Shown: positions 1-37,658 of the stretch, piece by piece
How positions within the stretch are numbered: position 1 is the stretch's first letter
Layout: each line of letters begins with the position of its first letter
The notes under the pieces: generated by a model
Seen by the model: only the letters and a program-made list of their open reading frames with translations
Told to the model about the DNA's origin: nothing
The model's database searches: none
Made by a program: the position numbers and the translations under genes
Source: an uncultured bacterium
GTDB taxonomy: Bacteria > Cyanobacteriota > Vampirovibrionia > Gastranaerophilales > Gastranaerophilaceae
NCBI GenBank assembly: GCA_949282215.1
Contig: CASDPF010000016.1
Coordinates: 1-37,658, forward strand
DNA: 37,658 bases
Reading direction: 5' to 3'

Positions 1-71
1 ATTAACCCCAAAAACATATAAACTCCTAAATAATAAACACTAAAAGAGACCATTAGGATGCAGAAAACGAC

Positions 72-97
72 CCACTCAGCAATGAGTGGTTTTTTTT
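72..97 (+). terminator. Rho-independent terminator of an upstream gene
   Basis: CCACTCA (72-78) pairs with TGAGTGG (83-89) around a GCAA tetraloop and is followed by eight T residues on the + strand. No + strand gene ends inside the window before it, so it most likely ends a unit lying left of position 1. rsmG converges on it from the other side. Confidence 0.88.
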
Positions 98-147
98 ATA
101 CTTAAATAACAACTGCCAAAAATATCTAATTCCTTAAACCAGATGAA

Positions 148-741
148 TTAGAACTTTTTCAAAACTATTAGATTTCTAATATATACTTCTTCTAAAGGTA
201 ACTGATATTCTAAAATATTAACGAGCTCTAATTTCTGTTTTTTCAGAACTGCTCTAGCATCTTCGATTTCATCCTCAGCACGCTTTGACTTATAAGCAAT
301 AAAATACCCGCCTTTATTTAATAAAGGTGCAGCATAGCCTGAAATAATTTTCAAATTTGCAACGGCTCTTGAAGTAATAATATCAAATTTATCATTTAAA
401 TTTTCAACTCTATCACAAATCGGATGAAGGTTTGATATTTTCAATTCTGATTTCATATTTTCAATAGCTGTAATTTTTTTTCTTATACTATCAAGGGCAA
501 AAACTTCTAAATCAGGATATACAATCGCAATGGGAACAGAAGGAAAGCCTCCTCCAGTACCGATATCAAGTAGTGTTTTAAAATTATTGTCATATTTATC
601 AAAAAATTTTTCGATAGCCAAACTGTCAAATATATGTTTTTCCCATAAAAATTTTTCATCATTTTTTGAAATAAGGTTCAGGATTGAATTTTGCTTCAAA
701 AACACTTTAATATAATCATCGAATAAATTCTTATTGCTCAT
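148..741 (-). CDS. rsmG: 16S rRNA (guanine527-N7)-methyltransferase RsmG
   Basis: The 197-residue protein has the RsmG/GidB architecture: a helical N-terminal segment, then the SAM-binding loop LLDIGTGGGFPS at about residues 57-68, an acidic strand end (FALDS, 81-85) and the family SRAVANL segment near 124-130. RsmG uses SAM to methylate N7 of G527 in 16S rRNA, in the cytoplasm. It is slightly shorter than many orthologues but looks complete. The ATG at 741 overlaps the end of the upstream P-loop/TPR gene by 11 bases, so the two are probably co-transcribed and translationally coupled. Identification is by motif and size; function follows from the family. Confidence 0.95.
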   Translation of the reverse strand: MSNKNLFDDYIKVFLKQNSILNLISKNDEKFLWEKHIFDSLAIEKFFDKYDNNFKTLLDIGTGGGFPSVPIAIVYPDLEVFALDSIRKKITAIENMKSELKISNLHPICDRVENLNDKFDIITSRAVANLKIISGYAAPLLNKGGYFIAYKSKRAEDEIEDARAVLKKQKLELVNILEYQLPLEEVYIRNLIVLKKF

Positions 742-3127
742 TTTTCAACTCTTTTTCCAATTCTTCAAACTTAGCACCTAATCTGATTTTTAAATCTTTT
801 AATCTTTGCAATATTTTTTGTTTTAAGTCCCTATTATTTTCAACCGAGTGAAGGGCAATAACATAGCACTTCAAAGCTTGTTTAATATTTTTGTGGTTCA
901 TAAAAAAATCACCATATTCAAGGTATACGGCAGACTTATAAGTTTTATCACCTAACTGTAAAGAACTTTTTATTGCCTTTTTAAAGAAGCCATCAGCCCT
1001 ATCAGGTTCATGTCTTGATGTCATTTCAGCTAATTTTAAAGCTGATGAATAAATGCCTGAGTTATTATTATTCTGTTCATCAATATCTAAACTTTTTTGA
1101 TAATATTTAAATGCCAATTCACTCATGCCTGTCTCATCAAAAATAAGAGCTAAATTTGACAACGCAGCAGCTAAATGCGGATTATTTTTATCAATTTCGG
1201 AGCATTTTCTGTAATACAAAACAGCTTCTTCAGCTTCATCCAGTTCATCGCAGCACAGTGCATATTTGAAATATAAATCCGCAAGTAAAGCTTTATCCGT
1301 CAACGGCTGGACTAATTCGATAGCCTTTTTGTAATATGAATAAGATTTAAGCGGGTCTTCACTGTATAGTACTGCTGCAAGCATGTTGGACTTAATTTTT
1401 AATTCCTCTGAAGCTTGATTTTCCTGAAGAATTTCATTTATGAGCTTTTTCGCCTTATCATGTTTGAAAGTAATATAAAATATATTAGTAACAGCGAGCT
1501 TCATCTCTATAATTTTATCAATATCACCGGCAGATATATAAAATTCAAGTGCCAAATCATAGTATCTTAATGAATTAAACCAATCAGAGAGCTTTTCATA
1601 ACACTCTGCAAGACGAGTATATACCGTTGGAAGGAATGTATAAAAATCATCATCATCTTTTTGCAACAATGCCCTTTGGTAAAAGGCAATAGCTTTTTTG
1701 TAATTATATTGATTTTCTTCCCCTTTTGCAGAATTAATAAGACCGGATAAAGGAAGTTTTGTTTCGTTTTCATTAAGAGTCTTATTAGAGTAATCTATAA
1801 ATTTATTTATAGAATCCGCGATTTCAGTCATAATCTTTTTCTCGTCCTCTTCAGTCTCAAAGATAAAGGAAATATTTTTCAACTTATCTTCATTATTTTG
1901 CGGATTAGATTGAGTTTTGTTTTGATTACCGGAGTCAATTAGCATGGCAGTAGAGTTTTCAATAGCAGTTACAGACTGTGTAAAATTCGGACGCTGAGGT
2001 ATAAACATACTGTGATACTCAATTTCTGAACGCATTGTCTGACGTGAAATTAATAAATCTCTCTCGAAAGGTTTTAAAGGCAGTTGAGTATTATATAAAT
2101 CAACACAAGCTCGATGAAGTTTTACAAAAACAGAATCAGGAATAGAATTTGCAGATATTTCTTTATAATAGTCCTGCAAATATATCATATTTTTGTCTTG
2201 TGAAATAATTTGCTTTTCTAAGAAAAATTTAATTCTTTCCTCATTATACAAATTCAAAGCCTTTAATAAATTAGCACTAACAGGGTGCCTCATAGTAGTT
2301 AAAAATCTGAAAAGGTGACCACTCACAGGATCTACAAATGATAAAGCTTCTCTTAAAATAAAATCGTTGTATGATAAAAAACTTTTTGTATAACCTTTTA
2401 GAAAATCAACAATATTGAGATTATGAGATTTTATAACATCTAAAGACAATGAAGTGTAAAAGAAATACCCGCGAGAATATTTATATAATTCATCCGAAAC
2501 AGGCCCTATTAACCTTACACCTTCAGAACGGAGATACTTTTCAAATATAGATTTTTCAAGAGCTAATATAGAAAGTCTTTCATAATCTATAGAAACAAAT
2601 TCTTCATAATTAAACTTTCGGGAGATAATAATTACTTTTATATTATCCTTTTGCAAAAGATGAAATAAAAAATCTAAAATTTCAGATTTATTATCTTTCA
2701 ATACCATTTCAAAAGAATTAATTACAATTACAACCGGATTATCAATTGCACCAAAATAAGCATCAATTTTCTGTGTAAAATTATCAAACTTAGCTTTTGG
2801 CTGTTTTATCAGATTTTTAAGTGCGAGATTTTTAAAATCCTCGAAAAATGATAACAAAATATCATCAAGGATAGTTGTCTCGTAGCAGTTATAATTTAAT
2901 ACAATTGTAGGTTCAGAGACAAAAGAAAGTGCATAATTCACAACTCGCGTCTTGCCCGTTCCTAAAAAACCGTTTACAAGCAATAATGATTTTTGACTAC
3001 ACAAAAAACTATGAATACTTTCAATCTGGGTTAAATTATTCTCAAGAAGAAAAGGATTAATACTGCCGTTTTCGTTTTTTAGCAGATTTTTTTTATCTAT
3101 AATTCCATCAATAAAGGCACTTTTCAT
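731..3127 (-). CDS. P-loop ATPase with C-terminal TPR repeats (STAND-like)
   Basis: The frame stays open to a TTG at 3163, but the first ATG is at 3127 and gives 798 residues; no Shine-Dalgarno precedes either. Near residues 53-60 there is a Walker A loop (GFLGTGKT). A hydrophobic strand ending in VVIVINSFE resembles Walker B, and IIISRKF may be a sensor-like element. The C-terminal half holds repeated helix pairs with TPR spacing (for example ALLYYR-, AFKYYQKSLDID- and ALKCYVIAL-type helices). An N-terminal NTPase followed by TPRs is typical of STAND signalling or scaffold proteins; the ligand and role here are unknown. An Asn/Gln-rich, probably disordered linker lies mid-protein. A best-fit promoter puts transcription start at or next to the ATG. 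It lies directly upstream of, and overlaps, rsmG. Confidence 0.8.
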   Translation of the reverse strand: MKSAFIDGIIDKKNLLKNENGSINPFLLENNLTQIESIHSFLCSQKSLLLVNGFLGTGKTRVVNYALSFVSEPTIVLNYNCYETTILDDILLSFFEDFKNLALKNLIKQPKAKFDNFTQKIDAYFGAIDNPVVIVINSFEMVLKDNKSEILDFLFHLLQKDNIKVIIISRKFNYEEFVSIDYERLSILALEKSIFEKYLRSEGVRLIGPVSDELYKYSRGYFFYTSLSLDVIKSHNLNIVDFLKGYTKSFLSYNDFILREALSFVDPVSGHLFRFLTTMRHPVSANLLKALNLYNEERIKFFLEKQIISQDKNMIYLQDYYKEISANSIPDSVFVKLHRACVDLYNTQLPLKPFERDLLISRQTMRSEIEYHSMFIPQRPNFTQSVTAIENSTAMLIDSGNQNKTQSNPQNNEDKLKNISFIFETEEDEKKIMTEIADSINKFIDYSNKTLNENETKLPLSGLINSAKGEENQYNYKKAIAFYQRALLQKDDDDFYTFLPTVYTRLAECYEKLSDWFNSLRYYDLALEFYISAGDIDKIIEMKLAVTNIFYITFKHDKAKKLINEILQENQASEELKIKSNMLAAVLYSEDPLKSYSYYKKAIELVQPLTDKALLADLYFKYALCCDELDEAEEAVLYYRKCSEIDKNNPHLAAALSNLALIFDETGMSELAFKYYQKSLDIDEQNNNNSGIYSSALKLAEMTSRHEPDRADGFFKKAIKSSLQLGDKTYKSAVYLEYGDFFMNHKNIKQALKCYVIALHSVENNRDLKQKILQRLKDLKIRLGAKFEELEKELKNEQ

Positions 3128-3163
3128 ATAGATTAATATATATGATTTTATCACATTTTGCAA
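3128..3163 (-). promoter_or_regulatory. Promoter of the P-loop/TPR gene
   Basis: On the minus strand TTGCAA (3158-3163) and TATATT (3135-3140) are separated by 17 bases. The -10 box ends 7 bases before the ATG at 3127, so the predicted start is at or beside the first codon, consistent with the absence of a Shine-Dalgarno. AT-rich DNA makes single promoter matches uncertain. Confidence 0.5.
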
Positions 3164-3178
3164 ATTTTATTTAAATAA

Positions 3179-3207
3179 TTGCACTTTCTTTTTTTTGATA
3201 GTACAAT
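3179..3207 (+). promoter_or_regulatory. Promoter of the envelope gene block
   Basis: TTGCAC (3179-3184) and TACAAT (3202-3207) are 17 bases apart, close to the sigma-70 consensus. A T-rich spacer lies between them. The start should fall near 3214, giving a leader of about 22 bases with the AGGGGAAAGG ribosome-binding site of the microprotein gene at 3236. Confidence 0.7.
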
Positions 3208-3235
3208 GTAGAGTAGTAAAATTTAGGGGAAAGGT

Positions 3236-3340
3236 ATGGAATTTTTTAGAAAACACCAGAAATTAATCGTCGGCATTATAGCAGTAACATTTATTGCTTG
3301 GACAGTCGGATTGATGATGATTCCTCTTGTTATAAAATAG
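3236..3340 (+). CDS. 34-residue single-pass membrane microprotein
   Basis: An ATG at 3236 follows a good ribosome-binding site (AGGGGAAAGG) and opens a 34-codon frame ending in TAG at 3338-3340. The product has a short basic N-terminus (FRKHQK) and one hydrophobic segment, IVGIIAVTFIAWTVGLMMIP, so it should be a single-TM inner-membrane peptide. The frame stops 3 bases before the ATG of the M23 peptidase gene, which has no convincing ribosome-binding site of its own; this implies translational coupling. The sequence recalls the membrane anchor at the start of SurA/PpiD-type proteins, but nothing follows it here. Its strong RBS, its position just behind a promoter and its TM character favour a real gene over a chance ORF. 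Confidence 0.7.
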   Translation: MEFFRKHQKLIVGIIAVTFIAWTVGLMMIPLVIK

Positions 3341-3343
3341 CTT

Positions 3344-4468
3344 ATGAAAAAGTTCCTGAAAAGAATATCTTTATACATATTATCAATTTTTATATTGACA
3401 GCAGGACTGTCAAACATTGCTTACTGCTCAAATTTAAATACTATAAACCTAAAAATGAAAAATACTCAAGAGAAAATTAAAACCCTCAAACTCAAAGAAA
3501 ATCAGGAAAAGAGCAAACTGGTAAGAAATCAACGTAAGAAAGAAGAAAATCAAGCTAACTTAAATGCATCAAAAAAGCAATATTCTGATATTGACTCAAA
3601 ATTAAGAGCTATGGAAACCGAATATAATAATTCAATAGCAGAATTTAATAAAGTTGATACCCAGATGAAAAATAGAATTCGTCAAGTATTCAAAACTCAA
3701 AGGAGAGGAATGTTTGAGCTGATTTTATCAGCAAAAGATTTAAACGGTTTGTTGGATGTAATTTATTTTGAAAGAATCATAATAAAAAATGACTACAAAC
3801 GTATGATGGCATTAAAAACAAAATCTGCTAAAATAGCTAAGATGAAAAAAGATATTGAAGCTCAAAAAGCTTATCTGGCACAGGCGATTAAAGATATAAA
3901 CTCTCAGCAGGTTTCGATTCAGCGAGCAATTGCAGAGAATCAAAGTATGATTAATAAACTGAAAACAGACAGAAAAGCATACGAACGTTCAGAAAGAGAG
4001 CTTGCAAGACAATCAGCTAACCTGCAAAGCATGATAAGCAAAAGCTACGGACATTCAACCGTAAAAGTTTCATCAAGCGGATTTATGAAACCAATAGCAG
4101 GAAGAATAACATCCCCGTTCGGATGGCGTACACACCCGATATTTAAAAGCAGAACATTCCACTCAGGTGTTGATATTGGCGGTCCGAATATGGGAAGCAT
4201 AAGAGCTTCAAATTCAGGTAAAGTAATTTACTCAGGCTGGTATGGCGGATACGGAAAAGTTGTCATAATAGACCATGGAACAGTCAACGGACACCCGACA
4301 ACCACACTTTATGCACACATGTCAGTTACAAAAGTAAGTTCAGGCCAGACAGTTTCAAAAGGACAAGTCATAGGACTTGAAGGTACAACAGGATATAGTA
4401 CAGGTCCGCATTGTCACTTTGAGGTAAGAATTAACGGTAAACCTAACAATCCGTTAAATTATATTTAA
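3344..4468 (+). CDS. EnvC-like murein peptidase, M23 (LytM) domain
   Basis: 374 residues with the layout of EnvC/NlpD-type murein hydrolases. A signal sequence or anchor covers about residues 1-29, a long charged coiled coil 34-235, and an M23/LytM domain 248-374. The zinc site looks complete: H273-x3-D277 (HSGVD), H325 (YAH) and H356-x-H358 (HCH). E. coli EnvC has lost its metal ligands and only activates amidases. This protein keeps them, so it is more likely an active endopeptidase cutting peptide cross-links in the periplasm, perhaps at division. It starts 3 bases after the microprotein and is followed after 17 bases by the LptD-like gene. The family call is firm; substrate and division role are inferred. 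Confidence 0.9.
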   Translation: MKKFLKRISLYILSIFILTAGLSNIAYCSNLNTINLKMKNTQEKIKTLKLKENQEKSKLVRNQRKKEENQANLNASKKQYSDIDSKLRAMETEYNNSIAEFNKVDTQMKNRIRQVFKTQRRGMFELILSAKDLNGLLDVIYFERIIIKNDYKRMMALKTKSAKIAKMKKDIEAQKAYLAQAIKDINSQQVSIQRAIAENQSMINKLKTDRKAYERSERELARQSANLQSMISKSYGHSTVKVSSSGFMKPIAGRITSPFGWRTHPIFKSRTFHSGVDIGGPNMGSIRASNSGKVIYSGWYGGYGKVVIIDHGTVNGHPTTTLYAHMSVTKVSSGQTVSKGQVIGLEGTTGYSTGPHCHFEVRINGKPNNPLNYI

Positions 4469-4485
4469 ACATAAGGGTAATATTT

Positions 4486-6801
4486 TTGAGAAAATATGTA
4501 GTTATATCTTTAATAACATTAATGCTCGGGATGCCTGCTTTTGCAGAAGCAACTCCAGAGGGAAATCAACAAATTATAAACGATATGGAACGTTTGCAGG
4601 ACAACTTGTTTATGGCCCCTGTTGTTCCAATACCGGAAGTTGATTATTCCATCAAAACCATAGAAGATACAGTAGGAATGGAACGATATACCGTAACTAA
4701 AAACGGTACTCCTATGTTTAAAAAATTACGCATAAAAATTCAAAATTATTACAGAATTAAGGCACATGAAGAAGACCTTGAACAACAAAAAAGAGAAGCA
4801 GAAGAATTCAAAAGACTTCAAGCTGAAGAAAATGAAGATGATTTAACTATTGAAGAACTAACAGACAGAAATCTGAAAAAAATAAATAATGAAAATAATG
4901 GTACTGAAATAGAAACTGAAAAAAAAGAAAAAAACATTTTTTCATTTTTCAAAAAGAACAAAAAGCAAAACAGCAATACAGAAACAGAAACTGTAAATAA
5001 AACAAACTCGGAAAGTCAAGAAGATTCTAATAATTCAAAAATAGAATTATCAGGTACAGTAACACAACAGTCTGCCCCAAACGATGTCCAGCTTGATTGT
5101 GATATTGTACAATACTATGAAGCCAGAAATGAAGTGGAAGCTATCGGAAATCCTGTCTTATATTTTCCACCGCAAGACATTACATTAAAGGCAGACAAAA
5201 TTGTATATAACTCAATTTCAAATATAATAAAAGCATATGGAAATGTTCAAATTTTAAAAGGCAACGAACCTATATATGGAGATTTTATTCAAATTAATTT
5301 AAATGAAGAAACCTCATTTATAGAAAATATGACTGCTGAAAAAATGATGATGAGGATTCATGCAAGAAATGCTCAATCAGCAGATAACAAAATAATACTT
5401 GAAGAAGGTAACATGCATGCTGCAAAACCTTTTGTAGCAAGGTTTAAGACCAGAATATTAGGAACAGATTTAACCAGAATGGTAATTAATGAAGAAGACC
5501 GCTCTGTATTGGATCAATCAGGACAAGCGAAAGTTACATTAAACGCTAAAGAAATTGACGTTGATGCGGATAAAGAACACAATGTCGTAACAGTTAAAGA
5601 CGCAGATTTAAGCTATAACGACCGACATCTTTTGCATTTTAGAAATGCAAAAATATATACAAATAAACATAACGACTATTTTGAAGCAAATTATCCTGAA
5701 ATCGGTTCTCGTTCAAACCTCGGAATGTTTTTAGGGCCAGGTTTTGTATTCAAAACCCCGTTTGCATCAACAGTTAAATTGATACCATTCCTTAATTATA
5801 AAAATGATATAGGTGTCGGCGGTGCTATCAAATACAAAAGCAGTACCAACCAAACAGAATTTATGTATGGTTCAGCTGAAGATATTTTTGTATTAAGAGG
5901 TAAGCAACAATTGGATGATAATCTATATTTGCAATACGGTGCAAATTCATATTTGGATGACTGGTTTATGGGCAACCGTATGGCAAAGTATGCAGCTGAA
6001 TTAGTATATAACAAAGGAAGACGCGTAAAAAATTTCTTAGGTCCGAAAATGGATCTGACATTTAAAAACAGATTTAGTGCTGGTATAATGGAAGATAACG
6101 ACCGTGCACAATATGACTCTAAGAATATGACATCAACAGGAGTTACAACGCCAAGATTCAAGTATATGAGTGAATTAAACCAAACGCTATATACTCTCGG
6201 GAACAAAGAAGAGCTAAAATATGCGGATGTCGGGCTTGTATTACAGGGAAGTGCTGCATTATATGGAACAGGCGAGACACAGTTTGTAGGTAGAATTGGG
6301 CCAAGAATTCATACGCAATACAAATACTGGATGCAGGATATAGGATATTTTGCCTCTGCATATCAAGACGATTCCCCAATGCCGATGTTCGATGCATATC
6401 GTTACGGACATTCGAACCTATATTTAAGAGAAGCTCTCAGAATCAATAAATATTTCACTATAGCTTATGCAACATCAATAAACTTATCAGATGATGCTCC
6501 GAACAAAAAGCAATGGCAGGAAAATGCTTTTATATTTGCTTTAGGGCCTGATGACTTCAAAATAAATTTAGGTTATGACTTTATACGTCAAAATACATAC
6601 TTTGGTATCAGTGTAGCTTTAGATACAAAAAATACAAATATAAATTTCGATAAAATGGTTATAAAAAATCCAGATAAACTAGCAAGCAATGAAAAAGAAA
6701 TAAAAGAAATAAGCTTTGAAGAAAAAGACAGTAAAGAAAAAGTTAAGCGTACTTATGCTGAAGTAATAGAAATTGAAGATCCAAGCAGAGAAGAATTATA
6801 A
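4486..6801 (+). CDS. OstA/LptD-like LPS-assembly outer-membrane protein
   Basis: The start is a TTG at 4486 after an AAGGG ribosome-binding site. The N-terminus is a signal peptide with a cleavage site after PAFA (about residue 20). Residues about 100-195 are Glu/Lys/Asn-rich and probably disordered. From about 196 to 400 there are repeated short beta-strand units of OstA/LptA type (DCDIVQYYEARNEVEAIGNP, then a KADKIVYNSISNIIKAYGNV-type unit). The C-terminal half, with alternating aromatic strands, looks like a beta-barrel. This is the LptD plan: a periplasmic jellyroll plus a barrel that inserts LPS into the outer leaflet. The sequence is far from proteobacterial LptD and may belong to the cyanobacterial-type branch, so no symbol is given. 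lpxI and lpxB lie just downstream. Confidence 0.75.
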   Translation: MRKYVVISLITLMLGMPAFAEATPEGNQQIINDMERLQDNLFMAPVVPIPEVDYSIKTIEDTVGMERYTVTKNGTPMFKKLRIKIQNYYRIKAHEEDLEQQKREAEEFKRLQAEENEDDLTIEELTDRNLKKINNENNGTEIETEKKEKNIFSFFKKNKKQNSNTETETVNKTNSESQEDSNNSKIELSGTVTQQSAPNDVQLDCDIVQYYEARNEVEAIGNPVLYFPPQDITLKADKIVYNSISNIIKAYGNVQILKGNEPIYGDFIQINLNEETSFIENMTAEKMMMRIHARNAQSADNKIILEEGNMHAAKPFVARFKTRILGTDLTRMVINEEDRSVLDQSGQAKVTLNAKEIDVDADKEHNVVTVKDADLSYNDRHLLHFRNAKIYTNKHNDYFEANYPEIGSRSNLGMFLGPGFVFKTPFASTVKLIPFLNYKNDIGVGGAIKYKSSTNQTEFMYGSAEDIFVLRGKQQLDDNLYLQYGANSYLDDWFMGNRMAKYAAELVYNKGRRVKNFLGPKMDLTFKNRFSAGIMEDNDRAQYDSKNMTSTGVTTPRFKYMSELNQTLYTLGNKEELKYADVGLVLQGSAALYGTGETQFVGRIGPRIHTQYKYWMQDIGYFASAYQDDSPMPMFDAYRYGHSNLYLREALRINKYFTIAYATSINLSDDAPNKKQWQENAFIFALGPDDFKINLGYDFIRQNTYFGISVALDTKNTNINFDKMVIKNPDKLASNEKEIKEISFEEKDSKEKVKRTYAEVIEIEDPSREEL

Positions 6802-6802
6802 A

Positions 6803-7435
6803 ATGAAATTAGAAGCATTAAAAAAAGAATTAATATATTACGGAAAACTTTGTGGCGAAAAGAATTTCACCCCTGGCATTTCTGGCAATATGTCGGCAAG
6901 ATTTGAAGACAAAATAGTTATTACTGCATCTGGCACTGCAAATGGGTATTTATCAGAGGATGATTTTTCTTTAATGGATTTTGACGGAAATGTACTTGAT
7001 GGAAATCCAAAAGCATCCAGTGAAAAAATGCTTCATGCTGAGTTTTATAAAATGCGGAGTGACATAAATTATGTAATACATGTACATTCTCCATACCTTT
7101 GTACATTCGCGTCCTGCGGTAAATCATTGGAAGAACCGATTATGGCAGAAAATGTATTCTATTTCGGAGGTATTCCGCTTGCAGAATACGCACTTCCATC
7201 ATCTCAAGAATTAGTAAAAAATACGGCTAAATATTTTAATAAATATGACTCCGTACTTATGGCAAATCACGGTTTTATAACCGGAGGAAAAAATTTAAAG
7301 GAAACATATTTAAAATTAGAAATGGCTGAAAGCTATGCTCAAGTTGTTTTTAATACAAAACTACTAGGGAACGCCGTCCTACTAAATGAACAACAAGTAG
7401 AAGAAATTATTGGATTAAAAAATAAAACTAAATAG
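6803..7435 (+). CDS. Class II aldolase/adducin family protein (FucA-like)
   Basis: 210 residues from the ATG at 6803, one base after the previous stop; the frame is open upstream to a TTG at 6773, but the ATG has an AGAGAAG site at a reasonable distance. Family signatures are GNMSAR (phosphate loop), ITASGTA, the SSEKMLHAEFY helix whose Glu is the usual zinc/catalytic residue, HVHSPY (two zinc His) and ANHG (third zinc His). All metal ligands are therefore present. Relatives include L-fuculose-1-phosphate aldolase, ribulose-5-phosphate 4-epimerase and methylthioribulose-1-phosphate dehydratase, which cannot be told apart by eye. Its place between the LptD-like gene and lpxI/lpxB hints at a sugar-phosphate step for the envelope, which is inference only. 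Confidence 0.88.
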   Translation: MKLEALKKELIYYGKLCGEKNFTPGISGNMSARFEDKIVITASGTANGYLSEDDFSLMDFDGNVLDGNPKASSEKMLHAEFYKMRSDINYVIHVHSPYLCTFASCGKSLEEPIMAENVFYFGGIPLAEYALPSSQELVKNTAKYFNKYDSVLMANHGFITGGKNLKETYLKLEMAESYAQVVFNTKLLGNAVLLNEQQVEEIIGLKNKTK

Positions 7436-7452
7436 AAAAGAGGAATATAAAA

Positions 7453-8274
7453 GTGTCATTAATGTTAGAAAACAAACAGGGATTAATAGCAGGTGATGGA
7501 ACATTACCGGTAAAAATGGCTCAATACGCTAAAGAAAACGGATTTGAAGTAATTTGTATATCTTTGTCTAAAGATAATTTATCTCAACTAAAAAAATATT
7601 GTACAAAAGTGTATTCTTGTCACCCTGGAGAAATCAATCGAATTGAAGGAATTTTAAAAGATGAACAAATAAAACAACTGACTTTTTTAGGAAAAGTTAA
7701 TAAAAGTGTTCTATTGCAACTATATAAATTTGACTCAAGAGCAATTGAAATCCTAAAAACAGTCGAAAGACTTAATGATGATGAAGTAATGCTTTTAATA
7801 GTAAAAGAAATGGAAAAAATCGGAATTACCGTACTAGACCAAACTATATTCATAAAAAATCTTATGATACCAGCGGGAGTCTTAGGAAAACATAAGCCTA
7901 CCAAAGAACAAATGGAAGATGTCAATTATGGCTTTTGGCTGGCAAAAGAAATGGGAAAAATTGATGTAGGACAATCTGTAATAATCAAAGATAAAATGAT
8001 TATGGCTGTAGAAGCAATAGAAGGTACCGATAAATGTATTAAACGAGGGGCAAAATTAGCTAAGAAAAACGCATCAGTAATTAAAGTTTCAAAACCGAAA
8101 CAAGACAAACGTTTTGATATCCCAACAGTAGGACTTAGAACTTTGCATACGATGAAAAGATATAAAGCAAATTTACTAGCAGTAGAAGCTAATGAGACAA
8201 TAATAGTAGATCAGGAGAAAGTAATAAAATACGCTGATGACAATAACATCGTATTAATGGCAGTAAGTTTATGA
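7453..8274 (+). CDS. lpxI: UDP-2,3-diacylglucosamine pyrophosphatase LpxI
   Basis: 273 residues starting at a GTG (7453) after an AGAGGA site. LpxI hallmarks are the N-terminal GLIAGDGTLPV (10-20), AVEAIEGTD (185-193) and the C-terminal KRFDIPTVGLRT (219-230); the Asp in the last motif is in the region of the catalytic Asp known for this family. LpxI hydrolyses UDP-2,3-diacyl-glucosamine to lipid X, the step done by LpxH in E. coli and LpxG in Chlamydia. It overlaps lpxB, which uses the product, by 4 bases (ATGA). The pairing makes both assignments stronger and indicates lipid A synthesis; lpxA, lpxC and lpxD are not in this window. Confidence 0.95.
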   Translation: MSLMLENKQGLIAGDGTLPVKMAQYAKENGFEVICISLSKDNLSQLKKYCTKVYSCHPGEINRIEGILKDEQIKQLTFLGKVNKSVLLQLYKFDSRAIEILKTVERLNDDEVMLLIVKEMEKIGITVLDQTIFIKNLMIPAGVLGKHKPTKEQMEDVNYGFWLAKEMGKIDVGQSVIIKDKMIMAVEAIEGTDKCIKRGAKLAKKNASVIKVSKPKQDKRFDIPTVGLRTLHTMKRYKANLLAVEANETIIVDQEKVIKYADDNNIVLMAVSL

Positions 8275-9395
8275 AAAAAATATTCATAATAACAGGCGAA
8301 TATTCAGGTGATATTCACGCAGGTAAAGTAGCTGAAGAATTAAGAAAACTCAATCCCGATATAGAAATGGAAGGAATCGGGGGAGAAAATCTTAAAAATG
8401 CAGGTGTGAAACTTTTTTCTGACCAAAAGAAAATGGGAGCAGTAGGTCTAAGCCCGAAAATTATTTTGGATCATTTTACACTCGGAAAAAGAGTTGTCGA
8501 CTATCTTACAAAAGAATATCATCCTGATTTGGTGCTTTTAACTGACTACGGGGCATTCAATCTCAGTATTTCAAAATTTTTAAAAAAAGCAGGTATAAAG
8601 GTATTTTATTATATTCCGCCACAAGTCTGGGCTAGTCGTCCTTGGAGATTAAATACTATTAAAAAAAATATAGATGAAGTTCTATGTATCTTTCCTTTTG
8701 AAAAAGAACTTTATGAATCTCACGGAATAAAAACTCACTATTGCGGACATCCTCTGGTATCACAATTACCTGAAAAAGCTGATAGAAAATCATTCTTTAT
8801 AAAACATAATCTTGATCCTAATAAAAAACTTGTATCAGTTTTCCCCGGCTCAAGAATTTTTGAATTAGAACAGTTAATGGAAATATTTATAAAAAGTGCA
8901 AAAATTTTGCAAAAAAAACACCCTGACCTGCAAATATGTATATCTCATGCTCCTAATCTGTCAGATAAAGATTATAATAAATATTTAAAAAATACAGATT
9001 ATAAAGTTATAAAAGGTGAAAATCAGGCGTTATTAAGCGTTTCTGATGCTCTTATTCTAGCTTCTGGAACTGTTGCCTTAGAGGCTGCATTATATGCGAC
9101 ACCAATGATAATAGCCTATAGAGGGCCGTGGTTTTTCTATTTAATATATTTACTTGTAAGATGTATAAAAATGGTATCATTACCAAATATTATTTCTAAC
9201 AAAATAATAGTTCCAGAAATAATACAAGCCAAAGTAAGACCTGAAATCATCAGCTATGAAATCGAAAAAATTCTCTTTGATGAAAAATATCGTGAAGATT
9301 ATATAAATTCACTAGAAAAAATCAAAACTCTGCTATCTGATAAGATTTCATCAAAAGAAGCTGCTCAAGAAGTTACAAAAGAACTAATGATTTAA
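8271..9395 (+). CDS. lpxB: Lipid-A-disaccharide synthase LpxB
   Basis: 374 residues, the usual length of LpxB (GT19). The N-terminal GEYSGDIHAG corresponds to the family GExSGDxxG loop. YYIPPQVWASRPWR matches the conserved PQVWAW region, CGHPLV follows, and the C-terminal domain has the nucleotide-sugar segment FPGSRIFE and the ASGTVALEAALY motif. LpxB joins lipid X and UDP-2,3-diacylglucosamine to form the beta-1,6 lipid A disaccharide on the inner membrane surface. The start overlaps lpxI by 4 bases, so the genes are coupled. The stop codon lies within the first of two tandem TTTAACAAAA repeats. Confidence 0.95.
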   Translation: MKKIFIITGEYSGDIHAGKVAEELRKLNPDIEMEGIGGENLKNAGVKLFSDQKKMGAVGLSPKIILDHFTLGKRVVDYLTKEYHPDLVLLTDYGAFNLSISKFLKKAGIKVFYYIPPQVWASRPWRLNTIKKNIDEVLCIFPFEKELYESHGIKTHYCGHPLVSQLPEKADRKSFFIKHNLDPNKKLVSVFPGSRIFELEQLMEIFIKSAKILQKKHPDLQICISHAPNLSDKDYNKYLKNTDYKVIKGENQALLSVSDALILASGTVALEAALYATPMIIAYRGPWFFYLIYLLVRCIKMVSLPNIISNKIIVPEIIQAKVRPEIISYEIEKILFDEKYREDYINSLEKIKTLLSDKISSKEAAQEVTKELMI

Positions 9396-9410
9396 CAAAA
9401 TTTAACAAAA
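9391..9410. repeat. Tandem duplication of TTTAACAAAA
   Basis: Two perfect adjacent copies of TTTAACAAAA, the first overlapping the lpxB stop codon. They sit 50 bases upstream of the next start codon and could be a binding site or a chance A-rich repeat. Confidence 0.6.
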
Positions 9411-9460
9411 AACGCAAAAATATTCAAAATCAAACGTTTATATACTTGTAGCAGGTTTTT

Positions 9461-11080
9461 ATGATTGATCAGGCAGGAAACATTTCATATAAAGTATCAC
9501 CATTTTATAACTTTTCTCAATCAGGAAGAGAAAAGAATTATTATGTTGAAAAGAAATATGTACCACGAGAAGATAAGAAGAGCAGCAATAAAGTCATTGT
9601 AACCCTTGCTACAAGTGCATTAGCACTCGGCTTTGGTATTTTAGCGATAATGGGAGCACCTAAGGGTACAAACAAACTACTTAATAAAATTAAAAATATA
9701 TTAGAAAAGAAAATTGCTAAAACAAAAACTTCAAAAGCCGGAGAAAACGTAAACCAGTTTTATTTATCTTCCTTGAATAAGGTGAATTCATTTATTGAAA
9801 AAAGTGAAAGTATAAACAATTTCACATCAATAAAAGATGCACTATGCAAAAAACTTATGGAAAAAAGAAACTGGAGCAAAAAAATATACGAAAAAATAAC
9901 AAAACTTTTTGAAAAGACAAGCAGAGAAACAGTCGTTGCATCATGGCAGAATACAAAACATAAAATAAGTAAAACCTTTACAAGTATGGAAAAAATAGAT
10001 AAAGAAATACTTGCAGCAAAAGGTGATAAAGATATCACCATAAACGGAATTACCCAAAAAGGCAAAGAATGGTTAGAAATAATTAAAAACAATCGCAAAG
10101 ATATCGCTGAAATATTAGAAACAAACACAAGCAAAGGAAAATCAGTTGCTAGATATAAAAAAATAAAAGCCGCTACAGAACATCTTGATGATGTAACAAT
10201 AGAAATATTTAAGGATTGGAGAAACCGCAAATTATATCAAACCTTTGCCGCAGACAGAGTTATCCTAAAAGATAAAACTGCCCTTTTTGATGAATTAATG
10301 ACTTTTAGAAAACAAATAAGCTACACGAGAGAAGATAAACTAAATCTTGTTAAAAATATCGTTAAGAAAATTGAAAACTACACTGCAACTAGTAATTACA
10401 GTATTTTACAACAATTTAATAAATTAAAAAGTGATCTTAACATTAAAGCCGGTATAGATGACAAAACATTATTAAATGAGCTGGAAAACTTACAAAAAGC
10501 ACTAAAAGAGGGAAAAGTAAAAATTGACGCAGAAAATCACGTATATGAAATGATTGCAAAATCCAAAAATATAATCGCAGGAAAAGAAACAAAAGCCTAT
10601 GGAGAAATTTCGGCCAAAATACCTGAAGGGAAACTGGATGAGATTCTAAAAATATACAAGTCTCTTATACCTGAAAAATATTCTAAAATCGAAAAAATGT
10701 CAGCAAATGCGATTAAAGCAATTGATAATTCGATAAATATAGAATCTGAACAATTCTTTGACAAAGTAAGAGATTTACAAATAGGTTCAGCTCCAACTGA
10801 CGCATTGTCAATTCTAGGCTCAGCTGCAATGATTGGAGTAGGATTAGTAAAAGCAAAAGATAACGATGAAAGAGTATCTGTAACATTAAAAGCCGGAATT
10901 CCTGTATTAGGAGCAGTTGCTACCTCGTTATACTGCACAGCGAGACTCATTTCCGGAGGAAAAGCTATGGCTGTAGGTTTGCTTTCCGGTTACATTCTAA
11001 ATAAAATCGGTGAGAAAACAGATGATATAAGAAAAAAATATATAAACTTAAAATCTGAATCTAATGCAAATGCACTATAG
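9461..11080 (+). CDS. Unknown 539-residue membrane-associated helical protein
   Basis: Not recognised. The ATG at 9461 follows GCAGG at a short distance. The N-terminus (about 40 residues) is polar and aromatic and includes YNFSQSG at 16-22, a weak version of the Ser-Phe motif seen in other proteins here. A hydrophobic segment (VTLATSALALGFGILAIMG) lies at about 47-65. The middle, about 80-430, is Lys/Glu/Ile-rich and predicted mainly helical. Near the C-terminus there are three hydrophobic stretches: ALSILGSAAMIGVGL, AGIPVLGAVATSLYC and AMAVGLLSGYIL. It resembles a membrane scaffold with a large helical domain; no catalytic motif was seen. It lies 65 bases after lpxB, with a TATACT box at 9441 but no clear -35. 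Confidence 0.75.
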   Translation: MIDQAGNISYKVSPFYNFSQSGREKNYYVEKKYVPREDKKSSNKVIVTLATSALALGFGILAIMGAPKGTNKLLNKIKNILEKKIAKTKTSKAGENVNQFYLSSLNKVNSFIEKSESINNFTSIKDALCKKLMEKRNWSKKIYEKITKLFEKTSRETVVASWQNTKHKISKTFTSMEKIDKEILAAKGDKDITINGITQKGKEWLEIIKNNRKDIAEILETNTSKGKSVARYKKIKAATEHLDDVTIEIFKDWRNRKLYQTFAADRVILKDKTALFDELMTFRKQISYTREDKLNLVKNIVKKIENYTATSNYSILQQFNKLKSDLNIKAGIDDKTLLNELENLQKALKEGKVKIDAENHVYEMIAKSKNIIAGKETKAYGEISAKIPEGKLDEILKIYKSLIPEKYSKIEKMSANAIKAIDNSINIESEQFFDKVRDLQIGSAPTDALSILGSAAMIGVGLVKAKDNDERVSVTLKAGIPVLGAVATSLYCTARLISGGKAMAVGLLSGYILNKIGEKTDDIRKKYINLKSESNANAL

Positions 11081-11096
11081 GAACCTGAATATTATT

Positions 11097-11105
11097 TGTT
11101 ATAAT
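11097..11105 (+). promoter_or_regulatory. Extended -10 promoter of dgt
   Basis: TGTTATAAT matches the extended -10 form TGnTATAAT exactly; there is no good -35. The start should lie near 11112, leaving a short leader with an AAAGGA site. CCTGA (11084-11088) and TCAGG (11105-11109) form a 5-base inverted repeat around the box, which could be an operator. Confidence 0.6.
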
Positions 11106-11127
11106 CAGGCTGAAAGGATATTATCGA

Positions 11128-12162
11128 ATGACCAGACTTGATGAAATAAATGCAATACGAAATAAATTAGAAGAAAAAGAGATTAATACATTAAGTGAAT
11201 TTGCTACAAAAAGCCGTTTTTCAAAAGGAAGAAAAGAACCTGAAGAAGAAAGTGCAATAAGAACCTGCTTTCAACGAGACAGGGATAGAATAGTTCACTC
11301 TAAAGCATTTAGAAGACTAAAACATAAAACCCAAGTCTTTTTATCACCATTCGATGACCATTTCAGAACAAGACTTACACATACTTTAGAAGTATCGCAA
11401 ATAGCAAGAACAATAGCAAGAGCATTAGATTTAAATGAAGATTTAACAGAAGCTATTTCATTAGGTCACGATTTAGGACATACACCATTCGGACACTGCG
11501 GAGAAGGAGTCTTGAATGAAATTGTAAAAGGCGGATTTCATCATAATATTCAAAGCGTAAGGGTAGTAGAAATCCTTGAACATTTGAACTTATGTCGAGA
11601 AACGATTGACGGGATTTTAACACACACGTGGGGCTATACACCACTCACACCGGAAGCACAGACCGTACAATTGGCAGATAAAATTGCTTATATAAATCAC
11701 GATATAGAAGACTCAATAAGAGCCGGAATAATTTCAGAAAGTGATTTACCCAAAGACTGCATAGAATACTTTTCATCAAAACAAACCCAAAGACTAAATA
11801 AGATGATAATGGAAATAATCACAAATTCTTATGGCAAACCAACAGTATCAATGAGCGAAGAAGGCTGGCACTATACAACAAAACTTCGTGAATGGATGTT
11901 TGACAACGTATATATTGATTCACCGGCAAAACTCGAAGAAAAAAAAGCTCGCAGAGTTATAAAAGAATTATTTTTACTATACACAGAAATGCTAAAACCA
12001 ATTTGCGAAGAGAGTAAAATTGAACGCATTGTAACAGATTATATTTCAGGAATGACGGATCGATATGCTATCGAAAAATTTAAAGAACATTTCATCCCAA
12101 TAGGCTTAAATAGAGGTGCTAAAGATGAATATCTGTTTAAACTTGCAAACATTTATAAATAA
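11128..12162 (+). CDS. dgt: dGTP triphosphohydrolase family protein (Dgt)
   Basis: 344 residues, the size of the shorter bacterial dNTPases of the HD superfamily. Metal-binding HD elements are visible: H85 in RLTHTLEVSQIAR, H114-D115 in GHDLGHTPFGH and a later Asp in QLADKIAYINHDIED. The N-terminal FQRDRDRIVHSKAFRRLKHKTQV segment region (about 48-70) is typical of the family, and FSPF/FDDHFRTRLTH leads into the first His. These enzymes cut dNTPs to the deoxynucleoside and triphosphate, which tunes dNTP pools; many can also help in phage resistance. The ATG at 11128 follows AAAGGA. Substrate preference cannot be read from sequence. Confidence 0.93.
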   Translation: MTRLDEINAIRNKLEEKEINTLSEFATKSRFSKGRKEPEEESAIRTCFQRDRDRIVHSKAFRRLKHKTQVFLSPFDDHFRTRLTHTLEVSQIARTIARALDLNEDLTEAISLGHDLGHTPFGHCGEGVLNEIVKGGFHHNIQSVRVVEILEHLNLCRETIDGILTHTWGYTPLTPEAQTVQLADKIAYINHDIEDSIRAGIISESDLPKDCIEYFSSKQTQRLNKMIMEIITNSYGKPTVSMSEEGWHYTTKLREWMFDNVYIDSPAKLEEKKARRVIKELFLLYTEMLKPICEESKIERIVTDYISGMTDRYAIEKFKEHFIPIGLNRGAKDEYLFKLANIYK

Positions 12163-12191
12163 AATCACCAAGTAACAAAGATAGAAATTTC

Positions 12192-12220
12192 TTGCGTAAT
12201 AGAAAAAAATGGATTATAAT
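12192..12220 (+). promoter_or_regulatory. Promoter of the WecG/TagA gene
   Basis: TTGCGT (12192-12197) and a perfect TATAAT (12215-12220) are 17 bases apart. The -10 ends only 6 bases before the ATG at 12227, so the predicted transcription start coincides with the start codon and no Shine-Dalgarno is present. Confidence 0.72.
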
Positions 12221-12226
12221 TGAAAT

Positions 12227-12931
12227 ATGGAAAGAAAAAGAGTTAAATTACAAGGGTTTGAAATCGATTCATTCACCTTAGAGGAAGCTTTGGTTTATAT
12301 TGAAAAAGGACAAGTTGTAACTATTAATCCTGAGATGATTCAGAATGCTTCTAAAAATAAAGATTTTGCAACTATAATAAACAATGCGGAACTTGTTATT
12401 CCTGATGGGATAGGAATAGAGATAGGGTTAAAAATTCTTGGTAATAACGTAAAACGTATTGCAGGGATTGAATTTGGCAGAAAACTTATTGATAAATATG
12501 CAGGCTACCCGACAGCCTTTATCGGTGCAAAACCTGAAATTATAACTAAAGCAGTCGAAAATTTAAAAAAAGAAGTGCCTGCACTTAATGCTGTATATGT
12601 ACAAGATGGATATTTTAAAAATGATGATGCTATATTAAATTCTTTAAAAGACTCCAATCCAAAACTTGCATTAATAGCATTAGGCTCCCCAAAGCAAGAA
12701 CTATTTATATCCAAGGCAAAACAACTTCTTCCTGAGACTGTATTTATAGGACTTGGTGGAAGTTTTGACGTATGGTCAGGAGTAGTAGAAAGAGCTCCTG
12801 AAATTTATCAAAAAATGGGATTAGAATGGCTATATAGAACAATAAAAGAACCTAAAAGGTTAAAAAGGATATTTCCGACACTCCCATTGTTTGTATTAAA
12901 AGTATTAAAAGAAAGAGTTACAGGAGTCTAG
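12227..12931 (+). CDS. WecG/TagA/CpsF family glycosyltransferase (GT26)
   Basis: 234 residues, the normal size for GT26. Conserved elements are TINPEMI near 32-38, the PDGIGI loop (about 64-69) that carries the likely catalytic Asp, IGAKPE near 98-103, LIALGSPKQE (about 149-158) and GLGGSFDVWSG (about 175-185), followed by the basic amphipathic C-terminus (EWLYRTIKEPKRLKR) that docks to the membrane. GT26 enzymes add ManNAc or ManNAcA, or other sugars, to a lipid-linked acceptor for teichoic acid, ECA or exopolysaccharide synthesis. The acceptor here is not known. The predicted mRNA is leaderless. The transketolase gene begins 3 bases after its stop, so the two are an operon. Confidence 0.9.
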   Translation: MERKRVKLQGFEIDSFTLEEALVYIEKGQVVTINPEMIQNASKNKDFATIINNAELVIPDGIGIEIGLKILGNNVKRIAGIEFGRKLIDKYAGYPTAFIGAKPEIITKAVENLKKEVPALNAVYVQDGYFKNDDAILNSLKDSNPKLALIALGSPKQELFISKAKQLLPETVFIGLGGSFDVWSGVVERAPEIYQKMGLEWLYRTIKEPKRLKRIFPTLPLFVLKVLKERVTGV

Positions 12932-12934
12932 TTG

Positions 12935-13759
12935 ATGCTAAAAGATACTGAAATAAATGAATTAAAAGAGCTTTGCAAAGAAAGCCGACAAAATATAATA
13001 AAAATGGTTCATAATGCACAATCCGGTCATATAGGCGGGGCATTATCATCTACTGAAATTATGACAGTTCTGTTCCATAAATGTATGCAAACAGCTCCAA
13101 AATGGAAAAAAGATAAGAATTATGATAGACGAGACCGATTTGTACTTTCTAAAGGACATGCTTCTGCAATATATTATTCAGTGCTTTCACAACTCGGATA
13201 TTTTCCTAAAAAAGACTTAATGACATTCAGACTATTCGGGAGTCTATTGCAAGGGCATCCGGCACCTTTTTGTCCCGGAGTAGAAGTTGCAACAGGTTCT
13301 TTAGGGCAAGGGCTTTCTATCGCTTGTGGTATCGCTTTAGCTTTAAAACTTGACAAAAATCCTGCCAATGTATTTGTACTTATGGGAGATGGCGAACTTC
13401 AAGAAGGAAGCGTCTGGGAAGGGTTTATGAATGCACCTGAAAGGAATCTGAATAATCTAATCGTAATAATTGACAGAAACCGACTCCAAATTGACGGATA
13501 TACTGAAAACATAAAAGCGTTAGACCCTCTTGATAAAAAATTAAATGCTTTTAATTGGAAAGTTATTGAAATAGACGGACATGATATGAATGCAATATAT
13601 AATGCAATAGAAACCGCCAAAATCTCGGATAAGCCAACCGCTATTATTGCAAATACAATTAAAGGTAAAGGCGTAAGCTTTATGGAAAATAATGCAGGGT
13701 GGCATGGTAAAGCTACCAATAATGAAGAATTTGAAAAAGCTATGAAAGAGTTAGAATAA
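12935..13759 (+). CDS. Transketolase, N-terminal (TPP-binding) subunit
   Basis: The ATG at 12935 has AGGAG 8 bases upstream, which favours it over the TTG at 12932; the product is 274 residues. It is the N-terminal half of transketolase: HIGGALSSTE (about 32-41), LSKGHASA (71-78), GSLGQGLSIACG (about 121-132) and the TPP motif GDGELQEGSVWE ending in N (about 151-175). Split transketolases need a separate C-terminal subunit with the pyrimidine-binding and C-terminal domains, and that gene normally follows directly. Here the next gene is a YhcH-family protein instead, so the partner must be elsewhere or the subunit has been repurposed. A sugar-modification role with the upstream glycosyltransferase is possible but unproven. 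Confidence 0.9.
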   Translation: MLKDTEINELKELCKESRQNIIKMVHNAQSGHIGGALSSTEIMTVLFHKCMQTAPKWKKDKNYDRRDRFVLSKGHASAIYYSVLSQLGYFPKKDLMTFRLFGSLLQGHPAPFCPGVEVATGSLGQGLSIACGIALALKLDKNPANVFVLMGDGELQEGSVWEGFMNAPERNLNNLIVIIDRNRLQIDGYTENIKALDPLDKKLNAFNWKVIEIDGHDMNAIYNAIETAKISDKPTAIIANTIKGKGVSFMENNAGWHGKATNNEEFEKAMKELE

Positions 13760-14205
13760 TGATTTTTGATAAACTTGAAAATTTAAGACAATATGATATC
13801 GTTTCAGATAAGATTTTAGAATTTTTATTTAACATTGATGAAAACACTCCAAATGGTCGTTATGAAATTGATGAAACTTCTTATGCAAATATTGAAGAAT
13901 ATAACACAAAAGCACCTGAAATATGTTATTTTGAAGCACATCAAAAATATATTGATATACAAATGCTTTTAAAAGGTGAAGAAAGACTGGATTTCCGTTC
14001 TATTAACGGTTTAACTGAAAAAGAAGAATATAATGAAGAACGGGATATCATTTTCTTTAACGAACAAGATTCGGCAGGCAGTATAAAGCTTTCTGACAGT
14101 TATTTTGCACTTTTATTGCCACATGACGCACACAGACCGCAAATGAACATCAATAATCATTCACAAAGTGTTAAAAAAGTCGTTGTCAAAGTATCTGTTA
14201 ATTAA
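13759..14205 (+). CDS. YhcH/YjgK/YiaL (DUF386) family protein
   Basis: 148 residues, full length for the family. Signatures are the FEAHQKYIDIQ motif (about 54-64), typical ExHxxxxDIQ, and LLPHDAHRPQM near the C-terminus (about 119-129), which supply the metal-binding His/Glu residues of this cupin-like fold. Relatives include EbgC and NanQ and act as sugar anomerases or accessory enzymes in sialic acid and galactoside metabolism. The ATG overlaps the transketolase stop by one base (TAATG), so translation is coupled. Its 3' end overlaps the convergent gene on the minus strand by 8 bases. The actual sugar is not known. Confidence 0.88.
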   Translation: MIFDKLENLRQYDIVSDKILEFLFNIDENTPNGRYEIDETSYANIEEYNTKAPEICYFEAHQKYIDIQMLLKGEERLDFRSINGLTEKEEYNEERDIIFFNEQDSAGSIKLSDSYFALLLPHDAHRPQMNINNHSQSVKKVVVKVSVN

Positions 14206-15241
14206 AGAATTTATCTTTAAACTTTGAAACATCGGGTGTTGTAATTTTATCCAATCCGGGACCAACATATTTGTGCATAATTACATTTTCAACAAAAGTA
14301 TCAATTGGTTTAATTAATATGCCTAATGCAATAAAACCACCAATTGTCTTTGCCATTTTTGTTTTAAAGATTTTTTGTTCTTCAAATTTTTTCAAAATAT
14401 CTTTAGCAGCATGATGGGCATAATTGTTAGAATATTTCTTATCATTTTTATATGTTTCTTTGAGTAATAAAAACTTCTTAAACATTTTTTCACTCATATC
14501 CTTAGGCTTATTTCCTTCAAGAAGTTCTTTACGCATTGCAAACATATTATCTATTCGTTTATCTATAAAATCGTGTATTTTTTGACGTCTGTCTTTTCCC
14601 ATAGCTTCAGGATGACGGTGCCCAAAACAAAAATTACCAAGAATTTTAATAGGATTTCTATATTTATATTTTCTCATTGTCTCATCAATCATATTATCAA
14701 GAGCCTGAGTATATTTTTGTTTATATAAAGGAACATCGTTTTCAAACTCACTAAGTCTACGTTGAGACATATAATTCAGATGATTACGAACGACTTCTTC
14801 TTTAGACTGCAAAGACAATCCTTCTTTAGAACCTCTAGCTAAAATTGAAGCAGTTTTTTGTCCTGCATGTACCGCCGCAATAGGGAATAAAACACTTGCA
14901 AAAGCTTGGAAAATTGCTTGTTTTAAGCCACGTTTTGTACTAGGATCATAATTTTCTTTATTATTTCTGTATTTATCATAAATATCGGCACCAAAATACA
15001 TTAAAGCCGGAACCCACATAGCCATACCAGCTTTCGGAGCAATATCCGTAATCGCAGCACCAATATCATTTGTAAATGCCATACCTCTAATAGGCCATTG
15101 CATAAGAGGATCAGAATACTTCCGTTTCGGCTTATTTTCATTTGATTTTTCAAACTCAGGCTCATTGCCTTGAGGTTTAATATTAGAATTATGGGCGGTA
15201 AAACTTGTTTTATTTAATGATATTGGGGCAATTCTATACAA
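14198..15241 (-). CDS. Unknown membrane protein with N-terminal Ser-Phe motif
   Basis: Not recognised. It starts at a TTG (15241) with AGGAGA about 9 bases upstream; 347 residues. The N-terminus carries TSFTAHNSN (12-20), followed by a polar Lys/Glu/Asn stretch to about 45. Hydrophobic segments are seen at about 88-102 (MAMWVPALMYFGADI), 131-147 (IFQAFASVLFPIAAVHA) and 307-325 (IGGFIALGILIKP). Between the last two lies a basic helical region rich in Arg/Lys with FCFGHRHPEAMGKDRR. No enzyme motif is seen. The leader upstream is about 100 bases or more. With the 9461-11080 protein it shares the plan of polar N-terminus, membrane segments and long helical domain. Confidence 0.78.
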   Translation of the reverse strand: MYRIAPISLNKTSFTAHNSNIKPQGNEPEFEKSNENKPKRKYSDPLMQWPIRGMAFTNDIGAAITDIAPKAGMAMWVPALMYFGADIYDKYRNNKENYDPSTKRGLKQAIFQAFASVLFPIAAVHAGQKTASILARGSKEGLSLQSKEEVVRNHLNYMSQRRLSEFENDVPLYKQKYTQALDNMIDETMRKYKYRNPIKILGNFCFGHRHPEAMGKDRRQKIHDFIDKRIDNMFAMRKELLEGNKPKDMSEKMFKKFLLLKETYKNDKKYSNNYAHHAAKDILKKFEEQKIFKTKMAKTIGGFIALGILIKPIDTFVENVIMHKYVGPGLDKITTPDVSKFKDKFFN

Positions 15242-15369
15242 TATTCAATTTCTCCTACCAACTATTAAGTAATTCAAACCCCAAGCACAATGGCATGGGA
15301 CGCATTTACTATTATAAAACAAGTAAAAAAAATTTTTGCACATTTTTAAGTAAATTATTGTAAATTTTA

Positions 15370-15378
15370 TGATATTAT
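15370..15378 (+). promoter_or_regulatory. Extended -10 promoter of the gph-like gene
   Basis: TGATATTAT fits the extended -10 pattern TGnTATTAT. Six bases separate it from the ATG at 15385, so the predicted start is the first codon; there is no Shine-Dalgarno and no clear -35. Confidence 0.5.
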
Positions 15379-15384
15379 CGAGTT

Positions 15385-16047
15385 ATGATAGATACAGTAA
15401 TATTTGACTTAGACGGAACATTATTAAATACACTGGAAGATTTAAAAGATAGCACAAACTTTGCTTTGAGAAAATTTAATTATCCGGAAAGGACAGTTGA
15501 AGAAGTCAGAAATTTTGTCGGAAACGGAGTACAAAAGCTTATAGAACGTGCTATTCCAAATGGTCTGGAAAATAAAGATTATGCAGAATGCCTAAAATTA
15601 TTCAAAAACCATTATGCACAAAACATGTATAATAAAACCGCACCATATCCAGGTATAAAAGAAATGTTGGAAGAATTAAAACTAAAAGGAATAAAAACCG
15701 CAGTTGTTTCTAATAAGTTTGATTTAGCAGTAAAAGAATTATGCAGTAAATATTTTGGGAATCTGATTGAAATAGCGATTGGGGAATCTGAAAATGTAAG
15801 AAAAAAACCGGCTCCTGATAGTGTTTTGAGAGCGATCAAAGAATTGAATTCTAAAAAAGAATTTTGTATATATTCAGGAGACTCGGACGTAGACGTACAG
15901 ACAGCAAGAAATACAGGGATAGACTGCATAGGAGTCACTTGGGGATTTAGAGACAGAGCATTACTTGAACAAGAGGGAGCTAAATACATTATAAATAAAC
16001 CATTTGAGCTTATTGAAACAATTAATAAAATAAACTCTTGTAATTAA
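15385..16047 (+). CDS. gph: HAD-family phosphatase, phosphoglycolate phosphatase-like
   Basis: 220 residues, the standard size of Gph. HAD motif I is FDLDGTLLNT (7-16, nucleophile Asp8 and general acid Asp10), the helical cap follows (about 17-85), motif II is VVSNK (about 107-111), motif III is the Lys in KKPAPD (about 138-143), and motif IV is SGDSDVDV (about 169-176). The C-terminal IGVTWGFR is typical of phosphoglycolate phosphatase and PpaX-type enzymes. It removes phosphate from 2-phosphoglycolate or a similar small substrate in the cytoplasm. The ATG lies 6 bases after an extended -10 with no ribosome-binding site, so a leaderless mRNA is likely. The symbol is a best fit; substrate is not certain. 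Confidence 0.85.
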   Translation: MIDTVIFDLDGTLLNTLEDLKDSTNFALRKFNYPERTVEEVRNFVGNGVQKLIERAIPNGLENKDYAECLKLFKNHYAQNMYNKTAPYPGIKEMLEELKLKGIKTAVVSNKFDLAVKELCSKYFGNLIEIAIGESENVRKKPAPDSVLRAIKELNSKKEFCIYSGDSDVDVQTARNTGIDCIGVTWGFRDRALLEQEGAKYIINKPFELIETINKINSCN

Positions 16048-16080
16048 AAGTTTTAAGACTACAATAATAAAAGTAAAGCC

Positions 16081-16101
16081 AAGACAAATTTGTTGTCTTT
16101 T
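16081..16101 (+). terminator. Weak terminator hairpin after the gph-like gene
   Basis: AAGACAA (16081-16087) pairs with TTGTCTT (16093-16099) around ATTTG, with only a short T run after it. It lies 34 bases after the stop codon and may end the transcript. Confidence 0.4.
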
Positions 16102-16107
16102 CGGAAA

Positions 16108-16137
16108 ATGACAATTTAGCTTTTTAGAATGTAGTAT
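16108..16137 (+). promoter_or_regulatory. Possible promoter for tRNA-Pro or a small RNA
   Basis: ATGACA (16108-16113) and TAGTAT (16132-16137) are 18 bases apart. The match is moderate, but it is the best candidate upstream of the hairpin-rich region and tRNA-Pro. Confidence 0.35.
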
Positions 16138-16321
16138 AAACCTAGTTCAGCAGCAAAAATGATTAATGATTATTTCTCAAATGAACTAAGGAGAATGATA
16201 CATGATAAAATGAATAAAATCGTAATGTAGCAATGACTACAAATTTGATTTATTATCAAACTTGGCTGGACTTAGGTAGTGACGCTACCAAGAAAACTAA
16301 ATGACAAATGAATATTTTTAT
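16138..16321 (+). ncRNA. Candidate structured RNA or tRNA leader
   Basis: This gene-free stretch has three consecutive hairpins: TGTAG/CTACA (16226-16230 with 16237-16241), a perfect 6-base TTTGAT/ATCAAA (16244-16249 with 16255-16260), and CTT-A-GGTAG/CTACC-AAG (16271-16279 with 16285-16292). CTTGG (16261-16265) can also pair with CCAAG (16288-16292), giving an alternative fold to the third hairpin. Very short frames such as the 6-codon frame at 16211 are too small to support as genes. It may be the 5' leader of tRNA-Pro or an independent small RNA; no known RNA family was recognised. Confidence 0.3.
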
Positions 16322-16395
16322 CGGAATGTAGCGCAGCTTGGTAGCGCACCGTGTTCGGGACGCGGGGGTCGCAGGTTCAAATCCTGTCATTCCGA
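16322..16395 (+). tRNA. tRNA-Pro (anticodon CGG)
   Basis: A complete cloverleaf: acceptor CGGAATG pairs perfectly with CATTCCG, D stem GCGC/GCGC, anticodon stem CCGTG/CGCGG around the loop TTCGGGA (anticodon CGG, reading CCG), T stem GCAGG/CCTGT with loop TTCAAAT, discriminator A at 16395. C1-G72 is the bacterial tRNA-Pro identity pair. CCA is not encoded. It lies about 300 bases before the three-gene MBL cassette. Confidence 0.96.
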
Positions 16396-16691
16396 TTTTT
16401 GTATTTTAATTAAGAAAATAAATGTAAATAAACTAAATTATTACAATCTTTTGTTTAACTCATGAAAATGTCTATATTTTTTTAAGGACTTGAATAATAT
16501 AATAAAAAAGTAATAATAGAAATAGTAGTACAATTGATTGATGTGAAAAAATAACGACATATTATAATAAATGTTAAAATAAATATTAATTTCTTGAATT
16601 GCAAACATGACTGTAATACCATGAGTTTGTAGTTTAGGGATTATTTTAAATATTTTAATAGTCGGACTTTCATCATAATAGAAGGTTTAAT
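16396..16691. other. Gene-free AT-rich spacer before the MBL cassette
   Basis: About 296 bases with no supportable ORF, no second copy of the tRNA-Pro 3' end, and no strong promoter. AGAAGG at about 16679-16684 is the ribosome-binding site of the first cassette gene. Confidence 0.6.
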
Positions 16692-17399
16692 ATGAAGTAT
16701 AGTAATAAACAAGCATTATTTATTTTGACAGGATATAATTATCCTTCTGTAGATGATTTTGTGACAGCAGCGTCTGCTTCGGTTAATTGCAGTGAAATTT
16801 TGAAAGATTTTGAGGCTAAAGAAATTGATAGTATAAAAATTAATGGGCATCCTATTCCCAAAAATATGTTAGTCCCTCTGGTAGTCTTTTATCATAAAAA
16901 TAAAACTCATCAGATTCGTTTTAACAGATTGATGAAACAACTTGAGATTGCTACAAAAATTTATGAAGAAGAAAAAGATTACCTCGCAAATATTATACAA
17001 ACTTTTGCACAACTAAAGCTCCAAGACATTCATTCTCTGGAAATAAATTTTAGGGTTTATTGTGACAAAGGTGATGAGCGTTTGTGCTTTTTTAACCAAC
17101 AAATCAATGAACAACTTAATATTTTTAATTTCAACAAAGGTTTTGAAATTTTGCTACCGGTTGATTTGAGTGATACATTTGGCTGTAATGCTGGATATAC
17201 AATTGCCAAGACTGAAGAAGATGACAATGATAATAAACATATTTATGTTATTGAAGCCAGATATTCTTTCCCTTTTAAAACAGATAATGCTGATAGTGAA
17301 GGCAGAGTGATGGAATTAAAAGAATTTGTTCAAAAAATCCCTTCTATTTATGAACATTATAATAAAACATGTGAAGAGATTGTAAAATTATGCCACTAG
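16692..17399 (+). CDS. Unknown protein, first gene of the MBL cassette
   Basis: Not recognised. 235 residues, soluble, with no signal peptide or membrane segment. The N-terminal half is mixed, with a helical charged region (about 80-115, RLMKQLEIATKIYEEEKDYL). The C-terminal half reads as alternating beta strands (LEINFRVYCDK, GFEILLPVDLSD, IYVIEARYSFPF), followed by a final helix. The beta-rich second half and terminal helix distantly recall TIGR04255-type proteins, but this is a weak impression. The ATG has AGAAGG upstream. The gene overlaps the next by 10 bases, so the three genes are one translational unit. Its codons look more T-rich than those of the flanking conserved genes, which would fit acquisition; this was not computed. 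Confidence 0.8.
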   Translation: MKYSNKQALFILTGYNYPSVDDFVTAASASVNCSEILKDFEAKEIDSIKINGHPIPKNMLVPLVVFYHKNKTHQIRFNRLMKQLEIATKIYEEEKDYLANIIQTFAQLKLQDIHSLEINFRVYCDKGDERLCFFNQQINEQLNIFNFNKGFEILLPVDLSDTFGCNAGYTIAKTEEDDNDNKHIYVIEARYSFPFKTDNADSEGRVMELKEFVQKIPSIYEHYNKTCEEIVKLCH

Positions 17400-17932
17400 A
17401 TATTTCAAATGATTTATTAATACGTCCAATGTCCTATTCTCGTTTGACCAAGAGTTTGTTTGACGGTTACGAGCAATACGAGCAGTCGGAATTTCCAGAT
17501 ATGCCAATTCATCGTGCGGGAGAGTCATTCCTTGTTTCAGGTGATGAACTCATTCAGCAATATTATGTTGAAAAAAACGGTGATATTTCTCTCAAAAGCA
17601 GGTCTAAACTGTCATCGTCTTTTGAAAGCTATGAGATTGAACCGGTGCAAAAAACTGATGTAACTATGGCTGAAGTTGTTTCTTTTGATAACAATTATGT
17701 TGTAGCAAGAGTTTTCTTTAATGACCACCCGTCAACCAGAAAATTCAAAAAATCTTTTGTTAATATGTTAAAAAAACAAGATTTATTATATCAGGGTGCT
17801 GTTTTTAATATCGTTTCAAAGCAAAATGATGACGAACTTTCTATTAAAATAGAAAGATGCAGTGATTATATAAGTCCAAAAGTTAAAGATTTGTATGCAA
17901 AAATTACAGAGAGTATTGATGAGGAATGTTAG
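17390..17932 (+). CDS. Unknown protein, second gene of the MBL cassette
   Basis: Not recognised. 180 residues, acidic and soluble. Residues about 85-155 form a likely compact beta-barrel pattern (MAEVVSFDNNYVVARVFF, then a KKSFVNMLKKQDLLYQGAVF-like stretch and ELSIKIER), which could be an OB-like or SH3-like fold. The first 80 residues have a Tyr/Ser-rich region with no clear motif. No catalytic residues stand out, so a binding or regulatory partner of the neighbouring hydrolase is the simplest reading. It overlaps the first gene by 10 bases and the MBL gene by 7 bases, implying that the products are needed together. Confidence 0.8.
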   Translation: MPLDISNDLLIRPMSYSRLTKSLFDGYEQYEQSEFPDMPIHRAGESFLVSGDELIQQYYVEKNGDISLKSRSKLSSSFESYEIEPVQKTDVTMAEVVSFDNNYVVARVFFNDHPSTRKFKKSFVNMLKKQDLLYQGAVFNIVSKQNDDELSIKIERCSDYISPKVKDLYAKITESIDEEC

Positions 17933-18861
17933 AGTTATACTTTTTTAATGTCGGTCATGGGGATTCCATTGCAATAAAATTCCCGAATAATGAATGGGGA
18001 GTTATTGATTGTACCCTTTGTGACGGTCAAAGAGAACCAAATGTCTTACGATTTTTACAAAGAAATAATGTAGAACATTTAAAATTCATTTGTGTAACTC
18101 ACCCACATATTGACCATTTTTTAGGAATGGAAAGGATTGTAGAAAATTATAGTAATAATATAGATCATTTTATTTTATTCGATAATGGACAAAACTCCGT
18201 GTATGAAAGACAAGACTCGTCATTAAGAAGAGCATTAAGCACATTTGTAAATTTTTCAAATTCAAAAATCATTCTGGCTTCAGCAAGAGAAAAATACAAA
18301 GTTGGTGACATAGAGATAAATCTGCTAAATCCGAATTCCAAAATTTCAGAAGAACTTTTCGGAAGATATTTCGACGGCAGGCAAAAGTATGTTTTGAATA
18401 AACTCTCAGTGGTTATGTATTTTGAGTATCAAGGTCGCCATGTACTATTAAATGCTGATGTACCTCAAAAAGAGTGTACAGATTTTCTTAAAACTACCCC
18501 TGTAAAAGCTGATATTATGAAAATAAGCCACCACGGTTCTATACATAATAATTCAGAAAGTTTATTAACTACTATAGGCCGTGAAGGATGTATTTCTATT
18601 ATTTCATCCGACGGGAACCAAAAATATCCGTCTGTACCCCATGAAGATGTCTTAAACTGCCTGGAAAAACAATTATACAGTGATATTTTAAAAACTTTTG
18701 ATTTAAATGAGGTTCAAGCACCAGACCCAAACCTTGAAAGCATTGATGCCATTGACAGTATTTCTGAAATTTTAGACAACCCTGTTACTGATGGATATTT
18801 TAAGGTCGTAATTGATAATAATGGTCAAATCACTACCCAAGCTTTTGTAAATATATCATAA
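17926..18861 (+). CDS. ComEC/Rec2-like metallo-beta-lactamase-fold hydrolase
   Basis: 311 residues forming a stand-alone MBL domain of the kind found at the C-terminus of ComEC/Rec2. It begins with the strand LELYFFNVGHGDS (2-14). The metal site is HPHIDH (H59, H61, D63, H64), D178 in LLNADVP and H202-H203 in KISHHGS. The late YPSVPHEDVL (about 234-243) matches the NxYxHPxxxVL segment of ComEC. There are no membrane segments, so it is not a DNA channel. Such free MBL proteins may be nucleases or phosphodiesterases; several occur in defence operons. The start overlaps the previous gene by 7 bases. The fold is certain, the substrate unknown. Confidence 0.88.
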   Translation: MLELYFFNVGHGDSIAIKFPNNEWGVIDCTLCDGQREPNVLRFLQRNNVEHLKFICVTHPHIDHFLGMERIVENYSNNIDHFILFDNGQNSVYERQDSSLRRALSTFVNFSNSKIILASAREKYKVGDIEINLLNPNSKISEELFGRYFDGRQKYVLNKLSVVMYFEYQGRHVLLNADVPQKECTDFLKTTPVKADIMKISHHGSIHNNSESLLTTIGREGCISIISSDGNQKYPSVPHEDVLNCLEKQLYSDILKTFDLNEVQAPDPNLESIDAIDSISEILDNPVTDGYFKVVIDNNGQITTQAFVNIS

Positions 18862-18981
18862 AACCCTTATCACATCTCAGCAACTTATATTTACAGGTTA
18901 TCATTCTTGTATCTGGTTATAATAATAAAATCAGAATATAGCCTATAACCACACAATAAATAATAATTCAAATGAACTCTA

Positions 18982-20382
18982 TTATTGTAACTCTTTTACT
19001 AATAATGATTTTAAATTTTCAATTTTATCCAAGCTGTTGCTTTCAAAATAAATTCTCAACAAAGGTTCTGTACCGCTTGGTCTTACTAAAATCCAACTAT
19101 TATCATCATTAAGATATAATTTGACGCCATCTTTTGTATCTATATGCTTTACTTGGTATCCACCTACTGATTTATATAATTTGCATTTTTCAAGAACAGG
19201 TTTTACATCATCCTGTTTTTCAAGTTTTAGGTCAACCCTGTCATTATAAAAGTGAACACCTGCCAAAGAATAAAGTTTTTCCTGCAATTCACAAAGTGAA
19301 AGATTGTAGTATGCCATTGCTTCAAGGATTAATAAATTAGCAAGAATGCCGTCTTTTTCAGGAATATGCCCCTGAATACTCAGACCACCGCTTTCTTCTC
19401 CTGCAATTATCGGGTTATATTTACGCATTGCCTCCCCAACATGTTTAAACCCGACAGGAGTTTCTATTACCTCTACACCCACTTTCTCTGCAACTTTATC
19501 TAAAAGAAGACTTGCTCCTACGGTTTTTACAAGACAACCTTTGTAATTTTTATTTTCTTTTAAATGCATTAATAAAACAGCAATAATCTCATTAGGAGAA
19601 ACATATTCTCCTTTTTCATTAATTACTCCAAACCTGTCGCCATCGCCATCATTTGCCATTCCAACTGCACAATCGGAGTTCTTAATTAACTCTATCAAAT
19701 CACTCATAAACTTCGGTTTAGGCTCAGGCATTCCGCCCCCGAAATTTACATCATGCTCCATGTGCAATGACTTGTATGGTATTTTTACAAACTTCTCCAA
19801 CAATTCTGAAAAATACTCAATAGTTGCTGAGTATAAACCGTCAAATATAACTTTCTCGTGTTCGTTTAGGATAAAATCATGAATTTTCTCAAAATCAATT
19901 AATGATTGAATATGCTTATAATATTCATTTCTAAAATCAGTTTTTATAATCTTACCATCTGCAAACTTTTCAACTGATACCCCTATAAAAGAAACTATTT
20001 TATCCGTAATATCGCTTGTAGCAGGACCTGCATAATCCGGAATAAATTTTATGCCAAGATACTCAGGCGGATTATGGGAAGCTGTAAACATAAGTGCACA
20101 AGCATTCAATTCTTTTGCATTATAAGCAAGGATAGGTGTCGGTATAATTTTTTCACTATATAGAACTTGAAACCCAAGTTCAGACAAAATTTTTGCACTC
20201 TGCATAGAAAAAGTATCTGCCATATTTCTAGGGTCATACCCTATTATAAATTTTTTATCAGAACCAAAAGTTTCATAAACATACTTTCCTATAGCATTAG
20301 TTACTAAAGATACGTTTTCAGCATTAAACTCTTTACCTACAATCGCTCTCCAGCCATCTGTTCCAAATTTTATATCCGTCAT
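18982..20382 (-). CDS. Phosphoglucomutase/phosphomannomutase
   Basis: 466 residues, full length for the alpha-D-phosphohexomutase family. All four signatures are present: the phosphoserine loop TASHNP (100-105, Ser102), the metal loop DGDGDR (245-250), the sugar-binding GEESGG (328-333) and the phosphate-binding RPSGTEP (434-440). It converts hexose 1-phosphate to 6-phosphate, supplying glucose-1-P or mannose-1-P for polysaccharide and glycogen metabolism. The sugar-binding loop GEESGG suits PGM and PMM/PGM enzymes better than GlmM, but the choice cannot be settled by eye. The ATG at 20382 has GGAAGGA upstream. It stands alone on the minus strand, downstream-facing the MBL cassette. Confidence 0.93.
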   Translation of the reverse strand: MTDIKFGTDGWRAIVGKEFNAENVSLVTNAIGKYVYETFGSDKKFIIGYDPRNMADTFSMQSAKILSELGFQVLYSEKIIPTPILAYNAKELNACALMFTASHNPPEYLGIKFIPDYAGPATSDITDKIVSFIGVSVEKFADGKIIKTDFRNEYYKHIQSLIDFEKIHDFILNEHEKVIFDGLYSATIEYFSELLEKFVKIPYKSLHMEHDVNFGGGMPEPKPKFMSDLIELIKNSDCAVGMANDGDGDRFGVINEKGEYVSPNEIIAVLLMHLKENKNYKGCLVKTVGASLLLDKVAEKVGVEVIETPVGFKHVGEAMRKYNPIIAGEESGGLSIQGHIPEKDGILANLLILEAMAYYNLSLCELQEKLYSLAGVHFYNDRVDLKLEKQDDVKPVLEKCKLYKSVGGYQVKHIDTKDGVKLYLNDDNSWILVRPSGTEPLLRIYFESNSLDKIENLKSLLVKELQ

Positions 20383-20441
20383 AAAACCATCCTTCCACTA
20401 CCAAGAATAGTAAAAAAAAAGTTACAAGTAAAGAAAATCTA

Positions 20442-20470
20442 TTGCGAAACTTGCATTTAAATCATATTAT
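20442..20470 (+). promoter_or_regulatory. Promoter of the secreted-protein/lipoprotein pair
   Basis: TTGCGA (20442-20447) and TATTAT (20465-20470) are 17 bases apart. An alternative pair, TTGCAT and TAAATA, overlaps it 8-10 bases downstream. Either gives a short leader. Confidence 0.5.
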
Positions 20471-20497
20471 TTATAAATAAAGAGGGTTATTTAAGTG

Positions 20498-21196
20498 ATG
20501 ATTAAAAAAGTGATATCGACCGTTCTGATAGCGTTAATGCTATCCAATCCGTTGGTCTATGCAGCAGAAAACCTGCCAAATATTAAAACAGAAGTAACGA
20601 AACTGAAACTTTCAGAAGCAGATCTGGACAAAAGTGCTGACCAAGAGAATAAGAAAAAGCAATATAAATATAAAACAGTTCTGAAACGCTATATTCCTTA
20701 TGAAGCAAAAATAACAAACAATAATAAAATTCCTGTTTTACTCAACACAAATACAGACATAGACTTACTTCTTGAAGACGGTTCTTACATAAAGTCAGAC
20801 ACAAGAAGAGATATCTATAAACTAACCCGAAAAAAAGATATAGGACGTTACTATGGGATTGCAATCCCCGGAGCTATAGTTGCAGGAGTAGTGACTGTAA
20901 TCACATTATTTATAGGCACACCTCTTGGAGCATTAATTGCTGTAGGAACAATGGAACCCACAAACAAAGCTGTAAGAGGAAATGTTGATATAGCTCAAGA
21001 ATTATACAAATATAAAGATCTGCCAATTAGACTTGACGCAGGAAAAAGTTATAGCGTCAATTTTTATATACCTAAAAATGAATATATCTCGGCAATTAGG
21101 ATTAATAACCTAAACTTGGAAAACAATAAAACAAATTACAAGCTTATAATTCCGCTTGATACTCAGGAGGTTAAAGATATTGAAGAAGATATTTAA
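20498..21196 (+). CDS. Unknown exported protein with hydrophobic hairpin
   Basis: Not recognised. A GTG (20495) and an ATG (20498) are both usable after AGAGGG; the ATG gives 232 residues and the GTG has better spacing. A signal peptide ends near VYAA (about residue 22). The mature part starts with a Lys-rich segment, then beta-like strands (RYIPYEAKITNNNKIPVLL). A long hydrophobic stretch (about 127-154, YYGIAIPGAIVAGVVTVITLFIGTPLGALI, read in two parts) could be a TM hairpin, and a C-terminal beta domain follows. The protein may sit in the inner or outer membrane facing the periplasm. Its 3' end contains the AGGAGG site of the following lipoprotein gene. Confidence 0.75.
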   Translation: MIKKVISTVLIALMLSNPLVYAAENLPNIKTEVTKLKLSEADLDKSADQENKKKQYKYKTVLKRYIPYEAKITNNNKIPVLLNTNTDIDLLLEDGSYIKSDTRRDIYKLTRKKDIGRYYGIAIPGAIVAGVVTVITLFIGTPLGALIAVGTMEPTNKAVRGNVDIAQELYKYKDLPIRLDAGKSYSVNFYIPKNEYISAIRINNLNLENNKTNYKLIIPLDTQEVKDIEEDI

Positions 21197-21641
21197 CAGT
21201 TTATTAATCGGTTTGGTAGGGATTTTTACCTGCGGATGCAATCAGTATTTTATATCTGATAATACGGAAGATATGCAAATAAAAGATATATACTACGGAG
21301 CCTATAACAGAAGAGATTTTACTTGGGCTGATGTCGTACTTTACAAAAAAGACAGTGATAAAAAGTGTGAAGGGGTAATCCATCTGAATGCCCCTTCAAG
21401 ATCCATTACAATCAAAAATGACAGAGTTGATGCAATTATGAAACTAGCCTGCAATGACGGAACTCTTATGAGCATTGATTGGGAGTTAAAGAAAAAAGCT
21501 TTTGCGGACGGCTTTGGAAAAGGAGTAGACCAATATAATAATTTCTATAGCTTTAAAACAGTATCTAAAGACGAATTCAACACCGTTGCCCAAGATAAAG
21601 AAATTCAAATTCCAAATAAAGAATTTTTATTAAAATATTAA
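21180..21641 (+). CDS. Probable lipoprotein, unknown function
   Basis: The frame is open from a TTG at 21156, but a TTG at 21180 has a perfect AGGAGG nine bases upstream and begins a lipoprotein-like signal (MKKIFNSLLIGLVGIF then TCGC). That start gives 153 residues. The likely lipidated Cys is the second of the Cys-Gly-Cys pair, at about residue 20. The rest has an aromatic N-terminal part and several beta strands; no domain was recognised. The start lies 17 bases inside the upstream gene, so translation is probably coupled and the two proteins may form a complex. The stop is 3 bases from the end of the convergent kinase-like gene. Confidence 0.72.
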   Translation: MKKIFNSLLIGLVGIFTCGCNQYFISDNTEDMQIKDIYYGAYNRRDFTWADVVLYKKDSDKKCEGVIHLNAPSRSITIKNDRVDAIMKLACNDGTLMSIDWELKKKAFADGFGKGVDQYNNFYSFKTVSKDEFNTVAQDKEIQIPNKEFLLKY

Positions 21642-21644
21642 TTC

Positions 21645-22529
21645 TTACGAATAAAGTAATATACTTTTAAAATATACTTCTTTTACAACATTTAAAATTT
21701 TATGTATAAAATTCTTATAAGCAACCCTATCAGCTTCTCCAGAAAGGATTATATCCGCATTTTCAAGAGTAGGATGAATATGAATTTTAGCCTTATTAGA
21801 AGCATTCATATAAACTTCATCAACAGAAGCTCCCAAATTTCTTTCAGCAGCTCGTCTGTAAAATCTTTCTTTTTGCACCTCAGCAGAAACATCAACATAA
21901 ATTTTAAAATCAAATGCATCAACAACTTTTTCAGTTAAAGTAAATAACCCCTCTGAAATTATTATTTTAGAAGGAACAGCAAGAGTTACATTATCTTTTC
22001 TGATTGCAGTTCCTGACATATCATATTTTGGAAGATACACATTTTTACCGTTCAACAGCTCTTTAATATGTTCTTTCATTAATGAAAGTTCCAATGCCTC
22101 AGGCACATCAAGATCATAATGTTTTGCAAACTCAGCAAAACTGCCTGCTTTTTTTACCATATCAGACCTGTCATAATAATAGTCATCAGTATTTATTCTT
22201 GTTATCAAGTCCTTGATACAATATTCTTGAGCAAATGCTTCCAAGGTATTTATTATATCATAAGCAATCGTTGACTTACCGCTTGCGGTCTCACCTGCTA
22301 TCCCTATTGAACAGGAACGATTTTTACAGCCTGATAAAAACAACGCAATTCTATGTATAACTCTATTGGATACATAACAAAAAATTGAATCCGGAGATTC
22401 AATCTCTTCCTGAAATATATTATTCAACCTTTTTTCAATATAAAAAATAAGATTATTTTCGTCATTTCCCAAACATTTGAAAGACGTTTTTTGTCTTGTT
22501 GAAAAGGTGTTTGTTATAGTATTTTGCAA
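21645..22529 (-). CDS. Uridine kinase/PRK-like P-loop kinase
   Basis: 294 residues from a TTG (22529) with AAAGGA upstream. The Walker A loop is GETASGKS (79-86). Residues INTDDYYYD (about 105-113), PEALEL and LPKYDMSG, together with ISEGLF and the RRAAERN arginine segment, match the uridine kinase/phosphoribulokinase family, whose members phosphorylate nucleosides or sugars with ATP. Ordinary uridine kinases are about 210 residues; this one has an extra N-terminal segment of roughly 70, with TSFKCLGN at 15-22. That segment is the Ser-Phe motif shared with other proteins here. The kinase family is firm, the substrate uncertain. Confidence 0.82.
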   Translation of the reverse strand: MQNTITNTFSTRQKTSFKCLGNDENNLIFYIEKRLNNIFQEEIESPDSIFCYVSNRVIHRIALFLSGCKNRSCSIGIAGETASGKSTIAYDIINTLEAFAQEYCIKDLITRINTDDYYYDRSDMVKKAGSFAEFAKHYDLDVPEALELSLMKEHIKELLNGKNVYLPKYDMSGTAIRKDNVTLAVPSKIIISEGLFTLTEKVVDAFDFKIYVDVSAEVQKERFYRRAAERNLGASVDEVYMNASNKAKIHIHPTLENADIILSGEADRVAYKNFIHKILNVVKEVYFKSILLYS

Positions 22530-22554
22530 TTTATAAATCCTTTTATTATTGCTA

Positions 22555-22594
22555 AGCTTGTTTTAGCTTTACTTCAATAAACCACAAACAAGCT
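22555..22594. repeat. Inverted repeat upstream of the kinase-like gene
   Basis: AGCTTGTT (22555-22562) and AACAAGCT (22587-22594) are perfect inverted copies 24 bases apart, lying in the divergent spacer 26 bases upstream of the TTG at 22529. Within the left half, GCTAA/TTAGC can form a smaller hairpin. It could be an operator or a leader structure. Confidence 0.5.
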
Positions 22595-22697
22595 CAAAAT
22601 TGTCAAAATTTTTACAAAATGTTCAAATTTCTTTACACCAAATTTTTTATTAGCAAAAATTTTTTATTTCATATTTTATAAAATCATCGGGAGTTAT

Positions 22698-23282
22698 ATG
22701 AATATACAGAGATTAACATACAAACCGCTAATTCAAAATTCTCAAAAAATAAGAACCTCACATTCAGTAAAAAAGTTTTTTAATTTTTTCCAAATATATG
22801 GCAAAGGCAGAAAAGAACTCTTTTTGAATTTGAGAGCTATTGTAGATACCTGTTCATCCATCTCTAACGGATGCGGACTGAGAATTGCAGAAGATAGCAA
22901 AGGCAACATTCTTGCAGGATACACATACAAAATAAGAAAAAACAGGCGTGAAGAACGCAGTATGTATATCGACGGACTCGCCAGAAATTTATCTGACTCG
23001 AAAAAAGATGTATCCAAAAACTTAATGACTGAAATATATGAAGACATGAAAAAAACAGCCATTAAGAAAAAAGTTAAAGAAATTACGCTATTTGTACATG
23101 CAGGAGAAGACGGACTAAAAAATAATTACAAAAGACTGGGATTTAAAGAAGACCATCGTTGTAATATTGAAAAAGTATATTTAATGAGAGTTCGTCTGGA
23201 AGATTTTCTTAATAATACATATTTTAAATGCAGAAAATTTAAAGAACTGATGAATTTGAAAAGTTTTATTATAAAGCCCTAA
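22698..23282 (+). CDS. GNAT-like acetyltransferase family protein
   Basis: 194 residues with the GNAT plan. Strand RIAEDSKGNILAGYTYKI (about 54-71) is followed by YIDGLARN, the position of the family VxxLxVxP strand, then a helix KNLMTEIYEDMKKTA (about 101-115) and the strand EITLFVHA. The ending NNYKRLGFKED (about 137-147) is the typical GNAT xxYxxxGF motif. The acetyl-CoA loop RxxGxG/A is not obvious between YIDGLARN and the helix, so activity is uncertain. The N-terminus is basic (MNIQRLTYKPLIQ) without the Ser-Phe motif. The ATG has GGGAG upstream. It converges on the repeat-protein gene 22 bases away. Confidence 0.7.
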   Translation: MNIQRLTYKPLIQNSQKIRTSHSVKKFFNFFQIYGKGRKELFLNLRAIVDTCSSISNGCGLRIAEDSKGNILAGYTYKIRKNRREERSMYIDGLARNLSDSKKDVSKNLMTEIYEDMKKTAIKKKVKEITLFVHAGEDGLKNNYKRLGFKEDHRCNIEKVYLMRVRLEDFLNNTYFKCRKFKELMNLKSFIIKP

Positions 23283-23304
23283 AATTAAAACTTATTTATT
23301 CAGC

Positions 23305-25059
23305 TTATTTTGCAAAAAATCCCGAAATTTTACTTTGAATTTCTTTTAATACATCATTTAAGCCCTGCATATCATTTTCAGCATTTTTCATAGCTGCAGT
23401 AAGCATTTTATTGCACTCTTGCATTAAAGCTTTATATTCTTTACTTGAAGAATAAAGTTTATTATTTTCTTTTTTAGTCTGTTTTTTTTCAATCAATTCT
23501 GTTTTTTTAGACTTTATAATTTGTCTTGGCTGATTTATATATTTATGAAACTCCTGAATTTCTTCTTTAGCTTTTTTTACCAATGGTTCTATATTCAATT
23601 CTTTAAGTTCAACATCACTGTAATATCTAAGCACAGGAGGAAGCATTGTCGGATAAGAAGGATTGAAATTTTTAACAACCATATCCTTATCTACCAATAC
23701 ATACTCGCTATTACCGTTTTTTGACACACATATACGAATCAGGTTACTATCTCCGGAATTATTCATTTTCAAAACAGAAATTTTTTCCCCGTCGTCGTTT
23801 TTAAAAATAAAACCTCTTTGTCCGCCTATTGCCCCCCATTTCGGATAAGAAGTTTTTAAATCCGATATAGCATGAGAATTTAGATTAGAAAAATTATCTG
23901 TAATAGCTCTATATGCATTATCAATAACTTCAATATCAGAAGCAATAAGGCCATCCAGCCTACCAGTTACCGGACCAATAGCTTTTTGATATAAACTATT
24001 TGCAATATACTTATCAAAATCTTCAAGTTTTTTTTGATAATCTGAAGTTAATTTTTCAAACCTTGGTAAAACTTCTTTGACGGATAATTCATCATAAAAA
24101 AGTAATTTAGGTGGTATTATACTAAAATTTTTCGAATTAAAATTTGAAACGAGTTGGTTATCTTTTATCAAAAAGCCATCTTGAATTTCATCATTTTTAT
24201 CTAAGACCATAATCCTCGTAAGTTTACCATGTTCAGGATGCTCAAACTGTTTATATAAAACCTGATTTTGTTCATCTCCAATATTTTTTAAAATATGAGT
24301 AGGTTGTTTCGCTTGAAGCTTATAATCGTTGAAATCTATTTTTAATTTCAAAGCAGTTTTGCGAGAAAACGATTTTAAAACTTCATCTATATGATTATAT
24401 AAAAATTCAATGTCTTTCATTCGATTAACTGTATCTGAATTAAAATTAAAAGTATTAGGTTTTAAATACATTCCATCAAACTTGTTTAAAAACTGCCTGA
24501 ATTTAAGCATTGCAAAATCTAAATCATCTAATATATTCTTTAAATTTTCCTCAACCGGTTTATCAAAAGTTAAAACATTTGCATTAGCAGGAAATACGAA
24601 TACACTATTTTTATTAGTATCCTCAAGAAGTTGTTCAGAATTTTTTACAGTAAACGAATCCAAAACAAATTTTTCATCCCATAGACTACTGCCTCTACGA
24701 ACAACAACTTTTATTAAATTTCGCCCGTCTTTGCCATCAGGCACTCTCACTAAAATTGTTTTATTTTTATCGCCACAATTATGAAAAGTAAACCCTCGAC
24801 CAGATTTAAAATTTTTATATTGTTTTTCAATAATTTCAAGACCTTCAGGACTTTTCTCAGAAATCTTTGCTAAAATATCATTATACGCATTTGCAATAGA
24901 AGATATTGATAATGCAGTATCTCTGGTTAACCGTTCTAAATTAGCGGTAAAAGCAAAACTATCATTGGATTTTTTTACGTTATAACGGTTTTGAACAAAA
25001 TAATTATTATTAACAGGTTTATTGGAGGATCTATAATTATTTAGATAAGTAATTTTCAT
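23305..25059 (-). CDS. Unknown protein with three diverged internal repeats
   Basis: Not recognised. 584 residues, soluble. The N-terminal 40 residues are Asn/Tyr/Lys-rich and end in SFAFTAN (34-40), the Ser-Phe motif. Three copies of a domain of about 150 residues follow, at about 50-190, 212-352 and 375-508. Each has a helix, a GFxF-like strand (GRGFTFHN in copy 1, RGFIFKN in copy 3), a strand resembling NLIKVVV/LTRIMVL/NLIRICV, then a FVLDSFTVKN/FLIKDNQLV/YVLVDKDMV strand, then a PP(K/V)LxxY-type turn and a helix ending in KFRQFL/DFDKYI/EFHKYI. The last 70 residues are a charged coiled coil. No Shine-Dalgarno is seen before the ATG. Role unknown. Confidence 0.78.
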   Translation of the reverse strand: MKITYLNNYRSSNKPVNNNYFVQNRYNVKKSNDSFAFTANLERLTRDTALSISSIANAYNDILAKISEKSPEGLEIIEKQYKNFKSGRGFTFHNCGDKNKTILVRVPDGKDGRNLIKVVVRRGSSLWDEKFVLDSFTVKNSEQLLEDTNKNSVFVFPANANVLTFDKPVEENLKNILDDLDFAMLKFRQFLNKFDGMYLKPNTFNFNSDTVNRMKDIEFLYNHIDEVLKSFSRKTALKLKIDFNDYKLQAKQPTHILKNIGDEQNQVLYKQFEHPEHGKLTRIMVLDKNDEIQDGFLIKDNQLVSNFNSKNFSIIPPKLLFYDELSVKEVLPRFEKLTSDYQKKLEDFDKYIANSLYQKAIGPVTGRLDGLIASDIEVIDNAYRAITDNFSNLNSHAISDLKTSYPKWGAIGGQRGFIFKNDDGEKISVLKMNNSGDSNLIRICVSKNGNSEYVLVDKDMVVKNFNPSYPTMLPPVLRYYSDVELKELNIEPLVKKAKEEIQEFHKYINQPRQIIKSKKTELIEKKQTKKENNKLYSSSKEYKALMQECNKMLTAAMKNAENDMQGLNDVLKEIQSKISGFFAK

Positions 25060-25160
25060 ATAAAGTATAAAACCGGTAAATAAAATTTTTGCCCTAAAAA
25101 TCTTAAATAAAACTATTATAACTTATTGCCAAAATACGAAACATATATTACATACTAGTA

Positions 25161-25886
25161 TTATTTAATCATTTTATTATAAAGCCTCAAAAACCAAGGC
25201 TCGGAATTTTCATCCAATCTTTTATCCATGAAAGTGATATACTCAGGAAAATCCCCGCGAAATTTATTTATTTTATCAATTACAGCTCTTTCAGGTTTAT
25301 TATTATAATCCATTATTCTATAACCGTTTTTTAATTGAAAAGGAACAGCCATATTATCAGAAGCCAGAAAAACATCAGTATATATGCCTTTGGAACAAGC
25401 AATTGCTTTATCCATAAGTATTGTAGCCACATGATTTTTTCTATAGTCTTTTCTCACTGCAACAGAATCTACATAACAAGTTTTATTATCAAACAAGCCT
25501 GAAATATCTTTAAAAGTATTAGTAACAACCGCTCCACACAATTCACCTACAGAGTTTCTGGCTTCTAACACACTAAGATTATCATCATTATCAATAAACA
25601 TTTGTTTATAGTAATTTTTAATTCTATCTAACATAGAAATATATTTATTATAATTTTTTGGATCTTTATATTGAATAAGGGAAGGATCCTTCGTATTATT
25701 TATAAAGTTATCAGCAAAAAACTTCGTAATTTCTTTTAGGTTTCTCTCATCTGCAATATCATTATCTGTAAGTTCTTTTACAAATAATGCACCCTTTTTT
25801 GTCATAATCCGAAAATGCGGGATTGGATTATTTTTGGAACAAAAATTTATAGAATACTTATCATTTGATACTTTATTTACTAACAA
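25161..25886 (-). CDS. GNAT family N-acetyltransferase
   Basis: A GTG at 25895 and a TTG at 25886 are both in frame; the AAGGTGAG site overlaps the GTG and is well placed for the TTG, which gives 241 residues. Residues about 105-200 (GTG numbering) form a GNAT domain: strand GELCGAVVTN, strand TCYVDSVAVRKDY, then the acetyl-CoA loop RKNHVA, a variant of RxxGxG/A with His for the first Gly, then helix TILMDKAI. VFLASDNMAVPFQLKNGYRI gives the final Nx4AxxxYxxxGF-like element. The N-terminus contains SINFCSKNN (15-23), a variant of the Ser-Phe motif. It is the last gene before tRNA-Leu; the target of acetylation is unknown. Confidence 0.78.
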   Translation of the reverse strand: MLVNKVSNDKYSINFCSKNNPIPHFRIMTKKGALFVKELTDNDIADERNLKEITKFFADNFINNTKDPSLIQYKDPKNYNKYISMLDRIKNYYKQMFIDNDDNLSVLEARNSVGELCGAVVTNTFKDISGLFDNKTCYVDSVAVRKDYRKNHVATILMDKAIACSKGIYTDVFLASDNMAVPFQLKNGYRIMDYNNKPERAVIDKINKFRGDFPEYITFMDKRLDENSEPWFLRLYNKMIK

Positions 25887-25923
25887 GATTCTCACCTTTT
25901 ATAGATTATTTAGAATAATACAT

Positions 25924-25950
25924 AAAAAACTCCCTGTTTATGGGAGTTTT
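25924..25950 (-). terminator. Terminator of tRNA-Leu
   Basis: AAAACTCCC (25926-25934) and GGGAGTTTT (25942-25950) form a 9-base stem around a 7-base loop. On the minus strand GGGAG is followed by six T residues, directly after the tRNA-Leu gene. Confidence 0.82.
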
Positions 25951-25957
25951 AAAAATT

Positions 25958-26043
25958 TGCCGAAGGCCGGAGTCGAACCGGCACGTGGGGTGAACCACAC
26001 CAGATTTTGAGTCTGGCACGTCTACCAATTTCATCACTTCGGC
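25958..26043 (-). tRNA. tRNA-Leu (anticodon CAA)
   Basis: On the minus strand acceptor GCCGAAG pairs perfectly with CTTCGGC, the anticodon stem CCAGA/TCTGG surrounds CTCAAAA (anticodon CAA, reading TTG), and a long class II variable arm (GTGGTTCACCCCAC) is present. The T arm is GCCGG/CCGGC with TTCGACT. Discriminator A is at 25958 and CCA is not encoded. Confidence 0.97.
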
Positions 26044-26079
26044 ATATATCGAAGTACATGAACTTTCGTCCGTAAGACT

Positions 26080-26107
26080 ATCTTATCAAAAACAAAATAA
26101 AATTCAA
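26080..26107 (-). promoter_or_regulatory. Promoter of tRNA-Leu
   Basis: On the minus strand TTGAAT (26102-26107) and TAAGAT (26080-26085) are 16 bases apart, with TG one base before the -10 (extended form). The start would be about 30 bases before the tRNA. Confidence 0.55.
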
Positions 26108-26117
26108 TAGTTTTTTA

Positions 26118-26126
26118 TGGTAGAAT
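26118..26126 (+). promoter_or_regulatory. Extended -10 promoter of the 26167 gene
   Basis: TGGTAGAAT is a TGnTAGAAT extended -10, followed by a leader of about 35 bases that includes an AGGAGA site. Confidence 0.45.
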
Positions 26127-26166
26127 ATATTTAAGGTTAAAAGCATTTTAGGAGAAACTAAAGATT

Positions 26167-26640
26167 ATGGACGCAAAAATAGAAATTATCGGAGGGGTTA
26201 GTTTTAACCATAAGATTATAAAGAATTTTAATTTATATGACCAAGAATATAACGTCACATTAAATAATGGAACTAAAATCATATATAAAGAACAGCCAAA
26301 AGAAAGAGAAGCTAAAGTTGAGCAAGACAAAACCAATAGAATTGATTTTATGGGACTATACAATGCAACAATCATTGATACAAAAGAAAATGATGTCTAT
26401 AGACTGATGGGCTGTGAAAATGTCACAATCATTGCTGATAGAATTATAAAAGACAACTTTGATAATCATATTAAATTCGACAGTGATTTAATACTTATAT
26501 CTAACAGAAGACTTTCAAACGGGCATATTCAAACTTCTAAAAACAATATCCTTAAACTAAATAAAGGGGATTTATACAAACTTATTGATGATACCAACAT
26601 TTCTGTAGCAGAAGAAGATAAAAAAACAGTATTAGAATAA
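26167..26640 (+). CDS. Unknown small beta-rich protein
   Basis: Not recognised. 157 residues, with ATG at 26167 and AGGAGA about 10 bases upstream. The sequence reads as successive beta strands (KIEIIGGVSFNHKII, YNVTLNNGTKIIYK, LYNATIIDTKEND, VYRLMGCENVTIIADRII) with frequent Asn and Asp at turns. No signal peptide or membrane segment is seen. Lys and Glu are abundant near residues 43-56. It stands between tRNA-Leu and a secreted protein gene. A small hairpin with AAAATAT/ATATTTT arms lies 54 bases after the stop. Confidence 0.72.
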   Translation: MDAKIEIIGGVSFNHKIIKNFNLYDQEYNVTLNNGTKIIYKEQPKEREAKVEQDKTNRIDFMGLYNATIIDTKENDVYRLMGCENVTIIADRIIKDNFDNHIKFDSDLILISNRRLSNGHIQTSKNNILKLNKGDLYKLIDDTNISVAEEDKKTVLE

Positions 26641-26694
26641 TTTTTTCAAATTCCTCTTCAAATCTTTACTTTAATAATAATATACTTATAAATT

Positions 26695-26711
26695 AAAATA
26701 TCGGATATTTT
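26695..26711 (+). terminator. Weak hairpin between 26167 and 26761 genes
   Basis: AAAATAT (26695-26701) and ATATTTT (26705-26711) surround CGG. The stem is all A-T and no T run follows it, so a terminator role is doubtful. Confidence 0.25.
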
Positions 26712-26760
26712 TATAAATAAAATAACGCACTAAGATTTATCTGTAATACGAAGAGGGTTT

Positions 26761-27537
26761 ATGAAAAAAATATTGTTAATTAGTTTTGCTATGCTGATAG
26801 GAATAACAAGTGCAAATGCTGATGCCTTAACCGGCGGAGTATCAACTGTCGGACTTGGGAATAAAGTTGTTGATGCTAATACCAACGCCCCTATTTCCGG
26901 AGCTCAAATTAGTCTGCCAAAACAAAATTATACAACAAAATCTGACGAGAACGGAAATTTTAATTTAAATGCAAACTTCAGCGGCAACACAATTATGTCA
27001 GTAAAAAAAGACGGCTATAAACCGTTTTCGCTGACTATTGATGAACATATAGCAGCTCGTCCGATGGTACTGGGCATCCAAAAAAGTAACGGTATGGAAG
27101 TAGTGATTGAATCAGCAATGATCCATCTCGGAGATAATAATTTTTCAGCAGGCTCAGCTAACTCAGACCAATTCAAACTTAAAGCAATCGGCCCATTTTA
27201 TACAAAAACCTTTAAAATGAGTTCAAATACCCTTAACTTGAATAACTACTTAGTAATCGGCTCCATAATAGGAATAGATACTGCAATGGCACGTGCTATG
27301 GGTCAGAACTCAGTCAGAAATTCCTTTTCAAGCCCGCCTGAAGTCTATTTTAACGGAACAAAAATTGCAGAAATCCAACTAAACGGCGACAATCAAAAAA
27401 TAAAATTACCCAATAACCTAATCCGAGCCGATAACGTTAACGAAGTCACAATTCAGACAGGTAAAAACCTGACACAACATGCCTACGTTGATTATGACGA
27501 TATCGAACTGATGAATCTTTCTATCCAGAGTGAATAG
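26761..27537 (+). CDS. Secreted protein with carboxypeptidase-regulatory-like domain
   Basis: 258 residues with a clear signal peptide (MKKILLISFAMLIGITSANA, cleavage about residue 20). The mature N-terminus carries a CarboxypepD_reg-like/Ig-type beta domain (about 33-100): VVDANTNAPISGAQISL, DENGNFNLNANF and SVKKDGYKPFSLTI are the hallmark strand and GY(K/E)P segments. The second half (about 115-258) is beta-rich and may bind carbohydrate or protein, and ends in a YVDYDDIELMNLSI strand. It should be periplasmic or outer-surface. The ATG follows AGAGGG only 3 bases away. A role at the envelope or in glycan handling is inferred from the domain, not shown. Confidence 0.78.
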   Translation: MKKILLISFAMLIGITSANADALTGGVSTVGLGNKVVDANTNAPISGAQISLPKQNYTTKSDENGNFNLNANFSGNTIMSVKKDGYKPFSLTIDEHIAARPMVLGIQKSNGMEVVIESAMIHLGDNNFSAGSANSDQFKLKAIGPFYTKTFKMSSNTLNLNNYLVIGSIIGIDTAMARAMGQNSVRNSFSSPPEVYFNGTKIAEIQLNGDNQKIKLPNNLIRADNVNEVTIQTGKNLTQHAYVDYDDIELMNLSIQSE

Positions 27538-27617
27538 CCTAAAACTATACAAATATTAACATTCCTAGCTATTTTTCCATATTTTTAATAGAATATTAGA
27601 ATAAGGGAGATGTGAAA

Positions 27618-29180
27618 ATGGAATTAATTCTGGATGTATTATATATTTTTATAGCACTATACACTCTGTACTTTTTAGGACTATCTTTAAGAAATCTTAG
27701 CGATAAAAAATTTGCAAAAGAAAAAAAATATTCTCAATATGAAGAAAAAGATAATCTTGCAGTTGTAATCTACGCACATAACAATAAAAAAACACTTGCA
27801 AACCTAATCAGAGAAATAAAATCACAAGACTATCCTATAAATAACTTTAGAGTATTTGCGATTTTGGACAACTGCACAGACGGCTCTCAGGAACTATTTG
27901 CAGACGATAACTTTATTCATGTAATAGATGTAAAAGGTGTCGGAACCATCGGGAAGGATCAAGCTATTTCAATTTTATTAGAACAGCTTTCACACGATGA
28001 TTTAATTGATTCATACGTATTTATTGATGCAGACAGAAGTATTGCATCAGATTTTCTTTCTACAGTAAATGCTGCACTCACAAATGCACATGTAATAAGC
28101 GGTGAAACAATTATAGACTTGAGAAACCTTGGACCTATTGATAGAATTAAAGCAGCTTACCAAAAATATCATATGAATTTCATGAGAAAAGCTCGTTCTT
28201 TGTTTGGACTGGCAGCTCAAGCCGATTCAGGGGTTTTTATAATTAAACAGGAAATCGTAAAACAAATTGGTGATGTTGATTTCAAAGATATTGATAGTGA
28301 ACTTAAATACAGCCTACTACTTTCTAAAATAAAATGTAAATGTACATACAATCCTAATATTCAAACAATAGTGGATACAACAAATTACATGTTTAGAAAA
28401 CCAAGGCTATCTAAAAGATTAGACCTATTTAAAAATTGCATACCAGAATTATTCAGCAAGAATTTTGTATTTACAGAACATGCAATATCTCTTATCTACC
28501 CTAATATATGGTTTTTAATGATTGGATATGCAATTATCTTAAAACACTCTCTATACTATCATTTTATGGTAGATTTTAAAATAGTTCTTTTAAGTTTTAT
28601 AACTCTTATCATCGCATTTGGTCTAAGTTTAATCAACGCAAAATTAACAATTAAAGAAATAGGTTACTTATCACTTTATCCGCTTTATTCACTTTGTCAT
28701 TTGATTAATAATTTCCCGCTTATAAGAATGATAAAAAATAAAATCAAAGGGGTGGAAGATTTACCAAAAGACACTGAAAAAATGGTAGTAGACGTTGTAG
28801 TCACTGCCGGCAATAAAGATTTAAACTGCAAGCTTGAATTCATCTCAGAAAAAGGGCTTTGCAAAATAAGGTTTATTTTCAAGAACAAAAAGTTTACGAC
28901 ATCAAGTCATATAAGAATGATAGATGCATTGCAGGAATTAAAAATGAAACTGGATGATTACGGATTTATCCTGAGGATTTGCAGTTGCTGCTCCTGCTAT
29001 AAGCCTTGTGTAGACGGTTCTACTAATATGCTGAAAGGTATATGTATGAGTGATTATCCGGCACCATCACTTGGCGAGCCTAAAAATACATTAATCTGGA
29101 ATACTTGTACAAACTTCACTCCTGCTAAATTAAACAACATCATTTCAGAAATGATTAATCAAGGAGAGAAAGAGGAATAA
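27618..29180 (+). CDS. GT2 membrane glycosyltransferase with Cys-rich C-terminus
   Basis: The ATG at 27618 has GGGAG 8 bases upstream, better than the GTG at 27612, and gives 520 residues. An N-terminal TM helix (ELILDVLYIFIALYTLYFLG) precedes a GT2 domain: LAVVIYAHNNKKTL, ILDNCTDGS and the DxD-like VFIDADRS (about 136-143). Two or three further TM helices lie at about 295-370. After them comes a cytosolic-looking domain of about 130 residues ending in a Cys cluster (ATG numbering C455, C457, C458, C460, C464, C476, C497). Processive glycan synthases share the core, but the Cys domain is unusual and may bind zinc or iron. Acceptor and sugar are unknown. The 3' end overlaps folC by 26 bases. 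Confidence 0.82.
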   Translation: MELILDVLYIFIALYTLYFLGLSLRNLSDKKFAKEKKYSQYEEKDNLAVVIYAHNNKKTLANLIREIKSQDYPINNFRVFAILDNCTDGSQELFADDNFIHVIDVKGVGTIGKDQAISILLEQLSHDDLIDSYVFIDADRSIASDFLSTVNAALTNAHVISGETIIDLRNLGPIDRIKAAYQKYHMNFMRKARSLFGLAAQADSGVFIIKQEIVKQIGDVDFKDIDSELKYSLLLSKIKCKCTYNPNIQTIVDTTNYMFRKPRLSKRLDLFKNCIPELFSKNFVFTEHAISLIYPNIWFLMIGYAIILKHSLYYHFMVDFKIVLLSFITLIIAFGLSLINAKLTIKEIGYLSLYPLYSLCHLINNFPLIRMIKNKIKGVEDLPKDTEKMVVDVVVTAGNKDLNCKLEFISEKGLCKIRFIFKNKKFTTSSHIRMIDALQELKMKLDDYGFILRICSCCSCYKPCVDGSTNMLKGICMSDYPAPSLGEPKNTLIWNTCTNFTPAKLNNIISEMINQGEKEE

Positions 29181-30324
29181 CCTCTTTTAGCATATAAAAA
29201 GAACCGCAGACTATAGTAAGAGTATTATTTTCTTTTGGTAATTTTTCTAATGATTCAAATACTTTTGATTCAATTTGACAAGCTTGTTTAAGTTCTTCTA
29301 TAGTTGCAGAATTTGGATATGAAAAATGATTTAAATAAACTTCATCATTACGTTCAAAAAGTATCTCCATCATTTTTTTATAATCTTTATTTTTCAAGCA
29401 TCCAAACACAAACCTGCGTTTCATATTCGGGAAGTAAAAGTCCAAACTCTCCTTTAATGCCATTGCCCCATTTGGATTATGTGACCCATCAATCATAAGA
29501 TTATACTCTTTTATAAATTGAAACCTGCAAGGATGTTTAACATTAGTAAGTCCCAATTGAATAGTATCCTCTGAAATTTCAGGAAAAACTAATCTTATAG
29601 CTGCAAGTGCTAATGACAAATTTTCTTGCTGATAAACGCCTTTTAAACTTAAGTTCTTAGTATTTTCAAAAGGTGCTACCATTAATAACAAAGACTCATT
29701 CTCATCAGCCTTATCTTTTATAGCTTCATACCCCTCGCTCGTCACAACAGGACAACCTTTTTTAATAATGCCGGCTTTTTCAAAAGCTATTTTATCTTTT
29801 GTCTCACCGAGCCTTTCTGTATGATCTAAATCAATATGAGTAATAATTGCACAAAGATTTTTCTTTATAACATTTGTAGCATCAAATCTTCCACCCAATC
29901 CTGTTTCCAATACAACAACATCAACATTTTGTTCATCAAAATATTTAAACATAACAGCCGTAAGAATTTCAAACTCAGTTAAATGAATATCATTTTTATC
30001 TGCGACATCACAAATAGAAAAAACAAGCCTTGCAAAATCTGTATGCGAAATATTAAATCCATGAACTTTTATTCTTTCGGTATAATCAAAAATATGCGGA
30101 GAGGTATATACTCCTACCTTTTTACCCGCTTCCTCCAAAACTGCTGCCAAAATTGCACAAACAGAACCTTTCCCGTTTGTTCCTGCAACATGGATATATT
30201 CAAGGTTATCCTGAGGATTACCGATTAAATCTAAAATTTCTGAAATTCTATCAAGCCCTAAGTTTACATAAAACTTACCCTGAGAAGTCAAAAGCTCTAC
30301 TGCATCTTCATACGTGTAATTCAT
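29155..30324 (-). CDS. folC: Folylpolyglutamate/dihydrofolate synthase FolC
   Basis: 389 residues of the Mur ligase superfamily. The P-loop is HVAGTNGKGS (45-54), followed by TSPHIFDYTERI (about 74-85), a FolC-specific segment. Later VVLETGLGGRFDATN and HIDLDHTERLG carry the ATP/Mg residues, and MIDGSHNPNGA marks the C-terminal domain. FolC adds glutamates to folates, and often also joins dihydropteroate with glutamate; which activity is present cannot be told. It is slightly short but intact. The ATG at 30324 lacks a Shine-Dalgarno and lies 48 bases after murG, so it may be the last gene of the mur cluster or have its own promoter. Confidence 0.93.
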   Translation of the reverse strand: MNYTYEDAVELLTSQGKFYVNLGLDRISEILDLIGNPQDNLEYIHVAGTNGKGSVCAILAAVLEEAGKKVGVYTSPHIFDYTERIKVHGFNISHTDFARLVFSICDVADKNDIHLTEFEILTAVMFKYFDEQNVDVVVLETGLGGRFDATNVIKKNLCAIITHIDLDHTERLGETKDKIAFEKAGIIKKGCPVVTSEGYEAIKDKADENESLLLMVAPFENTKNLSLKGVYQQENLSLALAAIRLVFPEISEDTIQLGLTNVKHPCRFQFIKEYNLMIDGSHNPNGAMALKESLDFYFPNMKRRFVFGCLKNKDYKKMMEILFERNDEVYLNHFSYPNSATIEELKQACQIESKVFESLEKLPKENNTLTIVCGSFYMLKEVIPLSLLD

Positions 30325-30372
30325 AAATATAAATTAAATCAAAATAATAGTATAATCAAGTTGAAAAATTTA

Positions 30373-31479
30373 TTAAACTAAATTCTCCAATTGTTTAACA
30401 ATTTTATCGACACCGTCATACTTTGCAAGCTTCATAGCAGCACCTTGCAATTTAGCAAGTTTTTCTCTATCAGTAATCAATAGAGTTAAATTCTCTAACA
30501 GTATTTTTTCATTAATATCATGATCCTCAATATACAATGAAGCCCCCTGTTCGAGCATATATTTTGCATTTTTTCTTTGATGGTCTGCAGCAGCGTGCGG
30601 ATATGGAATTAGAATAGATGCAATACCGCTAGCCTCAATCTCAGACAAACTCAATGAGCCTGCTCTTGATACGGCAATATCTGACGCCTTTAATACTGTA
30701 ACCATATCATCAAAATAAGGTCTTACAATTAAACTCTTATCAGCTTCATACTCAGGATAAATTTTAATTAATTGTTCTACAACACGCTCAAAATTCTTGC
30801 GACCCGTTTGGAAAATAACCTGCACATCATACTTATTAGTCAAAGTCTTAATAACTTCAACTGCAGCATCATTAATAGCTCTGGCACCTTGCGAGCCACC
30901 CATAATGCACACTGTCAGCTTATTAGGCAATAACCCTAAAGCCTTTCTTGCTTCAGGTTTTAAAAGCGTTCTGAATTTTGAACGAATAGGATTACCGTTA
31001 ATATAGCAATTAGGATTATTAACAAAGTTTCTAGCACACTCAAAAGCAAGAGATACTGCTTTTGCATAAGGAGCGAGTTTTCTCGTCACCAATCCTGGTT
31101 GAGCATCACAATCATGCATCATATAAGGAATTTTTTTAATAATACAAGCGATTAGAATAGGTGCAGATACATAACCTCCTGTGCCAAATACAGCATCGGG
31201 CTTATATTTACTGAGATACCCTAAAGAAACAATAACAGCCACAAGCAGTTGAAAAGACCAATGAATTAACTGAAAACCAACTTTTCTTGGCATTCCATGA
31301 ATATTAACAGGCAAAAATCCATAACCTCTATTTTTAACAATACCAAACTCAAGGTTTTCAGGATTGCCGACATAATAAATATTATTCCCCTGCTCTGCAA
31401 GCACATCTGCAACAGCTACTGCAGGGTATATATGTCCCCCGGTTCCTCCACCTGTTATAAAATACGTTTTATCAGACAT
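30373..31479 (-). CDS. murG: MurG, lipid II synthase (GlcNAc transferase)
   Basis: 368 residues from the ATG at 31479, which has AAGGA upstream and overlaps ftsW by 8 bases; the frame is open two codons further to a TTG. MurG motifs: GGGTGGH (10-16), a second Gly-rich segment FGTGGYVSAP (about 96-105), and the UDP-GlcNAc site in the C-domain (SRAGSLSLSE, PYPHAAADHQ). It transfers GlcNAc to lipid I at the inner face of the cytoplasmic membrane, giving lipid II. It directly follows ftsW. Confidence 0.96.
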   Translation of the reverse strand: MSDKTYFITGGGTGGHIYPAVAVADVLAEQGNNIYYVGNPENLEFGIVKNRGYGFLPVNIHGMPRKVGFQLIHWSFQLLVAVIVSLGYLSKYKPDAVFGTGGYVSAPILIACIIKKIPYMMHDCDAQPGLVTRKLAPYAKAVSLAFECARNFVNNPNCYINGNPIRSKFRTLLKPEARKALGLLPNKLTVCIMGGSQGARAINDAAVEVIKTLTNKYDVQVIFQTGRKNFERVVEQLIKIYPEYEADKSLIVRPYFDDMVTVLKASDIAVSRAGSLSLSEIEASGIASILIPYPHAAADHQRKNAKYMLEQGASLYIEDHDINEKILLENLTLLITDREKLAKLQGAAMKLAKYDGVDKIVKQLENLV

Positions 31480-32653
31480 TTTCAATATTCCTTATTTTTT
31501 TAATTCTTTTTTTTGATATATTCAACAAAATTCCAACCATACATAATGAAACGATTAAAGAGGAACCGCCATAACTGATAAAAGGAAGCGGAACCCCAGT
31601 TGTTGGGAAAAATGAACTTGCTACACTAATATTTAAAAAAGCCTGAAAGCCGATTGAGAAAGTTATACCGACAGCTAAAAGCTTTCCATACATATCAGGA
31701 CATCTTGCAGCAATCAAAAAGCCTCTATGAATTAACGTCCAGAAAAGCCCTATAATAAGCACACATCCAACCCACCCGAGTTCTTCTGCGATTATTGCAA
31801 AAATAAAGTCAGTATGACATTCAGGAAGATAAGATAACTTTTGAATAGAGCCCCCATAACCTACCCCTGAAAAACCGCCTGAAGCAAAAGCTATTAATGA
31901 TTGTATAATATTATACCCGGCACCCTGAGGATCAAGTTCAGGATGTTTCCAAGTCCTGATACGCTGCATTTGATACGGTTTAATAATAGTAGTAGCAGCG
32001 ATAATTACCGTTGTAAGCATCATTGCAAGACAACTAAAAAACAATTTCAATGATCCGCCTGCTGCTAAAAACATAACGACAGATGTTGATAAAAGTAAAA
32101 TTACCATACTCAAGTTCGGCTGAACAAAAATAAAACCAAGCATTATAATAATCGGAATAAATGCAGTAACCCATTTTTGCTGGTCAAACAAGTTTGCATC
32201 TTTTCTAAAAACAGAAGCCAATAATAGCACAACTGCAGGCTTTGCAAATTCTGAAGGCTGGAGTTGAAACCCTAAAATATTAATCCATCTTTTTGCCCCG
32301 TTTACAGTAACCCCAAGCGGAGTAAAATCAACAAGAACCAAAAGCAAAAGAATAGAACCAGCAAAAATCAAATTCCAGTCAGCAAGTTTTTTATAATCAT
32401 AATTAGTAAAAAATTTTAAACCTAAAAAACCAACAACAAAACATATAATCTGTTTTATCAAAAATTGAGCAGGGTTTCCGCCCTCTTCAATACACTTTGG
32501 AGCAGAAGCAGAGAATATTGCCATAAAACCTATGATTACTAAAAATGCAACAGTAATCAATAAAGCCTTATCCGGAGCTGAAACAATAATACTCTGAATA
32601 GGTTGTCTATGTTGATATGAATTATCCATATTTTCAAATCTTTGATAAGACAT
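31472..32653 (-). CDS. ftsW: FtsW-type SEDS peptidoglycan polymerase
   Basis: 393 residues from ATG 32653, which lies 20 bases inside murD; an ATG at 32629, 4 bases after the murD stop, is the alternative. The frame is open further upstream, but those residues are unlikely. About ten TM segments are visible, with the SEDS signatures NGAKRWI, LQPSEFAKPA and the C-terminal PLPFISYGGSSL. The loop with HPELDPQGAGYNIIQSLIA is typical of FtsW/RodA. It polymerises lipid II with a class B PBP. Its place between murD and murG, as in the dcw cluster, favours FtsW over RodA. The N-terminus is short, hydrophilic and ends near the first TM. Confidence 0.93.
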   Translation of the reverse strand: MSYQRFENMDNSYQHRQPIQSIIVSAPDKALLITVAFLVIIGFMAIFSASAPKCIEEGGNPAQFLIKQIICFVVGFLGLKFFTNYDYKKLADWNLIFAGSILLLLVLVDFTPLGVTVNGAKRWINILGFQLQPSEFAKPAVVLLLASVFRKDANLFDQQKWVTAFIPIIIMLGFIFVQPNLSMVILLLSTSVVMFLAAGGSLKLFFSCLAMMLTTVIIAATTIIKPYQMQRIRTWKHPELDPQGAGYNIIQSLIAFASGGFSGVGYGGSIQKLSYLPECHTDFIFAIIAEELGWVGCVLIIGLFWTLIHRGFLIAARCPDMYGKLLAVGITFSIGFQAFLNISVASSFFPTTGVPLPFISYGGSSLIVSLCMVGILLNISKKRIKKIRNIENV

Positions 32654-33986
32654 ATTCCTTGAATACCTTTCCTCTCTCCTCATATCCGCTAAACATGTCA
32701 AAACTTGCACATGCCGGCGATAATAAAACCACATCAGGATTTAACGATATAGATTTATCTATAGCATCCTGCATAGAATTTTCTTTTACAATGTTATCAA
32801 ACCCGTTACTTCTAAGATTTTCTTCAAACCTTTGAGTTGCTTCCCCTATAAGCACAACAGTTGAAATATGTTTATTTACGGCATCACAAAACTCTTTCAA
32901 ATCAGTATTTTTATCACGCCCCCCAGCAATTAAGATAACATTTTCATTGTTAAAGGAATTAATCGCAACTAAAGAAGCCTCAGGATTGGTAGCTTTTGAA
33001 TCATTATAAAAAACAATTCCATCCTTTTCTGCAACTTTTTCAAGTCTGTGTTCAGGAACCTTGAAAGACATAATGGACTCTTTTATATGCTCATTAGAAA
33101 TTCCTTCCAATTTAGCACAAATAATCGAACATTCAACATTTTGATAATTATGTTCCCCAATTAATGGAGTATCCTTTAAATCAATTATATGTTCTTCTTT
33201 TCCGTTTCTTTTATAGAAAATTGCATCATTTTTCACATAACAACAATTTTCACCAATCTCATCCCCGAACATAAAAACTTCACCATCTGCAACTTTCGCA
33301 AACTCTAACAATTTAGAATCTTTAGCATTTAATACGGAAAAAGCCGGAGATTGCGGATGTCTGAATATTTTAGCTTTTGCATTGAAATAATTTTCTAACC
33401 CTTTATGCCAATCAATATGGTCAGGAGTAAAGTTTGTCCATACAGAAATTTGAGGCTGGAAGGAATTTGAATACTCTAACTGAAAAGAGCTGCACTCACA
33501 AACAAAATAATCGATTGATGCATCATCAATTAAATCACAAGGCGGCTTACCATAATTACCGCAAGGTTGTGCATTATATTCACTACTCAATATATGAGCA
33601 ATTAAAGCTGTAGTTGTAGTCTTACCGTTTGTTCCTGTAATTGCAATAAAAGGTTTTCCCGTTTGTGAAGCAGCAAGCTCAACTTCTGAAATAACTTTAA
33701 TTTTTAAAGAATTTAACTTTTGCATAATTTCACTATGCGGAGGAATCCCGGGACTTGTGACAGCAAGATATGAATCATTGATAAACTCATCACTATGTCC
33801 GCCAAATTCTACATTTATCCCGAGTTTTTCTAATTCATTAAGTTTTTCAATATCCTCAGGCTTTTGTTCTCTATATTCAGTAATATAAACATCAGCCCCG
33901 TGTCGATTAAGATACTTTGCAGCAGCAATTCCGCTCTTCGAAAAACCTAATACTAAAACCTTTCTATCAAACCAATTTGTTAACAT
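32634..33986 (-). CDS. murD: MurD, UDP-MurNAc-L-alanine:D-glutamate ligase
   Basis: 450 residues from the ATG at 33986, one base after the mraY stop; a GTG at 33998 is also in frame but lies on top of the AGAGG site. MurD features: the N-terminal Rossmann-like VLVLGFSKSG (about 10-19), the ATP loop ITGTNGKTTTT (about 116-126), ECSSFQLEY (about 165-173), FTPDHIDWH (about 185-193) and the C-terminal NDSKATNPEAS and IAGGRDKNTD. It adds D-Glu to UDP-MurNAc-L-Ala in the cytoplasm. The 3' end overlaps the ftsW start. Confidence 0.96.
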   Translation of the reverse strand: MLTNWFDRKVLVLGFSKSGIAAAKYLNRHGADVYITEYREQKPEDIEKLNELEKLGINVEFGGHSDEFINDSYLAVTSPGIPPHSEIMQKLNSLKIKVISEVELAASQTGKPFIAITGTNGKTTTTALIAHILSSEYNAQPCGNYGKPPCDLIDDASIDYFVCECSSFQLEYSNSFQPQISVWTNFTPDHIDWHKGLENYFNAKAKIFRHPQSPAFSVLNAKDSKLLEFAKVADGEVFMFGDEIGENCCYVKNDAIFYKRNGKEEHIIDLKDTPLIGEHNYQNVECSIICAKLEGISNEHIKESIMSFKVPEHRLEKVAEKDGIVFYNDSKATNPEASLVAINSFNNENVILIAGGRDKNTDLKEFCDAVNKHISTVVLIGEATQRFEENLRSNGFDNIVKENSMQDAIDKSISLNPDVVLLSPACASFDMFSGYEERGKVFKEYVLSKI

Positions 33987-33987
33987 A

Positions 33988-34968
33988 CTATATAACACCT
34001 CTTGAGGTTAAATAAAACAAAATTAATGCCAATAAAGATAACAATGCCGAAGCTAAAGCAAAAACGACAACTATCTTCTTCTCACTCCATCCGCACAATT
34101 CAAAGTGATGATGAATAGGAGACATTTTAAAAACTCTTTTTCCTGTAGTCTTGAAGCTAATAACCTGAATAATAACGGATAATGTTTCCATAACGAAAAC
34201 TCCTCCTAAAAAGATTAAAAGGAATTCGAACTTACTTACAACAGCTAAGGTTCCTAAAAGACCTCCAATAGCAAGCGAGCCGGTATCACCCATAAAAACT
34301 TGAGCTTTAGGCTTGTTATATTTTAAAAATCCAAACAAAGCACCTGCAACAGCAGCAGAAATAATAGCTACTTCAGGATGTCCGCTAAATAATGCAATTA
34401 ATGCAGCTGCAACAAATGCAAATATACCAGTAGAAGCAGCTAGTCCATCCAAACCGTCTGTTAAATTATAAGCATTTGAAGCTCCGGTAATTACAAAAAC
34501 AGCAAATACAGGATAAAGCCATTTTAAATTCAAAACAAAAGACCCGACAGTTACCTCAGTTCCGTGAGAATAAGTCATCATAACATAGATTGTTGGTAAT
34601 AAAGCAATTGCAATCTGTCTTAAAAGTTTTCCTCTGGCAGAAAGTCCGTCATTAGCCTTTCCTTTTATTTTCAAATAGTCATCCTGAAATCCTGCAAATG
34701 TATAAAATAAAAGAGTAATTAATACAATAATAGCTTCAGTAGTAAATCTTTGAGCCAACAATAAGGCAATAATAGAAGCGACAATAATCGCTAAAATTAT
34801 GAATACACCACCAGTCGTCGGAGTACCTTGTTTTTGAGCATGAGCTTCAGGTGCACAATCTTTTACATATTGTCCTATCATCTTCTTTTTCAAAAAATCA
34901 ATATATGGCACACCGAACAACAAACACAAAATCATTGACAGCAAAAACGCCACCGCCAGCATTATCAT
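33988..34968 (-). CDS. mraY: MraY, phospho-MurNAc-pentapeptide translocase
   Basis: 326 residues with about ten TM helices. Hallmarks are KKQGTPTTGG-like AQKQGTPTTGG (about 44-54), FAGFQDDYLK (90-99, the first Asp pair), NLTDGLDGLA (167-176, second Asp motif), FMGDTGSLAIGG (226-237) and the cytoplasmic PIHHHFEL loop. MraY makes lipid I by moving phospho-MurNAc-pentapeptide onto undecaprenyl phosphate. It overlaps murF by 4 bases (ATGA) with GGGAGA upstream. Somewhat shorter than the E. coli enzyme (360). Confidence 0.97.
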   Translation of the reverse strand: MIMLAVAFLLSMILCLLFGVPYIDFLKKKMIGQYVKDCAPEAHAQKQGTPTTGGVFIILAIIVASIIALLLAQRFTTEAIIVLITLLFYTFAGFQDDYLKIKGKANDGLSARGKLLRQIAIALLPTIYVMMTYSHGTEVTVGSFVLNLKWLYPVFAVFVITGASNAYNLTDGLDGLAASTGIFAFVAAALIALFSGHPEVAIISAAVAGALFGFLKYNKPKAQVFMGDTGSLAIGGLLGTLAVVSKFEFLLIFLGGVFVMETLSVIIQVISFKTTGKRVFKMSPIHHHFELCGWSEKKIVVVFALASALLSLLALILFYLTSRGVI

Positions 34969-36302
34969 ATTTTCACTTCTCCCTTAATCTTTTCTATTAT
35001 TTCTTCAAATTTCATACTTCTTGAAGCCTTTAAAAATATTGTATTCCCTGCACCAATATTCGCAAGCAAATATTTAGAAACTTCATCATTATTTTCAAAA
35101 TTCTTTACATTAAATCCTGCATCTTTAAGCGGATAAGCAATATTTTTTGCCAAATTACCAACACATAAATATTTAGTATTTTCAGGCGATACTTTTGCAA
35201 GATACTCTCCGACTTCATGATGAAGCTCAACTTCAGCCGACCCTAACTCTCCCATATCACCTAAAATTACAACAGGATTTTCATATAACCTTACAAAAGT
35301 TGAAACTGATGCCTTCATAGATTCAGGATTTGCATTATAACTATCATTAATAATATTATAACCGGCAATTTCTTGAGCTTCCCAGCGTTTTTCAATCGGT
35401 TTGTAAGCTAAAAGCCCACTATGAATTTCTTCATAAGTCATACCAAGCTTATAACCGAGATTTATAGCTGAAAGAGAATTCTCAACATTGTAATCACCCT
35501 CTACATTTAATTCATATTCTTTATTTTGATAAACAAATTTTGAATACCCTTGACGTCGCTCAACTATATCAACATCATCTAGCGAATAATAAATTTTCTC
35601 ACCATTGAACTCAACGAATTTTTTAATTCTTTCATTATTTTGAGATATAAAAGTTCCATTCTCCTTTAAATGCGAAACAATTTCAGATTTAGCTTTTGCA
35701 ATATTATCCAAACTTCCTAAACGACCGATATGAGCTGATCCTGCATTTGTAATAACCGCAAAATCAGGCTCTGCATATCGTGATAAAAGCTCAATTTCAC
35801 CAAACCCACGCATTCCCATTTCTATAATTAAAACTTCACAATCTTCAGGCATTGAAAGTACAGTCTGGCAAAAACCAATTTCATTATTATGATTTGAAAA
35901 AGTTTTATGAGCTACAAATTTTTCACTCAGAACCGAATAGATAATTTCCTTAGTTGTAGTCTTGCCAGAGCTTCCTGTAATTGCGACAACTGTCGGATTT
36001 TTCTTATGACGGTAAAAATTAGCAAGTTTCAAATACGCATCCAAAGTATCGTTTACTTTTAAAACGACTTTAGCATTTTCAGGATAAAAATCTTTAGTGA
36101 TAAAACTCCCGCAAGCACCTGCATCAATAGCATTAGCGAGGAAATTTTCACCATCAAAGCTTACACCTTTTAACGGTAAATAAATTTCACCCGTCTTGAT
36201 AGTCCTTGTATCTGTAGATATCGTATAAGCATCAGCTTCAGATGAGTTTTTAATTAATTTTGCTCCCGTAGCCTTCAAAATTTCATCTAAATTAAACATC
36301 AT
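34965..36302 (-). CDS. murF: MurF, UDP-MurNAc-tripeptide:D-Ala-D-Ala ligase
   Basis: The frame reaches a TTG at 36320; two adjacent ATGs (36302, 36299) are more likely starts, giving about 445 residues. MurF marks: TDTRTIKTGEIYLPLKG (N-terminal UDP-binding, tripeptide-specific), ATP loop VAITGSSGKTTTK, HNNEIGFCQTVL, ITNAGSAHIGRLGS, and the C-terminal NDSYNANPESMKAS and LGDMGELG. It adds D-Ala-D-Ala to the peptide stem. It begins the minus-strand mur cluster and is divergent from rplU; no strong promoter was found for it in the 60 bases upstream. No murE, murC, ftsI or ftsQ follows in this window. Confidence 0.96.
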   Translation of the reverse strand: MMFNLDEILKATGAKLIKNSSEADAYTISTDTRTIKTGEIYLPLKGVSFDGENFLANAIDAGACGSFITKDFYPENAKVVLKVNDTLDAYLKLANFYRHKKNPTVVAITGSSGKTTTKEIIYSVLSEKFVAHKTFSNHNNEIGFCQTVLSMPEDCEVLIIEMGMRGFGEIELLSRYAEPDFAVITNAGSAHIGRLGSLDNIAKAKSEIVSHLKENGTFISQNNERIKKFVEFNGEKIYYSLDDVDIVERRQGYSKFVYQNKEYELNVEGDYNVENSLSAINLGYKLGMTYEEIHSGLLAYKPIEKRWEAQEIAGYNIINDSYNANPESMKASVSTFVRLYENPVVILGDMGELGSAEVELHHEVGEYLAKVSPENTKYLCVGNLAKNIAYPLKDAGFNVKNFENNDEVSKYLLANIGAGNTIFLKASRSMKFEEIIEKIKGEVKI

Positions 36303-36361
36303 ATTTTCATGATACTTCAAAAAAAATATAAGAGTAAAAAGTTAATAAATATTAATACTAC

Positions 36362-36390
36362 TTGACATAAGGGTTTTAGCGGAAGATAAT
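36362..36390 (+). promoter_or_regulatory. Promoter of rplU-rpmA
   Basis: A perfect TTGACA (36362-36367) and GATAAT (36385-36390) with 17-base spacing, the closest promoter to consensus in the window. The predicted start is near 36397, giving a leader of about 98 bases. Confidence 0.85.
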
Positions 36391-36396
36391 ATCAAT

Positions 36397-36494
36397 ACGT
36401 ATTACTATGGGTAAATCGTTTATAAAGCTGGGCTGAAATGAAAAATTATATCATAGAACCCACTACGAGACCCGACAATTGAAAGGAAAGACAA
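36397..36494 (+). promoter_or_regulatory. rplU 5' leader with alternative pairings
   Basis: A leader of about 98 bases before rplU. CTATG (36405-36409) can pair with CATAG (36452-36456), or TGGGT (36408-36412) with ACCCA (36458-36462); the two overlap and cannot form together. AAAGGAAAG lies just before the ATG. L21 leaders that bind ribosomal protein are known in several bacteria, but this one was not recognised as one of them. Confidence 0.35.
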
Positions 36495-36851
36495 ATGTAC
36501 GCAATTGTAGAAACCGGTGGAAAACAATACCCCGTTGAAGAAGGACGTTATATTGACGTCGAATTACTGGATGCAGAAAAAGACAGTAAAGTTGTTTTTG
36601 ACAAAATCATCATGATAGTAAACGGTAAAAAATCTAAAGTAGGCCAACCTTACGTAGAAGGTGCATCTGCTGAAGGAACGGTTTTGGCTCACGACAAAGC
36701 TAAAAAAGTTATCGTTTTCAAACAAAGACCTAAAAAGGGTTACAGAAAAAAACAAGGTCACAGACAAGGCTTTACAAGAGTAATGATTAACAAAATCAGA
36801 ACATCTGCTCAGAAAAAAGCTGCTGAAACTACAGAAAACGCTGAAGCATAA
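36495..36851 (+). CDS. rplU: 50S ribosomal protein L21
   Basis: 118 residues, typical for bL21 (about 103) with a short Ala/Glu-rich tail. It starts MYAIVETGGKQYPVEEG and has the conserved HDKAKKVIVFKQRPKKGYRKK and KGYRKKQGHRQGFTRV regions, which bind 23S rRNA. AAAGGAAAG lies upstream of the ATG. Co-transcribed with rpmA, the usual arrangement. A hairpin (TGAAGC/GCTTCA, loop ATAA) lies across the stop codon. Confidence 0.98.
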   Translation: MYAIVETGGKQYPVEEGRYIDVELLDAEKDSKVVFDKIIMIVNGKKSKVGQPYVEGASAEGTVLAHDKAKKVIVFKQRPKKGYRKKQGHRQGFTRVMINKIRTSAQKKAAETTENAEA

Positions 36852-36907
36852 GCTTCAAAAAGGTAGGAGGGATAATATCCCGAAAACTGATAAAGCCGAG
36901 AAATCGG
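36842..36907 (+). other. Three small hairpins in the rplU-rpmA spacer
   Basis: TGAAGC/GCTTCA (36842-36857, loop ATAA, spanning the rplU stop), GGGAT/ATCCC (36869-36881, loop AAT) and CCGA/TCGG (36896-36907, GAAA tetraloop). No T run follows, so they are unlikely to end transcription. They may protect or process the mRNA, or regulate rpmA translation. Confidence 0.4.
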
Positions 36908-36940
36908 TAAGTGATACAAAATTACAAGGAGAAATGAAAA

Positions 36941-37195
36941 ATGGCACATAAGAAAGGTATGGGATCTACCCGTAACGGTCGTGACTCCGAAGCGAAGCGT
37001 TTAGGCGTTAAAAAATTCGGCGGAGAAATCGTTAAAGCTGGAAATATTTTAGTTCGCCAACGCGGAACTAAAGTTCACCCTGGAAATAACGTAGGTATAG
37101 GTTCAGATGATACTTTGTTCGCTCTTATTGACGGTAAAGTTCAATTTGAATCTCACAGACGCGACAGAAAACAAGTTAGTGTTTACGCTGTATAA
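36941..37195 (+). CDS. rpmA: 50S ribosomal protein L27
   Basis: 84 residues, a standard bL27. It begins [20 protein letters not shown] and keeps [21 protein letters not shown]. There is no N-terminal extension of the kind removed by Prp protease in Firmicutes, and no Prp gene between rplU and rpmA. AAGGAGAAATG lies upstream of the start, which is well defined. L27 sits near the peptidyl transferase centre. Confidence 0.98.
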
Positions 37196-37211
37196 GTTTT
37201 CAATAAGAAAT

Positions 37212-37246
37212 AAAAAACTCCCGACGAATTCATCGGGAGTTTTTTT
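37212..37246 (+). terminator. Bidirectional terminator after rpmA
   Basis: ACTCCCGA (37217-37224) pairs with TCGGGAGT (37233-37240) around CGAATTCA, with A6 before and T7 after, so it can work in both directions: for rplU-rpmA and for the converging minus-strand gene. Confidence 0.9.
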
Positions 37247-37595
37247 AAGCAATATTTCTATCCTTCTTTTGTGCTATATCAAAAATACTTGTATTCATAG
37301 GAATTGAAGAACCTGAATTCAGATTATTTTCATTTCCCTGAGGGGTATCTGTATCCTTCACTTTTGCAGCTGAATTAATTTCAACTCGCTCATTTTTAGC
37401 TAATAAATTTGTGTAATTTTTACCTTCCAGCTCTGCCGCAAAAATCGATAAACTCTTATCTCCGAATGCTGCAATATTTGCAAGAGGAACGACAGTTCTT
37501 CCATTTAAGTTTTCATTTCCATTACAAAGCTTAATCATATCTTCCGGATTAAAATTGGGAAATGCAGAATATATTGCCCCTACCGTAATTGTCAT
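37245..37595 (-). CDS. Unknown small protein
   Basis: Not recognised. 116 residues, with a strong AAAGGAG site before the ATG at 37595. The N-terminal 60 residues are mixed (TITVGAIYSAFPNFNPEDM, then AALELEGKNY-like helices) and the last 45 are Asn/Lys/Ser-rich and probably disordered. No signal peptide or TM helix is seen. The stop lies inside the shared terminator. The strong RBS supports a real gene. Confidence 0.72.
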   Translation of the reverse strand: MTITVGAIYSAFPNFNPEDMIKLCNGNENLNGRTVVPLANIAAFGDKSLSIFAAELEGKNYTNLLAKNERVEINSAAKVKDTDTPQGNENNLNSGSSIPMNTSIFDIAQKKDRNIA

Positions 37596-37658
37596 TTAGT
37601 ACTCCTTTCAATAACTTTACTTATACATAAATAAAGTTTTTTTGAGAGATAAAATTGA

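What the first reader, a model, noticed from the sequence alone, without database searches (positions are those of the whole stretch)
9461..25895. A shared N-terminal Ser/Asn-Phe motif on unrelated proteins
Seen: five proteins carry a short motif near the N-terminus: TSFTAHN (residues 12-18, gene 14198-15241), TSFKCLGN (15-22, kinase-like 21645-22529), SFAFTAN (34-40, gene 23305-25059), INFCSKN (16-22, GNAT 25161-25886, GTG numbering) and, more weakly, YNFSQSG (16-22, gene 9461-11080). Their downstream domains are unrelated (kinase, acetyltransferase, repeat protein, membrane proteins). In the kinase it sits in an extra N-terminal segment that ordinary uridine kinases lack. Inferred: a sorting, secretion or partner-binding tag. 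If confirmed genome-wide this would be a new targeting signal.
Basis: partly seen in the sequence, partly recalled or inferred. Interest (0 to 1): 0.72.

Follow-up and report, generated by a model that had tools for sequence, protein, structure and literature searches.

The report
N-terminal tag in gut Gastranaerophilales proteins
About one in fifty proteins of this uncultured gut bacterium starts with the same short, floppy two-part tag in front of otherwise unrelated domains; the tag recurs in several relatives and looks like an unrecognised address label whose reader is not yet known.

Summary
The window comes from a Candidatus Gastranaerophilales genome. It is enriched at N-termini over internal segments and shuffles in the home genome, in a genome of another family, and in 80 loci fetched after the pattern was fixed (20 of 482 protein families; reversed N-termini 6). 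Of the five proteins named, two keep the tag in relatives while the linker diverges, the GNAT keeps the second box in one distant relative, the kinase does not keep it, and 9461-11080 could not be tested. Codons vary, so selection is on protein. Best reading: an N-terminal targeting signal. Type III-like export through a flagellum-derived apparatus (FlhA2, present in all 21 flagellin-less genomes examined) is the likeliest route but only inferred; intracellular docking is nearly as good. Against: three Gastranaerophilales genomes (G018, G048, G028) and three other genomes of the phylum with two full-length FlhA proteins show no enrichment, in small samples.

The parts
15188..15241 (-). Tag of gene 14198-15241 (residues 1-18, MYRIAPISLNKTSFTAHN; TTG start with AGGAG upstream)
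   Evidence: residues 1-40 below pLDDT 50 (24-row alignment)
14198..15241 (-). Gene carrying the tag; helical protein, Pfam only a below-cut-off MTP18 hit; matches in 24 of 39 genomes, home included
24940..25059 (-). Tag of gene 23305-25059: first box residues 1-7 (25059-25039), second box residues 34-40 (24960-24940)
   Evidence: 4 of 4 homologues have an aliphatic residue 3 and a second box by eye, linker unalignable; residues 1-43 below pLDDT 50 (5-row alignment)
23305..25059 (-). Gene carrying the tag, 584 aa, no Pfam family over cut-off
25830..25895 (-). Tag of the GNAT gene 25161-25895 (residues 1-22, second box SINFCSKN)
   Evidence: homologue L327 has IAFGSKNCPIP against own INFCSKNNPIP; the GTG start is uncertain, no strong ribosome site
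22464..22487 (-). TSFKCLGN of the kinase-like protein 21645-22529 (residues 15-22); probably not a tag
   Evidence: homologues have QLFSN or NSFLQ there
9506..9526 (+). YNFSQSG of gene 9461-11080 (residues 16-22); weak, first box poor, untested
22698..22718 (+). First-box-like start MNIQRLT of gene 22698-23282, without a second box
   Evidence: not tested further

Best explanation
Shown: a two-part N-terminal tag sits on roughly 2% of the sampled proteins of this Gastranaerophilales genome and on proteins of several relatives, in front of unrelated domains, and is under selection as protein sequence. Inferred: it is a targeting signal read at or near the free N-terminus. Likeliest mechanism, inferred only: it works like a type III secretion signal, handing proteins that lack Sec signals to a flagellum-derived export apparatus (FliE-FliF-FliH-FlhA2, with FliN-like, FliO, P, Q, R proteins attributed to it by inference) that is kept in genomes without flagellin. 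Confidence: tag real 0.9; N-terminal targeting of some kind about 0.7; the type III route in particular 0.35. The figure in the confidence field is for the statement as a whole.
For: Enrichment with held-out and later-fetched data. The two boxes associate: 32 proteins with both, 114 and 115 with one, 1357 with neither, odds ratio 3.3, p 5e-7 pooled. Of 47 proteins selected on the second box alone against 1699 controls: I/V at residue 3 in 23 against 297; aliphatic or Pro at 3 or 4 in 38 against 857; no D/E in the first 12 in 29 against 440; S+N+Q at least 20% of the first 25 in 43 against 662. The second and third of these are two of the three patterns that the abstract of PMC3338616 gives for Pseudomonas syringae type III substrates. 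FlhA2 in 36 of 39 genomes and in 21 of 21 without a flagellin match (tallied by hand by bit score); operon context. A LysM-lysozyme and an UshA-like nucleotidase, kinds usually exported elsewhere (recalled), are tagged and show no Sec signal in the home genome.
Against: No export data. The third P. syringae pattern (over 10% Ser) is weak (10 of 47 against 194 of 1699, p 0.06) and all three together are not enriched (3 of 47 against 45 of 1699, p 0.14); the same abstract reports an effector lacking all three that was still secreted. Tagged proteins include enzymes of usually cytosolic kinds (M17 aminopeptidase, GH77). FlhA2-bearing G018, G048 and G028 and three other genomes of the phylum with two full-length FlhA (G039, G054, G056) show no enrichment. 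Seven of 16 close nucleotidase homologues start at the domain without a tag. FliE and FlgB-like proteins, expected substrates, lack the second box. No FlhB or ATPase of the second apparatus was identified in the home stretches read. An F-x-G copy lies internally in the A1 family. Cys content of soluble tagged proteins (1.02%) lies between soluble (1.41%) and Sec-like (0.77%) proteins: inconclusive.
Confidence: 0.4

Rival explanations
1. Intracellular docking motif: the tag is a short linear motif that ties cytosolic enzymes and membrane proteins to a scaffold, pole or granule inside the cell, with no export.
For: The tagged set mixes metabolic enzyme folds and membrane proteins; 9 of 61 tagged proteins have a predicted membrane segment beyond residue 30; an internal F-x-G copy recurs in the A1 family; homologues without the tag keep the enzyme domain.
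Against: The motif is tied to the very start (I/V at residue 3), which a docking motif would not need; internal copies are not more frequent in tagged than in control proteins (1 in 13,317 against 26 in 453,622 residues).
Confidence: 0.3
2. Cleavable leader: a protease removes the tag after F-x-G and the cut releases or activates the domain.
For: In the nucleotidase family F-x-G directly precedes the first shared residues of the domain, and untagged homologues start there.
Against: No protease identified or searched for; in many tagged proteins no domain edge lies near the second box.
Confidence: 0.12
3. Translation-start effect: selection on the messenger near the start codon (A/T-rich codons), not on the protein.
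For: The first box is mostly written in A/T-rich codons (matched sequences).
Against: Synonymous codons vary at the second box: Ser AGT 7, TCT 7, TCA 2, AGC 2; Gly GGA 11, GGC 8, GGT 3, GGG 1; Lys is lower, not higher, than in controls (9.0 against 11.8%).
Confidence: 0.04
4. Chance: low-complexity N-termini of an A/T-rich genome produce look-alikes.
For: Background is not small (5.5-7.6 of 1004 expected); about five of the 20 hit families look like ordinary housekeeping starts by eye; at protein level reversed N-termini of the 80 loci matched 16 times against 23 forward.
Against: Counted once per family, forward exceeds reversed and shuffled 15.2 to 3.3 and 3.4; boxes persist in homologues with diverged linkers.
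Confidence: 0.08

Closest known systems
Type III secretion signals (flagellar and injectisome substrates)
   Same: Uncharged-polar N-terminus, aliphatic residue or Pro at position 3 or 4, few acids in the first 12 residues (patterns of PMC3338616, abstract); rest of the protein unrelated
   Different: Here a recognisable F-x-G box and a spaced first box; Asn and Gln raised more than Ser; no secretion evidence
Sec/Tat signal peptides and prepilin leaders
   Same: N-terminal address label
   Different: No hydrophobic core: nearly all tag matches lie in hydrophilic N-termini without being chosen for it (15.1 of 15.2 per-family draws); prepilin-type starts were removed before the main tests
Encapsulin and microcompartment cargo peptides (recalled, no call)
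   Same: Short peptide on unrelated cargo
   Different: Those mark few cargo proteins (recalled), not about 2% of the proteome; no shell gene was searched for

Membership tests
Type III secretion signal | Directs secretion through a type III apparatus | not testable with these tools
   needs an experiment
Type III secretion signal | Host genome encodes type III export-gate proteins | tested here: met
   FlhA family in 39 of 39 genomes, FlhA2 class in 36 of 39 and 21 of 21 without flagellin match; FliE, FliF, FliH with FlhA2; FliMN_C, FliO, FliP, FliQ, FliR and a separate FlhB, FliR, FliP set in the home genome. Completeness of the second apparatus not shown
Type III secretion signal | Aliphatic residue or Pro at 3 or 4; no acid in first 12; over 10% Ser in first 50 (P. 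syringae patterns, PMC3338616 abstract) | tested here: inconclusive
   first two enriched (38 and 29 of 47), third weak (10 of 47), all three together 3 of 47 against 45 of 1699
Type III secretion signal | Known substrates of the same apparatus share the signal | tested here: not met
   FliE and FlgB-like proteins lack the second box; the FliK-like protein of G034 has a look-alike that may be chance. Substrates of one apparatus need not share a motif, so this lowers the claim without deciding it
Sec signal peptide | Positive n-region and hydrophobic core | tested here: not met
   tag matches fall almost wholly in N-termini without a hydrophobic stretch

The most novel reading that the evidence does not exclude
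A new class of N-terminal protein-targeting signal, bipartite and neither Sec, Tat nor classical type III, with its own receptor, used by some 30-60 proteins per genome (extrapolated from about 2% of sampled proteins) in much of the Gastranaerophilales; the conserved soluble FlhA_C-like protein (about 495 aa, 37 of 39 genomes) is a candidate receptor.
Probability: 0.3. Interest if true: 0.85.

Novelty: new variant of a known kind. Interest (0 to 1): 0.6.

Why it matters
It would give a sequence handle on the exported or specially placed proteome of an uncultured lineage of animal-gut bacteria, and might say what their incomplete flagellar gene sets, read as possible genome reduction in one gut genome (PMC3787301, passages), are for.

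Tried and rejected
Unsupervised EM motif search on 557 N-termini returned only composition patterns. A first enrichment scan was swamped by prepilin starts, which were then removed by a pattern: 67 of 741 discovery, 30 of 359 held-out, 9 of 140 G011, 1 of 159 G018, 2 of 94 G048, 0 in G034 and G028, 22 in the 80 loci; in the 80 loci 76 members of the query family were also left out. The seven-position score matrix trained on the discovery sample worked in G034 (7 against 1.2 at score 8) but was weak in held-out home stretches and showed nothing in G011, G018, G048 and G028. The two-part pattern was written after those listings, so the fully later data are the 80 loci; one of these, L181, is from G034's genome and is given both ways; other overlaps between the 80 genomes and sampled ones were not checked.

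A whole-genome DNA pattern for a strict first box gave 99 matches in 48 genomes of the home family, against 17 for the tool's own backward control and 36 for a codon-scrambled version; in 69 other genomes 50, against 37 backward and 35 scrambled (tallied by hand; 99:36 against 50:35, one-sided Fisher p 0.019). Supportive, modest, not corrected for base composition.

Reversed N-termini in the 80 loci matched 16 of 1004; by family these are 2, 1, 3, 6, 3 and 1 homologues, so 6 families against 20; the family with six begins MKVAPVKFRQQ, itself a tag-like start that the forward pattern missed.

Internal or C-terminal copies: no enrichment in tagged proteins. Fold search of the 14198 model: no match at E 0.001 or better. 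In the alignment M1 and F37 are invariant, but for the most distant row the F set against F37 is not that of its own TQFTAQ box, so I rest on the boxes by eye. Literature: searches listed no paper on such a motif in this lineage, judged from titles and abstract starts; seen of papers: PMC3338616 abstract, PMC3787301 and PMC5877343 passages.

Eight by-eye housekeeping look-alikes were left out of one version, which reports both. Which member of the 73-protein set carries which Pfam domain was inferred from sequence except for the FliK-like one and those scanned singly.

Full report
What the window is. The ORFs, the relatives found by the genome search and the record titles of 80 loci encoding a relative of a protein family of this genome (many Candidatus Gastranaerophilales, also Adamsella, Scatousia, Gastranaerophilus, Galligastranaerophilus; some titles give only 'bacterium' and two name other groups) place the window in the Gastranaerophilales, non-photosynthetic relatives of Cyanobacteria from animal guts. 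The home genome has 2,187,131 bases in 45 contigs.

The observation. To test them beyond five examples I sampled 40 stretches of 20 kb of the home genome plus the window, called genes with a simple codon and ribosome-site script, and compared N-termini with internal segments. Among 674 proteins left after removing 67 prepilin-like ones, [IV][NS]F[TKR][GA] occurs 5 times in residues 3-35 and never in 177,327 internal residues.[NS]F[TKRSQ][GA] 19 times against 3.8 expected. The tag is thus M-x-[IV]-x-x-[IVL]-[NS], a linker of 0-25 residues, then [NSTA]-F-[TKRQSG]-[GAS]; with no linker the two fuse, as in MEISKVSFTG.

Statistics. With the two-part pattern: discovery 18 of 674 (expected 4.0 internal, 4.6 shuffled); held-out home stretches 8 of 329 (2.1, 2.5; p 4e-3); G011, same genus, 3 of 131 (0.7, 0.7; p 0.03); G034, another family of the order, 9 of 186 (1.1, 1.3; p 1e-5). 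No enrichment in G018 (1 of 158), G048 (0 of 92), G028 (0 of 48), nor in four other genomes of the phylum (G039 1 of 115, G054 0 of 99, G056 0 of 28, G050 2 of 104). The pattern was written after seeing the lists, so the later test is the 80 loci: 23 of 1004 proteins against 5.5 internal and 7.6 shuffled, p 5e-6; 22 of 987 without the locus of G034's genome, p 4e-6. By family: 20 of 482 against 6 for reversed N-termini; drawing one member per family, 15.2 against 3.3 reversed and 3.4 shuffled. At protein level the reversed control reached 16 because homologues repeat. Of the 20 families about five look like ordinary starts by eye, in line with the background.

Independence of the two boxes. 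Proteins with the first box have the second more often (pooled 32/114/115/1357, odds ratio 3.3, p 5e-7); by genome the test reaches p 0.05 in the two home sets and G034, not in G011, G018, G048 or G028. Choosing 47 proteins by the second box alone, against 1699 controls, residue 3 is I or V in 23 against 297, residues 3 and 6 both fit in 16 against 110, residue 7 is N or S in about 42% against 12%; Asn, Gln, Ser, Arg and Pro are raised, Asp and Glu halved, Lys lowered. Codons at the second box vary, so the constraint is on protein.

Homologues. The gene at 23305-25059 has four homologues in 39 genomes, at roughly 67, 37, 24-28 and 21-22% identity; all have I or L at residue 3 and a second box (own SFAFTAN; VSFTGN, FSFTGS, NSFCGK, TQFTAQ) while the residues between cannot be aligned. 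The 14198-15241 family has a tag, loosely judged by eye, in 19 of 28 homologues, often behind a TTG start. A family with matches in 106 of 117 genomes of the order keeps a second box in about 17 of 30 loci by eye, from MQINKINKSSTNFTG to MKINQISGINFKT; the home copy has lost it (MQVQKIS). The GNAT has two homologues in 39 genomes: one reads IAFGSKNCPIP where the window reads INFCSKNNPIP, the other aligns only downstream. The kinase does not keep the motif (MQNTVTKTIRPSEKQQLFSN in two loci, MQNTLVNNLTKKSNSFLQ in a third). For 9461-11080 no homologue held covers the N-terminus.

What carries it. Of 73 proteins chosen by eye and pattern (the five of the finding included), Pfam families at E 0.001 include GNAT (2 members), and one each of M17 aminopeptidase, GH77, LysM, phage lysozyme, uridine-kinase family, FliK-type, HD, metallophosphoesterase, 5'-nucleotidase C-terminal, DHH, dual-specificity phosphatase and alpha-amylase (25 of 32 families shown); from those numbers at least 40 of 73 have none. 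In the nucleotidase family nine of sixteen close homologues, home included, carry a tag that ends directly at the first shared residues, and seven start there; no Sec-like start was seen in the sixteen, whereas one distant homologue has one (by eye; two of the nine are broken or partial frames). AlphaFold models of the 14198 and 23305 proteins leave residues 1-40 and 1-43 below pLDDT 50 (mean 75.6 and 71.4, alignments of 24 and 5 rows, so low confidence there may partly reflect poor alignment); no solved fold matches the former at E 0.001.

Mechanism. A start-anchored, uncharged-polar N-terminus with an aliphatic residue at position 3 resembles type III secretion signals; two of the three P. 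syringae patterns named in the abstract of PMC3338616 are strongly enriched, the third weakly, and all three together are not. Export-gate proteins exist: the FlhA family is in 39 of 39 genomes and falls, by bit score, into three classes: FlhA1 (867-891 bits) in 18 genomes, 17 of which are among the 18 with a flagellin match; FlhA2 (685-732 bits) in 36 of 39 and in all 21 without a flagellin match, the three lacking it being 75-82% complete; and a protein, mostly of about 495 aa, with only the FlhA cytosolic part, in 37 of 39. In the home genome FliE, FliF, an unnamed protein, FliH and FlhA2 lie together. Homologues of FliF, the unnamed protein, FliH and FlhA2 lie together in five other genomes, FliE in four of them; FlgC- and FlgB-like neighbours (named by eye) occur in the two flagellated ones and an FlgB-like one in G014, so in those genomes the cluster may also serve the flagellum. 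A FliMN_C, FliO, FliP, FliQ, FliR set lies elsewhere in the home genome, apart from the FlhB, FliR, FliP set next to FlhA1; giving it to FlhA2 is inference, and no FlhB or ATPase of the second apparatus was identified in what I read. Di Rienzi and colleagues read an incomplete flagellar set in one gut genome as possible ongoing reduction (PMC3787301, passages). That this apparatus exports tagged proteins is inference: several genomes with FlhA2 show no tag enrichment, likely structural substrates lack the second box, and many tagged enzymes are of cytosolic kinds. Internal docking is nearly as good a reading.

Verdict. The tag is real, present in part of the order, and not in the literature found by the searches. 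Its function is open; an N-terminal targeting signal is the best reading, type III-like export the likeliest route at about 0.35.

Noticed in passing
L003-L042 and window: 67 of 741 sampled home-genome proteins match a prepilin-type start (such as FTLAEVLITLGIIG), a very large pseudopilin set.
   Followed up: partly
L017:15110-16585: A soluble protein of about 495 aa with the FlhA cytosolic part behind an unrelated N-terminal region, in 37 of 39 genomes; in the home genome it sits next to a GH77 enzyme with a tag-like start.
   Followed up: partly
L013:6011-8038: The home genome has the flagellar-type FlhA1 but no flagellin match, unlike the other 17 genomes with FlhA1 (possible gap, loss or contamination).
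   Followed up: no
L072:7323-9119 and L072:6462-7277: Proteins starting MGMAASQARYLGL and MAYKNDSYLVIANKFG near the FlhA2 cluster, with relatives near it in G011 and G018; possible exported structural parts.
   Followed up: no
L297-L305: The lysozyme family of these genomes has a second kind of N-terminus, MDFLT or similar followed by an amphipathic-looking stretch, in place of the tag.
   Followed up: no
window 37245-37595: Small protein MTITVGAIYSAFPNF... with a relative at 43% identity in L217; no Pfam or NCBIfam family over cut-off.
   Followed up: no

Follow-up and report, generated by a model that had tools for sequence, protein, structure and literature searches.

A 37,658-nucleotide stretch of DNA (the window) from a gut bacterium of the Gastranaerophilales, with a genome of 2.19 Mb, carries a three-gene module that is real, mobile and conserved and for which the analysis found no described counterpart. 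Its gene structure, metal site, empty insertion site, conserved linkage and exchange of partners can be read directly from the sequences. The third gene encodes a free metallo-beta-lactamase (MBL) protein that is probably a metal-dependent DNase of the ComEC/Rec2 type. We see an even chance that the cassette is a small, horizontally acquired MBL-nuclease effector module, anti-phage or abortive, that is controlled by its first two genes.

The cassette is an insertion between conserved genes

The open reading frames (Table 1) bear out the three overlapping genes of the preliminary description, with overlaps of 10 bases between gene 1 and gene 2 and of 7 bases between gene 2 and gene 3. Gene 1 starts 295 bases behind tRNA-Pro(CGG), and genes for a HAD phosphatase and a phosphoglucomutase, both kept in relatives, flank the cassette, which is therefore placed as described, between conserved genes and downstream of a tRNA. 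The tRNA is the sole Rfam element at the locus, promoter and terminator scans gave results not above shuffles, and sequence composition does not clearly mark the cassette boundary. No recognised defence gene adjoins the window copy, and neither a duplicated tRNA 3' end (att site) nor an integrase gene was found there when looked for.

Table 1. Features of the cassette and its borders in the window.
Feature	Positions	Strand	Description
tRNA-Pro(CGG)	16321..16396	+	Left border of the insertion spot, conserved
Cassette block	16406..18981		2,576 bp without counterpart in sister species G010
Gene 1	16692..17399	+	235 aa; predicted two-repeat beta-alpha-beta3-alpha saddle; apparent shared component, weakly TIGR04255-like
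Gene 2	17390..17932	+	180 aa; N-terminal ~40 residues low-confidence; C-terminal part beta-rich, residues 90-178 weakly DUF3006-like
Gene 3	17926..18861	+	311 aa; free ComEC/Rec2-type metallo-beta-lactamase hydrolase, predicted DNase
Phosphoglucomutase/phosphomannomutase gene	18982..20382	-	Right border, conserved

Evidence for acquisition comes from the sister species G010, in which 18 bp, made up of 9 bp on the tRNA-Pro side and 9 bp on the other, lie between tRNA-Pro and the phosphoglucomutase stop codon; the phosphoglucomutase there is 93% identical to that of the window. The same spot holds short, unrelated content in G220, G158 and G141. Gene 1 is missing from all 12 other genomes of the genus and present in 4 of 288 in the family. 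Mobility is deduced from the empty site, as gene overlap and tRNA proximity alone would be insufficient, and insertion is a more economical account than repeated loss. We conclude that, as judged by sequence comparison, the cassette is a mobile block, recently acquired by horizontal transfer. The preliminary description had allowed for the genes being core to the whole lineage, or for genes 1 and 2 belonging to a housekeeping family; instead, the genes are absent from the sister species and rare in the family, and neither gene 1 nor gene 2 matches such a family.

A second variable stretch next to a tRNA lies at window positions 22650-25900, beside tRNA-Leu. Of its three ORFs, which encode 194, 584 and 244 aa, the last is GNAT-like; none is matched by blastn in G158 or G198, and in both genomes the flanks of the stretch lie close together.

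The complete trio is found in three genomes (that of the window, G338 and G317), which represent three genera of one family and carry it at unrelated sites. In both other genomes gene 1 is followed by a gene-2 homologue and an MBL of 327-329 aa; gene 2 and the MBL are separated by 12 bases, with no overlap, in G317, and a tRNA-Ala lies on the same strand ~0.9 kb upstream of the trio in G338. The trio MBLs are 35-37% identical overall and share a near-identical start (MLxLxFFNVGHGDSIAIxFPxxxWGxIDC), and the gene-1 proteins of the three loci form one clade (95/97). A profile of the trio MBLs (E 1e-25) detects the type in 3 of 367 genomes, only with genes 1 and 2. Because two other genera have the trio in an unchanged gene order and its site is empty in a sister species, the arrangement is beyond chance, and the view of the trio as one acquired unit that moves together holds.

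In searches for relatives outside the Gastranaerophilales, IMG/VR gave none with genes 1, 2 and 3 and the MBL profile, plasmids and phages yielded only MBLs of ~22-27% identity, and GTDB contigs gave just the G338 and G317 trio loci already found; peptide-seed scans detect close relatives only. In a phylum sample of 146 genomes, gene 1 had no match outside the family, which does not exclude a wider spread. Preceding the G317 trio (L065 408-4608) are genes for a DnaB_C-like ATPase, for a short RT with hits to the RT/retron models of PADLOC and for a WYL/WCX regulator, along with two HNH-like ORFs.

Gene 3 is a probable ComEC/Rec2-type DNase

Gene 3 has the complete set of metal ligands that the preliminary description reported, HPHIDH (residues 59-64), D178 and HH202-203, and apart from I62 every one of these residues is the same in all three trio MBLs. 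This ligand set and a significant profile match place it, at the domain level, among the ComEC/Rec2-type MBL hydrolases. Its nearest NCBIfam model is ComEC/Rec2 (3.6e-12), where it stays below the cut-off of the full-length ComEC equivalog because the channel part is absent. The MBL profile matches solved ComEC structures in the PDB and also the phosphorylcholine esterase CbpE. Among PADLOC models it matches LmuA (3.7e-20) and RTasMBL (4.8e-14), plus Avs1a and PDC-M48B; these matches to Lamassu, DRT, Avs1a and PDC-M48B models support the proposed kinship with ComEC-type nucleases of defence. It scores below the cut-offs for AVAST type 1 (Avs1a; NF041809; 44.9 against 420 bits) and the 6A-MBL system (NF058524; 25 against 220 bits).

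Two other roles for such a protein can be weighed here. As an accessory of DNA uptake or processing, the free Rec2-type domain would trim incoming DNA with no link to defence, in keeping with its nearest NCBIfam model and with free MBL and DUF3006 units being common on plasmids. We consider this improbable, as a longer ComEC-like gene (G000:C14, 805-aa frame, 29% identical) already exists in the genome, the trio is rare and unlinked to com genes, and gene 1 occurs without an MBL too. Alternatively, the MBL could have a different phosphoester as its substrate instead of DNA (a phospholipid head group, RNA or a cyclic nucleotide), with both partner types hitting the membrane or another target. 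The CbpE match would fit, as would the resemblance of the partners at sister loci to membrane proteins (see below), but ComEC and defence DNases match better and neither a signal peptide nor a membrane segment was noticed in gene 3, making this reading very improbable.

The cassette differs from protease-gated MBL nucleases

Several bacterial immune systems are turning out to use MBL nucleases as a common effector, and these nucleases have so far been described as protease-activated (PMC12799240). Tuck et al. reported that the related MBLs of Hachiman and AVAST are DNases that are inactive under two loops and opened by a protease (PMC12799240). Like Hachiman (HamM), AVAST (Avs1a), Lamassu, DRT and the caspase-nuclease (Canu) loci (PMC12799240), the cassette has a ComEC-type MBL as putative effector, with detectable profile similarity. 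Aligned with ComEC domains from its own genome and from related ones, gene 3 shows two short insertions, around residues 86-110 and 137-157, and extends ~55 residues further at its C terminus. As far as the ComEC alignment alone can place them, the insertions lie roughly where the two published gating loops do, but in profile coordinates they are much shorter than those of Avs1a or LmuA; gated nuclease-protease pairs carry long, disordered ones with conserved cleavage residues over the active site.

The gene content differs. Trypsin-like and caspase proteases, helicases, STAND ATPases, SMC and RT are all missing from the cassette, whose MBL has members of the gene 1 and gene 2 families as partners instead. 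The adjacent protease gene that defines nuclease-protease pairs of the HamM/Avs1a/LmuA/CanC type is absent: neither gene 1 nor gene 2 matches a protease, and the flanking genes encode the HAD phosphatase and phosphoglucomutase. The published activation route therefore does not fit the cassette as it stands. If gene 3 is held inactive, another route is needed, for which genes 1 and 2 are the natural candidates.

Gene 2 weakly resembles DUF3006

Genes 1 and 2 had been described as lacking a recognisable family. This stands insofar as neither has a significant Pfam, NCBIfam or PADLOC match, and is qualified by one weak profile-profile match for each, to TIGR04255 and DUF3006, respectively. For gene 2, the predicted structure was unusable (pLDDT 44), and residues 90-178 weakly match the whole of DUF3006 (score 20.8, P 0.006; controls <= 14.3). 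At the Pfam gathering score, DUF3006 (PF11213) matched neither gene 2 nor anything in the three trio genomes. Weak gene 2 matches that all sit in frames of 417 to 1005 aa were dropped.

Free ComEC-type MBLs and DUF3006 form a recurrent pair on plasmids, with the DUF3006 gene directly behind the MBL in the plasmid loci examined, which agrees with gene 2 adjoining such an MBL in the cassette. The pairs on Firmicutes and Klebsiella plasmids share with the cassette the MBL type (~25-27% identity) and a small beta-domain gene. In contrast to DUF3006, which follows the MBL, gene 2 precedes it and has an N-terminal extension, and the plasmid loci examined contain no annotated gene-1 homologue. On an Exiguobacterium plasmid (L113 1507-2622), a SIR2-family gene comes right after the pair.

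Gene 1 appears to be a common component with exchangeable partners

The gene 1 model (pLDDT 87, pTM 0.85) comprises two beta-alpha-beta3-alpha repeats that form a predicted saddle resembling TBP or guanidino-kinase domains. Foldseek retrieved McsB and TBP (E about 3e-4 to 8e-4) as well as viral TBP-like proteins and an unnamed 202-aa viral protein (3.7e-8), and structural comparison ranked McsB and guanidino kinases best (Z up to 9.7, rmsd 4.1). Given their low TM-scores and identities of close to 10%, these matches indicate a common arrangement that implies no function. Guanidino (arginine/creatine) kinases need conserved catalytic arginines. A kinase role was rejected because no arginine is among the invariant columns of 12 gene-1 proteins (F23, N119, L131, N135, I138, N148, F151, Y169, I171, K173 and Y185). 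A TBP-like fold is joined to a nuclease in RNase HIII and RNase LS-type defence RNases (PMC3710099); gene 1, which Foldseek sets near TBP, recalls this combination but has its best Z (9.7) to McsB and guanidino kinases, and the nuclease family is not the same.

The profile-profile match of gene 1 to TIGR04255 is collinear (score 24.9, P 0.0085), with controls reaching at most 16.5 when column-shuffled and 16.0 when reversed; the 13 other pairings of the families compared all gave P >= 0.13. No gene-1 member reaches the TIGR04255 family cut-off of 30 bits (best E 0.012). As column shuffling is a lenient control, we treat this match and that to DUF3006 as leads, not proof; a full-text literature search returned no paper on either family. 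TIGR04255 proteins resemble gene 1 in length and in the varying type of gene downstream, but an MBL partner was noticed at none of 12 TIGR04255 loci examined. TIGR04255 genes (L097-L108, L092) are mostly closely trailed or overlapped by diverse genes (HEAT-like, HTH, WDGxxA-type), which often carry Ser/Thr-rich N-terminal tails.

A gene-1 profile search found the family in 12 of 383 genomes of the order. At eight of the nine loci other than the trios, the last 4 to 25 bases of gene 1 also belong to an ORF of 134-185 aa, whose product combines a polar N-terminal tail with coiled-coil-like stretches and a single hydrophobic segment. The ninth, in G029 (L059 4983-6089), has only a 53-aa hydrophobic ORF downstream, then tRNA-Thr, and is possibly a decayed gene pair. 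The surroundings of these other gene-1 loci include phage genes (G120, G269, G299), HigBA (G269), an MmeI-like restriction enzyme (G250) and MqsRA (G362). Since gene 2 and the MBL in the trio are replaced by a coiled-coil/one-TM protein at eight of the nine others, the partner switches right behind gene 1, which, from its gene neighbourhoods, looks like a shared component with swappable partners. More tentatively, gene 1 may define an undescribed modular conflict-system family, in which a TBP-like saddle adaptor, perhaps distant TIGR04255 kin, would control interchangeable, overlapping effectors encoded downstream (an MBL DNase in one branch, a coiled-coil membrane protein in the rest).

These neighbourhoods also bear on toxin-antitoxin or mobile-element stabilisation, in which gene 3 (or the TM protein) would be a toxin neutralised by genes 1 and 2 and serving mainly self-maintenance. 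The overlapping genes with the predicted toxic enzyme last, the sporadic spread, and the location in prophages and beside HigBA and MqsRA are all consistent with it. We nevertheless regard it as rather unlikely: three components with swappable partners are atypical of classical toxin-antitoxin pairs, and the closest described kin of the MBL are defence effectors.

Proposed mechanism

Defence is the likeliest role of the trio, at about one half by our estimate, with toxin-antitoxin-like maintenance as the main rival; the two overlap. Counting against defence, free ComEC-type MBLs are found outside known defence systems too, the trio is known from three genomes only, and both remote profile matches are weak. 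Under defence, we infer the following binding partners, trigger and benefit. Gene 3 would be a metal-dependent DNase of the ComEC/Rec2 MBL type, bound by gene 2, a small beta-domain protein that would parallel the DUF3006 encoded beside other free ComEC-type MBLs. Gene 1 would be a shared sensor or adaptor that keeps the partner encoded downstream silent. Upon phage infection or entry of a mobile element, gene 1 would release or activate this partner, and the freed nuclease would destroy phage and/or host DNA. At sister loci, the gene-1 family is coupled to the coiled-coil/one-TM protein, and it is this protein that would act, on the membrane instead.

A protease-free cassette of this kind would point to another means of restraining an MBL nuclease. 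If gene 1 indeed controls both nuclease and membrane effectors and is kin to TIGR04255, it would also provide a testable role for TIGR04255.
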